Below, one piece after another: positions 1 through 64,000 of a stretch of DNA of 64,000 bases. Position 1 is the first letter of the stretch; each line of letters starts with the position of its first letter. The notes under the pieces are model-generated. The model was not told the DNA's origin and ran no database searches. It saw only the letters and a program-made list of their open reading frames with translations. Location: the NCBI RefSeq assembly GCF_964355755.1, contig NC_092672.1, forward strand, positions 2,046,001 to 2,110,000, read 5' to 3'. The stretch is from Antedon mediterranea. Lineage: Eukaryota; Echinodermata; Crinoidea; Comatulida; Antedonidae. A program made the translations under genes and the position numbers.

Positions 1-241
1 GCTTTCTTTTATGCTTTCCCGAGATTCCCCCTTTCCATTCTTTTTTTGTCTTTGTACTATGATTATTTAGGTATGATGAATGGAAATAAAGAAAAAAGAT
101 AAATGTAATGTAGTAGGCCACCTGTAAATAATGAGGCACAACAGTTATCATTGTCTGGTGGGAGAAATTACGCCTACAACAATTGAAATATTAATGCTCA
201 GCCAAGACCATGATGACGTGAATTGGCAATTTCTCAAAACT

Positions 242-425
242 AAAGCTTGGTTCCCACTAGAACGTAACGCAAGGACGTAAACGCAACGCAAGCGTTTTAA
301 CCAATGACAAGAGATGTTATAGACAGTTAGCAATCACAAGCGAATAAGCCATCGCTTGTGATTGGTCAATTCACTTGCGTTGCGTTACGTCCTTGTGTTG
401 CGTCGCTAGTGGGAACCACGCTTTA
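242..425. mobile_element. MITE family A, near-complete copy
   Basis: Terminal inverted repeats: the left end reads AAGCTTGGTTCCCACTAG and the right end is its complement with one change (AGTGGGAACCACGCTT). Inside are sub-terminal repeats of ACGCAAGGACGTA and GCGTTGCGT, and a central palindrome around AATCACAAGCGA. No coding capacity. At least a dozen relatives lie in the window (for example 17157-17275, 26409-26560, 36171-36275, 40707-40828). It is a non-autonomous DNA-transposon-like element; the superfamily is not assignable by eye. Confidence 0.75.
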
Positions 426-517
426 ATGCGCGCTACGCGCATGGAGGAACCTGAGGAAGTTTGTGACTATTTGTGTTTTGCTTAATATAATATTAAAAGT
501 TAACATTGTTTTTGCAG

Positions 518-739
518 CGTAAAGGTGACATCTTATCGAACCTGATGGAGCTTGAGAGGAGACAAGTGATCACGTCGAAGCGAGGCAGTTTCAGCGATAT
601 GGTGAAACACGCAGCATTCGCCATGGATGTTAACAAAACGTACACAGCAGGAATACGAAGATTGTCGTTAGGTGCTAGTAGAGGACATTATAAAAGCGGC
701 GAGAGGAAACCATCGTTATCTAAACTTCATAAACAATAG
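518..739 (+). CDS. 3'-terminal exon of an unrecognised gene
   Basis: A polypyrimidine tract ending TTTTTGCAG (to 517) is followed by an open frame of 73 codons that closes with TAG at 737-739. The predicted tail is basic and Ser/Arg-rich (begins RKGDILSNLMELERRQ, ends KPSLSKLHKQ), with no transmembrane segment and no motif I recognise. Earlier exons would lie left of the window. The stop codon TAG is itself the first three bases of a TAGGCCTA octamer; without the GGCCTA the frame would run two codons further to a TAA. The coding call rests on codon-like composition and a good acceptor, so it is tentative. Confidence 0.45.
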   Translation, partial: RKGDILSNLMELERRQVITSKRGSFSDMVKHAAFAMDVNKTYTAGIRRLSLGASRGHYKSGERKPSLSKLHKQ

Positions 740-1881
740 GCCTATTACTAACTAAACCTGCGTTTACACTGAGCACGGATTTGGTCCGGTGGCATAGTCG
801 GGACTATGTTATAGTTTTCGATGACACACGTATGTTTTGTACGGAATCCGGAATGAGTTCGTGTGGACTTAAACACTATAATACTACTTCACGGATTTCT
901 CCAGTCTCTAGCTCCAGATCGGATTTCGAACCTAAATGGGCTTCAGACGTGGAGTATGAACACATTCAACGAGTATCTCGCCGACAACTGATACAGTATA
1001 ACGATAGGCCTAATTGATATTTTATTAATTTCAACCAAAGTGTTAAAAGAAAGGAAGGTTATATTCATTATATTTTCACTTAATCTAATTATTTAATGCT
1101 ATTAATATTTGTTTAAAATGTGTTTCTGTAGAATGATTGGATCGGTATTTAGATGGTGAACTAAATTGTCGTCTCATCGCAGAATGTGTTATCGGGGGTG
1201 TTCAAAAGTGAGGAGTAACGCTGAATGTAGCATAACTAGCGACCGTGGTAGTATAAAGCAATGTGTATTTTGTTTGTTTGATACCAGTTTAATATATATA
1301 CGGTATTGTAAATTGTAAAAATGATCTGCTTAAGGCCAATTCAGACAGCGTTGTGCGACGTGTCGTCTCATCGGGAGAAGATTAAACATGTTTAAAGTTC
1401 TCTCGACGACGAGCTAAAAACTCCGCCCGATGCTATCCCACGACGACTCGTCTCGTCGGGATTCAACTCAGACAGCACCGACGAGTCGAGACATTTCGTC
1501 GGGCCTCGTCGTACGACGCTGTCTGAGTTAGCCTTTACACTACATTTTACAGCTTAGACGGTAATTGACAAATCAGGCGAGTAATAGTTACAAATAATGA
1601 ATGAAAAAACCAAAAATGATAACTCGCCTAAGGTTTTTATTAAGTTATTAGAGGGCCTACACTCCACGTTATTCCCAACGTATGAACGAACACCTTGGGC
1701 CGGCTCCGATGTTCTGATAATGTTGCATTTTGAGTAGGCCTATTTATACCGAATAAATAAATAAATAAATAAAGAAATAAAATAAATAAATGTACGACGT
1801 CGTTAGCTACGACAGCTAATGATTTACATCTAAACGCCCTTAAGATTACTAAATATTGCTTAATATTGGTAGGTCTACAAA
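740..1881. other. Interval between two 3' ends, no gene seen
   Basis: Holds the probable 3' UTR of the exon ending at 739, an open frame at 781-1017 with no splice or homology support, a MITE at 1332-1537, and an AATAAAT microsatellite near 1750-1790. The carboxypeptidase gene on the minus strand ends at 1882, so the two genes converge here. Confidence 0.5.
1332..1537. mobile_element. MITE family B copy
   Basis: About 205 bp bounded by inverted repeats containing CAGACAGCG and CGCTGTCTGAG, with internal matches around CGTCGTACGACG and CGACGAGTCG. A second copy at 34871-35060 shares the order of these motifs (CTCATCGGGAGAA, then GACGAGC, then CTCGTCGGGATTCAAC, then CGTCGGGCCTCGTCGTACGA). No ORF. 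GC-richer than its surroundings. Confidence 0.7.
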
Positions 1882-4800
1882 TTATGTATACTCGATTAAG
1901 TATCTAAAGGCAGCCATTACACCGGCGTACGTCTCTTCACCTGTTGGAATAATCTCTTCTTCGGGTAGTACGAACCCGTATTTGCCTTTATCTGGTAACT
2001 CGATGACGTAACTAAATCGAGTACCAATAGAATATGCATAGTCTTCACTAGCCCCAGAAGCAGCATCTACGGTGGAAATAATTCATTGTTTTAAAAGATT
2101 ATAGTCAGAGGGGCAGTGTGTATATATAGCATTCCAGTGGACAGAGGGCCATGCCAGTGCTAATCGAAAAAAGGACTGCAGTGTATTATCAAGGCAATCT
2201 CTAACAACAGGAAAATGAGCTCAACTTGCCAAGATACGAACTTGTAACAGTCCTTTGATCTTATGTCTGGCTGCGACAAATACCAACAGTACTGTACTAT
2301 GTAAATGTTCTCTGTGGCGCGCGGTTCGTTGATCTTGTCGCAGCCACAGATAAACCCTTTGATCTCCGGAGCTCAGTATCCTGTTGTTAAATTGCCTTGT
2401 TTAATTAACTGTTAATAAAAATAAAACACCGTGAACACAGTTCCATAATTGTTCAATAATCGCAGTATACTTACATAACAATTCCACGGTGTTGCCACAC
2501 TCGTATTCCCGTCCACTCACCGCTTCAATTGCTGTTATTGTGGCGTCACCCAATTTCTTCTGTTAGAAACAAAGTTCGCCTTAGTTAGTTCATATCTAAC
2601 ACATAGACGTACTCAAAATATTAAACAATTTAATATTCATGCAGAGATTATTTTTTTCTAACGATAAGTGTTAATACTTACCACTTCCTCTTCGTTCGAT
2701 ATTGGAGCAAGATCACTTGCATATCCCCATGGATACAGCATCAACTGAGAGTAGCTATGGAAGTCAATGAACATCTCTAAGTTCTCCAATTTTTTAAGGA
2801 AATTCACAACTGATTCAATTTCAGGTTCTGATGTTGCGCTTGAGCCGCGGTACGTGTCAGAACACGGTTCTTCTGAAGCTCCTTCACCTGTGTGAAAGCA
2901 AAAGATACAAGACTTTAAGCTATGTCTACACTATCAAACTAGTTTGATGTGCCAAAATATGGTAATGATATGCCCAAATATGGCAGTGATATGACATTAT
3001 GTCCATATATATAAAGTTTGATAGTGTTGACAGAGTTTTATATATTGTTTAATGGTTTGCATGGCGAAATCAAATGTTTATATAAAGTTTTCAGTACACC
3101 AGGTATCTGTTTAGTTTCTCGACGTTTCGATCAATATACTTTGATCGCCCTTCTCACTCCTGAGGACGATCAAGGTATGTTGATCGAAACGTCGAGAAAC
3201 TAAACAGTTCTTCTCAGAACTAGACATGGTGTGTACCGGGCATTTTTTTGTCAAACTATTTGATAGTGTAGACAGAGCTTTAGATTTGCTTAGTATTTAT
3301 AGGCCTACCTCCCCATTCAAACGGCCAATTCCTGTTCGGATCAGTACCAACACATTCTGAGCCCTCGTTTGGAGATCTTGTCTTTCTCCACAAACGGTCC
3401 TACAAAAAACAAATGTATTGATTGATAATTTAACACATTAACAAGTACTTGTTTTCATCACATAGGCATAGTATAATGAAGTTTCTATTTATTACATTAT
3501 GATATGTGACTAAAGTTCTGTCCACACTATCAATTCAATTCAATTCAAATAAACATTTATTTCTTTCATTCATATTTGAGTAAAAAACATTATAATTTCT
3601 GATATTTTATAAATAAATAATTTTTTTTTTTAGAGATATAATACAGTAAATCATAATGTATAAAAAGATGATTCAGTTATATACAAAATGAAAGAGTCAA
3701 AAAAACTCAAGAAAGTATCGATCAATTGGAAACAAAAATCCAATTGAAACTTGTATATTGGGAAGCCATGTAAGAAGATTATATACTTATATATATAAAT
3801 GTAAACATATAACTACACATACACATAAAGATCAACAGACACACACACACACCAACAGTAAAGGAAGCAATTTAGAAAAAGTTTCTAAAGTTAAAAAAAT
3901 ATTACAAAATAGAGAAAAAAATTAGTTATAATTTGAAATAAGATATTCTTTAAGTTTAAAAGAGAACTATCAAACTTTATGTGACAACAAAATGTGATGT
4001 TCCCATATATGGACATGATTATGTCATATCACTACCATATCTGTGCATATCATTCCATTTGGCCACATTACATTTTTTTGTCAAACTAGTTTGATAGTGT
4101 AGGCCTAGACAGAGCTTTTAAATATTAACAAGGCCAACAGCCATTAAGTCGCGTGCTACAATGCATAGTGATACCGGACCGACAGACAGACCGACAGACA
4201 GACCGACAGACCGACCGACATAGTGAACTATACTGACCGAAATTACTGAACATGTTTAAAAATGTTGAAATGTTTAAAAACATTTATATTTTTTTAATTT
4301 ACACGTGCGTAGCCTGTCACTTTTGACGTGCTCGTATAACGTAATTTCGAGTTGAAAAGTAAGTCAAGAAAACATAAATCGAGCAAAAAGAGTGCGCAAC
4401 AACATTTAACGCGCAGTGCGCATGCGCACTCATGGCAATTTTGTAAACGCTTAAAATTGCCTGAAACGTACTCTTATTTCATCGAAAATAAATTTTGAAA
4501 ATTTTAAGCGCGCGTACGCATGCGTTACATGCGCTACGCACGTAATTGTATTGCCATATGATGATTTATGCCCTGAAATTTATGAGTACCAAATTTTATT
4601 TAATTGTGATTCATGGTTGTGAAGATATGATTAGAAACGTGATTTCGTTAAATCGTGCGTAGACCGCGTAATTTTTTATTGCGCACCGTGAAAACATAAC
4701 CACATTGATTCCTGGCCATAAGGAATATACTGTGAAAAATTAACCTAGCTAGATTAAACTGATATCAAGATAAGGTCAGAAAGCGATAAAACGCATAGTG

Positions 4801-7800
4801 ATACCGGACCGACAGACCGACAGACAGACAGACAGACCGACCAACCGACCGACATAGTGAACTATAGAGTCGCTTCCACGCGACTAAAAATGTGCAAGGT
4901 TATGATAGCTCATAATTAAACATATTCATAGGTCTAACGGAGTTTGCTATGCTTAGTATTTGTACATTATTTAGTAAGAAAAAAGGAAAGAAAGTCGCTA
5001 CGACTACAATGTATAAAAACATAACAATAGGCTTCAAATGAATATAAGTTACTTAGCAATAAAACAATAAAACAATGTTTACGCCATCAAGCAAGAATAT
5101 GCAAATGCTTACGTTATCCCACGTCCACCTGTATCCATCTGGATTAGTCACAAACAGTATGTAAATATCGTATTTTGTTAAAAAGTTTACTTCATCTTCT
5201 GAACCACTTGTGTATTTCTCCAAAAACTAAAAAAAAAAAGTTTATTTAATAATATGAAGACTTGTACGTAGATCACACATTTCTCCTAAAGCTCTGTCTA
5301 CACAATCAAACTTTATGTGACAAATAGGCCTAAATGTGACGTCATATCACTACCATATTTTAACACATTTTTTAAAACTAGTTTGATAGTGTAGATCACA
5401 GAGCTTTTATAAGCTCTACACTACCAATCTTTATGCGACAAAAAATGTGATGTACTCGTATATGGACACGAGGACGTCATAATATCACTACCATATTTTG
5501 GCACATCATCACACTTTTTTTTGTCAAACTAGTTTGATACTGATAGTGTAGACAGGGCTTGAGATATGGTCTTGAATTGAAAAAACCAAACTACTTACCT
5601 TATTCGTAATGTACATAACAGTGGCCGGTGAAATCCATTCTCTAGCATGAATACCGCCCTCAAACCAAATTTTTTTTTTATCTGAAGCGCCACCTGTAGA
5701 TATCTGTAACAAGATTTTTGTTTTTTTAAACTACTGTACTGTGTATGACCTTCTATGCTACTGTATGACCTTTATGATAATTGAGTTGTTTTTGTTTGTA
5801 CAGTATGTGTAGTATCATGGAGTAATTTACTCCATGGTAGTATTATCATTATTCTCCTTTCATAATGATTTGGTCTGACGATTTTAAAGATAAAGCTGTT
5901 TCTTTTGAACTTTTTTTCTCAATATTTCTTTATAATGTACGCAATAATAATAGTAATTTTGTTTTGTGCGTCACGGACGCAGATTCCGTGATACAGATTA
6001 GAAATAAACAGTAGCATACCATCATGCTCCGTTAGGCTCGAATGATTGTCTTTCTCTGGGCTGAGAGAATATTCTATAGCCATGCCACGTTTTGGCAATT
6101 GACGACCTTGTTGTGTAGTACTAGTAGGCATGAAAAATAACTTTTAAATCGGACTCAGTAGACGACAAAAGGATACGGTATAATTCCTGTTTCGTTCTAT
6201 TCATAAAGGGTTTGATTCGCGACGACGTTGTAGATATAATTCCGTCTCCTTTGCTCGATGCAAAGAAAGCTTAACTCATTCAAGTGGTCAGGGGGTTGAG
6301 GTAGCCTAAGCGAGTAGCCCAGCTCGGTTAATTCCTGCACGCTCAATTTCATTGGTGGTGATGGTCATTGTTAATGTTATACGTCTCACACTGGAACACT
6401 TTGAACACATCCTTGTATATTTCTCAAGTCGTGGCGCAACAACGGCTATGAGCGCTCACTGGCTAATCCCAGGGGCCCCAGTGCATGGAAAGCATCAATG
6501 CAACTAACCAGTGTTGGAGGACCTCTTATGAGTGCTAAACATGGGCCTTTGCCACCTGCTTTACGCCATTGTTCTCAAGATGTATCGAATAAAAAAACCA
6601 ATATCCATTATTGTTACCTTTAGAACTTTCATTGGTTGTTTTTCGTAAGACGTTCCAATTTCCAGTTCAGAAAGAATGTTTCCATAAGTTGATAATAAAC
6701 TATCTTGGAATAATTTTATCTAATAACAGATAATATAAAAATATCACTTTCACTTTGATGAGTATTACGTAGTTTCCACCGATTCTGAAACGAATCTTAA
6801 AGGCTGGCTTGGGGTTATTATAAAAATAATTATTATTATAATAGTTCTTATAAAATATAAACCTTTGCAATAACATTCATAATAACCCCACTTTTTCAAC
6901 ATTGGTGAAGTAGATCAACTAATCTATGCTTAGATTAATTAATATTAGTAAAAAGATAATTATTTTTGCACCATTTTTCATACAAAAAAAATCGAAACGC
7001 CAAAAAGCGGTGCCACAGGGAGATAGGCCTACCTCAGGTCGTCCCTGGTGCCAGGGCGTTAGGCCTACCTCAGGTCCTGTTGCCAGGGAGGTAGGCCTAA
7101 ATCAGATCCTCCCTGGTGCCAGGGAGTTAGGCCTACCTCAGGTCCTGGTGCCAGGGAGATAGGCCTACCTCAGGTCCTCCCTTGTGCTATAGGCATTATA
7201 ACGACGTTAACATTAATTAAATATTAATTATGTTTTTTTTCGTGAAAAAATATTTATTTACTACCGACGTTGCCCCTGTCTCTAGATTCCTGTGTGCACA
7301 AAGGTAGAATGTGAATGTATTAGTAGACATATACACACAATGCATGCCGGGAACCAGTACAAATGTAAAAGTACATACAAGCATAAACTTAAACTTCACC
7401 TAAATTATCTAATTATTAACTTGTTTTAATCTAAATTAAATTTGTGTGTGTATTTTGTGTTCTTTTTAATGGAAAACTGATTTAATCTTTTTTGGCTCAT
7501 CCAGCACAGCATTGCCTTTCCGAGATTGTCTTTTAAATATGTTTTTAACTGCAGTGACTTATTTAGCAGAATCGATATAAAAATGTAAAAACGGTTTGAG
7601 GTGATATGCAGTAGAAAAAATATAGATAAAGAATACCCTTAGCTGTCATAGAATAATAATAATACGATAATCTTTAGATAATAGGAAACTATCTCCATGC
7701 AAGGACAAACGATAACAAAAAGATAAATCCGTTTAAAGGGTATGGGTTATAACAAAGTAGGCCTACCGGCAGATTTCATTACAATCTATTATCCTGGTTA

Positions 7801-10505
7801 AAAGCATTTTAGTGCACAGCACTTTTGAAGTACCGTATGCATTAATTATGTTGTCTATCATATTATTATCAGTGGCCTTATTAGATTACCTCATCAATTG
7901 TGTGGTAAAACATAAAGAAATCCTCGTTTGATCCTCTTGCAGCAACTTTAGAACTATGAGATACTCTTTGCGTCTGAATAACTTCATTGACGTCATCGAT
8001 TAACACGTGATACGGTACACCAATCATATCCAATGTAAGGGCGACGTATTCTTTAGCCGTCGGTGGTACCATGATGTCTACAGTCTTTCGCACGGCTCTA
8101 GCTGATGTCCAAAAGTCTAACTAAAATAACATAATATAAACAAATAACAGATTATCAAGTAAACCTCTATGAAAGATCTAACTATTTAAAGTTATACATT
8201 TGTATACGAATTATTGCAATAAAGAAAGATGATTGATTATTGATTATTGATTAGTAGTAGAGCATTATGCTGTTTGACATTGACAAGTATTTATAGGCCC
8301 AAGTTGTGTTTCGCTTTTGCCTATTCATTTAGACCTGAATTCGAAGGAAGAAATGAAAATCGAACAACTGAAGTAAAAGCATATTTTTGTTTTCTACTGA
8401 AGTGACTAACTTTTTTTCTTTTTTATCTTTTATTCATTCAATGTTTCATACCTACTCTGCTTCAAGAAAGAGATAAACAAACACATGGGTTTATAATGGG
8501 CAACAAAGCCCCCTTAACCCTTTCACACTCTATCGAAAGAAGATGGACTGTGGCGATTCAAGGTAAATTCAAGGTAAACAATAAATACATAATCTTCATA
8601 CATTTTCTACATTAGTCCCTTGCTTAAGATGTTTACTATCTGCTCAATATTTACTTAAAGATGTATTGTCCTCCAAAAACATGAAAAATGAAGATTAATT
8701 AAATCAGATTTTAAATAGGCTATTTTGTAGTTTTAATAAAGTATAATAAATCACTTCCGCAGAAAAAAAAAGTAATGTTTTCCCTTATAAAATGACAAAA
8801 TAAATGGTTAAATTCAACCAAAAATCCATTGGCTGGCAGTCAATTTGACTTTTTTTGGCTTTAATTTACTGGGTTTTTTTTCAGTTAAAACATGTTCTTC
8901 AATCTATTTTTGGTCGAACTGGATAACTATTATATGACATTGAAGGGTATATTCAACAAAACAATTTAAATAATTATTTTTTCAGGGGGACAATACATCT
9001 TTAATTTATTTGTTTTGTCTACTAAACTTTTTTTTTAAACATCTGTTTACATTATTTTCTATAGTTTCTGAAGATAGAAAAAAAAATGTTTTCACTTGTA
9101 AACTGACAAAATAAAAGGTTAAATTCAACCAAAAATCCATATGCTGGCAGCCAATTTGACCATTAGCTTTAAATTACATTTATTTCAGGTAAATACAATT
9201 TTTTTAGACCCAATTTTTTGTCAAAGTGGATAACTATTACGTTACATTAAAATGGAATATTCAACAAAATTTGTTTTAAGAATTATTTTTTCAGGGGGGC
9301 AATACATCTTTAAAGAATCGCTATCCAATCGAGTTTGACCTATACCATGAAATCCACAGTGGTCTAATGGTTAGGACCTCTACATATCAAGCAGAAGGTT
9401 CGAATCTTGATTCTTTTTCTCAAAGATTTCCTCATCTTATCGTTTCAAATGAATTAATTCAATTTTAGTATATCACCGGGCGGCGGTTTAGAAATAATGC
9501 TCTTTGCCTGTTGTGTTTATATATATTGTAATACATTGTCATTGTCATTTTTTCAGTTTTTTGCCTTTAGATTTATATATTGTAAGACATTATATACATA
9601 CACATATGCATAAAATTGACATTAAAACCAAAGAACGATAAAACAATATATACATAATATAATACATTACACGGGCATAAAAACCTAAAAAAACTGTCAA
9701 GTGGAAAGTGGAAATGTATATACTGTACACAAAATTTAAAAATATACATTATAACATACGTACACCTTAGTGTATAACTTTATTACAAATACAAAATGGC
9801 CAAGTTATAAGCCAAAATAAGTCTGAAATGGCGGCCATTTTGTTTTTCACATTTTAAGGGTGAAGATCAGATTTGAATTCAGCACCCCAAAATTACCCTA
9901 AAACACATGTTTTTCGCTTTTAACACGAAATGCCTCCAGCATCTTATTAAAGTGGAAATATGACTATCTGGACTAGTCTACTATTCAAAATTTGATTTTA
10001 TTATTCTTCATTTTTCATTAAAAAATTTACAATATTTTTCTGACTCGATATTGATTTGACACAAGGGGTAATAAACATTTAGGTACTAAATAAATTATGT
10101 TTTGATGTCGGACTTACTTGATGGCATGATTTTTCATTATATTCTAGAGCGTGTAGTTGTATTACATGTCTTTGCGTCAACGGCTTAGCTCTGATGACCT
10201 GGTAACTAGAAATGAAGAAGACAAATGAAACTTATTAATAATATGGCCTGCATAATTCGACACAGCTAGTACACAGACGACGGTACATAATGCTCAAATA
10301 TCCGTTTCATTTAAATATAACCATCAAAAGTTATCAGAGAAAAGATTCTTTTCGTTTTTCTAAATAATAAATACATATTTTCTGTACACACATCATAATA
10401 CGCATTATATAAATTTGCCTTATATACTTACTTGTTGTACATGCGGCGAGTTTGAGTGATAGAGAAAAAACAGCAGAATATCATTACCCAAGTGTACGTC
10501 GCCAT
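1882..10505 (-). CDS. Secreted M14A metallocarboxypeptidase, possible B-type specificity
   Basis: Ten exons (plus-strand coordinates, 5' to 3' of the gene): 10505-10432, 10205-10118, 8120-7890, 6719-6618, 5703-5599, 5226-5113, 3399-3309, 2887-2682, 2559-2475, 2066-1882. They join in frame to 1281 bp, 426 aa, the usual length of A/B carboxypeptidase zymogens. Residues 1-19 form a signal peptide ([19 protein letters not shown]); a pro-domain follows to a likely tryptic site, AAR|GSNEDF, at residue 116. Zinc ligands are His184 and Glu187 (GIHAREW) and His312 (FIDFHSYSQ). Substrate-binding motifs LWRKTRS and DPNRNW are present, with the Tyr248-equivalent at 366 and the catalytic Glu270-equivalent at 388 ([14 protein letters not shown]). 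The pocket residue equivalent to bovine 255 is Glu373, and 243 is Thr, unlike A-type enzymes. The enzyme would trim C-terminal residues from peptides outside the cell after pro-domain removal. It lies head to head with the paralogue at 13331; its introns hold MITEs and SINEs. Confidence 0.95.
2190..2399. mobile_element. MITE family C copy
   Basis: Inverted ends CAAGGCAAT...TAACAACAGGA and TCCTGTTGTTAAATTGCCTTG. The interior has CCTTTGATCT twice in direct order and TCTGGCTGCGAC opposed to GTCGCAGCCA, so it can fold on itself. Related copies at 11461-11647 and 19495-19575 keep GGAGCTCAG and CCTGTTGTTA. It sits in the last intron region of the minus-strand carboxypeptidase. Confidence 0.7.
2917..3039. 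mobile_element. MITE family D copy
   Basis: Family D is marked by inverted ends AAGCTCTGTCTACACTATCA and TGATAGTGTAGACAGAGCTT, followed inside by AACTAGTTTGA and an interior with CCCAAATATGGTAGTGATATG and TGTCCATATATGGG. This copy is about 120 bp, slightly diverged (AAGCTATGTC at the left), and has lost part of the right interior. The right end of another copy is at 3240-3281. Confidence 0.75.
3107..3207. repeat. Perfect-armed inverted repeat (GTTTCGATCAA type)
   Basis: The first and last 28 bases are exact reverse complements (outer CTGTTTAGTTTCTCGACG, inner TTTCGATCAA), enclosing about 45 bases that include a second GACGATCAA. Related half-sites GATCGAAACGTGGAGAAACT occur near 15645 and AAACGTGGAGAAACTCAACA near 17968. 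It is placed between pieces of two family D MITEs. Confidence 0.7.
3513..4119. mobile_element. MITE family D copy split by an insertion
   Basis: The left end (AAGTTCTGTCCACACTATCA) is separated from the rest of the element (ACTATCAAACTTTATGTGAC onward, to 4119) by 433 bp. The 7-bp ACTATCA is present on both sides (3526-3532 and 3966-3972), as expected of a target-site duplication. The right terminal repeat reads GTGTAGGCCTAGACAGAGC where other copies read GTGTAGACAGAGC: an exact 6-bp GGCCTA gain after TA. Confidence 0.75.
3533..3965 (-). mobile_element. 5'-truncated LINE 3' end nested in a MITE
   Basis: Read on the minus strand the segment ends in GAAATAAATGTTTATTTGAA followed by repeated ATTGA units, a typical CR1/L2-like 3' tail, and it is flanked by the 7-bp repeat ACTATCA. 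A relative in the same orientation lies at 47757-47990 (shared CAATTGAAACTTGT-like core). No protein is left. Confidence 0.6.
4147..4886. repeat. Element bounded by GTCGCGTG with CCGACAGA arrays
   Basis: GTCGCGTGCTAC at the left and CCACGCGAC at the right are inverted. Near each end is CATAGTGATACCGGACCGAC, a short (CCGACAGA)n array and CGACATAGTGAACTAT (4162-4230 and 4792-4868), in direct orientation. The middle is AT-rich without an ORF. It could be one composite element or two solo copies; it lies in intron 6 of the minus-strand carboxypeptidase. Confidence 0.55.
5288..5560. mobile_element. Two adjacent MITE family D copies
   Basis: Copies at 5288-5408 and 5410-5560 sit back to back in intron 5 of the carboxypeptidase, the second ending about 40 bp from exon 5. 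The first contains GACAAATAGGCCTAAATGTGA where its neighbour reads GACAAAAAATGTGA, another TAGGCCTA gain. Confidence 0.75.
5816..5836. repeat. Micro-hairpin CATGGAGTAA/TTACTCCATG
   Basis: A 10-bp perfect inverted repeat around a single T. It belongs to the dispersed GGAG/CTCC hairpin set described in the findings. Confidence 0.6.
6260..6590. other. GC-richer intron segment of unknown nature
   Basis: Unlike the surrounding AT-rich intron 4, this stretch (about 6280-6580) is GC-balanced and contains CAGGGGCCCCAGTGCATGG and CCAGTGTTGGAGGACCTC. No intact frame on either strand and no family recognised. It may be an old SINE body. Confidence 0.3.
7016..7190. repeat. Minisatellite built on TAGGCCTACCTCAGGTCC
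   Basis: About five imperfect units of roughly 30-37 bp, each with GGTGCCAGGGAG followed by TAGGCCTACCTCAGGTC. The open frame through it is a by-product of the repeat. Lies in intron 3 of the minus-strand carboxypeptidase. Confidence 0.8.
8656..9313. mobile_element. Two copies of MITE family E
   Basis: Family E has inverted ends AAAGATGTATTGTCC and GGACAATACATCTTT. The first copy spans 8656-9003 with both ends. The second, to 9313, keeps its right end and the same interior order (AATGGTTAAATTCAACCAAA, then GCTGGCAG, then GGATAACTATTA, then ATATTCAACAAAA). Flanking TTAA or TA could be the target site. Other copies are near 41505, 47041 and 52990. Confidence 0.65.
9350..9550 (+). mobile_element. 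tRNA-derived SINE
   Basis: The head matches pol III promoter boxes: A-box-like TGGTCTAATGGTTAGG at 9360 and B-box GGTTCGAATC at about 9397, in a tRNA-like arrangement. A short body and a tail of ATTGTCATTGTCATT follow. The tRNA fold is not complete, so it is a SINE rather than a tRNA gene. Confidence 0.6.
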
Positions 10506-11460
10506 TATTAATTTACAATTATAGTAAAAAAGTATTTAGGCCTACGTTAATCTTCCATGCCCGCACCATCGTATTCACGATTTATGAAAATATACGGGTA
10601 GTGTTTGCATACAAATTGGCCATTTGACAATTAATTAAACAAGCATACATAAACGTAACTTGTATACAATCTATTAATGAAAATTAATCACTTGTAAAGG
10701 CATTTAAAAAGAAAACATAACCCACACCTTCTACCATAATGTATGCTATCTGTCCTATAGCTAATACGAGGTTCTTTAATTTAAAGATACTAACATCACT
10801 AGTTATCCGGTTATCAGTGCTGCATCTCCACATTCGTCAATATTTTACCGGTATTTAGGCAAATTTCGTCATACAGCATTACATGTACGTCACATGTGTT
10901 GCCTGTATCGGTTATTTAAGAGTTAGTTGGTCTATGTTTGAAGCTGTATTCGGGAATTTTCCAATACTGGAGAAATAGTACAGCATAGAGAATTGGATGT
11001 GCTAGTTTTGCGATGGATTATTCGAACACTGGCTTGTCATTGGTCAACTCGCTTGCGTTGCGCGTACGACGTCCTTTCGTTGCGTCTTATTAAGGATTGT
11101 ACGGTACTTATTTATCAGGGAGTTTCTAACCCATTTGTATTATAATTGTTTAAAATACATTATTATTATTATTATTCAATAGATCCCTGGGATCATCCCA
11201 TGTTATCAATGACCTCGATGTTGTTGTACCTGTATTAAGGGACAGGATTCTATATACAACACAATGCTTTAAGAGGGTACTGTAACCTAACAAAAGGATA
11301 CATGGCCGTACACACCCACAACCCCCCCCCCCCCAATTTCAAAAGGTCCACATTTTATAGGGTCTTAAAATAAAATAAAAAAGTACACAATATTATGAAA
11401 ATGGTCCAAAAGATATTAATCCGCACCCACCCAAATCAAATCTTGCGTACGGCCCTGGGA

Positions 11461-11647
11461 TGCCGAGCTCGCCGCCTTGCTAAGATCTCGTAACAGTCCT
11501 TTGAACTTATGTCTGGCTACGAAAAATACCATGTACTGTATGTACACATTCCGAGGCGCAGAGATGAGGAAGCCAATTGGCCAATCGAATAGTTTAGGTA
11601 AACCCTTTGATCTCCGGAGCTCAGTATCCTGTTGTTATCTTGCCTTG
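11461..11647. mobile_element. MITE family C copy
   Basis: Shares TCGTAACAGTCCTTTGA, TTATGTCTGGCT, and the right end GATCTCCGGAGCTCAGTATC then CTGTTGTTA with the copy at 2190-2399. The left terminal repeat is degraded. Confidence 0.65.
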
Positions 11648-12579
11648 CGTTAATGTTGTTTGAAATATTTTCCTTATTTGGAAATCGTGTTCATTCATAC
11701 TATAATACACAAGGACTACTTGTTTCTATATTTTCCCAATAGATAATGTGTCTCCTCCATAACCCCCAAATGCGTTGAAAAAAATATGGTAGACCTATCT
11801 ATCATCAAGGCGACTGACTACACAAAAGTTTGAAATTTCACTGGCTCTCTATAATATTATCAGGTACTGTACTTGCTATTTTCCGTTGATGCATTTTAGA
11901 TCAACAGCCAAATGTGTGCCAAGCGGCGCCCCGTACATGATAAATCAAAAATATTCTGCGCAAAATAATAGAGCGCCATAATTATTATTATTCACCGAAT
12001 TTATAAAGAGCCCTATGTGATATTGCACCCCATGAATGATAATCAATTAAGAAACTTCATTTCTTGATTTAGCGTAAAAGTAACGGGAGTACACGTAAAT
12101 GTGTGTTAACGTTATCCACACCATTTGCGCAGTAAAGGTTTTCTGAACATGCGTGAATTGAATAACATAACGCTATAAATAATATCGATAGTACGTCAGC
12201 ATTGTTCTAAATATTTATGAATTTGATTACAAATCGATTTCTATCGACCATATTACTGCAGATGGTGTCGCATCCATTGTCCGAATATGACACCATCCGC
12301 TCAACTCTTTTATTTTAACATCCTGTCTTTACTTTTCTCATTAGTTGACGTGATTGTGATGACCACCATTACAATATGGGATAACCACACTGTCCTCTAC
12401 ATCTTGACTTGCTTATTATCTTTCGTAAAGGTGAGTAAGTAGATACTGCTAGTGGTAACATACAGAGCTTAGTTGTGCGTTAAAATGACGCGGGGTTCAT
12501 CAACATTGTATTGTTTAAAAATGCAATTTTATTTACATTATGAATCGTTTCCTCCCTTTTCTTCTATGTTTCTTGTACC

Positions 12580-12938
12580 GTGTTGTGGTGTTTTCAGTCC
12601 CGTGCGATCCTGTTTCCCGTTCCATGTTCTCCTGTTTCTGGTCCCATGCTGTCCTGTTTCCGGACCCATGCGGTCCTGTTTTCGGTCCAGTGTGGTCCTG
12701 TTTTCGGTCCCATGTTGTCCTGTTTCCGGTCCCATGTCGTGCTGTTTCCAGTCCCATGCTGTCCTGTTGCCGGTCACGTGTCGTCCTGTTTCCGGTCCTG
12801 TTTTCGATCCCATATTAACCTGTTTTCGATCCCATATTGACCTGTTTCCGGTCCCATATGTTGTGCTAATTCGGTCCCATATTGTTCTGTTTCCGGTCCC
12901 ATATTGTCCTGTTTTCAGTCCATGTTGTCCTGTTTTCG
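12580..12938. repeat. 22-bp minisatellite, GTCCTGTTTCCGGTCCCATG
   Basis: About 16 imperfect units. The unit length is not a multiple of three and all frames on both strands stay open for a while, so the several overlapping ORFs here are artefacts. Confidence 0.9.
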
Positions 12939-13330
12939 ACAATTTAGCGAAAGTATTAAATAAATAACATTATTATTGCTAAACTTGCCGAGTTCACATC
13001 CTAAAGACTTGACGAAAAACGAGCTCTGTTTTTGTTTTGCTCTTCCCACACTGTTACAGTTACTCAAATTATATTGTTCTTTTTACAATAAATAAATAAA
13101 TATATAAATTTGACTTTGACTTTAAAAAAGGACCTTAACTTGGCTCGGCTTGTTAACTACGACCGTAAACTATTCAAATTACTTGCGTTGCGCTTACGCC
13201 TCTGCCTTACGTCGTCGGTCCATTCAAATAAAGTTGTAGAAAAACCGATAAAAAATCGAAATAATATCGTTTCTTACACTGTTCATAGTACACTGGAAGC
13301 AGCAGTACGAGTGACACGTGATAACGCGTG

Positions 13331-16300
13331 ATGACGTTATCAATTCTTCTCTTCACCATCATCACTTTCTTGGCCTGTAGCATAGCAACACATCGGCGTT
13401 ATGACGGGTAAGTATAGTACAATAGATTCACTAGCTATGCAATTTTCATATTCATTTCATCGTCTTAAAACATTGTAGTTAATAATAATAATGACAGACA
13501 TGGATGGAAAAATCAAATCTGTAACTTATCAAATCTGCAACTTATCAAATCTGCAACTTCTCAAATATGTAACTTATCAAATCTGCAACTTATCAAATCT
13601 ATAACAAATCAAATCTGTAACTTATCAAATTTGTAACTTATCAAATCTGTAACTTATCAAATCTGCAACTTATCAAATCTGTAACTTATCAAATCTATAA
13701 CAAATCAAATCTATAACAAATCAAATCTGTAACTTATCAAATTTGTAACTTATCAAATCTGTAACTTATCAAATCTGCAACTTATCAAATCTGTAACTTA
13801 TCAAATCTGCAACTTATCAAATCTGCAACTCATCAAATCTGCAACTCATCAAATCTGCAACTCATCAAATCTGCAACTCATCAAATCTGCAACTCATCAA
13901 ATCTGCAACTTATCAAATCTGCAACTTATCAAATCTGCAACTTATCAAATCTATAACAAATCAAATCTGTAACTTATCAAATTTGTAACTTATCAAATCT
14001 GTAACTTATCAAATCTGCAACTTATCAAATCTGCAACTTATCAAATCTGTAACTTATCAAATCTGCAACTTATCAAATCTGCAACTCATCAAAACTGCAA
14101 CTCATCAAATCTGCAACTCATCAAATCTGCAACTCATCAAATCTGCAACTTATCAAATCTGCAACTTATCAAATCTGCAACTTATCAAATCTGCAACTTA
14201 TCAAATCTGCAACTTATCAAATCTGCAACTTATCAAATCTGCAACTTATCAAATCTGCAACTTATCAAATCTGCAACTTATCAAATCTGCAACTTATCAA
14301 ATCTGCAACTTATCAAATCTGCAACTCATCAAATCTGCAACTTATCAAATCTGCAACATATCAAATCTGCAACTTATCAAATCTGCAACTTATCAAATCT
14401 GCAACTTATCAAATCTGCAACTTATCAAATCTGCAACTTATCAAATCTGCAACTTATCAAATCTGCAACTTATCAAATCTGCAACTTCGGTTTATTGACA
14501 ATTCAATTTTTCTTCCAGTAATATTAAATCACATTGACCCTAGTTGTATAATGGTCAAGAGAAATTCCCCTTAAGTTCGCCCCTTAATTTACCCCTTGCC
14601 CAGAGCATTTTTCATTTTGTGTACATGTTGTATTATTATCTGTTATTAAAATAACCATAAGCCAAAATCACATAACAAAATAAAAGTATATACCAAGTCG
14701 AACTCATATTGTACTTTTATGATTTAAATAAGACAGAATATTCTGGGTTTTTTTTCAAATGATTTTGAAAGAAAAAAAGAAACGCTTCTACTAATAATTT
14801 TCTTTTGTAGATACAAACTTGTTCGCACGATTCCAGATATGGACGATGATTTGGATTCACTTAGAATACTCAAAGATATGTATGAAGGAGAGGAGGTAAA
14901 AAAAGGATTTTGTATTAATAGACATCTAAATATACATTTAATTATTTTTGTCTTTTATGTGGAAACAATTCCTAGGGGTTGAATCAATCCTTAATAAGAG
15001 GGGAGGGATGTTCCCTTAATAGAGATATCCCCTGAATGTGTCTCAAAGAATGGTTACCGATCGATGATACAATATATTAAGACATACAAACATTATAAAA
15101 TTGTTTGTTCCAGGTTGATTTCTGGAATGGCATCAAACGTCTAGGCATGCCAGTTGATATAGCAGTCTCACCGCAAATGGAAGCGACACTCATAGCACTT
15201 CTAGAAGACTTTGGTTTACGAAGTACCATAGTTATTACTGACATCCAAGCACTTATTGATGACCAAATGCGTCCTTCACTATCAACCAGAGTTAAACGAG
15301 ATGCAGACAGTACAAACGAATTTGATTACAACGTCTATCATCCTCTTGGTGAGGTAAAGTAGAGTCGTTTTGTTTATTTATTCACTATCAGTATATCAAT
15401 ACAATAGCTTGTCTCACTTTGCTTTTCATACTCTTTATTAGCAACAATGCTCTATCTTCTATATAGCTAGTTTCCATTCATCATTGTTCACGATGAACAA
15501 TTCTTCTTTTATAGTTAGTTTCAATCTCGCCCACTGTCAACACTGATATACATATTATAGCTTTCACACCAGTCATACCAAATTACCATATAATCCCATT
15601 TTCCTGGACTTTCTGCATTTTCTCCTCCTGGGGACGATCGAAATATATTGATCGAAACGTGGAGAAACTCAACATTTTGTTTCAGAACTATTTATACGTT
15701 TTTATTGCAAATTTTATATCAACAATACCAGATAATACAACATGTTTCATGTAAAGAAAAAATACACCGATCGCTGTGACTCAAATGAGCAGACACGCCT
15801 TCTGTATTAAATATAATATAGGTCTACTTTTGACTCAGATGAGCAGCCACACTTTCTGTATTAAATATAATATGGTCTACTTTTGACTCAGATGAGCAGA
15901 CACACCTTCTGTATTAAATATAATATAGGTCTACTTTTGACTCAGATGGCGGCAGACACACCTTCTGTATTAAATATAATATAGGTCTACTTTTGACTCA
16001 GATGAGCAGACACACTTTCTGTATTAAATATAATATAGGTCTACTTTTGACTCAGATGAGCAGACACACCTTCTGTATTAAATATAATATAGGTCTACTT
16101 TTGACTCAGATGAGCAGTCACACTTTCTGTATTAAATATAATATAGGTCTACCTTTGACTCATATGAGCAGACACACCTTCTGTATTAGATATAATATAG
16201 GTCTACTTTTGACTCAGATGAGCAGTCACACTTTCTGTATTAAATATAATCATTAAACAATATAAGTATACAAAGGCCTACTTTCGTACCTGCAGATCTA

Positions 16301-19300
16301 ATCCATCCTATGCCAGGCTTATTTAAGTTTCGTTATTTCGCTGTTTGGGTTGGGCACAAATTATTTGAATTGCCGACTCATGCATATATATAACGTTAAA
16401 GCAGACTGTAGTATTATTATTTAGGGTAGGTCGCTGTTGAGACGTGAAATGTTAAAAAAGTCACATTTGTGCAAACAACCACATTTGTCCAAACATGTTG
16501 CCTTCAAATGTGCAAACAATCATATTTGTGAAAACATGGCACCGTCAAATGGGCAAACATGGCACCGTCAAATGGGCAAACATGGCACCCTCAAATGGGC
16601 AAACATGGCACCCTCAAATGGGCAAATCTGTAATAAATCTTAAGTGTAAAAACGATCTGTTTGACGTTAAATTAGTCTGGGTTTCAGACGGAGTTTTGTC
16701 TTAACATTAGTAAAATGATAAATATTTTTGCACATATGGCGTTTCATACGTCTACTTGAGCTTGGTTTCAGACAAAAATCGAAATTTAAAAAAATAAATA
16801 AAAAAAGACAATGAATACAGACTTGGGGCAAGTCTAATGTCAGATGTACAAATGAAATTCTACAAATGTGAAAATCAGTTTCATTAACAGCAGGAAAATA
16901 ATATAGATGAAGTAGGCATGCTATGCATATTGGTATAATCATTAGGCGAATGTAAAATGAGCAAATATTTCGTTGCGCAATTTGAATCTGATTTTTGTTA
17001 AAGAAAATGATTTTCACAGACTTTTTGTGCATTTCACGGCACAACAGTCCCCCGAATATTGACAATGAGTAAACTAACAAAACAAAAACACTAAACCAAC
17101 AGAGTGCAACCATTCCTATAACAACAGCTTTACAATAATTACTAATAGATTTTATCACAAGCGATGGTTTATTCGCTTGTGATTGCTAACTGTCTATAAC
17201 TTCGCTTGTCGTTGGTTAAAACGCTTGCGTTGCGTTTACGTCCTTGCGTTACGTTCTAGTGGGAACCAAGCTTTGCGGTGCGCTTACATACTTGCGTTGC
17301 GTCCATGAGCACAAAGCTTAATTGTGTGAGATACATTATTGACATTTTGTGTATAAGGAATATTCTCGGAAAAATGAAAAATGATTTCCCGAATGGTTTA
17401 TAAACAATGAATACTCGCCTGGCTTGCCAAATGTGTGTAATAATTATAATCATTTGTTTAATATGTGTTAACAATTGTTACTTACTATTTATCAGATTAA
17501 TAATTGGGTGAATGATATTGCTGCGGAATATCCAAACATCGCAACAAAAATTAAGATTGGCGCTTCTTATAAAAAGAGGAATATTTTAGCTTTGAAGGTA
17601 AGTGATACAATGTTCCCGCTTTTTTGTATCTAGTAATTTCCAGTAATGAAATGAATAATAATAATGATATCCTGATCCTGGATTTATATAGCGCCTAATG
17701 TTGTGAAATCTCTAAGCACATTATTACCCCGCGGTCATTTTTTTGCATCAAACACGTATGGAAACATACTTCCATAATGCAGCTATAGTTATCAGCGCGA
17801 AGTTGTGTCTTGATTTAACCGGGTACGGTACCCATTTATACACCTGGGTGGAGAGGAGAAACGAAGTAAAGTATCTTGCCTAAGGATACAAGCAATGCGG
17901 CATGGTGAGATTCGAACAGCGATCAGTAGTCGAACGTCCAACACACTATGCCACACACCCTTAAAAAGAAACGTGGAGAAACTCAACAGTTCTTTTCAGA
18001 TCTATATACATGTATACGTAAACTTTATATCAACAATAATACCAGATAATACAACGTGTTTCATGAAGAAAAAAAAATATACCGATCGCTGTGACTCAAA
18101 TGAATAAAAAATTATTACACAATATACATATACATAATATAGGTCGTCTACTTTTGTACCTGCAGATCTAATCCATCTTATGCCAAGGTTATTTAAGTTT
18201 TGTTATTTCGCTTTAAAAAAGCCACGGAAATAAGTTAACGATAACTAACGAATTAAACCAACGAAACTTATGTGTTGTTTTTTTCTCATACATAGTTTCT
18301 ATACCAACAAATGACTGTTTGACAATGTCTTATAACGTATTATTATCATTTTCTCACTATAGGCCTACTATTATATGTATTTTTACTCTGTGGATGTAAA
18401 TTCCATATTATTATTAAAGATGAAAAGAAATAATAGTTATGATAATAAAATGCAATAAATGTACTTTTGTACTGGTAATTTATAATTAATTTCTATTCAC
18501 ACCTTTTTTACGTTAAGCTTGTTTAAAAATAGTTAATATTTTTTAACGTGAAACTTAGCATGCAATAATTATAGACAGAAATGGCGAACAAACATTGAAA
18601 CGGGTAAAAAAACATAACAAACCGCTTGGGGGCGCTTATTTCTCCATGTTTAATATACACAGCGCCTTCTAAATGTGTACCGCCTGTATGTTTAGTTGCA
18701 AAGTTAATATCTTAAAAAATAAATTCTTAAAATGTTCGTTCAACTTTGACTCAATTTACTATGGTAGATTGAATCGAGAGTCGTTAAGAAAAAAATGGAA
18801 AATTGGTGTATACGTTTGTCTTATCCACCAGCCTCCTCACCTAATATTATTGTCAATAATTACTAATTCGTGACTATTCAATTATTGCAGGGTGGAGCTC
18901 ATATTAACACAAAATAGTGAAATATATTCTTGTCTGCTGATGATTTCTGCCTGTAGTGTGCAATTTGAATTGAACACGAAACGTTTGATTGTGAACAAAA
19001 TGAATAACGCAAGCATTGTGATTTTATCATCAGCTTATCATAACAAAACATTCAATGATAAAAGGAAAGGGTATAAAAGCAATATTGAATATAATGTTTC
19101 ACGGTGGTCTGCTCTCGGCGTAATTTGCAATGGTAATATAATACTTGCTATGGCAGAAAATCAAATATATTTACAACTTATTTTTAAAATCCTGACAAAG
19201 AGATATACATATTCTAATCTCGAGTTAAATGTTCTAAATTCATTTCAACGTTTCAATATGGCGGCGGCGTGTACACTTGAAGAGGCAGCATTCAGGAGAG

Positions 19301-21744
19301 ATAGGATGAATATGAACATCCGGCACTTTCATTAAAATACATCGATTAAGAAATAATAAATATGAACGTTAACGTGTATTTCTAGGGATTATTCAAAGTC
19401 GTTATTCAAAAGGGAGGCGTTTATTCAAAGTGAGGCATTTATTCGAATAACCACGGTATTATATTCTCCGCGGCGCGGCGCGGTGTCTGTTAAGGGATGT
19501 AGTACTGATCATGTCGCAGCCACAGATAAACCCTTTGATTTCCCGGAGCTCAGCACCCTGTTGTTAGATTGCTTGCCTACATCTCGGGGTATATTTAACT
19601 TATATATAACTCACATCGCATACAAAATCATATAGCGAGATCGACTTCTCAGTGAGTGCAAAGCTGAATTCGCCTTCCGCACACGCACGTCACGTAGTGA
19701 TGAATATGTTGTTTCTTCCAGATTGGGCGTGCCTCTCCGACTGGCGATAGCAAACCCGTGGCGTGGTTCCAGGCTGGGATCCATGCACGAGAGTGGATAT
19801 CCCCGGCATCTATCATTTTCGTCACCCATAAAGTTAGTTTCTTCAAATAATTGTCATTATGAACATAAATTGTCATTTATGTTCAAGGGTAATGTACCGT
19901 AATGTATGTAAATTGAAGCATATTTGCTTTTTGAAAAGATAAATCGAAACTGGTACTTGTTGAAGAACCATCTTTCCATACATTCCTGGTAGCCATTGAC
20001 ATAAAGTTAACATTTGGATTAATGTTACTTTTAAGTGTACACAATACTTTTTTGTTTTTTGTTGAATCATCTTCAACACAGGAAAATTCATATAAAAATG
20101 TTTAAATAATCAGTAAAAAATCATCTATAACGAACATGGAAAAGTTATAAGTACCAATTTCACGATTAATTTCCAGTTGCTTTCAGGCTATGGATCGGAT
20201 AATGAAATCACTGCATTATTAGACGGATTGGATATATATATTATTCCTGTTTTAAACGTAGACGGATATGCTTACACTTGGACTAATGTAAGTGGAACAA
20301 GGACCCTACAGAACTCCCAGACAATGGTAGATTAACTTAGACCACCAAAAGGATAAATAAAATTGGAATAAACATTCAATTATATTTAGACACTGAAAAG
20401 AGGACATTTTGGAGTAAAGTTGTAGTTTATGGTTTTAATGTTTGGTTCCCAGGGCGTAACGTAAGCGTAACGTAATAAGTGATTTGACTCATCACAAGCG
20501 TTGAATTATTCAAACAGTCGCCTGTCATCAACACTTTGAACGCGTTTAACACTTTGAGCGCGTTCGACACTTTGAGCGCGTTCAACACTTTGAGCGCGTT
20601 CAACACTTTAAGCGCGTTCAACACGTTGAACACTTTGAATTCGTTAAACTCAACAGACGAATTGCAATAGAGGCGCTATATTAATTGTACATTACTTATT
20701 AGAATTCAATTGCACTATTGTCTTCATAGGATCGTCTTTGGCGTAAAACACGCTCAGAAAACAGTGATTCAATGTGCGTTGGCGTCGACGCTAATCGTAA
20801 CTATGATTTACATTGGGGTGGTAAGTTGCCATTTATACTCCTTTATTCCGTCATAAGCATGTACGTTATACACTGTCTGTGAACACGTTAAAGTGTCTTT
20901 CTCGGTTCAATTCTACAGATGCCGACGGAGCGGATGTAAACCCATGTAACGAAACGTACAGAGGCACTGAGGCTACATCAGAGGAAGAAATCAAGGCTGT
21001 CACCAGATATATGCAAGGTGTCGTAGATTCTGGTGATACTATACGACTTTTTATCGACTTCCATTCGTATGGCCAGGTATGGATGGCCCCATGGGGGTAC
21101 ACAGAGGATCCATCAGATGACTTCGAAGATCAGAACAACCTTCAGGCCGACGCCGTCGAAGCACTAACGGCTGTTCATGGAACAAACTACACATATGGAC
21201 AGATTTCCCAAACCATGTGTACGTAATTATTATATTATGGATTATTAGGATAATGATATATTTAACGGTGTATATTTTCATTGTTACTATCACATACATA
21301 TGCAATGAATTAACATTAAGGTTACTCATTATTATGCACGACGCCCTAAGTCCCAGTTGGCGCCTGACGTGGAGTAATTCTACGCATGTGCGTAGTAGTC
21401 GACTCCTATCAGACGGCATGTCATGGTCGAAAACCGACTCGAAACGCCCTAAATTTCTCGCGCATGCGCGTAGCAGACACGTCGTCTCCACATATGCTGG
21501 CCAAAAGCAAGCTTCATCTACTGTATCTATTGTTATAATTTGGTGTAAATTGGTGTTATTTTCAGACAAGGCATCCGGATGCAGTGTGGACTGGGCTTAT
21601 GGCGCACTTGGCGTCTTATACTCATACACGATAGAACTGCCAGATACAGGGGATTTTGGATTCACTCTGCCCCCTGAACGAATTGAATCAACGGTTACTG
21701 AATTATTTGAAGGTCTTAAGGTGGCCTTAAATCATATATTATAA
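13331..21744 (+). CDS. Secreted M14A metallocarboxypeptidase, A-type pocket
   Basis: Nine exons: 13331-13407, 14811-14895, 15114-15353, 17496-17597, 19722-19832, 20177-20287, 20730-20820, 20919-21218, 21566-21744; 1296 bp, 431 aa, in frame throughout. Signal peptide [20 protein letters not shown]; pro-domain with VDFWN, ending in a dibasic site RVKR|DADST at residue 116, suitable for furin-like or tryptic activation. Zinc ligands His189 and Glu192 (AGIHAREW) and His321 (FIDFHSYGQ); LWRKTRS and DANRNY bind the substrate; Tyr373 and catalytic Glu395 ([14 protein letters not shown]). Pocket residues equivalent to 243 and 255 are Ile and Val380, so a hydrophobic C-terminal residue is the likely preference. 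Exon 8 here equals exons 8 plus 9 of the paralogue. Introns 1 and 3 carry large tandem arrays. The gene looks intact. Confidence 0.95.
13512..14487. repeat. 16-bp satellite array, TCAAATCTGCAACTTA
   Basis: About 976 bp, roughly 61 units, in intron 1 of the plus-strand carboxypeptidase. Variants (TGTAACTTA, TATAACAAA, TGCAACTCA) form blocks that recur in the same order, so multi-unit segments have been copied. The right third is almost homogeneous, suggesting recent expansion there. Confidence 0.95.
15640..16345. repeat. Interspersed repeat expanded by a 55-bp array
   Basis: The flanks (GATCGAAACGTGGAGAAACT to CGATCGCTGTGACTCAAATG, and CTGCAGATCTAATCCATC to TTTCGTTATTTCGCT) are the same as the two ends of the repeat at 17953-18215, where they are separated by only about 50 bp. 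Here 15777-16250 holds about nine 55-bp units beginning TGACTCAGATGAGCAGACAC. The open frame at 15993-16256 follows the repeat and is not a gene. Confidence 0.8.
16525..16628. repeat. 23-bp tandem repeat, CATGGCACCGTCAAATGGGC
   Basis: Four to five units in intron 3 of the carboxypeptidase, preceded by degenerate ACATTTGTGCAAACA units from about 16460. Confidence 0.85.
17157..17275. mobile_element. MITE family A, half element
   Basis: Reverse complement of the first 120 bp of the copy at 242-425, with very few differences (GACAGTTAGCAATCACAAGC is shared). The break falls at the central palindrome, so only one half is present. A related GCGCTTACATACTTGCGTTG piece follows. Confidence 0.75.
17953..18215. 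repeat. Unexpanded copy of the 15640-16345 repeat
   Basis: Contains AAACGTGGAGAAACTCAACA, CAGATAATACAACGTGTTTC, CGATCGCTGTGACTCAAATG and CTGCAGATCTAATCCATC in the same order as the copy 2.3 kb upstream. It serves as the reference for the state before the 55-bp expansion. Confidence 0.75.
19382..19460. repeat. GTTATTCAAAG / GCGTTTATTCAAAGTG repeat
   Basis: Four near-repeats of ATTCAAAG(T/G)GAGGCxTTTATTC. Such TTTATTCGAATA-ended repeats are common in marine invertebrate DNA. Immediately followed by a partial MITE family C copy at 19495-19575 (CCGGAGCTCAGCACCCTGTT). Confidence 0.5.
20439..20640. mobile_element. MITE family A copy carrying an 18-bp array
   Basis: Left end TTTGGTTCCCAGGGCGTAAC and the CATCACAAGCGTTGAATTAT region are family A. 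The right half is replaced by about six units of GCGCGTTCAACACTTTGA (20520-20640). Lies in intron 6 of the carboxypeptidase. Confidence 0.65.
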
Positions 21745-22196
21745 TTAATATGGTTTCTCGACTATTATTATATTAGAAAATGTTTATAAGTTAGGCATAA
21801 ATTATATATTTCTAATACAGTATGATTAAGAGAGAGAAGAAGAAAAGAAAAAAAAGTTAGGCCTAACTCGTTAAAAATAAATATAATGGAGGATATCGAT
21901 TATTCTTTATTGGAATGATTAAAAACGACAAAACAACGTATAGTACAATGTACACTTTACTACCTGTACTTACAAAATACGACGTTAACATCAACACCAT
22001 GAGAGCGTTCAGTACAATGACGTAGACGGAGCGCAGGCGATTTGACCAATCACAAGCGACAGTTCGAAGTATCCATCGCTCGATGACTGGTTAAATAACT
22101 TACGTTGCGATTCCGTCCTGACTCTGTACCTGACTCAATATACAATTGACAATATGAAAAATCTGTAACGGAATAAATCACGATGGAAAAATAAAA

Positions 22197-22357
22197 TTAT
22201 CTACACTATCAACTTTATGTGACAACAAAATGTGATGTCCCCATATGGACATGATTATGTCATATCATCACTACCATAGTTGGGCATACCACTACCGTAT
22301 TTGGACACATCACACTTTTTATTTTGTCAAACTAGTTTGATAGTGTAGACAGAGCTC
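22197..22357. mobile_element. MITE family D copy
   Basis: Left end ATCTACACTATCAACTTTAT, right end CTAGTTTGATAGTGTAGACA. Interior TGTGACAACAAAATGTGATG and GGACATGATTATGTCATATC match the copy at 3966-4119. Confidence 0.8.
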
Positions 22358-23017
22358 CAAATTTGTTAAAATTGTTCTGTTATAAAAACCAGTCAGACTT
22401 GAATATCAGAGTTCAAGCTGACCGGATTACCACTAATCCCCAGAATAAAATGGTGAATATCCGGCGGATAATTTGGACAGCGCGAACAAAAATCTAAGTT
22501 GAATAAAAACACCAAAAAACGTAAAACTATTATCATGGAGGTATTCACGGCACCTTATGCATAAGACTGGAAAATGTTTTGAACTATATAATATTTATAA
22601 TATCTCCTTACAACATTTTATGTACAAAGGAATTTATTGAAATGTGTGACGTGAAATTATATGGCAACAATTTATTCAAATTGGAAACATTTTAAAACAG
22701 CTGTTTTTTATAGTGAATATTTCAAACGATAATTTGTAGAATACGAATGCCATTTCCAGTAAATGGCCGGCATCTCATCTGTGTGTGGCGGAATTATTAT
22801 AAAAGGTGGCGAGGATAGAGAGACGGGACACGCCACACCCATAAGTAGCAGGCGGGCTATCAAGTGATAACGAGCTATTGGCACGGTGACGATGTATATG
22901 TTTCCTGTAGTAACGGAAGAGGCTAACAAAATCTGACTATCTTCCAAATTAAATGATTCATACATCAACCTTCCCCTATAATAAAAATGTTTAAAAAATC
23001 AGATCCGCATGTCGTTG

Positions 23018-23046
23018 CAGCAGGGAGTTACAAAGTTATACCTCCC
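23018..23046. repeat. Micro-hairpin CAGGGAG...CTCCCTG
   Basis: CAGGGAGTTA faces TACCTCCCTG across a short loop; one of the GGAG/CTCC hairpins described in the findings. Confidence 0.5.
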
Positions 23047-24168
23047 TGATTGCAGAAATCAGTTGACTGCTTTTTTACTGTGCGAATCACGTCTTATTTA
23101 CACGGTTACCGTACTAATAGTCACTTCAACGTAAAACTCAAATTATCTTTTCTACAATACAAGCTCTGCTACGAATCGGTACAAAAGAGAACGTAACACA
23201 GGTATTTCAAAGTTTTAATATAGTCTATTGTCCTTTAGTATAGGCTTCGGAAGTGAGCAACTTCATCAAGTTTATCGGCTAGGCTAGCGTTTCTTTACTA
23301 CTAACATCATAGCTTGAGATCTCACAGCAAACAAGGAAGGTCAATTAATACGACTCTCTCCTCTTCTTCTTGGGTTGCATGCGTACGTACGTACCTCTAG
23401 CTAGCCGGTTGATAGTAAATGTGTAGTAGGAGGCCTGGATCGAAAGGATGTGTCAAAGATTGTGTTTATATACATTGATGAAATAATAATTATAGGCATA
23501 TTATTATATAGTATTTTATTTGTTCACACGGTTTATACACAGATGAACACGCTGTAATTTTTGCCGTGTTCCGGGGAAAATTTTATTTTAAATGTAGTAA
23601 ACTTTTGTTAAGGCTGAGCAAATAAACTGTATTTTTTTTAGTCGAGCGAGTGACATGTCATAGATAGACCCTAATATAGGCCTAGTTTTGTTTGTAAATT
23701 GTATTTTTGATGGGGCCTTACACTGGCGATATTATTTCCTGTTTTTTTAGGCTATTTAATTATTTAATAAATAAATAAATTACAGACTAGGCCTAGGCCT
23801 AGCCTTCTTCTAACTATATATTATTATAAAACAAGTTGTGTGTAGAATTTTCCCCACAGGCCCTTTTTTGTATACAATGTATACAATAATAGGCCTACTC
23901 ATCATTCATATAATGATTGAGTTTATGAGGTTAAGAATTTTAACCAACAAAAGGTCGGATGAATATTATTAGATTATCTAGCTAGGCCTAGAGGGCCTAG
24001 ATTATTAATATTACGATTAGATTTAAATACGGAGGTTAATTATTGATTTCTTGCATTGAAATTTGAAGAAAAAGAAATTGTTTAAACTATGAATGCTAAT
24101 TTTGCTAGCATTATTAGCGTTAATGTTTAAGCCATCGGTTTTAAAATTATAACAAAAAGCATAATTAT

Positions 24169-24188
24169 CTACTGTAGGCCTACAGTAG
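24169..24188. repeat. 20-bp perfect palindrome centred on TAGGCCTA
   Basis: CTACTGTAGGCCTACAGTAG is its own reverse complement. Without GGCCTA it would be CTACTGTACAGTAG, still a palindrome. Confidence 0.8.
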
Positions 24189-24805
24189 ACTTGTACTCCT
24201 TTGTCGCAGCATGGATTATGGAACCGCAGAGACACTACACTATACAGACCGAGCACTTTTTAGTTGAACGAGAGGTCAAATAATACCCTAAGGACACATC
24301 CAATACGTACGTCACACAGGATGGACCTATACATTTATAGATTGATTATCACAGCTTGATTATCAACCACCTCGTCAACTACTACCAAGTATTGTTTTTT
24401 AGAGCGGAATCATGACTATTTTCACGTACTCGTAGTCGTAGCTAGACCTACAGCATATGCCTATTATATTATATTATCTTTTTTTTAAAATATACTGTAT
24501 GTCGTGCCGGCAACAAGAAAACATACTGGTAGTGTGATTCGTGTAGATAGACGACAAGGAGCCTATACAAAATAACGAAACTTGGCGAATGAGTTACGAC
24601 AACAAATTACATGATTGGCGTAGACCGTCAACCATGCCATATATTTTACATAATAATACTAATAATTATAACTAAAGAGTACTCCGAGGGTACACACCTC
24701 TGCCTACTGTATAATTCCCTTACATGAAATGTCCCCGGAAAATATATCTATTTTTTAACATTTTTGTGTGTAAATAGGCTAACTGCACACTACAAAGTTG
24801 TGGAT

Positions 24806-25572
24806 GAGAGTGTGGTGTAATGGTTATGTATCCAGCCTCTCACAGTTGAGGTCGCTGGTTCAAGTCCCACTGAGTTTTTTTTTTGTGTTTTTTTTTCTTT
24901 TTTTTGTGGACCTTGATCTTTAACCCTGACCCTTCAAAATGTAAACACAATTATATAATGAGTCATTGATCATTGTGGCGAGTGAGTGGCCGAGCGGTTA
25001 AGACAGTGGAACCGTAATTACGTAGCCATAACATCGGCAAGGGTTCGAGGCTCACTCGCTCCATGGTTCTGGTGGTAGAACGAGTCTTCTCGGATAAGGA
25101 CTATAAACCGTAGGTCCAGTGTACACATAGCTCATGCGCATTTTAAAGAACCTAGTACATCTTTCGAGACGTGTAGGGGGTTACCCCTGTGTACTAGTCC
25201 ACACAAACACAGCCACTGTCACACACAGCCACTGTGCAAATTGGGACTGGACCGTTTTAGAGGTGTTTACCACCTGTTGGTCCAGATCCTTCACTAACTG
25301 AGTTAGTGAGAAGTCGAATAAATAAATAAATAAAATAAGTTTGTTGAGAATCGGATAAAAACTGTGGTCCTCTAGGCAGTAAAATAGTTTTTTGTTAGTT
25401 GTGACCTTGACCTATGACCTTTTCCCCTCCCAATCGAACTCGTCCAAGCTTTTGGGGCATAGATCATTGTGGCCAAATTTGGTGAAAATCGGATGGCCTC
25501 CAGGCTGTTCAGACACACACACAAACATACAGGAGTGAAAACATAACCTCCTTGGCGGAGGTAATAATAGGC
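24806..25572 (+). mobile_element. tRNA-derived SINE, interrupted by a second SINE
   Basis: Head with A-box-like GTGGTGTAATGGTTATG at 24812 and B-box GGTTCAAGTCC at about 24858. The body contains GACCTTGATC, later GACCTTGACCTATGACCTTT and TTTGGTGAAAATCGGATGG, and ends with the hairpin ACCTCCTTGGCGGAGGT (25547-25563), a 3' end familiar from marine invertebrate repeats. The body is split at about 24976/25341, where TCATTGTGG should continue into a GTTTGGTGAGAATCGG-like stretch. Confidence 0.65.
24977..25340 (+). mobile_element. Full-length tRNA-derived SINE nested in another
   Basis: Begins with a Ser/Leu-tRNA-like head: a 7-bp acceptor pair GCGAGTG/CACTCGC, A-box GTGGCCGAGCGGTTAAGAC, B-box GGTTCGAGGC. 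The T stem no longer pairs, so a working tRNA is unlikely. The body has TCTCGGATAAGGACTATAAA, CATTTTAAAGAACCTAGTAC and GTAGGGGGTTACCCCTGTGT, resembling a conserved central domain seen in marine SINEs. It ends in an (AAATAAAT)n tail. Confidence 0.7.
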
Positions 25573-26408
25573 CTATACGTGATAAACCTAGTTGTTATTT
25601 TTTATGACGTACCACCAGTACAGTATGCATTGAATTTTATCATCAATATCGAGCATAGCATAGCAATTAAATAAGAATTTACAATAAGCCGAGAGTAGAT
25701 AATTCAATTCTGTCAAGGTCCACACACGATATCAATTTTGATTCTTTCTATCCCGGGTTCGATACCAATGACCTACTGCTTGAAAACCAATAGAGGCATC
25801 CGGAGATGCATGACTGATTTTGTTTAAATAACATATAAATAAAACTCCAAATAAGTAAGAGAGATGGAAGTCATGATTCGATGTTTCAATCTATGTGATC
25901 AATATCAACAGGAATTAAAATATGACGTCATAGGCAGACGATATGTACAACTATACAAAAGGTATTATGTAGGCCTACCAAATGAGGAATATCGAACCAT
26001 GGTCTATTAATTATGATCCGACTTTTCCATTTTTTAGGCCTAGAGTTTATTTTGATGTATGTCTTATGGGCTATTATAGGATTTCCGAGTGTCCATTTAA
26101 TGGAAGTACATACCGTAACGGTACCTCATTCTAAGTATACCAGAGGTCATTATTTTTAAAACAATAAGGTTTTTACTACTTTAAATCTGATTTGATCCCT
26201 TCATTCATGTAAGTAAGAAATCCGATTATACAATCCGAGATTTCGGATTATAAATGAAAATCCAATTAAAAGAAAGTTGAAAATCCCGTTTTATTTTACC
26301 GTTACCTTCAGTGCTTCTTATAAAAGTGATAACAAAAAGCGTTTTGTTTTACTGCACGACACGACCAATTCAATCGACAGGTAAATAAAATAAAGCCACA
26401 CAATAATT

Positions 26409-26560
26409 GGCTTGGTTCCCACCCACACAACGCAACGACATGACGTAGTGGGCCGGCAGGCAGAGCGCGCAACGAATTCACACAGCAGCAGACAGTTCGG
26501 ATAATCCATCGCTTATGATTGGTCAAATTACTTACGGTGCGCTTGCGTTGCGTCTAATAA
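26409..26560. mobile_element. MITE family A copy
   Basis: Left end GGCTTGGTTCCCACCCACAC; interior GACAGTTCGGATAATCCATC and CGCTTATGATTGGTCAAATT; right GCGCTTGCGTTGCGTCTAAT. The right terminal repeat is missing. Confidence 0.65.
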
Positions 26561-26828
26561 CCCATCCGTTATAGTCTATCGATTAATCAATACAGCGCCA
26601 GTGGTATAATACAGTTAAATCACAAAATTCACAGTAACTGGCCATCCCATATGTACTGAGAACAACAGCATGTATTCACGTCGGACACGCCATTGCTAAC
26701 GGATTTAAAAAAAAAACTCGTTCTTTTAGACAAAATATATAAAATATTAAAAAAAAAAACCCCTGAACAAACGACCATTCATTAGGCTTACGTTATCTAT
26801 TAAAATGAGAATGACTTTGGTAAAAAGC

Positions 26829-26935
26829 TTGACCCACGTATAATCTGTATCTATTCTAGGCGGAAAATCGCGTAGTAGCTTGACCCACGTATAATATGTA
26901 TCTGTTCTAGGCGGAAAACCGTACCGCTGTTACCG
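26829..26935. repeat. Tandem pair of a 54-bp unit
   Basis: AGCTTGACCCACGTATAAT occurs twice, each time followed by a TGTATCT(A/G)TTCTAGGCGGAAAA segment. The same core (CCCACGTATAACCTGTATCT) is found inside the inverted-repeat element at 35596-35785. Confidence 0.7.
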
Positions 26936-27177
26936 CTCGTCTGTAGTGTACTGTAGTTTGTCTATGACAAAGTCAAAACGAGGCTCCTCCCATGTTAAAT
27001 TCAGCTTAATGATTGGCTCTCACTTTATATGGCATTTCCCGTGTGTATCACAAATCTGTAATAGCCACATATCATCATAATTAGTGACCGTATGCTAGAC
27101 GTGTAACAACAGTTCTTTCTCTGTTACATATTACTTTGAAGATTTAACAGAAAGAAGTAAAACTAAAATCTAACAAA

Positions 27178-30100
27178 ATGTCAACCACCAAAGATAATAC
27201 ATGGGAAGACACGATGTGGGATTCATATAACTTTCTGATGAAATGCCCGGATGTGGATCGTCTTCGTAAAATTCTAGTACGACATGAGTTATTCCAAAAA
27301 TCATTAACTGTTCCAGGTAAGTGCAATTTATGTTAATCTATGTTAATATATGTTATGTGCACGCACGCGCTCCCAATTTGACCCGTCACAATATCACGTC
27401 GTTGTTCCCATAGAGATATTTTCACTATACTCTAGTCTATGTTTGGTCGTCCTCATAGTACTGTACATATAACATCTTATAAAATATCTGAAACTTTGTG
27501 TTTTAAAATATGAATATAAACATTTATAAAAACTGTACATAAAGAAAAACAACACCAAACAGATTGTCTAGAGACAATGAATTCCTATAATCATATCGTT
27601 GCAACGAAAGGTGGTTTTAATATATACTTACAAAATGATAAATTGTCCTACTACAGTACTACTACTACTAGTAGATAAATCCTTGTCGGGCGAAAAAATC
27701 GTTAATGCAGTCGTTAAAAAGATTACGGCAAGACAACGATTTCTTTACCGACAAGCTTCTTTTTTAAATGAAAATGCAAGAAAAATTTTAAGCTATGCAC
27801 TTATTCAATGTAACTTCGATTATGCATATTCATCGTGGTATTCTGCCACTACAAAGAAATGTAAAAATAAGTTACAAGTCATGCAAAACAATATGGTTAG
27901 ATATAGTTTAAGTAAAGGACCAAGAACCCATATTGGACAGAAAGAGTTGAATAAACTAGGATTATTAAATGTCGAAGACAGAGTAACTCAAATTAAGTTA
28001 AATACAGTACATAAGATTTTAAATAATTTCGCTCCCTCGTATTTAAATGAATATTTTGATAAGGTGTGTGACCAACATAGCCATGGTACACGACAAAGTG
28101 AATTCAACTTCATTCCGCCAAAAGCATCTAAAGCTATCGATGGAACTTTTTATGCTACAGCCATTAATGACTGGAATAAATTACCAAACGACATAAAAAA
28201 CACCATGAGTGTTGGGATATTTAGAAAACTGGTTAAAGAATACTTAACGAACAAAAGAGAAAACCGGTAAATAAGGATAAAATAATTTAAAATCACAATA
28301 CAATACTACAGGACCCCAACGGAAATAAACATAGGTAATTGGTTTTTTTGGGCTATCCTGGTCGAAATCAACTTAACTGTTTTATTCTCATGTTCATAAC
28401 TTTATTCTGCTGCTCTCTTTTTAACTGAACGCTTTTTAATATTCTTTTGTCTTTTTATAACTTGTTTTTTTTATGACTTTTTTAAACTATGGTACTGAAC
28501 GATATTCTGTTTTAATGCTGTATTTTATGCCATTTTTAACTATTTTTAAGCCATTTTTTAACCTTCATTTTAGACTTTTGCATTGTTTTTTGATTGTTTA
28601 TAACATTTTTTCCTTATTTTTAATTGTGTCAAGTTTTAACTTTTTGTATTGTATGTAACATTGTTATGTAATCATGTATTGTATGTTGATTTTGACCGAA
28701 TAAATGAATGAATGAATAGTAGTACTAGACCTCTTAATACAATGTAGTAATTACAGTGATGTATAGCTTAATTCATGGAGGTATACACTTAATTTTATAG
28801 CTCCATGATTTAATCACAGTACGAATCCCTGCCCACCAGGAAGGAAGTTGAATTACAATACAACTCCCTTCGCTAGCCTTAGGTTTTCAGATATCAGAAA
28901 GGGGCGTGTCCAAGACGACGCGTTAAATAAATGCCATTTCTTCTAACCTTTGATTGGGAATGTTTATAAAAGATCAAACCATTTGGAATTATATTTCCTT
29001 AGTTGTTTAGACAACTCATCTTGAATATCATACGATTTAATGTGTACTAATAATAGACTCGGGGTCGAAAAAAACTTGTTTTGTTGTAGACTGTCTTTCT
29101 TGTCTGGCAAACTATTATTACCTCCACGTTTACAACTATACACTTTTGGTCAGCATTTCCGATAATCAGCATCCTTCCGTGCATCCATGCTGGTAAATTT
29201 TTTTAGATTTTATGTAGGCCTAACTATGATTTTTTCTGGCTGTTTCACTTTATCGTTTTGATTTAGCTTTTCGCTTTTTTTTGTATCTCTATTGAGATCC
29301 ATCCACTGATTTTCAGTAATTTGCCTTTGGATTTATGATTCAAAATATTTTTTTTTTATTTCATAAGCATCCAACAGCGTGTGACTCGCCAATTACAGGA
29401 TGGATAGACTATTTTATAATTTATCGTGCTTTTATAAAGTAAGTCTCATTTGAGGCTTATGTGTTCAACAGAGTCGTGAGTTATACAACTCTGGCACTAA
29501 TATTTAGGATTGAACCCTGGACCCTAGGATTGGAAGGCAAGCACATTACAGCAAGCCACAGCTCCATTAATTCATTTTATATTTTATTCAAATTATAAAA
29601 TCTCAGAATGAAAAGCCAACAACCGAACTAGGAACTTTCTACCTGATATGCACAGGGAGTTGGATTATTTTACGACTCCCTGGTCCTAACCATTTTAATA
29701 GACCACTGGGGCGTTCATGTTCAAATTCGATTTGAGCGACACCCTCGGCGTGTCGTACGCATATATAGGTGATTGACAGACAATATGAAAGTTATGTTAC
29801 TAAATAATATAATTGTGATAACTGCTACAGTACAAGGTTGACAATTACAATCGATTTTAATCAAACAGCCGTTTGACTGTTAAATGAACAATATAGCAGG
29901 GATGATTTTCATTCATCATTTATGAACGAACCATTGTGAATAATATTAACAACAATAATAATAATAATAATAAATACTGTAGTATAATTTTTTTAATTCG
30001 CAATCATTCATAAAAGGTCAATCATTCATAAAAGGTCAAGACTCTTTGTGTAAATATAGATTAGTATTCGTGCGAGTTGTATTGTTCTGTAGCGTATTAT

Positions 30101-33100
30101 TGTATATTTTACAATTATTATTACTATTTTTTCAAATTACTTCGATTTATTATTTATTTAATTCAAATTATATTCCTTGATCGCACTCACTCACCTCAAA
30201 AGAAAAGGCCCGCAAAAAGGTTTCAACATAATCGCTTTCCTTATAATGAATTGAACTGGTTAATGCCAGAATCTTATGAAATATGAAATGCAGAATGAAT
30301 TTTTACCTAAAGTAAAAGTAAAATAAAATGAATTGTTAGTTTCACGTCCCGTCACGATTTTATTAGTTTACTATTTTATTGTATTTTACTAATACGTCAA
30401 AATCGTGATCCCTTTCTTCTCATTTTGCTCATGGCAGAGGTTGCAACTCTTTGGTTAATTGAAAATACAATATAGATCCCGGATGTGAAACGAAATTCCG
30501 TATCCGGTACTCTGATTTATCAGGGAGTAGTCCTGGATTAATGCAATAAATGCAAATTTAAATTAATTACTATCTACTTTGCCACTCTTTGATAAAGGTA
30601 CCTGTATATATGTTGCATTTGTTATGTTATAATCTTATTTTCTGTTATATTTATATTTACCCTAGTTTTTGTTTGATGATAAAAGTCTGACATGATTTTC
30701 CGAAAAAACTATAATACATCTGAAAGAGTGAAATTAGAGTGTAAATTCACTCTTTCCTGGTTCAACAACAACAACAACAACACATTAATTTATAATCTTT
30801 ATGGAAAACACGATATGTTCTTCCAAGTTAGCTCAGTGTTGTCTTTTAAATTGTTTTTTTTTTCAACTTTTCGGCGTCGTTTTCATTTCTGTTTTGTTTA
30901 TTTTTTTTCGCATTCCGAATATTCCGAAATTGGTGGTTGTTGTTTTTTGTTTGTTATTTGGATGCGCTTTTATAAAAAAAAGAATGGCGCTTTCGTAAAT
31001 GTGAAATTACCACTACAACTTGTTGTTATTAGTATTATTAGGCCTAATCAAAGCAAAACGAGATGATGAAAAATGGCAAAACGCTTTCTACTTTCAGGAG
31101 GTTTATGTGGTTAAAGTTATAAGCTGGAAATTTATCAAACTTTACTTACTTTCACCTTACTTTAAAACAAATTATAGGAGTGTCCAGTGTATTAGGTACC
31201 CCTTTTAGTGGCTCCAATGGACCATATAACATTGTATTTGATGACTCCTATATAAACAGGATAACTTAATGACTAGTGCTGATTTTGCAATTTTTGTCTA
31301 AAAACTAAATAGGGCCAGTGGAGTGGAAGCTTTGTACTGTATTTGAAAACAATATTTTTAGTCTAAGTAATAATGAAAACTTAATGACGTCTTTGGCTAC
31401 TTGTTATTGATTGTTTGACGGTCAGCGCGTAAGCCCACTTCAGCGCGTAAGCCCGGGTCACAGCTAACAAAGTACAACATTATTTGCATTTCATTGAACA
31501 AGAATTAATTAAGAACAAAGGTATAACAAATATTATTTTTTTATTCACAACAGGCGATATTGTGGAATGTGGTGTATTTAAGGGTACCGGATTAATGCAA
31601 TTCCTGAAGATGCGACAAATGCATATGCCAGGCTCTATGAAGAAGGTTTGTTACTTCGTCATTCAAACACATACAATCATCATATCATAGTATAAAGTTT
31701 CTTGTCCCCTTATCAGCAGATAAGTTTCCGTTTGATATTTTAATTTTAAAAAATGGTTTTCATGTAGGCCTACATTTTGTATATTCGCAATCAATCTGAA
31801 TTCGATTCGCGCGAATGTCTTATCGCTAATGGAAAACAAGCTGTTTTATATAAAGTAAAATTAATAATAAAACTAGGTGTAATAACTAAAAGTTACCACA
31901 TAACAACAATACACCAAAAACCTTGAATATAATTCCCCATGCATAAACTATTTGGAGCACACAAAAGAGAAAATAACTATTTGCCGATGAAGACACACAC
32001 CCACAATCCTAATTCCACTTGACAATCAGTCGACGGTTCGTGGTTGGTTGCGGTTGAGTAAAGACGCACAAATCCTAATTCCACTTGACAATCAGTCGAC
32101 GGTTCGTGGTTGGTTGCGGTTGAGTAAAGACTCACAAATCCGAATTACGACTTTGCTTTTGTTTTAAATTCTTGTTCCCATTAGCAGCACAAGGACGTAA
32201 GGCAAAGATTTAACCAATCACGGTCGAGGGATTATAAAGAGTGTTTGCATTGATCCAAGCTAAAGGCCGTGATGTTGTGAAGCCAATTCGTTCTTTTGCT
32301 GATCTTGAAAACATTTAACTCTTATTTTACACATACATGGAACTGTTTAGATCCATTTGATTTTTTCAAGAACATATTTTGTTTGCATAAACTCTTAATT
32401 TTTGAAATTATTATTAATTTATTTACCTTACATTTAAAGTGTTTCCTCAACTTGTTTATTCATAATTTCTTTTTCTGAATTTCCTAATTCATTATTGAAA
32501 TATTGTTCTCGTTTATACTTTTTCAACATTAATAAGACATTTTTTATATATATATATATATTTTTTTTTTATTTTTTTTTTCAAGAAAAAAAAATGTGTA
32601 GGCACTTTTTATCTCTATGGAGACTGATCTCTGGTATTCCACTTGGTACTTTTATTTTTCTCATTAACCTGTCCCCAGTTTATCTGGTTTTGTTTTTGTG
32701 TTGGATTTTTACTTGTTTATATGTCATTTTCTTCCCAAATGAACCCCTGTACCGAAACATTTCCTAACCAAGATCGATTAAATAATTTAATTTTCAACCC
32801 ATACGCAGACTATGATAAACATGTTCATGACTTTGACCCTGATACCAATTTCCTCTCTTCCTCTATCCAGCTCAATTGTAAGTACTATCAACCTGACCAA
32901 CTAACCAACTTAATTGGAGAGCTCAGTAACGTGAAACACTTTTCTTCCTTGCATATTAATTCTAGAAGTTTACTTCATAACATTGATTCTTTCAAATTAT
33001 TTTTAACCAATGTAAATTATGATTTCGATATAATTGCAGTCTCGGAAACCTGGTTGAAAGATGATAATCCATTAACCAATATCTCCAGTTATTCTTTCAT

Positions 33101-36100
33101 TTCAAAAAACAGACTTGGGCGGGCTGGTGGAGGTGTAGGGCTGTATGTTCGAAATAACAATGTGTTCAAAGAGAGAACTGATCTTTTCCTAGACCCCTCC
33201 CTATGCGACTCCCTTTTTATTGAACTTGAACTTGAATCCAATCAAAACATTATTGTTGGTGTAATCTATAGGGCACCATCTCTTGATACGAATGCTTTTA
33301 TTGACGCTTTTGATCTCCTGTTAAATAATCTAGCAAAAACCAACAAAAAAATTTACTTATTAGGTGATTTTAACATTGACCTACTTAAACATCAGTCCGA
33401 TAATCAATCCAACAATTTTGTTAACTCTGTCTTTAGTAATTTCCTTTTACCCTTAATCAATAGACCAACTCGTATTACCCGAACGTCAGCAACATTAATT
33501 GACAACATATTATCTAATCAAATTGAATCATCAAGTCTATCTGGACTTTTCTATAGTGACATTAGTGATCATTTGCCCATTTTTAACATTACACCCTTAT
33601 CAAATATACCAAACCGTCCCAAAAACTATGTAAGCCCTAATCATACCTACAGAAAATTTAACGAAACAAATATTTCAAACATAAACAACGATTTGTCTAA
33701 CATGAATTGGACTGGTGTTTATGGTACGGATGATCCTAATTTATTTATTTATTTTTTTTATTTATTACGGTATATATAAAATTACAAAAACAATAGCACA
33801 TAGCTAATAAAGTTTGTATTACAATAAAAAATATTGAAATGAAATCTATAAAAACTACAATAATAAATTTGGAATATACAATTACAAAATTTCACAATAT
33901 TGCTTTACTTTCATTTGAAACTGAATTCAAACGACTGTATGATAAACATTTTCCAATTCAAGAGCAGTCTGCAGGGAAAAAAAAAATAAAGACCTGGATG
34001 ACGGATGAACTCTTAAATTCAATAAAGCATAAACAAAAACTGTATTCCAAATCCCTCCGCTATCCGAATGACAAAAACATAAATGAATATAAGCAATTCC
34101 GTAAGGAATGTTGCCCCTCTTATTTTAATAATTTTTACTGTTAATTTTTATTTTCTATGAAAGACAAGAGAAATAAATGTTACTTTGATTGATTGATTGA
34201 TTGATAAAGCTGTCTCTTGTCTTTGGTCAAATTGCTTGCGTTGCGTCTACGTCATTGCGTTGCGTCTACGTTGCGTTTTTCCGGAATACATCACATTTAT
34301 ATCATATGTATCGTAGATCAATACATAAAATCTCACATGATACAGACCAAATATTCATTGTAGCATGTGGCGATACTAGCACTAAGAATCGAGTACGTAT
34401 TTTGGAGTAACCTGTCGTAAAAACCTTTCGTATTTTACGACAGACTTAATTACAAAATACGAAAGCTAATTTTAGAAAATCGACAATAGACGGTTGTTAC
34501 AAAATACGTTTATTGCACAAAATACGACAGTTTGAATAATCAATCGCTCACTCGCGTTGCGTCTACTGCCGCCTTGCGTTGCGTCTACGACTGCCTTGCG
34601 TTGCGTCTACGACTGCCTTGCGTTGCGTCTGCGACTGCCTTGCGTTGCGTCTACGACTGCCTTGCGTTGCGTCTATGACTGCCTTGCGTTGCGTCTACGA
34701 CTGCCTTGGGTGGCGTCTACGGCTGCCTTGCGTTGCGTCTACGACTGCCTTGCGTTGCGTCTACGACTGCCTTGGGTGGCGTCTACGGCTGCCTTGCGTT
34801 GCGTCTACGACTGCCTTGCGTGGCGTCTACGGCTGCCTTGCGTTGCCTATCGGGAACCAAGCAAGTACAGGCTAGGTCAACTCAGACAGCGTCGTACTGT
34901 ACCACGAATCGTCTCATCGGGAGAAAATTAGACATGTTTCTCGCGACGAGCTAACGCCCGGCGCTATCTCAAGACGACTCGTCTCGTCGGGATTCAACGC
35001 AGCAGACAGCACCGACGAGTCAAGACGTTTCGTCGGGCCTCGTCGTACGATGCTGTTTTTGACCATAAATCAACTATAGTTTAACTATACTCCATTCATA
35101 TTTCCACAGGTAATTGGATTTGATTTATTTACTTCACAACCTAAATTAGAAGGAAACGATGATGTACAAATGAGCAAACTATTTACGAGTAGCAACTTCA
35201 AAGGGATACAACCCGAAGATTTACAAAATCAAGCCAAGATGATTTGCGGCGACAACTCGCTGTTTGAACTTGTAGCTGGTGACGTATGTACGTCTTGTTC
35301 ACAGGTATAGTACCATCGTCTGGCAATTCATTCGTCACGCTCTGTCTACACTATCAAACTAGTTTGACAAAAAACAATGATGAAATCATGTCACTACCAT
35401 ATTTGGGCATAAACACACTTTTTTTGTCAAATTAATTTGATAGTGTAGACAGAGCTTTACACAAAGTTCCTGTGTCATTCAGGCTTAGCTATTTAGCCGG
35501 GTACGTTGGTTTCATAGGGTAAAGAGTTAACTTTGGTGGGTCAGAACCGACTTACCCTGGTAAATAAATAAGCCTGAATATGCCTAAAGGGCAATTTAAG
35601 GCCAATTTACGGTAACGGTAAGCACAAAAAAAAACGCGTAGCTTACCCTATCCCACGTATAACCTGTATCTATCTTGAGCGGAAACCACCCGTCTGCTTC
35701 GCGTAGTGTGTGAATGGTCATAATGATAGATTCTGTATTTTGTATTACCGTTTCTTTACTACCGTTCTTTGTAAATTGGCCTTAAACATAATAATTACCG
35801 GTACGACACATTCAGGGCATAATACGGAGGTCTCCATGCCGTGCGTAAGGAGCGTATGTTTAATATAAAATTACGTTAATTTATGTTGTAAATTATAAAT
35901 AAATTAAATTTTTTTTTCACAGTATGTAGAAAACAATCCGGGATTTAGAATATCATTCCTACACATGGATTTGGACGTGGGACCGCCAACACTAGAAGCA
36001 TTAAAAGCATTGTGGCCACGAATTGTAAGGGGCGGAATTGTCGTATTCGATGAATATGCTATTTCAAGGTAGGTTGTTGAGGCTGATTTTATGGGGCGCC

Positions 36101-39100
36101 GTTTGGGACCAATTTATTATTTAAACATCCGATCGGCACCCCGTATATTTCTCTGCTGTATTTCCACATTAAAGCTTGGTTGCCACTAGGACGCAACGCA
36201 AGGACGTAGACACAACGCAAGCGAGTTGACTAACTAATGACAAGCGTGTGTTGCGTCTCTAGTGGGAACCACGCGCATAATGGGGCGCCGTTTGGGACGC
36301 TGTTAATTGTTGAAATAGTAGAAAGTCATAAGTACTTGGGATTAATAATTGATAATAAACTAAATTGGGAGAGCAACACTAAAGAACTCCGTACCAAGGC
36401 TAATAAGAGAATGTACTTTATATACAAAATGAAACGGTTTAATGTTAGTTCTCATCTCATTCATATGTTTTATTCCTCTGTTGTTCAATCAATCATTTCT
36501 TATTGTATTATTGTTTGGTTTTCTCATATCAATGTAAATAGTAAAAGTCAAATTCAGAGATTAGTAAACAAGGCCAGCAGAGTTATCGGTGTAGAAGTGA
36601 AATCTTTAGATGAAATGTTTAATACATTCATACTTAAGAAATTTGACACAATTATGCAAGACCCATCACACCCATTACATTCAGACATCATTATAAGTCG
36701 ATCAGGAAGGGTTAGACTGACACAGGAAAAAATATCCACAAACCGTTTCAGATTTTCACCAATGTACATAGCATGCAATTTATTTAACAAAAACTTTTCA
36801 AGATAGTCACTTGTATCATTTGTATTTATTTATATTGTTATCACATCGTATTATTTATTCTACTCAGGTACAAAACATATCTCGAAATTGTTAACAATTT
36901 TGACAATAAAGTTATCTTGTATCTTGTATCTTGTTGTATGTCAACATCCGGACGGCGCCCCGTATGTTTAACTAATTAATTCGATATTTCTCTGCCGTAT
37001 TTCCTGTGTCAAGTATCAGCATATTCCATGTGATGACGTAGGCTATAGCGGAAATTGTCTGATATAATAATAATAATTTTTTTGGAAAACGCGTTTTGAA
37101 CAGCGGCACACATAATAATGGTGCATCCTTAAAACAATTAAACATACAATATAAAAAATATGAGTATAAAAATAAAGATAGACTAGATTAAAACAGATAA
37201 TACTCAGATAAAACGGAAGTTCGATAAAACCAAATTAAAAATAAACTGTAATACTAAAACCAATTAAATGCAACCCACATAAGCTTGGACACTAAATTAG
37301 CATATCAATTAGTATATGAACAAAGGAATATACAGTACTTAGAATCTATGTTAAGATATACACATTCTTGATACACAGTGTCTACCAGCAAAAATAATAA
37401 GGAACAATAGGAACCCAAATTAGGGACATCAATAAACAGGAAAGCATAGATTAAATTATTTCAGCTGTGGTGAATTATTTGATGACTGTAAACAGAATTA
37501 AGATAACTAAACCAACTTACATACAATAAAAAATTTAAAAAAATCATTCGATAATGTTATACTTTATACGTTGTCTAAAGGCCCATGCTTTCTTAAGATA
37601 TGATTTGCAGAATTTATCAAGAATGTCATGGGCTTTGTTTACCATATTAATCGACATTGTTGGAATGAGAACAGAACAATCACCACCAAGTATAATCATT
37701 AAGATAACCTCTGAATTATTTAACTGGAGTGAATTCCATAGATCTGAAAGACCAGAATCATTAAGGTTTTGTTCCAAGCATTCAAATTCTGAAATTCGCA
37801 CTTCTTGTAGTACTTTACAATTTAACATAAAATGATATAAATCTTCAGGTTCATCCTTACATAACATACAATTACCAGTATTATTCATATCCCATTTACT
37901 TAATCTACTTTCAAGTTGAAGAGTATTTGACCTTGCCTTAAATTTCAATTGAGCACCATGAAAATCAGTTTTAACAGTAAGATAATTTTCTAACTCAGGC
38001 ATTTTTTTAAATTTAACATAAAGTGATAATGATGGTTTGGTACAGCTTTTATTAAACCAATCCAATTCATACATTTGACGATTAACACACTTAAAAGATT
38101 TAAACCATGCTGAATCTATAGGTATGTTATTTGAAAATACATGATTAAATCCAGTATTATTCAGAATACTTTTAATTGAGTTTAACCATCGCCATTTTAT
38201 ATTAACATTATTGTCATGCAAGGTAAATAATGCATGCAACAGCAGCTTTGGCCAACGATGGGCTTCTAAGTTGATAAGCCTGTCAAAATATTTAATTTTT
38301 ATTTCATTATGGGTATTTTCAATGCAGTAAGCAAATACTTAACTCTATACTACATACCGGTCCCCTACTTTGGAACTCTCTTAATCCGTCAATAACTAAT
38401 AGCAAAACAAATAATACTCTAAAAATAAACTACAAATCTTATCTAATATCAAAATATAAAGTAAATTAATTATTTTGATCATATTAATAACTTATAATTA
38501 AATTTAATTAGGCAAATCATATAAATACAGTTTGTCCTTCCTGTCGTCCTTGTCGTGTTTGTATCGTCGTACATGTCCGTCTCTGTCTGTCAGTAGCGTA
38601 CCATCACTTTGCTTATTATTATTATTTTTAACTTTTTTATTCTTTCTGGTGGATCCAGGCTTAAAGCCCCTTGGGGTTTAAATGGTATTCTCCAGGCATA
38701 ATGCAACTATTATTTACTTAATTTCCAACCACTTGTATCTTTTATATTTTGTATATGTTTGCATTATGTGAATAAATTTGAACTTGAACTTGAACTTGAA
38801 CTTGAACTATCCCATCCTAAGTCACCCAACAGAGCCAATGATGGCGTGTTCCAGTGTCAATTCGGTCTGAAACTAACTTTGATAGCTACTTTAAGCGTAA
38901 ACTAAAACGTTTCTTTTCCAACAAGTTTATGGATTAAATTTCGCTGTACAAAGCTTTTGATAATATAGCGTTATATCAAATTTGCAATGTAATGTATACG
39001 GTTTGCCAATACCACACACTATCCACAATGTTATTGTAATTAAATGTACAATATAGCTATTAAATAATGAAATGATTAAGAACCAAGCAATTACCATCAG

Positions 39101-40400
39101 AAACTAATTATTTATTTATAAAATAATTTTATTGATTTTTAAGTACTGTAGACCTACTGCTATTGAAACACCGCGTATAATATATGTATAATGTATGTAT
39201 CAATAATTATTAGTTCTTGCCATCATTAGATAATATTTCATTTTACCCATTATTATGGCTAAAAACTTGTTTTTAAATAAAAAATAAACATATCATTAAT
39301 TTGTAAAAGACAAAATATTCTTTTAATTTTTCGAAGAGTTTTAATTTTATTTCTTAGGGCAACATTCTTCATTTAATTTCATTTAGTAATTAAATTGAAT
39401 TTTTTTTTATCTTTTGTGGTTTTTTAATTAAATTGAAATTTAAACAAAATAAATTGTTTCGGCATGCATGTAGACGTTACTGTCAATTACTGGAACATTT
39501 GATTATTTAGAATTAAATGATTTCGAACATGTTTCTAATGGTAGCTAGTGGCAGGAAACTCTTTGTACATCTAAGGATATATTAATTCGGTTATAATATT
39601 ATCACAATTTCCTATCTCTGTTTGAGTAATTCGTTCGTTCGTTTTCAGTGCTCATTTTGTATAACAGACAAAGGGACGTTTTTGGCGGAAGAAGAATGTT
39701 TAATTGTTGTTGTTGTTGTTGAATATGCCATTTTAATGTCACACAATAGATATAATTTGACTAAAAATTGGATCGAAAAAATATATATATACTGTAAATG
39801 TAATTTAAAGAAAAACATATTAAAATGTATTGATTTTTGGTTGAATTTAACTGTTTTTTGGGTTTTGCTGTTTTTTTTCCATACAAGTGTTTAACTTTAT
39901 TAAAACTTAAAAACTGCCTATTCAAAGTCTGGAAGAAGAAGATTCTTTGTTTTATATTTTTGAGGTAACCATAAAACATTTGTTACTACTATTATTGAGA
40001 TAATAAATACAAATTATATTTTAATTTGTCGCACGCATATTACACTCGAGGTAACAGCCGCATTCTGGGTCTAAACATTAGCTGGTCCTCGCGTGCCGCA
40101 CACATAATTACACTCAAGTCCTCGCGTGTCGCACGCATATTACACTATGATGTAACAGCCGCATTCTGGGTCTAAACATTAGCTTCTCGCGTGTCGCACG
40201 CATATAACATTCGAGGTAATATCAATGAGTTTTATACTGTAGGAGGCCTAAATAAAATAATTTGTAACTAATTCAATATTTTTTATTGCAGATGGTCTGA
40301 AAGTCAAGCAGTAGATGAATTTCTAAAAGATATGCCTGATCAAGTATTACAGACTATTCCATGGGCAAAGTCTCCAACCGCTTACTTGATTAAGAAATAA
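27178..40400 (+). CDS. TylF/MycF-type (macrocin O-methyltransferase family) protein
   Basis: Five exons: 27178-27316, 31554-31645, 35110-35304, 35923-36068, 40292-40400; 681 bp, 226 aa, in frame with GT/AG introns. The N-terminal segment (TMWDSYNFLMKCPDVDRLRK) leads into a SAM-binding loop GDIVECGVFKGTG at residues 47-59, then VIGFDLF at about 78. The metal-binding region is MDLDVGPPT at 157-165 and GGIVVFDEY at 179-187. Bacterial members of this Mg2+-dependent family methylate a sugar hydroxyl in macrolide biosynthesis; the usual DD pair is DE here. The substrate in this organism is unknown. At 226 aa it is slightly shorter than the bacterial enzymes (about 250), ending TAYLIKK. No signal peptide, so probably cytosolic. 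Introns of 4.2, 3.5, 0.6 and 4.2 kb contain LINE fragments. It converges with KLHL17. The family call is strong; orthology and function are not. Confidence 0.88.
27657..28715 (+). mobile_element. 5'-truncated LINE (reverse transcriptase C-terminus) in intron 1
   Basis: An open frame to 28270 encodes the C-terminal part of a CR1/L2-like ORF2: ITARQRFLYRQASFL, ALIQCNFDYAYSSWY, KLQVMQNNMVRY, NDWNKLPNDIK are typical of the region after the RT catalytic core. The frame is intact, which suggests a young copy. The 3' UTR runs to an AATGAATGAATGAATAG tail at about 28700. It is in sense orientation in the methyltransferase gene. Confidence 0.85.
28774..28875. repeat. Two neighbouring micro-hairpins
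   Basis: CATGGAG...CTCCATG at 28774-28809 and GGAAGGAAGTTG...CAACTCCCTTC at 28841-28871, about 30 bp apart. A third (CAGGGAGTTGG...CGACTCCCTGG) is at 29653-29685. Confidence 0.5.
29265..29567 (-). mobile_element. tRNA-derived SINE, minus strand
   Basis: On the minus strand: A-box-like GCTGTGGCTTGCTGTAATG near 29562, B-box GGGTTCAATCC near 29515, then a body with ACTCACGACTCTGTTGAAC and TCCTGTAATTGGCGAGTCAC, and an end with ATAAATCCAAAGGCAAATTA. The last motif recurs at 57225-57330, and TCCTGTAATTGGCGAG recurs at about 42620 in the other orientation. Confidence 0.6.
32003..32133. repeat. Tandem pair of a 64-bp unit
   Basis: CACAAATCCTAATTCCACTT followed by GACAATCAGTCGACGGTTCG and GTGGTTGGTTGCGGTTGAGT occurs twice with almost no change. 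Lies in intron 2 of the methyltransferase gene. Confidence 0.85.
32620..34200 (+). mobile_element. LINE deletion derivative with an APE endonuclease
   Basis: An open frame (about 32733-33740) encodes an APE-type endonuclease: LHINSRSLLHNIDSFK, AVSETWLKDDNP, GVIYRAPSLD, LLGDFNIDLL, RPTRITRTSATLIDNIL, DISDHLPIF, with all catalytic signatures visible. The frame resumes at 33899 (IALLSFETEFKRLYDKHFP, KIKTWMTDELL), the linker that normally precedes reverse transcriptase. It then stops at about 34110 and runs straight into a 3' UTR and a TTGATTGATTGATTGATTGA tail ending near 34203. The whole reverse transcriptase is missing, and a 156-bp insertion splits the frame at 33737. Confidence 0.85.
33737..33892 (-). 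mobile_element. Short insertion inside the LINE
   Basis: Begins with a TTTATTTATTTATT run and continues ACGGTATATATAAAATTACA. Removing it reconnects the endonuclease and linker parts of the LINE protein. Read on the minus strand it ends in an AAATAAATAAA tail, so it is probably another 3' retroelement end. Confidence 0.5.
34528..34862. mobile_element. MITE family A copy with a 22-bp array
   Basis: GACAGTTTGAATAATCAATC at the left and TATCGGGAACCAAGC at the right are family A. In between, about 13 units of CTTGCGTTGCGTCTACGACTG (34555-34840) have expanded from the sub-terminal motif of the element. The CVASTTALRCVYD-type frames are artefacts of this array. Confidence 0.85.
34871..35060. mobile_element. 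MITE family B copy
   Basis: Nine bases after the family A element; same motif order as 1332-1537 (CTCATCGGGAGAA, GGCGCTATCTCA, CTCGTCGGGATTCAAC, CGTCGGGCCTCGTCGTACGA). It ends about 50 bp before exon 3 of the methyltransferase gene. Confidence 0.7.
35337..35458. mobile_element. MITE family D copy
   Basis: GCTCTGTCTACACTATCAAA at the left, TTGATAGTGTAGACAGAGCT at the right; a short version (122 bp) in intron 3 of the methyltransferase gene. Confidence 0.85.
35596..35785. mobile_element. MITE with TTAAGGCCAATTTAC ends
   Basis: Left TTTAAGGCCAATTTACGGTA and right GTAAATTGGCCTTAAA are inverted, and ACGGTAA motifs follow inside each end. The interior carries CCCACGTATAACCTGTATCT, shared with the tandem pair at 26829-26935. 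If TTAA or TA is the target, the element itself starts GG and ends CC. Confidence 0.65.
36171..36275. mobile_element. MITE family A, short copy
   Basis: AAGCTTGGTTGCCACTAGGA at the left and TCTCTAGTGGGAACCACG at the right, 105 bp. Flanked by a duplicated TGGGGCGCCGTTTGGGAC (36093 and 36281). Confidence 0.75.
36300..36935 (+). mobile_element. 5'-truncated LINE (L2/CR1-like C-terminus) in intron 4
   Basis: Open frame to 36806: SHKYLGLIIDNKLNWESNT, RMYFIYKMKRFNV, FYSSVVQSIISYCIIVWF, NKASRVIGVEVKSLDEMF, DPSHPLHSDI. These are conserved C-terminal motifs of L2/CR1-type ORF2, downstream of the catalytic core. The 3' end is a CTTGTATCTTGTATCTTG tail at about 36930. Confidence 0.85.
37066..38345 (-). 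mobile_element. LINE ORF2 C-terminus with zinc-knuckle-like motif
   Basis: On the minus strand a frame from about 38340 to 37544 encodes INLEAHRWPKLLLHALF, KRSLSLYVKF-like and CMLCKDEPEDLYHFMLNC (a CxxC...HxxxxC RT zinc-binding signature), then AHDILDKFCKSYLKKAW. The non-coding 3' part ends in an AATTATTATTATTATA tail at about 37066. 5'-truncated; opposite to the host gene. Confidence 0.8.
38620..38810 (+). mobile_element. LINE 3' end with (TTGAAC)n tail
   Basis: AAAGCCCCTTGGGGTTTAAA hairpin-like motif, GCATTATGTGAATAAA, then five TTGAAC units. No coding sequence remains. Confidence 0.6.
39694..39985. mobile_element. MITE family E-like copy, ends degraded
   Basis: Shares AATATGCCATTTTAATGTCA, TTGACTAAAAATTGGATCG, AATGTAATTTAAAG and TAACTTTATTAAAAC in order with copies at 41505, 47080 and 53010. 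Lies in intron 4 of the methyltransferase gene, 300 bp before its last exon. Confidence 0.6.
40027..40218. repeat. Direct repeat of about 116 bp
   Basis: GTCGCACGCATATTACACT, then GTAACAGCCGCATTCTGGGT, CTAAACATTAGCT occurs twice; GTCGCACGCATAT is present a third time at the right edge. Tandem duplication just upstream of the last methyltransferase exon. Confidence 0.8.
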
Positions 40401-40436
40401 ACAAATATACATCGAAAGTCAAAGCAAATTGTTAAA

Positions 40437-40770
40437 TTTTTAACTTTTTAACTAATTGTATTACTTTTAAATATGAGCAAATAACGTGTTTGTATAAATA
40501 AACATGAACTTAACCCCCGAAATCGCGACCCCTTTCATTTAAACAAGGTTGGTAAACAGAGAGGCTGAAATTTGGAACGTTGGGGAATGGGATTCGTTCT
40601 TTCCCCTCCGCATCGCAAGGAAATACACAATTTAACGTAAGCCAAGGATCATACTAGCTGTAAGGTCAAATCACGGACCTATAAATGTATAGGTCCATGG
40701 TCAAATCAAGCTTGGTTCTTACATGGACGTAACGCAAGTGATTTGACCAATCATAAGCGATGGATAATCC
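40437..40770. repeat. Block X: methyltransferase 3' flank, duplicated at 48854-49200
   Basis: Starts 37 bp after the stop codon with TTTTTAACTTTTTAACTAAT. It is almost identical to 48854-49200 over about 340 bp, including AAATCGCGACCCCTTTCATT and TAAATGTATAGGTCCATGGT. The copy has GTAGGCCTATAAATAAAC where this one has GTATAAATAAAC. Confidence 0.85.
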
Positions 40771-40828
40771 AAACTGCTTGCGATTGGCCAACTTGCGTTG
40801 GGTCTCTAGTGGGAACCACGCTAGCTTT
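40707..40828. mobile_element. MITE family A copy
   Basis: CAAGCTTGGTTCTTACATGG at the left, TCTCTAGTGGGAACCACGCT at the right, central AATCATAAGCGATGGATAAT. Its left half was carried along in the block X duplication (49138-49200). Confidence 0.75.
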
Positions 40829-41013
40829 ATACCTGTGTTGCGCGTACGACGTCCTTGCGTCGTGTCATACTCCACACAACGAGTGTGAGAACATTGGTAT
40901 TGTATTATTTTATTTTTTATTTTATTCAGTCAAAACCAACAGCGATAAATACCGCCACTAACAGGTTTGAAACATAAAACAATACATCAAAAACGGTTAA
41001 CAATAAAATACAG

Positions 41014-41055
<42 letters not shown>

Positions 41056-41295
41056 CATAGATCGGCATGCCATAAACCATTTCAATTTAAAATTTATATT
41101 AGTGCAACAATGTACTATTCACACACAAGCATTCTGTGTTTGTAGAATAAACGATACCTGAGCAATAATTAGATTGGTGGTGGGAAGGTGGTTGTATAAA
41201 TGTGAGAAAATCAATACCGATTAAAATATTTATAATTATTTTGAAATTAATATTCGTATGCAAATCAGTGGTGTAGATGGGTTGATGTCCGTTAA

Positions 41296-41487
41296 AGATA
41301 TATCAGACCATGATATGATATATAAAGACCATGATATGATATATAAAGACCATGATATGATATATAAAGACCATGATATGATATATAAAGACCATGATAT
41401 GATATATAAAGACCATGATATGATATATAAAGACCATGATATGATATATAAAGACCATGGAGGTATAGTATATAATACCTCTATGAC
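41296..41487. repeat. 21-bp array running into a micro-hairpin
   Basis: Seven to eight units of CATGATATGATATATAAAGAC at 41308-41455; being a multiple of three it gives an open DHDMIYK frame that is not a gene. The last unit continues into CATGGAGGTAT...ATACCTCTATG (41456-41487), a hairpin of the GGAG/CTCC set, and the array starts in a CATGATATGATATA motif resembling one arm. Confidence 0.85.
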
Positions 41488-41504
41488 AAAGACCATGAGC
41501 AAAA

Positions 41505-41813
41505 TTGGTTTAATTTTGTTGTTGAAAATGTTATTTATGGTCACACGACAATAGATTCACTTTGACTAAAAATTGGATGGAAACGACAAATATTTACGTG
41601 TAAAAAACTGTACTTTAACGCTTAGTAAAATGTATTGATTTTGGGATGAGTTTAACTGTTTATTTTGTCTGTTTATATCTGAAAACATAATTTGTTTTTT
41701 TATGTGTTACGTTACGTTAACGTTATTAAAACTACAAGAAAGACCAATATAAAGTGTGAGTTTGCTTAATGTTCATGGTATTCGGGAGACAATACACATC
41801 TTTATTTAATCAT
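41505..41813. mobile_element. MITE family E copy
   Basis: TTTATGGTCACACGACAATA, ACTTTGACTAAAAATTGGAT and the right end GGGAGACAATACACATCTTT identify the family; the left end is not clear. Confidence 0.6.
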
Positions 41814-42954
41814 ATAACAAAATACATTGCAGCATAACACGCTCTGAATTGTAGTATTGTACTATTATAGACAAATTACACAAACTAGATGGCACGCTCG
41901 CTTTTTTGGGACACTAAACAAAAACGGAAGTGTCCCCCTAATTGGGGTATTCAGAAATAGAGACAACAAAACCAATACTGGATTCCATAAAGGACAATTA
42001 ATTTATGTGGATTAAAGAAATTAGGGAGAAATGGAAATGTATGTACGGGAATTGGGCGACACGTGGTGGTGGTGATGGAACCGCAGTAATAAAGTTGATT
42101 GTATTTATATATTATAAGAACCAAACTAAATAAATAGACCTAGACATTCTGCGAAATGAAAATCGGAAATGCAAGCTCCTATAAAGTGTAAAATTAAACT
42201 GTAGTCTACCTAAATATTTAGGGCAAATCATCGGTTGTGGTGTTGAAATTCCTGTAAACATTAATTGTGTGAACCAAACTGGGTCGAATTTCTGTCATGA
42301 GTACTGATTTGTTGGCCTGTGATTTATGACGCCTAAGGGATCTATCTAGACTTATTTTTTAGAATAATGTACGTACCTGTCAGATACAATTGTCTTGTGT
42401 CGTATAATAAATAAGTACTGTAATAGTTACTGAAGTTACTATTACAATCTCGTCAATGAAAACACGAAAATGTATATGCACTTACTTATGAAAACGTATA
42501 CAGTATTATACTCAGTTATTGAAACAGTAGGTTTAAAAAAGTTTCGTTTGTCTGTAAAATGATGTAATCAAGCTGTTTACATGAGTCTTAATTTATAAGC
42601 ACATCAATAATAAAATAGTTTATCTATCCTGTAATTGGCGAGATTATGGTCGCTGTTGAATGAAATAAAGCCAATCGGTATCATATTTGTACAGAAACGT
42701 TTTCGCGGCCGAAGGGTGTAACCTAAATTCGTTGTATTATCGTCAAGAACTAACTGTAACTAAACTTACATAGAAAGTAGGGTATCATAAATTTGGCCTT
42801 AGCACTCGGGGGAGTGGCTAAGATGAAGTCCGTGGGACTACTAAATATAAATTGTAATGAACCTCGAGGGACATAAATAGGAATATTTCATGTTTCATTA
42901 TCAATGTATAATAAATGGAAACTGTTTACCGATTCAAATAATAGAAATTGGTTT

Positions 42955-43330
42955 TTAACATTTTCCGAACCTATTGCAAGTTTATTCTCAAAGGGCCCAT
43001 ATATTTACCTACCGTATGTGTTAAACCAAGGGCTCATAAATTTACCTACAGTACTTGTGTTAAACCAAACTCTGGCAGACTGAGAGATTGGGATGTTCCA
43101 TTCATCGCAAATCAATACATTTGTATAATCGTATATTAAATCTATCAAAATAGTATTTTTTAAAGAAAATCGGCCTGTCTTCAACATTATGATGGTGTAC
43201 TCTAGCAATCTATCAAAATAGTATTTTTTAAAGAAAATCGGCCTGTCTTCAACATTATGATGGTGTACTCTAGCTGTTCAACCGGTTTTCAGCTATTAAA
43301 AACAATTATCGTAGGAGGAGATAGGAAAAT
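42955..43330. repeat. Block C copy 1, duplicated at 43804-44108
   Basis: CTATTGCAAGTTTATTCTCA to AAATGCGAAGCCTCCTCGC, nearly identical to the second copy. This copy also has an internal tandem duplication of about 68 bp (ATCTATCAAAATAGTATTTT twice, 43139 and 43207). Confidence 0.9.
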
Positions 43331-43803
43331 GCGAAGCCTCCTCGCTATGTAACATTAGGGTTGAGGGATGGGAAAGCGGATAGGTACAAAGAGGAACAAT
43401 TTTTAAATATATTCTTTATCCACTGAGTAACGAAATATTTTGTTCATGTTTTATAGGCCTATAAATAATATACCTCTAAATACAGTAGGCCTAAAACATT
43501 TGCGATTTAATACTTTGTTAAAACTGTCACTGTCATAATCGATTGAAATATTAAAGTACATGTATCGATACACCACTATGACGTTTATATTTTTGGTAAT
43601 TATTAATTAATACAAACGTTGAGAAGGAACTGTCAGTATAAAGTTTATTTGTATATCTAACAGTAGAGCCTATCCACAGTCTCAGTAATAACGTTTATTT
43701 GTATATATTTTTATATTACATCTAACAGTACGAACATTCACAGTAAGAAATGTTCGATTCAAATGAAAAATAGTTAATAGGTATTTACAGTATTGTCAAA
43801 GTA

Positions 43804-44108
43804 TTGCAAGTTTATTCTCAAAGGGCCCATATATTTACCTACCGTATGTGTTCAAGGGCTCATAAATTTACCTACAGTACTTGTGTTAAACCAAACTCTG
43901 GCAGACTGAGAGATTGGGATGTTCCATTCATCGCAAATCAATACATTTGTATAATCGTATATTAAATCTATCAAAATAGTATTTTTTAAAGAAAATCGGC
44001 CTGTCTTCAACATTATGATGGTGTACTCTAGCTGTTCAACCGGTTTTCAGCTATTAAAAACAATTATCGTAGGAGGAGATAGAAAAATGCGAAGCCTCCT
44101 CGCATTTT
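43804..44108. repeat. Block C copy 2
   Basis: Lacks the 68-bp internal duplication and a TTAAACCAAG-type word near its start; otherwise very close to 42955-43330, so the copying is recent. Confidence 0.9.
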
Positions 44109-44379
44109 TTTGGCGGGTATTTTTCAAGATGGACATCCATTAGACAGTGTATACCACGATCGGAAAACACCCCTATTTGGGGCAAATCGTTTAACCTAAA
44201 TTCGTTTTAATCGTCAATAACTAATTATTTAACTCAATTTAATTAGCAAACAGGGTTACATCAGGCGGTTAAAATCAGTACCGAAAGTACGAACCAACTT
44301 TACATACCATCGAGTGAAAATTCTAGAAGTAAGGCGCGATTTACCGAATTTTGCCCTTACGTAAATTTATATATAGATG

Positions 44380-44545
44380 AAAACAAAAGACAGACACAAT
44401 AAAGAACAATACAAAGAGAGAAATAGCAAACGCTACCATACTATTGTACTATTATAGACAAATTAAACAAATGAAAACAAAAGACAGACACAATAAAAAA
44501 CAATACAAAGAGAGAAATAGCACTGACGCTACCATACAATCATAA
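44380..44545. repeat. Tandem pair of a 90-bp unit
   Basis: GAAAACAAAAGACAGACACA to CGCTACCATAC appears twice. The linker TATTGTACTATTATAGACAA also occurs at about 41853. Confidence 0.85.
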
Positions 44546-44679
44546 GCAGTTTCTTTCTCAAAGATGTAATCATAGTGCGACCAATAACATTTCATATAGG
44601 CTAGGCCTACCAGCAGCATAAATGTGAAATAATTCTAAAATCTAAAAGGATACGGTTGAAATGTTAATAGACTAAGCAT

Positions 44680-45860
44680 GGAGGAAATTTTCTAAGTATT
44701 ATTACCTAATACATAAACGGTTTCTGAATAGAAATGGTATGTTGAATAAAAAATAGAAAAATGTACGTATTGTTTCGTTTTAAATAACATCTTTTCATGC
44801 GTGGCGTCAGACATCACATCTCCTGGGGAGAAAATATACATGGTTTTGTATTATGACAATAGTTAGCCGAATCATGAACTCATGATCAAACTACTATAAA
44901 AGTTTACTTTAGCCAATGTTATTGTAAAATAAACGATTACCAATGCGTTCAGGTAATAAAATCAATACGCACACATCATTATTCACTAAATTTCCCAAGG
45001 CGCTTGTAGAAAAACTAATCTGTAAACGTAAAAACAACAAATCTAGACAAAACCCACCAAACTGCATTCAGTTTACCAGCAATTTAATGTGCATAGACCG
45101 GCTGCTACATAACTCGCAGTTTTTCTCAGTTATGTGAGCATGTAACTAGATAATTAACAAGAAATATTTCTTACAAAAAACGCTGCTCGCTTATTGAAAA
45201 ATATTTTTTATTTCAAATTTGTTTTTGAATGTGTCATTTTATTGTCACATAATAGTTATTTTACCTGAAAAATGTAATTTAAAGCAACAAATACTTAAAT
45301 TGTCTGTCAGAAAATGGTTTTTCGGTTTCTTTTCTCTTTTTATATGTGAATAATATTGTTTTTTGTTACAGAAGTGAATACTCAATTTCTGTCACTTTAG
45401 TTAATTTTATTGCTAAGGTCAAGTCTGGGGGTCACTTCATCACCCTAGATATTTCAAGTGTGAAGTATCCTATTACATACACAAACTTTAATGAACTGTT
45501 TTGATAATAATTCAATGTATATCTGACAGTGAATTACAGTCAAAAGTCAGTATTATAGTCAAATAGGACTCATAAATATCAGAAATGCTTTGGGATTTGT
45601 AATTTTAGCATGACATGTCCTAATAGACGCTTTTCCCAGACGTTTTTTTGGGTCTAGCAGCTGAAATCTATACATTATAGTGGAGTTTCCATTTTCGCAT
45701 AACTGTCGTCCTTAGATACTATAACTGCTGCTTGCTTTAGCTTCTGATTGAATAGTCCTAATGGGAAGTAGCGGGCTAGAGATGTCAAAAAGCATCTAAC
45801 AGCTGATAAGTCTTTATAGTACACAAAATGTTGAAAAGTTGATTTGCTAGCACGAATGTA
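44680..45860. repeat. Block Y, partly duplicated at 49200-49795
   Basis: Shares ATGGTATGTTGAATA, ATTGTTTCGTTTTAAATAA, CATCTTTTCATGCGTGGCG, ACGATTACCAATGCGTTCAG, CAAGGCGCTTGTAGAAAAAC, TTTACCAGCAATTTAAT and GTTGATTTGCTAGCACGAAT in order with 49200-49795. A 600-bp stretch (45150-45780, including MITE E-like sequence) is present only here. Confidence 0.8.
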
Positions 45861-46030
45861 AATTGGTCACTCTTATTCCAAAGACGAGGTTTATGGTTCT
45901 GCTGCTGCAACAGAAAAACAAATTCACCAGGAGCGTGCTGATCCGGGTTCCACAAGAGAACACCAGCTTAAGCCTTCGTGGGCATGTACCACCACATAAG
46001 CAGCAGCTCACCAAGGACATTGGAAGTGAT

Positions 46031-46133
46031 CAGCAGTGGACGAGTTTCTAAAAGATATGCCAGATCAAGTTCACAGACTATTCCACGGACAAATTAAATA
46101 TGAGCAAATAACGTGTTCGTGTAAACGACACGA
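46031..46133 (+). pseudogene. Remnant of the methyltransferase last exon
   Basis: AGTTTCTAAAAGATATGCC then AGATCAAGT and CAGACTATTCCA match the last exon at about 40315-40362 (protein DEFLKDMPDQVLQTIPW), followed directly by AAATATGAGCAAATAACGTG of the 3' flank. The coding end and about 110 bp are deleted, and the frame closes early. It is non-functional. Confidence 0.75.
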
Positions 46134-46510
46134 ATTTCGAACCACAGTCCCATGAGAAACTTCTTGTTACTTTATCTTGAGATTATTTAGAGGGTTGGGT
46201 TTAGTTAGATTTGGGAAGTAGTTCGACTACTTTTCACAAGATGTTCCCAACTTATGTACGAAAACAAAATCGCGTCCAAAAGATCTACTGTGTAGAGTTT
46301 AGTAAGTGTGGTGGGATCGATTCAGATTTGAAACCATGGTCTACCACTCTACCAGTCCATAATATCTACAAGATTGGTCGGATACGCTACTCAATCTAGA
46401 AACATTAAAGGGCATTTGTTTCAAGTTGTACAGCATTAAAAGAAACAGATACTGAAAACAAATTACTGATAAAAAACATGATTGTATACAATATTGCTCC
46501 TCTATTTATT

Positions 46511-46937
46511 TTCTGCGGAAGCCCTTAGTGCACAATTTCTTAAGAACAGAGCATTATACAGTAAGTATGGTTATGAAGCCATTATATAAATATTGCATTA
46601 AGAAATTACCATTTATTATTTTCTGCGGAAGCCCTTAGGGCACAATTTCTTAAGAACAGAGCATTATACAGTAAGTATGGTTATGAAGCCATTATATAAA
46701 TATTGCATTAAGAAATTACCATTTATTATTTTCTGCGGAAGCCCTTAGGGCACAATTTCTTAAGAACAGAGCATTATACAGTAAGTTTGGTTATGAAGCC
46801 ATTATATAAATATTGCATTATGAAATTAACATTTATTATTTTCTTCGGAAGCCCTTAGAGCACAATTTCTTAAGAACAGAGCATTATACGGTAAGTATGG
46901 TATGAAGTCATTATATACATATTGCATTAAGAAATAT
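46511..46937. repeat. Four 110-bp tandem units
   Basis: Unit starts at 46511, 46621, 46731 and 46841 (TTCTGCGGAAGCCCTTAGGG ...). Blocks at 52462, 52572, 52683 and about 52794 are the equivalent array in the other K copy, so the four-unit state predates the large duplication or both were later equalised. Confidence 0.9.
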
Positions 46938-47439
46938 TAATTTATTGAAAGCAAGCTAAACACAGTTTGACTTTTCGCACCAATTGAAATATTGCAGCTA
47001 AAATGTATTATTAAATTACTTAATTTGGTGCAGTAACATTTAAAGATATATTGTCCCCTTAAAAAAAAAAAATTCAAATTTGTTTTTTTAATATACCATT
47101 TTAATGTCACGTAATAGTTATTCACTTTGACCAAAAACTAGAACGGAAAAAAACAAACAATTATTTATCTGAATAAAATGTAATTTAAAGCAAAAAATAC
47201 TTAAACGTTCTGCCAGACAATGGTTTTGGGTTAAAATTAAATGTTTCTTTTGACTTTTTATAAGTGAAAAAATTATAAAATTTTTTTTACAGAAGTGAAT
47301 AACTTTATTAAAACTGCAAATGGCCTATATAAAGTTTGATTTTATTAATGTTCATTTTTCATGTTCTTAAACTAAAAAAAAAACATGTACTTAACAGAAA
47401 TATCGTTTAACAAAATATTTATTATATAAGGAATTGGAT

Positions 47440-47641
47440 TTAGTCCGTTTTGTTTTCTGTAAGTGGATATATCTGAGTGGCTGTGACTCCAACACTGCTT
47501 CTTCTGGAGCTCATACTGTTTAGAACCTTCCATCGTCTCGTCACTGGATTGTACCGTTCGACACCGTTTAGGCTACTGCTGCCGTTGTTGCCACCAATCA
47601 CGTACAAATGACCTTTTAACGCCACAGTGTCGTGTGTGCTT
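47440..47641 (-). CDS. KLHL17: Duplicate terminal exon of KLHL17 (exon 9')
   Basis: A 202-bp exon with a proper acceptor (TTATTTTAG), the same phase as exon 9, an open frame and a stop. It encodes STHDTVALKGHLYVIGGNNG and onwards to TENKTD, the sixth Kelch blade. It differs from exon 9 at three residues (Ala to Thr, Asp to Asn in GGNDG, Thr to Asn in KVLT). An AATAAA lies about 20 bases past the stop on the minus strand. It could be spliced to exon 8 (at 54748) in place of exon 9, or be a non-expressed copy. Keeping the frame and splice sites favours some use or a young age. Confidence 0.6.
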
Positions 47642-47756
47642 CTAAAATAATATCAACATTTATACATAATAAATAATTACAAAGGATCAACATTATTCCC
47701 ACTCTTTAATAACACTGAACTCATGTAATGTATATCAACTCGATTAAACCTTTTTT

Positions 47757-47990
47757 TTTTCAATTCTAGTTAACATTTATTTCTTTCAAAACAAAACAAC
47801 AATAAAAAAGAACATTTCTTTTCATTTACAAATATTTTATGAAATTATAACAGACTAGAAAAGAAAGAAGTGTCTTTAAAAAAAAATGGTAATATATTTT
47901 TTTGAGTTTTGAAAGTGGCAAGGTCCCAAAAAGTAAAATCAAAAGGAAAAACCAATAGAAACTTGTGTTGGATAAGAAGAGATAATAATA
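47757..47990 (-). mobile_element. LINE 3' tail inside block K'
   Basis: Same family and orientation as 3533-3965 (GAAAGAAATAAATGTTAACT-type end on the minus strand, CAATAGAAACTTGTGTTGG core). It is absent from the proximal K copy, so it inserted after the duplication or was lost there. Confidence 0.5.
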
Positions 47991-48528
47991 CTCTTTCATA
48001 CATATGAAAACATGAAGCAGCGGTGGAAGCTTTATGATTATGATGCTCGTTTTGTCAGTGAGGTCAGAGGTCATTTATTTTAATCACCTATTACCTGTAT
48101 AAGCTATGCTATGCTGAACATTGTAACAATTATGGACCAAAGATTATGTTTTCTCTTTTGTGAGTACTGTTCACTTATTATTATTACCATTTCCATTATA
48201 AACATCAATATACATATCATGTACACCACCAAAATTACGAGCAAGAATCAATATCATAAGGCATTTAATGAAAATGCAGACTGTTATGCGACATAAAATC
48301 TATTCTCATATCAGAACTATAATCAGCATATACATTTCATATCGCATAATATTATTATTTAAATTTACATTACTTTTTTTTGTATGTATACTATAACATA
48401 TGGTATGGTATCGGTAAATGTTTCTGTTTTGGAAGCAATTATAATAAATTAGTTTTAAATTCAGTAAATACAAATTAGGTTGATAATTGATTGATAAGTA
48501 ATGTAATGAAAACCATGAATAAATACTA

Positions 48529-48810
48529 CAGTCAACTCTCCCAATATCAGAATTTTGGAAAACCAGAAACTCTCCCAATACCAGACTCTCTGAAACTGGA
48601 AACTTTCCCATACCAGACTCTCTGGAAACTGAAAACTTTCCCAATACCAGACTCTCTGAAAACTGGAAACTCTCCCAATACCAGACTTTTCTTGAAGACC
48701 AAAAGGTACCAAATCCTTTTTTACCATTGAAAACACATTCTGAATACCAGACTTTCTAGAAAACCAGACATATTTGGCCAGCCCAAAGGTGTCCGGTATT
48801 CAAAGAGTAC
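48529..48810. mobile_element. Pogo/Tigger-like MITE with internal repeats
   Basis: Starts CAGTCAACTCTCCCAATA after a TA; contains about four units of CCAGACTCTCTGAAAACTGG (36-bp spacing); ends at the degraded GGTGTCCGGTATTCAAAGAG. Copies at 54553-54740 and 59859-60004. Confidence 0.65.
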
Positions 48811-48814
48811 CAAC

Positions 48815-48849
48815 CTTCTTGTTGTCATTGGCGTCACAGGCTCCCACAT
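48815..48849 (-). pseudogene. 35-bp fragment of KLHL17 exon 8 at a duplication junction
   Basis: CTTCTTGTTGTCATTGGCGT then CACAGGCTCCCACAT equals the donor end of exon 8 (54748-54782). It stops abruptly and is followed within five bases by methyltransferase 3' flank (block X'), fixing the breakpoint of the tandem duplication. Confidence 0.8.
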
Positions 48850-48853
48850 GTCT

Positions 48854-49200
48854 TGTTTTTAACTTTTTAACTAATTGTATTACTTTTAAATATGAGCAAA
48901 TAACGTGTTTGTAGGCCTATAAATAAACACGAACTTAAACCCCGAAATCGCGACCCCTTTCATTTAAACAAGGTAGGTGTACAGAGAGGCTGAAATTTGG
49001 AACGTTGGGGGAATGGGATTCGTTCTTCCCCCAGGCCTCCGCATCGCAAGGAAATACACAATTTAACGTAAGCCAAGGATCATACTAGCTGTAAGGTCAA
49101 ATCACGGACCTATAAATGTATAGGTCCATGGTCAAATCAAGCTTGGTTCTTACATGGTAACGCAAGTGATTTGACCAATCACAAGCGATGGATAATCCAA
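48854..49200. repeat. Block X': second copy of the methyltransferase 3' flank
   Basis: Matches 40437-40770 almost base for base; carries a TAGGCCTA at 48912 that the other copy lacks. Followed directly by block Y' (49200-49795), the counterpart of 44680-45860. Confidence 0.85.
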
Positions 49201-49806
49201 ATTGTCTAAGTTTTTATTCCCTGATGCATTCATGGTTTCTGAAATGGTATGTTGAATACAAAAATAGAAAAAATGTATTGTTTCGTTTTAAATAAACATC
49301 TTTTCATGCGTGGCGTTATTACACAACGTCTGGGGATCGGAGAAAATATGCATGATGGTTTTGTATTAATGACTATAGCAGAATCATTCATGAACTCATG
49401 AATTTCTGATCAAAACCTATTGTATAAAGTTCACTTTATTAGACAATGTAATTGTAGAATAAACGATTACCAATGCGTTCAGGTAATAAAATCTGTTACG
49501 CACACATCATATCCACTAAATTTCTCAAGGCGCTTGTAGAAAAACTAATCCGTCAACGTAAAAAACAAACCTAGACAAAACCGACACAACTGCATTCAGT
49601 TTACCAGCAATTTAATTTACATAGACCGGCTGCTACATAACTCACAGGTGTTCTCAGTTTATGTGAGCATGTAACCAGACAATTAAAAACCTAAGGTTAA
49701 ATTATGCCAAAAGCATCTAACAGCTGATATGTCTTTTTAGTGTACTCTTGAAAAATGTAAAGTTGATTTGCTAGCACGAATAATGTGCATTGGTTAACTT
49801 ATTCTG

Positions 49807-50010
49807 TCCATATATGGGCACATTTTGTAGTCACATAAATGTTTATAGTGTAAACAGAGCTTAAGAGAAACGACAGTTCGAAGAATCCATCACTAAAATT
49901 GCGTTGCGCTTACCTTCTTCTTTCGTCCTTGTGTTACGACCAATCAAAAGTGATGGATCATTCAAACTGTCGCTTGTCATTGGTCAACTCGCTTGCGTTG
50001 CGTCTACGTC
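49807..50010. mobile_element. MITE D right end followed by a MITE A copy
   Basis: 49807-49863 is the right part of family D (CCATATATGGGCACATTTTG, TATAGTGTAAACAGAGCTTA). 49868-50010 has family A motifs (GACAGTTCGAAGAATCCATC, ATTGCGTTGCGCTTACCTTC, CGCTTGCGTTGCGTCTACGT) without clean ends. Confidence 0.6.
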
Positions 50011-50355
50011 ATTGTTATAATTTTGCGTAAATGAAAAGCGCTAGTAATGTTTAAATGTCAGCTCATGCTCAATGATGTGTCTAGATTCCCAGGTTCTTCA
50101 TAAAGTACACATTAATTAATTTATTTATTCAACTTAAAAATAAATAAAAACTTACTATATAAGATAAGATAAATAATAATAATAAAAAAAAAACAGCTGT
50201 GAATATCGACTAGTTCCGTGATAATCAATGATTGTGGGAACTCATAACGATGAAGATGAAGAAATTTGTTTTACAATGGTAGCTTCTCTGACAGCTGTAT
50301 TACAGCAGTACAGCTGACTTGAAAAGGCCCTACAACAATAAAATCACTGCATGTT

Positions 50356-51399
50356 GGGGTGTCACGAAAGCTCAGACCACGAAAGCTCAGACCCCCTAAG
50401 ACCTAAGATCACGAAAGCTAAGACCCAACACCTAAGATTACAAATATTTATCTTTCGCACCTGCCTTGTATTTTAACTCCCAACATTTATTCTGAATACC
50501 ACACCTTAGAATTGGCACTTTCATGAAAAAGAATCACATAAAAAGTAACAAATACATTTTTAAATTGATGATTTTACAGACGTTTTTCTCGCACACAAAA
50601 TGACAGTAGGCCTACCCTATGGGCCATGTTCAATGTTTTTGTTTCTATGGAACGTCAAAAGAGCAAAAATTATATAGAGGGCTGAAAACTCTGTGGAGTC
50701 CATCTACAGTGTGGATGGAACAATGTAAAATTAAAATTGTAATGATAATAGTATAATCATGCAAGTACGAAACTGGCAAATAAATTTTAATTTAAAAATC
50801 ATGATAAGTTTTTTTGTTTCGTTTTCTTTCTGTTTTTATACTTGTACTATTATTGTTGCTCTTTTGGCGCTCCATAGAAACAAAAACATTAAGCATGGGG
50901 AGCTCGAGGAGTTACAATGTCATTACAGTATACAAAGAAACACATCTGTAAAATCATCAATTTAAAAGATTTATTTATTTGTTATTATTTCTCCTTCTGA
51001 AAGTACTTATAAGTCCTAATTTTAAAGTGTGGTGTTGAAATTTGGAGTCAAAATACAAGAAAGGCAGGTGCGTAAGAAAAACATCCTCTGAACCAACACA
51101 ATGGAGTAAATATATACCAACAAACAACCCGTCAAGTTTGTTTGTTGTAAAGAAAAAATATACATTTACTCAACGGGCGAAAATAATGTGAGTTTATCTA
51201 TGTTTTGCGGTAGTATTAAATTATATTTATGGTAATAAATGAAACCTACTGTGTTTAAAATTATGTATGGATAAACAAGTATTGTTTTTAAGCTGTAGTA
51301 TATCTTAGTATTTGTAATCTTAGGTGTTGGGTCTTAGCTTTCGTGATCTTAGGTCTTAGGGGGTCTGAGCTTTCGTGGTCTGAGCTTTCGTGACACCCC
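50356..51399. mobile_element. 1.04-kb fold-back element
   Basis: The outer 90 or so bases are perfect inverted repeats beginning GGGGTGTCACGAAAGCTCAG. Further inside, CGCACCTGCCTTGTATTTT faces CAAGAAAGGCAGGTGCG, TGATGATTTTACAGACG faces TCTGTAAAATCATCAATT, and CAATGTTTTTGTTTCTATGG faces CATAGAAACAAAAACATT, so most of the length folds into one long imperfect hairpin with its turn near 50750. About 230 bp (51075-51305) is present on the right arm only. No credible ORF. No certain target duplication, although CATGTTGG occurs near both ends. Confidence 0.85.
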
Positions 51400-51680
51400 T
51401 GCTTCCATGTTGGCACGCGACAATCAATACTAAAATATGTATAGTTATTTTATAGATATCATTATTCCAATTCAACGTTGAGTGGTTTGACCGACAAATT
51501 AATGATATGTAAAGAATACATAAATAATGATTCCGTCAAAATATGATTATATGATACGAGCACTGTGATTTCCATTATATTGGATAATAAAAGGATCTGT
51601 ATAATAGTATCTGTAAAATCAATAAGGTTATATTGCCTGATAATGCATATAACCTAACAAGTAATTAGGTATACACAATT

Positions 51681-51826
51681 AAAGCTCTGTCTACACATCA
51701 AACTCGTGTGATGTGCCCAAATATGGTAGTGATATGATTAATGGTAGTGATATGATATCATCATGTCCATATATGGGAACATCATATTTTTTTGTCACAT
51801 AAAGTTTTATAGTGTAGACAGAGCTT
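51681..51826. mobile_element. MITE family D copy
   Basis: Both ends present (AAAGCTCTGTCTACACATCA and TATAGTGTAGACAGAGCTTA); interior GCCCAAATATGGTAGTGATA with a partial second unit. Confidence 0.85.
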
Positions 51827-51852
51827 ACATAGTATAAAACAATTAATAACGA

Positions 51853-51945
51853 GAGGCAAGCCATGATTCAACGTTTCGATCTTTATTTTGATCATCATCT
51901 GCAGGAACATATTTCTGATAATGACGTAGAATCATGGCTTGCCTC
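51853..51945. repeat. Inverted repeat with 17-bp perfect arms
   Basis: GAGGCAAGCCATGATTC faces GAATCATGGCTTGCCTC; inside, ACGTTTCGATCTTTATTTTG and GATCATCATC recall the hairpin at 3107-3207. The 73-codon frame across it has no support as a gene. Confidence 0.7.
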
Positions 51946-52196
51946 TTCTTATTTGGAGTTAATTTTATACTGTTACTTCAACATTATCAGTGTATCTATT
52001 GGCATACACAATTCGTTCGTGGGACAAAGTGTCCCCTATAATAGAGGTGTTTTAAAGGCGATATTTCTTTTCGTACATAAGTAAAGATAAGGACCCCTCA
52101 TGAAACGTCACAAAATAAACATGAATATTCATTAGTCATATCCAAAAGGTGTGACGTAAGAATTGATCTAACTACAATTCTAATGCAAACTCTTTC

Positions 52197-54781
52197 CGTC
52201 CTAAAGTTCTACTGTGTAGTGTTTGGTAAGAAGGATGGGGGACCGATCCAAAATAATGTATTCAAATTTGAAACCATGGTCAATCATGTACATATCAACA
52301 AGATTGGTGTGGTTTTATTAATAACCGTCGGATACGCTACTCAATCTAGAAACATTGAAGGGCATTTGTTTAAAGTTGTACAACATTAAAAAAGAAACAG
52401 ATACTGAAAACAAATTACTGATAAAAACATGATTGTATACAATATTGCTCCTCTATTTATTTTCTTCGGAAGCCTTTAGTGCACAATTTCTTAAGAACAG
52501 TGCATTATACAGTAAGTTTGGTTATGAAGCCATTATATAAATATTGCATTAAGAAATTACCATTTATCATTTTCTTCGGAAGCCCTTAGGGCACAATTTC
52601 TTAAGAACAGAGCATTATACAGTAAAGTATGGTTATGAAGCCATTATATACATATTGCATTAAGAAATTACCATTTATTATTTTCTTCGGAAGCCCTTAG
52701 GGCACAATTTCTTAAGAACAGAGCATTATACAGTAAAGTATGGTTATGAAGCCATTATATACATATTGCATTAAGAAATTACCATTTATTATTTTCTTCG
52801 GAAGCCCTTAGGGCACAATTTCTTAAGAACAGAGCATTATACAGTGAGTATGGTTATTAAGTCATTATATAAATATTGCATTAACAAGAAATTACCATTT
52901 ATTGAAAGCAAGCTAAACACAGTTTGACTTTTCGCACCTATTGTATTGCAGCTAAAATTTATTAATATTAAATTACTTAATTTGGTGCAGTAACATTTAA
53001 ACAAATATTAAATTTTTGTTTTAATATGCCATTTTATTGTCACATAATAGTTTTTCACTTTGACCAAAAACTGGATCTAAAAAAAAAATTATTTGCCTGA
53101 AAAAAAATGTAGTTTAAAGCAAAAAAATACTGATAATAATAATGTTTTTTGGTTAAAATTAAACGTTTCTTTTGTCTTTTTATAAGTGAAATAATTATTT
53201 ATTTATTTTTACAGAAGTGAATAACTTATTAAAACTGCAAATGGCCTATATAAAGTCTGATTTTATTAACCTTCATTTTCCATGTTTTTGGGGGAAAATA
53301 CATTTTTAAACTAGAAAAACATGTAACAGATTATATAAGGCATTGGATTTAGTCCGTTTTGTTTTCTGTAAGTGGATATATCTGAGTGGCTGTGACTCCA
53401 ACACTGCTTCTTCTGGAGCTCATACTGGTAAGAACCTTCCATCGTCTCGTCACTGGATTGTAGCGTTCGACACCGTTTAGGCTACTGCTACCGTCGTTGC
53501 CACCAATCACGTACAAATGACCTTTTAACGCCACAGCGTCGTGTGTGCTTCTAAAATTATATTAAAATTTATACATAATTATTAATTACAAAGGAGAAAC
53601 ATTATTCCCACTCTGTAATAACACTGAACCCATGTAATATTGAATATCGAAACGTGGCAGGCTATAGGCGCTTGACCTTTGACAAGATCGCCTAAAATTT
53701 ATAATTTAAAACTACAATACTTAGTATTGTATATTAAGGAATAGCTGCTCCATAGTCTCTTTGCTTTTCTTCCTTATATCTTATTAACTAAAATGTTTAT
53801 ACTAACAAACATTGCTATTAATATGCCTAGTGTGTAAACATTATTGACATAATTTCATTAAACATCGACACAGTACAACTCTTCTTAACAAAATGTTTTC
53901 AATCTTCTATCAACTAAAAGTCGTAGTTAGTCATGTCTCGGGTCACATTCTATGGTCACCGTACAGATAGGCTACTACATCAGTACTTCTATGAATGTTG
54001 GTGACAAGAACGCTAGTTGGTCATACCCAGTACCGTTTTGACTTTACAAATCATTCGGGAAACCACCCCACGACGAGTAAACATGAAGCATCTGTGGAAG
54101 CATTATGATTATGATGCTGGCTTTGTCAGTGGAATGAGGTCATTTATTTTTATCACACAATCAATTTATGGAACGATATAAGCTATGCTAAGCTGAACAT
54201 TGTAATAATTATAGACCAAGGATTTTGTGTTATCTTTGTTTGTATCTTTCAATTTTATTATTCCCATTTCCATTATAAACATCAATATACACATCATGTA
54301 CACCACCAAAATTACAAGTGAGAATCAATATCATAAGTAAAGGCATTTAATGAAAATGCAGACCATCTTAAAATTACATGACATGTTTCGTGAAATCTAA
54401 TCTCATCGTCAGAACTATGGTATGGTATCGGTGAATGTTTCTATTTTGAAAGCAATTATAATGAATTAGTTTAAAATAAAAATTAGGTTGATAATTGTTT
54501 TGATAATTCCATGTTTATATCAACCATGTAATGAAAACCTGGAACAATACTACAGCCAATTCTCCTAATTCTAATTCTCTTTGAAAACCGGAAACTCTCC
54601 CAATATCAAACTTTTCTTGAAGACCAAAAGGTCCCAAATCCTTTGTTACCATTAAAAACACATTCCGAATACCAGACTTTCCAGAAAAACCAGACATATT
54701 TGGCCGGCCCAAAGGTGTCCAGTATTGAGAGAGTTGACTGTACTAACCTTCTTGTTGTCATCGGCGTTACAGGCTCCCACA
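52197..54781. repeat. Block K: proximal copy of the KLHL17 3' region
   Basis: Contiguous with the rest of KLHL17 and containing exon 9 and the donor end of exon 8, so this is the parental arrangement on the gene side. Four 110-bp units at 52462-52900, MITE E at 52990-53312, exon 9 at 53349-53550, MITE pogo-like at 54553-54740. Confidence 0.85.
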
Positions 54782-57700
54782 TATTAATATCTTGGTTAAA
54801 CCTCTCAGCACTATTTAAACATGATGCACCATCATTGCCTCCCACCACATACAGAACATCTTCAACAACTGCAACTCCCATGCTACTTCTTCTGTTGTTC
54901 ATGTTTTGAATTGCAACCCATGTGTTAGTCACTGGACAGTACTTCTCAACACTGGATAAATGTGTGGAACCATCATATCCACCAACCGCCCATAGAAAAC
55001 CATCTTAAGAAGAAGAACAGATGAGCTAGTTAGCCTTTTAAGTACATCCTAGTCTACAGTGGCAAACCTAGTTAGCCATTAAGTACATCCGAGTCTACAC
55101 TGCACTGGCTAACCTAGTTAGCCATTAAGTACATCCTAGTCTACACTGCACTGGCAAACCTAGTTAGCCATTAAGTACATCCTAGTCTACACTGCACTGG
55201 CAAACCTAGTTATCCATTAAGTACATCCTAGTCTACACTGCACTGGCAAACCTAGTTATCCATTAAGTACATCCTAGTCTACACTGCACTGTCAAACCTA
55301 GTTATCCATTAAGTACATCCTAGTCTACACTCCACTGGCAAACCTAGTTATCCATTAAGTACATCCTAGTCTACACTACACTGGCTAACCTAGTTATCCA
55401 TTAAGTACATCCTAGTCTACACTGCACTGGCAAACCTAGTTATCCATTAAGTACATCCTAGTCTACACTGCACTGGCTAACCTAGTTATCCATTAAGTAC
55501 ATCCTAGTCTACACTGCACTGGCAAACCTAGTTAGCCATTAAGTACATCCTAGTCTACACTCCACTGGCAAACCTAGTTATCCATTAAGTACATCCTAGT
55601 CTACACTGCACTGGCAAACCTAGTTAGCCATTAAATACAACCTAGTCTACACTGCACTGGCAAACCTAGTTAGCCATTAAGTACATCCTAGTCTACACTA
55701 CACTGGCTAACCTAGTTATCCATTAAGTACATCCTAGTCTACACTGCACTGGCAAACCTAGTTAGCCATTAAGTACATCCTAGTCTACACTGCACTGGCT
55801 AACCTAGTTATCCATTAAGTACATCCTAGTCTACACTGCACTGGCAAACCTAGTTAGCCATTAAATACAACCTAGTCTACACTGCACTGGCAAACCTAGT
55901 TATCCATTAAGTACATCCTAGTTTACACTGCACTGGCTAACCTAGTTATCCATTAAGTACATCCTAGTCTACACTGCACTGGCTAACCTAGTTAGCCATT
56001 AAGTATATCCTAGTAGTCTACACTGCACTGGCTAACCTAGTTATCCATTAAGTACATCATAGTCTACACTGCACTGGCAAACCTAGTTATCCATTAAGTA
56101 CATCCTAGTCTACACTGCACTGGCAAACCTAGTTATCCATTAAGTACATCATAGTCTACACTGCACTGGCAAACCTAGTTATCCATTAAGTACATCCTAG
56201 TCTACACTGCACTGGCAAACCTAGTTATCCATTAAGTACATCCTAGTCTACACTGCACTGTCAAACCTAGTTATCCATTAAGTACATCCTAGTCTACACT
56301 GCACTGGCAAACCTAGTTATCCATTAAGTACATCCTAGTCTACACTGCACTGGCAAACCTAGTTAGCCATTAAGTACATCCTAGTCTACACTGCACTGGC
56401 AAACCTAGTTATCCATTAAGTACATCATAGTCTACACTGCACTGGCAAACCTAGTTATCCATTAAGTACATCCTAGTCTACACTGCACTGGCAAACCTAG
56501 TTATCCATTAAGTACATCCTAGTCTACACTGCACTGTCAAACCTAGTTATCCATTAAGTACATCCTAGTCTACACTGCACTGGCAAACCTAGTTATCCAT
56601 TAAGTACATCCTAGTCTACACTGCACTGGCAAACCTAGTTATCCATTAAGTACAACCTAGTCTACACTGCACTGGCAAACCTAGTTATCCATTAAGTACA
56701 TCCTAGTCTACACTGCACTGGCTAACCTAGTTAGCCATTAAGTACATCCTAGTCTACACTGGCAAACCTAGTTATCCATTAAGTACATCATAGTCTACAC
56801 TGGCAAACCTAGTTATCCATTAGGTACATCATAGTCTACACTGGCAAAACTAGTTAGCCATTTAAGTACATTTTAGTCTACACTGCACTGAGCATTGAGC
56901 AAACACTGAGTTTGTCATGAAGTGATTTTTCAAAATTTGCTAGAGTAGACCAGTTGATAAACTTTGGCAAACTACACTAGCAAACTTTAGGGAGCATTTC
57001 TCAGTTTGCAAACAAAAATTGGTATTATTAATATACACATGATATCCTGAATCTTAAATTAAAACATTTATTTTTGAACTGACTGCAGTTTTACACGTTT
57101 TAAAATTTACTGCTTTAAACTGGTTGTTATGATAGTAACAATGTGCAGGTCTTTATGCTAGTATTACACAAAGGAACGTACTGTTGTTATATGCCTGCAT
57201 TATGATCACCATGCCTTTTAGCTTTTTGCTTATTTTATTTTGTATATCCATTGAGATCCAGCCACTGATAACCACAGCATTATCATTTAATCAGTAATTT
57301 GCCTTTGGATTTATATTATAAATTATAAAATAATAAACAGGCACAGAACAAATTCTAAATTGGTGATGTACTGAAAATTAATTAATTTAGAAATGATAAT
57401 GATGAGAAAGACAAAGTCGCTCCATTAACCATTATGAAAATAGCGATCACCACCAAAATATATTCTAAGGTTTTCCCCAATCGTACAAGCAACAAAATAA
57501 CACAACATTTTCATTCTGCACATGCTCAGAAACATATGTACACATGCAAATTTACTGTTATTTCAACATGATTATCCAAAATCTACAAAGTTTTTTGACC
57601 AAGTTGGATTTTCTCTTGCTAGATACAAGTACTGTTTCACCTTCTCTCTTATCTATAAATTAAAGTTTGCAATGCACAATGCATACAAATAGATAACTAG

Positions 57701-60700
57701 TGTAAAAATATCACACAAGCTGCTTTGGAGTTAAAAAGTGATTATTACAACAAAAACATTTGTCATATTGTAATGAAATGTAGTAGTAGAAACAGTTTTA
57801 ATAGTACACAGAGCAGAAACATAAGAAACAAACACATAATTAAAAGAAAGTCTACAATAATTTCTGAAATCAATGAATTAATGAATTTTTCAACACCACC
57901 TGTAGCTGGGAGGCAAGGTACACCTCCCTGAGTAAACTGAACGACTACAGCTGTTTTGTTTCACCATTTGCAAGCCTCTAAATAATGCATTGTTTGTCTA
58001 ATAAATTAACACAATGTTATAACATTACATTGACACCTGTTTAATTTCATGGTGATGCATAGACAGAGAATTCCAAAGCTTGGTAACATTTGCCACTAAT
58101 GTTATAACACACGAGAAAGCAGGCAGATCTTCAAAAGAACCAATCAGCTTGGGCTTAAACATTATGGAATCAAAGGTTCAACTACATACAAAGGTATTCA
58201 GAATAAAGAGGTGGGGAAAATGGGGATGAAGGGGTGGGGAAAATGGGGATAAAAGGGTGGGGAAAATGGCAATGAAAGGGCGGGGAAAATGGGGACGAAG
58301 GGGTGGGAAAATGGGAATGAAGGGGGGGGGGGCAAAATGGGAATGAAGGGGTGGGAAAAATGGGGTTGAAGGGTTGGGGAAAATGGGGATGAAAGGTTGT
58401 GAAAATGTGAAAAAAAACCTTCTCAAAGCACTTCTCACTGCGGAAAATGCCATTTCTTTTTTCTTCTTGAAATCCATTCCCTACCAAACCAAACATGATT
58501 CAAAACCGAATTACCCAAAATGCAATTGGTCCTGGCGGTTAATTCAAATGTTTGAAAAAAAAAGTTTGGAACTGAAGCTTGCGATTATTACAGACCAGTG
58601 CATATCAGCTAATTAATGTAAATAGCACACATATCAAGCAAACAATATCAAAGGGTTCATTTTACAATCACAAATATTAATGATTTTACTTCAGTCGACA
58701 GTACACAGAAATATAGTGCACGGACTGTGAAACATCCCACACCTCACTACAGTACTTTGATATTTGTTTCAACAAATATATACCCCAGGCATTAACTGAA
58801 CTACTTAACATGGGTGTGTGCACTGACAGGAATTGTGGAAAGAGTGGAATGGGTGAATCCGACAGAGGGACAAGAATTAACATAACAACAAATTAATTAA
58901 TACACTTATGTATACAGTAATATTTTGGTATCCTCAAACCAACTAAAGAACACTAGAGGTTATCTAGATGTGTTATAGAGGGCGAAATAACAGCAGTCAT
59001 TGTGTGATTTGTGCTTGATTTTCAAACTTTTTTTTAAGACAAAATAACTGTCCTTGTATTTATAAGCATTATATATTAAATTTTACATTTAGAAATGATC
59101 ATGGTGGAAGGGAGTTTAGGAAGACAGCGTGAAATTTTGTGGAATAAATTGCCAATCGACATAAAGACATCTGAAAACATCAACACTTTCAAAACACGAC
59201 TAAAAACCCATTTTTACACAGAGGCATTTCCTGCCTAACTTTGTCAAGCGCCTTTGAACATTATCATGGATACTGGCGCTATATAAATCTGATTGATTGA
59301 TTGATTGATTGAAAGGAAGAATGAGTAAGTACCAGGAGCAGGTTAATTGAGGGAGGATGGTTAAAGCAGAAAACCACAACTTACCTAAAACTGCAACTTT
59401 AACATATCTTCTTCGGGTTGCCATAGCAGCAACTGAGGTCCACGTATTTGTTAACGGATCATACCTTTCAGCACTGTTTAAACACGAAGCACCATCGTAA
59501 CCACCAATCGCGTACAGAAGACCGTTAAGGACAGCGACACCAAGACAGCTCCTACGGGTTCCCATTGATGAACATTCTGTCCACGTGTTAAGTTTTGGGT
59601 TATAACACTCCACAACAGACAGATCCCCAGAACCATCATACCTACAGTAGTAGTAATTAGCAGTTGTTGAAGAAATAACCTAGTTAGCCAAAATACACCG
59701 TACGATGATTTAGAAAACGCATTTCATACAAAATTATTGCATTCATTTAAATAAATTAAGTTTCTATTTGTTAGTGTCATCTGATAATGAACAGAACATT
59801 AGTTAAATATGTTTATCTTAAATATTGATAAAAGGAAAAAAAAATGGTTTGGTTAGCAGTCAACTCTCCCAAATCCAGACTTTTCTTGAGGTCAATAAGG
59901 TCCCAATTCAATTTTTCACATTTTCACATTCCGACCAGATTTTCTAGAACACCATACATACTACGCCATCTGTCCATGTGGTATTGAGAGAGGTGGCTGT
60001 ACAGTAGTAGCACAGTACAATAGCCATGGTCTATATTTATGATTCAATTAGAGACAGAAATACAATGCATTTGACCACTGTTAAATGTTTATTGATGAAC
60101 ACACGACTTTAAGGTTTATCCCACACTTACCCACCAACAGCATAAATACAACGATTAACAGCGGCCACTCCCAGTCTGGCTCTACGTACGTTCATCGGTG
60201 CGATACTGAACCATGAGTCATTACGGGGATCAAAACATTCACACTCGTTGTGAATAGCAAAGAGACTACCGCCCCCTATCATAAAGAAATAGTAAATAGT
60301 TAGTTTGCTTTGTCTCAAAATTCAGAATCCAAAAGATAAAAAATCAGACATTTTGTAAAATCTTTGGGAGTCTCATTTCAGGTCAATTAAGGTAAGAGTT
60401 CTAGTTATAAGTTTTACTTACATTTTCAATATTCATTTCATTTTTTCATTTCATTTCATTTATTTCGTCTCACATAAATATAACAAAAAAATAACAAACA
60501 ATAGAGAGAGACCGGATTCCCAAAAGCGAAATAAATCAAACTATCAAGTGGGTCTCCAGCAAAACAAAATCATCCAACAATAAAATACAAAATTACAACA
60601 CTAAAAACAATGTGAAGATTAAAAAGTACAAAATATCTATACAAAAGTTACCCAAGACATTATTTTTATTATTATTATTATTATTACTGTTATAATTATC

Positions 60701-63079
60701 ACAGATTCTATGGTCTATATTTCAACGTATTGTACATCTTAATAACAGCACATATTATGGACACAAAAGAAATGAAATGCTATTTATCAGGAAAAAATAT
60801 TTTTCGAGACAATGGTACTATGATTTATAATAGTTCATTATTATTTATCTAATAAGGCACTAATTGTATAATATTTACTCATCCCACCACACTGTCCAAA
60901 ATACTGACACATACCAACAGAAAACAGGACCGTAATCATCTTAGTGTTTTGCCGTTGTCGTGTGCGAACGGATTGTAACGAGGTACGTTGTTCGGGCAGT
61001 AAATGATACTTCATCGCCTCTATTAACAAGTCTTTACACTCTAAGCTTGACTGTACAGCGTCTTCTTTCTCTACGTTCATGACCAGGAACTCTCGCGATA
61101 GCAGAGGCAGCCGGACCTGTCGCAAGAGCTTTAAAAACATTAATATCATACATTTAGGTTGATTTAATCTGTTAAGCTCTGTCTACACTATTAAAAAAGT
61201 GTGATGTGCCCAAATATGGTAGTAATATGACATCATCATGTCCATATGGGCATATCACATTTTTTGTCACATAAAGTTTTATAGTGTAGACAGAGCTTTA
61301 ACAAGACAAATATAAAGATTCTCAAATAAATAAGCAGAGTATGACTTTTCATGTATAACTCTATAAATCTTCTTTCAACTAACAAAGTTGAAGAGAGGAT
61401 GCTAGTTGACCTAACCCATTTCGCAAGACAGCTTGTTTAGCAGACACATGTAAAACTGGGCTTTCAATTCGTGGAACCTCAAGTGTGTTATTTTGTCTGA
61501 CAACATACCTTTGCTATATACTGTTTTCTTTCTGTTTGGTTATAGTTAATCCACAGCATTGCAGCATTAAAAATGTCTTCTTCGTTTGAAATATTTACTT
61601 CCTCGTTCCCCATAAGTTCTTCAACCTAAAACAGAAATTTTTATTTTTAAAAATTTATTAAACTTTGTTTAATTAAGGTGAGAACATGACCTGACATACG
61701 AAAGCGGAAAGAGTTGTTTCTATTGGTTACTGGATGTCACATGATAAACAGAATGCATTGGCTTTGAGTAATTACCTCTGATAATGGCAAGTGAGTGTAT
61801 TCCTCAGAATTTACGACTTCATTGAATTTACGTAGAACAAAGTCGTGTGCATAGCGGTAGAGGTCGTGGCAAGCATGAGTATCGGCAAAGCGTCGTATAC
61901 CGAGACAATTAGAAGGTTCTAGCTGCGACAGCAGGTACTTGGAACAGGCATCGTGGACGCTGTGTAGTTGGAGGAGGTTAGCGGCTGGAAGAAGAGACTA
62001 GGATACAAAGAGAACAAAGGTGATCACTACATTTTAACTAGAAGAGTCATTACAAACAATGTGAAAAGGTGACATAATTCAATGTTGAAAAATCATACAT
62101 TATTAATAATATGAGTAAAAAAAAATATATGGTAAAAATAAATTGGGTAAGACTATTTTTTCAAGACAGGCTGCAAAACGAAATTGAGAATATAAATACA
62201 GTAGTGACTGAATCGTAGGACTACTTACCTGAACGTTCTTTTCACTGATAACAATCTCAGCAGTATATGCAAATTGAATCAATTTAGCAACAGCTTCTGA
62301 ATCTATGTCATGAAGTGTAACCTCTGACTTATGACATTCACTCATATTATCTGACAAGAGAATGGAAAGAATTGTAGACAATCAAATTCACTATGCTTTA
62401 AATTGATATTTAACAAATATTTTTAAAGCTCTGTATACACTATCAAACTAGTTTGACACAAGAAGTGTGATGTCCCCAAATATGGTAGTAATATGCCCAA
62501 ATATGGTAGTGATATGCCCAAATATGGTAGTAATATGCCCAAATATGGTAGTAATATGCCCAAATATGGTAGTGATATGACATCATCATGTCCATATATG
62601 GGCTCATCACATTTTTTTGTGACATCAAGTTTTATATTGTAGATAGAGTTTTAGAACTGTAATAACATACTAATATAATTTCATTTCAAAGTTAAATAAC
62701 AAAGTAGAAACACCTGGGATGCAAACTGTATTCAGGGGACACTTTCCTGTGAAATATGTTTTAACACTCAGAAAAAATCCCTAGGGCACTTTGTTTTGTT
62801 TGCAAGGTGTCCGCTAATAAGCTCTCTACAGTAATACTTTTTACAGAAATATGAGGTACACTCATGGAAAAAATTACACTTACTGGTAAACATTGCATGG
62901 AAGTATGGACTGCAAGAGGCTAGTACCAATTTGTGACCTCTGATCTCTTGACCTCCGACATTCAATGTGATGTCACATAGCAGATTGCTGTGTCGCATCT
63001 TATTCATGGCAATGAATGCATCGTTTGTGTGTTTTGCTGAATGGTGCAAGACACAGCCGTCTGCTACTTTTTTGGCCAT
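53349..63079 (-). CDS. KLHL17: KLHL17/actinfilin orthologue, BTB-BACK-Kelch CUL3 adaptor
   Basis: Nine exons (5' to 3'): 63079-62884, 62350-62229, 61997-61776, 61625-61509, 61128-60915, 60275-60131, 59641-59385, 55003-54748, 53550-53349; 1731 bp, 576 aa. BTB at about residues 20-125 (MRHSNLLCDITLNVGG, HKLVLASCSPYFHAMFT, TLHDIDSEAVAKLIQFAYTA); BACK at 130-235 (SQLEPSNCLGIRRFAD, VRLPLLSREF); six Kelch blades from 287 (VGGGSLFAIH, AVGGYDGSGDLS, AIGGYDGASCLNSAERYDPL, AVGGYDGSTHLS, VVGGNDGASCLNSAERF, VIGGNDGSSSLNGVERYNPV). The GGGSLFAIH blade, the RRRYVKVAVL segment and the shared order with human KLHL17 make the subfamily call firm. It is shorter than the human protein, which has a long Pro-rich N-terminus. 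Role by family: substrate receptor of CUL3 E3 ligase, in vertebrate neurons linked to actin and kainate-receptor turnover. The last exon also exists as a copy at 47440-47641. Confidence 0.95.
54553..54740. mobile_element. Pogo/Tigger-like MITE touching an exon
   Basis: CAGCCAATTCTCC at the left and GAGAGTTGACTG at the right, each followed by TA, the expected pogo target duplication. Interior AAACCAGACATATTTGGCC and CCCAAAGGTGTCCAGTATTG. It ends 7 bp from exon 8's boundary, so it occupies the start of intron 8 just after the splice donor GTTAGTA. Confidence 0.75.
55025..56889. repeat. 46-bp minisatellite, about 40 units, in KLHL17 intron 7
   Basis: Unit begins CCTAGTTATCCATTAAGTAC and ends CTACACTGCACTGGCAAA. 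Variants (GTTAGCC/GTTATCC, GGCAAA/GGCTAA, CATCATAG) alternate in groups, indicating duplication of blocks of several units. The array starts about 20 bp from the exon 8 acceptor. Confidence 0.97.
58208..58398. repeat. Purine-rich minisatellite
   Basis: About eight units of GGGTGGGGAAAATGGGGATGA with a run of nine or more G at about 58323. All-purine on the plus strand, so triplex or G-quadruplex structure is possible. Confidence 0.85.
59090..59312 (+). mobile_element. CR1/L2-like LINE 3' end
   Basis: Encodes WNKLPIDIKTSENINTFKTR then LKTHFYTEAFPA and a stop, the usual last residues of CR1/L2 ORF2, followed by GGCGCTATATAAATCTGATT and (GATT)n. 5'-truncated, antisense to KLHL17. Confidence 0.75.
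59859..60004. mobile_element. Pogo/Tigger-like MITE copy
   Basis: CAGTCAACTCTCCCAAATCC at the left, GGTATTGAGAGAGGTGGCTG at the right, flanked by A/TA-rich sequence; in intron 6 of KLHL17. Confidence 0.65.
60436..60650 (-). mobile_element. LINE-like 3' end with (AAATG)n tail
   Basis: On the minus strand the segment ends CGAAATAAATGAAATGAAAT; the preceding 200 bp has no frame. Assignment rests on the tail only. Confidence 0.4.
61173..61300. mobile_element. MITE family D copy
   Basis: AAGCTCTGTCTACACTATTA at the left and TTATAGTGTAGACAGAGCTT at the right; intron 4 of KLHL17. Confidence 0.85.
62425..62652. mobile_element. MITE family D copy with an internal 20-bp array
   Basis: Both ends present. 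The interior word ATGCCCAAATATGGTAGTAA occurs five times in tandem (62480-62578) where most copies have one or two. It produces the open frame repeating YYHIWA on the minus strand. Intron 1 of KLHL17. Confidence 0.85.
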
Positions 63080-64000
63080 GGTTTAACTCACAACAGTGAT
63101 TGCTCACAACAGTGACATAATAAGGTCTGACTGCTTTTTGAAATCTTGAATAAATCTATTTAAAAAATGATTTTACTTTAGAGGAGTATTGAATTGGGAT
63201 TGTGTATACAGATTATCTCTACCAGTGTAAACAGAGCCTAAGAAGCTGTCTCAAATGTGTAACTTTATATATCAGTGTAAACAGAGCCTAAGAAGCTGTC
63301 TCAAATGTGTAACTTTATAATATATCAGTGTAGACATAGCCTAAGATGTTGTCTCAAATTTCCTCACAGTAATTTTAATTGGATCATGGGTTTGGTTCAA
63401 TTACTACAAATTCATTTATAAATTAGCTTTCAGGTCACTGCTCGTCATGCACTGCTGTATGCAATAAAATATAAAGAAGCGTTAGTTAAAACTTATATGC
63501 TGATAAAAAGAGTTTTAATGAAGGCACGGACGCAGCCATTTTGGTTTTGGTCTTGGCTATTTTTTGTTTCTAGGCTGAGTGAGGCTAGAAGCTTTTCTCT
63601 ATTTTATTGTAACCATATTTAGAGGGTGATCCATCCAGCAGTTGCTGAACATTTACACAAAAAACAACAAAAACAGAAAAGTAAAAAAAAAAAAAAATTT
63701 TTTTAAATAAATAAAAATAAATTACATGAGAAAAAAAAATCTGAAAAAGAAAATTTGGAATATATCTATCTATTCTAGGCCTATACTTTTATTATATCTA
63801 TAGGCTAGCTAGGCCCTAACTAGACGACTACAGAGTAGGACTAGTAGCCTACTTACTAGCTCTAGCTAGGCCTACCGAATCTACCTAGCCTGACTGAGTG
63901 AGTAATGCCTAGTTAAGTTAAAAGGGTAGCCGGGTAGCCTAGAGGCTAGGCCTACTTAACTAGGCCTAGGCCTAGCTACTAGCTAGAGCCTAGGCCCTAC
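63080..64000. promoter_or_regulatory. KLHL17 upstream region
   Basis: Likely holds the KLHL17 promoter and 5' UTR (upstream on the minus strand). A 68-bp unit (GTGTAAACAGAGCCTAAGAA ... TCAAATGTGTAACTTTATA) is repeated about 2.5 times at 63220-63360 and resembles a family D end. 63500-63600 is GC-richer with GGCTGAGTGAGGCTAGAAGC. The last 230 bp is saturated with CTAG and TAGGCCTA words. No TATA box at a convincing place. Confidence 0.45.

Follow-up and report, generated by a model that had tools for sequence, protein, structure and literature searches.

The window, by which we mean the whole 64,000-nt stretch of DNA analyzed here, contains 37 exact occurrences of the eight-letter palindrome TAGGCCTA, which is the most frequent of its palindromic 8-mers. 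The first-pass annotation had estimated about three dozen copies against roughly one expected, and dinucleotide shuffling of the window (n=100) agrees with this estimate, as the shuffled sequences contain the octamer 0.45 times on average and three times at most. The flanks of most copies are varied and unrelated, the base preceding the octamer is rich in G and poor in T, and among the 25 open frames listed for the window one (predicted, 30683-31066) spans an octamer, at position 31039. As five of the 37 octamers lie within a single minisatellite, the window holds ~33 independent places (Table 1). Its density is not exceptional, since ten arbitrary 10-kb stretches of the genome contain 37 octamers altogether. 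Contigs 1-11 of the genome are large, with lengths or positions above 20 Mb, and contigs 12 and 14 measure 567 kb and 80 kb. The genome total is 128,596 in 354,431,138 bases, which is 27-fold relative to the comparison palindrome ATGGCCAT and ~44-fold above the expectation of a trinucleotide model, where a frequency near expectation had been named beforehand as a possible refutation. Among the literature matches listed for the octamer (20 of the 182 papers with the string TAGGCCTA, and all of 8 and of 5 in two further sets) there is no account of its abundance in any genome, and the decamer GTAGGCCTAC matched 5 papers; most subscription journals lie outside the scope of this search, and its silence is weak evidence that the abundance is unpublished.

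Table 1. Octamers, TA tokens and element ends located in the window.
Feature	Positions	Strand	Basis
MITE D end holding TAGGCCTA (octamer 4100-4107); TA in other copies	4097..4115	+	copy comparison
Octamer within a MITE D copy; 7 bp, not 6, apart from the copy at 5437	5325..5332	.	copy comparison
Minisatellite with five octamers, tandem duplicates rather than separate gains	7024..7167	.	
TACTGTAGGCCTACAGTA: CTG, GGCC and CAG tokens with common TAs	24170..24187	.	
Block X, TA state GTTTGTATAAATAAAC (TA at 40493-40494)	40488..40503	.	alignment with block X'
TACAGTAGGCCTA: CAG and GGCC tokens with a common TA	43481..43493	.	
TACAGTCAACTCTC: TA-CAG end as in L030-L032	48527..48540	+	end match
Block X', filled state GTTTGTAGGCCTATAAATAAAC (octamer 48912-48919)	48907..48928	.	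alignment with block X
Octamer inherited within the 50356-51399 element; same site in the central copies of L001-L012	50607..50614	.	
TA-CAG end of the L030-L032 type	54729..54742	-	end match
Dense cluster: five octamers amid GGC, GCC, GC and GAGGC strings between TAs	63776..63974	.	

The octamer arises by an exact 6-bp insertion of GGCCTA after a TA dinucleotide, and both the empty (TA) and the filled (TAGGCCTA) version of one site are observed in block X and in MITE D. Blocks X and X' align over 352 columns with 93.5% identity, and a 6-bp gap separates the TA state of the former from the filled state of the latter. At the right end of MITE D, five plus-strand copies in the window read GTGTAGACAGAGC, whereas the copy at 4097 reads GTGTAGGCCTAGACAGAGC, and further copies with an octamer-bearing end occur elsewhere in the genome. 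The 6-bp gain had been claimed in the first-pass annotation, and two of the comparisons behind it, those of the blocks and of the MITE D right end, are exact. The third, within the MITE D interior, does not hold as described: the copies at 5319 and 5437 differ in length by 7 bp, and the shorter copy, at 5437, lacks a TA at the compared spot, so one additional change is required.

Other short strings are gained at the same TA sites of MITE D. At the first site, the 100 copies listed of 142 with a 3-9 bp insertion include 5 with TAGGCCTA, 14 with CAG, 10 with CTG, and one each with TAGGCTA and TAGCCTA; the octamer gains at this site are spread over contigs 1, 2, 3 and 7. The second site has gained CAG 5 times, CTG 4 times, CGG 3 times and TAGGCCTA not once among 100 listed of 150 copies, and at the third, where all 91 of 91 are covered, the corresponding counts are 26, 21, 1 and 0. 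TACAGTA and TACTGTA are the most frequent TA-flanked gains at these sites, and TACGGTA is present too. CAG/CTG words between TAs are in excess (178 vs 45 expected), as are, to a minor extent, TAGGCTA and TAGCCTA together (31 vs 13.8 expected), and one TA vs TAGGCTA pair is found between loci (L015/L003). Among 663 insertion events between repeat copies, the 3-4-letter TA tokens include CAG/CTG (4), GGCC (3), CCG (2) and GCC/GGC (1).

In the same genome, CAG and CCG form the termini of pogo/Tigger- or Tc1-like elements flanked by TA. Those with CAG ends include an element with 20/20 matching end letters and a 550-aa frame with DDE_1 (L029), a 456 bp element with 20/20 (L015) and one with 18/20 (L036), while a TA-CAG left end is observed in the pogo/Tigger-like L030-L032; CCG ends are carried by an element with 18/20 end letters and a 527-aa frame with DDE_1 (L041) and by a 743 bp element with 20/20 contained in L013. 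Since the CAG/CTG and CCG/CGG gains match the ends of local elements, TA footprints are present here, and TAGGCCTA shares their form. Transposases able to cut at TA are also present (47 matches to DDE_1 and 8 to DDE_3, with intact frames among them), and not one of them is linked to GG ends. For the mariner family PF01359 there are zero matches here, but control genomes gave zero as well.

We regard the chances as evenly balanced that TAGGCCTA is the footprint of a putative TA-specific cut-and-paste element ending in GG or GGC. An element with a TA target duplication and the ends 5'-GG(C)...(G)CC-3' would, on insertion, convert TA to TA-element-TA. Its excision would cut with a short stagger inside the element ends, and joining by the host would leave GG and CC between the two TAs. 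TA-GG-CC-TA would result directly from a 2-nt stagger; alternatively, 3-nt 3' overhangs of GGC on both sides could pair through their self-complementary GC and be filled in to produce TAGGCCTA, a route that would yield TAGGCTA and TAGCCTA as minor products. We infer the existence of such an element, now or formerly, as well as the stagger and the repair route. Variable minor products of end joining are expected of excision footprints, and TAGGCTA and TAGCCTA fit this pattern. Overhang pairing also predicts TACCGGTA for CCG-ended elements, which occurs 6,792 times in the genome vs ~2,440 expected (~2.8-fold); regular arrays account for part of the places listed, and we do not rely on overhang pairing as a general rule, for which this count is weak support.

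Several observations weigh against an excision footprint. Two of the three MITE D TA sites have no TAGGCCTA gain in the copies counted above. In addition, a hunt for inverted ends with TA flanks, covering the window, the loci, the surroundings of DDE_3 and DDE_1 matches and the MITE D sites reading GTGTAGG, revealed CAG- and CCG-ended elements but no TA-flanked GG...CC element in the ~305 kb scanned of the 354-Mb genome. Of the 414 MITE D sites with GTGTAGG, the 100 listed contained neither an occupied version of the GGCC site nor a shared foreign end after this string, and the end scan gave nothing convincing for four of nine stretches (L037, L039, L042 and L044), nor for L038, L040 and L043. 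Of the footprint reading in the first-pass annotation, the 6-bp gain at TA stands and is joined by the analogous CAG/CTG and CCG/CGG gains, but its GG...CC element was not found in the sequence scanned. Finally, the marks look young, as the ratio of the one-mismatch excess to the exact excess is 0.43, against 1.14 under steady neutral decay. With so few decayed octamers the source should be recent and is expected to be visible, yet none is seen in the scanned sequence.

The same signs of youth and the missing element favor a micro-insertion process of its own, in which a nuclease or repair activity at TA would add or template GGCCTA and a transposon was never present. We consider this explanation possible but clearly less probable than an excision footprint. 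The product is highly uniform over 128,596 copies, and the octamers are strongly clustered, with 32 of 99 neighbor distances below 100 bp vs 4.2 expected. However, the same TA sites acquire CAG/CTG and CGG, which are ends of elements present here, and the GGC/GCC by-products look like variable end joining. To our knowledge, no sequence-specific GGCCTA micro-insertion process at TA is known. A recent and perhaps continuing dedicated process of this kind, which would convert TA to TAGGCCTA in one step without a mobile element and have made well over 100,000 uniform palindromes in the 354-Mb genome, is in our estimation likewise possible but less probable than a footprint; its rate would be about one gain per 190-300 substitutions, as calculated from the octamer and one-mismatch counts with simple decay models.

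It is considerably less likely that TAGGCCTA is a maintained palindrome, made and kept by methylation-linked repair or by selection. The model for this explanation is HIP1 of cyanobacteria, the best-known very frequent 8-bp palindrome, which one account attributes to methylation and repair (PMC4390886). HIP1 and the octamer are alike in their length of 8 bp and very high frequency, and the ~44-fold excess with few one-mismatch relatives would suit maintenance; by that account HIP1 differs from TAGGCCTA, for which insertion at TA is observed. The octamer originates by insertion in repeat copies and not by point changes, and its mostly varied and unrelated flanks do not indicate a conserved setting. 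Moreover, the outer-letter bias expected of deviant copies is not seen: outside dense clusters, TAGACCTA/TAGGTCTA, which differ at an inner letter, occur 17 times vs 4.0 expected and GAGGCCTA/TAGGCCTC, which differ at one outer letter, 12 times vs 1.7, and the remaining outer-letter words show no excess.

It is about equally unlikely that the octamers are mostly secondary copies, produced by slippage of (TAGGCC)n hexamers, by minisatellites and by families carrying an old octamer, although the minisatellite at 7024-7167, the shared octamer of L001-L012, 10 of 99 neighboring pairs that overlap as TAGGCCTAGGCCTA and one AGGCCT unit change between copies ~98% identical show that such copying occurs, because most window copies have unrelated flanks, 88 octamers remain vs 1.7 expected after tandem masking (61 of them outside dense clusters) and the gains at one MITE D site lie on four contigs. 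Slippage would place gains beside existing TAGGCC units, whereas those in MITE D and block X are at a plain TA. The central copies of L001-L012 have one octamer in common and thus show no new gains; dating by this young 1.09-kb family was therefore dropped.

As a footprint, TAGGCCTA would be a readable record, left in one genome by DNA transposons, of >100,000 past excisions, and families that have lost their copies could be dated by counts of TA tokens (CAG, CCG, GGCC). If it is not a footprint, an unknown insertion process operates at TA. In either case, insertions of short TA tokens are non-random as a class, and any genome can be surveyed for their number.

The footprint of C. elegans Tc1 is TACATGTA, in which two letters of each end stay between the TAs. 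It has the same form as the proposed TA-GG-CC-TA, but is not raised here (11 vs 10.9 expected). PIF/Harbinger elements target TWA, and a target of this type was set aside for the octamer, as its preceding base is G-rich and T-poor. The target types of related groups given in PMC4482050 also misfit the octamer. The consensus footprints of Sleeping Beauty, according to PMC4378557, are TACAGTA and TACTGTA; in this and other Tc1-type systems a few letters are left between two TAs where a TA-targeting element was excised, and CAG/CTG words are raised here as well. The GGCC token differs in being palindromic and four letters long, and in having no GG...CC element in the ~305 kb scanned. PMC7913693, PMC9976928 and PMC1925063 describe footprints of 0-3 bp for ZB and of 0-4 bp for Passer and, for Stowaway, short fragments of the element ends within TA; these come from known elements at few sites, in contrast to one product in 128,596 copies without a known element. 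A new Stowaway insertion adjoining an old footprint is also described there, which resembles the tokens with shared TAs in this genome.

The octamer TAGGCCTA, a TA-GGCC-TA palindrome, occurs 37 times in the window, whereas 100 dinucleotide shuffles give an expectation of 0.45, and it ranks first among the window's palindromic 8-mers. Genome-wide (354,431,138 bases in 18 contigs), the count is 128,596, an excess of ~44-fold over the ~2,900 expected under a trinucleotide model fitted to 207,560 bases of unmasked sample sequence. The first-pass annotation's claim that the octamer lies far above expectation at this base composition is upheld. Two palindromes of the same composition, ATCCGGAT and ATGGCCAT, number 1,587 and 4,686, respectively. 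Ten arbitrary 10-kb stretches contain 37 octamers in total, unevenly spread (15, 2, 4, 4, 3, 1, 0, 0, 3, 5). The excess is a property of the genome, of which the window is typical.

The same annotation described the octamer as an exact 6-bp gain (GGCCTA after TA) in three comparisons of repeat copies. Two of these bear it out: block X' at 48907, the filled state of a duplicated block, against block X at 40488, its TA state (352-column alignment, 93.5% identity), and the end at 4097 of a copy of MITE D, a repeat family with copies in the window and genome. The third, 5319 against 5437, is inexact: the length difference is 7 bp, and a TA is missing from the shorter copy at that place. A survey of indels between repeat pairs (>=75% identity, >=60 columns) yielded 663 insertion events, in which the three- and four-letter tokens (the letters between two TAs) include CAG/CTG (4), GGCC (3), CCG (2) and GCC/GGC (1). 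Of the GGCC events, two are those already named. The third, between the genome stretches L030 and L032 (copies ~98% identical), is a unit change inside an existing AGGCCT run; these stretches additionally differ by a TACAG gain. Stretches L003 and L015 differ as TA versus TAGGCTA.

We give about an even chance to the idea that TAGGCCTA is an excision footprint, i.e. a scar remaining after an element has been excised. This origin is indicated by the TA-letters-TA form, by two other tokens that match genome elements and by the GGC/GCC minor products; our estimate goes no higher because the source element is missing, the octamer is absent at two of three MITE D sites and the marks look young. TA footprints of up to ~4 letters are already established: those of Tc1/mariner elements are reported as 2-4 bp and those of ZB as 0-3 bp (PMC7913693), those of Passer as 0-4 bp (PMC9976928), and those of Stowaway MITEs as short end fragments (PMC1925063). 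None of the papers listed in literature searches for the octamer was seen to report TAGGCCTA as a genome-wide mark. Attempts to match it to the ends of an element gave no positive outcome, so it is not placed in any named family. Element ends of the form GG...CC cut with a 2-nt stagger would produce TAGGCCTA directly, or a 3-nt GGC overhang might pair through GC and then be filled in. The overhang-pairing route predicts TACCGGTA from CCG elements; this word has a genome count of 6,792, raised only ~2.8-fold.

Judged by their ends, two of the three TA tokens match elements present in the genome, so that CAG/CTG and CCG/CGG have plausible visible sources, and these elements presumably made them. 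TACAGTA and TACTGTA, the two consensus footprints that Sleeping Beauty leaves on excision (PMC4378557), occur 178 times versus 45 expected in 207,560 bases, although such words alone prove nothing, because the mouse genome is reported to hold >300,000 of them without transposition (PMC4378557). TACCGTA/TACGGTA occur 39 times versus 16 expected in the same number of bases. In the L029 element, a frame of 550 aa encodes DDE_1 and HTH_Tnp_Tc5 domains. A left end, TA-CAGTCAACTCTCCC, is common to L030-L032, the right end lying beyond these loci, and L031 and L032 are 99.8% alike. The L041 and L029 elements are pogo/Tigger-like and apparently intact, with CCG and CAG ends, respectively.

Elements, repeats and octamer clusters in the window and in other genome stretches (L numbers)
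Feature	Location	Length or unit	Ends	Remarks
L029 element	L029, 426-3185	2,760 bp	20/20 matching, starting CAGTAGAACC	TA-bounded
TA-CAGTCAACTCTCCC end	window 48527 (+)
TA-CAGTCAACTCTCCC end	window 54742 (-)
L036 element	L036		TA-CAGTACTGAC, 18/20	DDE_3 (Tc1-like)
L015 element	L015	456 bp	CAG
L041 element	L041, 2356-6465		CCGTAAACTG, 18/20	527-aa DDE_1 frame
L013 element	L013	743 bp	20/20 matching	TACCGTA/TACGGTA candidate source
Minisatellite	window 7024-7167
Minisatellite array	window 13368-14500	16 bp
Minisatellite array	window 34485-34912	22 bp
Minisatellite array	window 41284-41480	21 bp
Minisatellite array	window 54907-56600	46 bp
Duplicated block	window 47421/53330			95% identity
Dense octamer cluster	window 63776-63974

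The TA-target transposon family with GG...CC termini proposed in the first-pass annotation did not appear in ~305 kb (315,198 bases minus the satellite-rich L017) under the scan that found the CAG and CCG elements. Of seven pairs that exceeded the threshold, one consists of two copies of a 1.09-kb element family in inverted orientation, and the others appear to be chance matches or have the octamer as their core. Where MITE D reads GTGTAGG, no common foreign end was seen among 100 of 414 matches listed. Because each arbitrary stretch showed just one or two elements ending in CAG or CCG, finding zero GG elements is, by rough estimate, weak evidence of absence.

Gains at single TA sites were sought in genome copies of MITE D using flank-exact patterns, which miss mutated copies. 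Insertions of 3-9 bp between GTGTA and GACAG, among 100 of 142 matches listed, are CAG (14), CTG (10), GGCC (5), GGTC (1), GGC (1) and GCC (1), the remainder being single-unit duplications and mixed strings; with 1-30 bp allowed, 3 TAGGCCTA are found among 100 of 296 matches listed, all within these five. Between GATA and GTGTAG, 100 of 150 matches listed include CAG (5), CTG (4), CGG (3) and no GGCC, and between CTA and GTTTG all 91 matches include CAG (26), CTG (21), CGG (1) and no GGCC. The CAG/CTG token is general at the three MITE D TAs examined, and GGCC was seen at one of them. The base preceding the octamer is G-rich and T-poor relative to that preceding all TAs (G 0.34 vs 0.18; T 0.16 vs 0.34), which may partly account for this restriction. 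Copies of MITE D (window 2920-3040, 35334-35460) often finish ...CAGAGCTTTA or ...CAGAGCTTAA, followed by unrelated DNA; these ends suggest that the family targets TWA and derives from PIF/Harbinger elements.

For a neutral mark with steady gain and loss by substitution, the one-mismatch excess should be ~1.14 times the exact excess. In a sample comprising the window, the ten arbitrary stretches and a further nine selected because they surround transposases, all after masking of tandem repeats, GGCC has an exact excess of 86.3 and a one-mismatch excess of 37.2 (59.6 and 25.9 outside dense clusters), whereas CAG/CTG has 133 and 207. The model fits calibration words (17,699 observed, 17,536 expected), but GGCC two-mismatch words fall under expectation (467 vs 553.6), a class that the model overestimates, and the true one-mismatch excess may therefore be larger than this figure. 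At face value, the GGCC gains would have started within ~12.5% divergence, or occurred in one burst at ~5%. Outside clusters, the one-mismatch excess sits in TAGACCTA/TAGGTCTA (17 vs 4.0), with a second pair, GAGGCCTA/TAGGCCTC, at 12 vs 1.7 and the other ten pairs at 38 vs ~35 in sum; TAGACCTA/TAGGTCTA is either a decayed octamer or a separate GACC/GGTC token. No other observation speaks as strongly against an ancient, extinct source as this scarcity of decayed octamers, which would also be compatible with maintenance.

Local multiplication is real, yet without power to explain isolated octamers. On contig 1, 32 of 99 neighbour distances between octamers are <100 bp, as compared to 4.2 expected, and 10 of the 99 are overlapping pairs; two tokens share one common TA at 12 places in 164 kb. 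Even so, 61 of the 88 octamers in the masked sample lie outside dense clusters, where 1.4 are expected. Dense TA patches at L013 4820-5340 and window 63740-64000 are spaced by GGCC, GGC, GCC, GC and GAGGC.

The ~1.09-kb family, represented at window 50356-51399 and in L001-L012, is young, non-autonomous and, by form, Mutator-like. It has 91-bp inverted ends starting GGGTGTCACGAAAGC. Of the 9 loci that hold a single copy with both ends readable, 7 show target duplications of 10 bp, and the matches listed include more than 35 near-full copies that match the window copy at ~92-95%.
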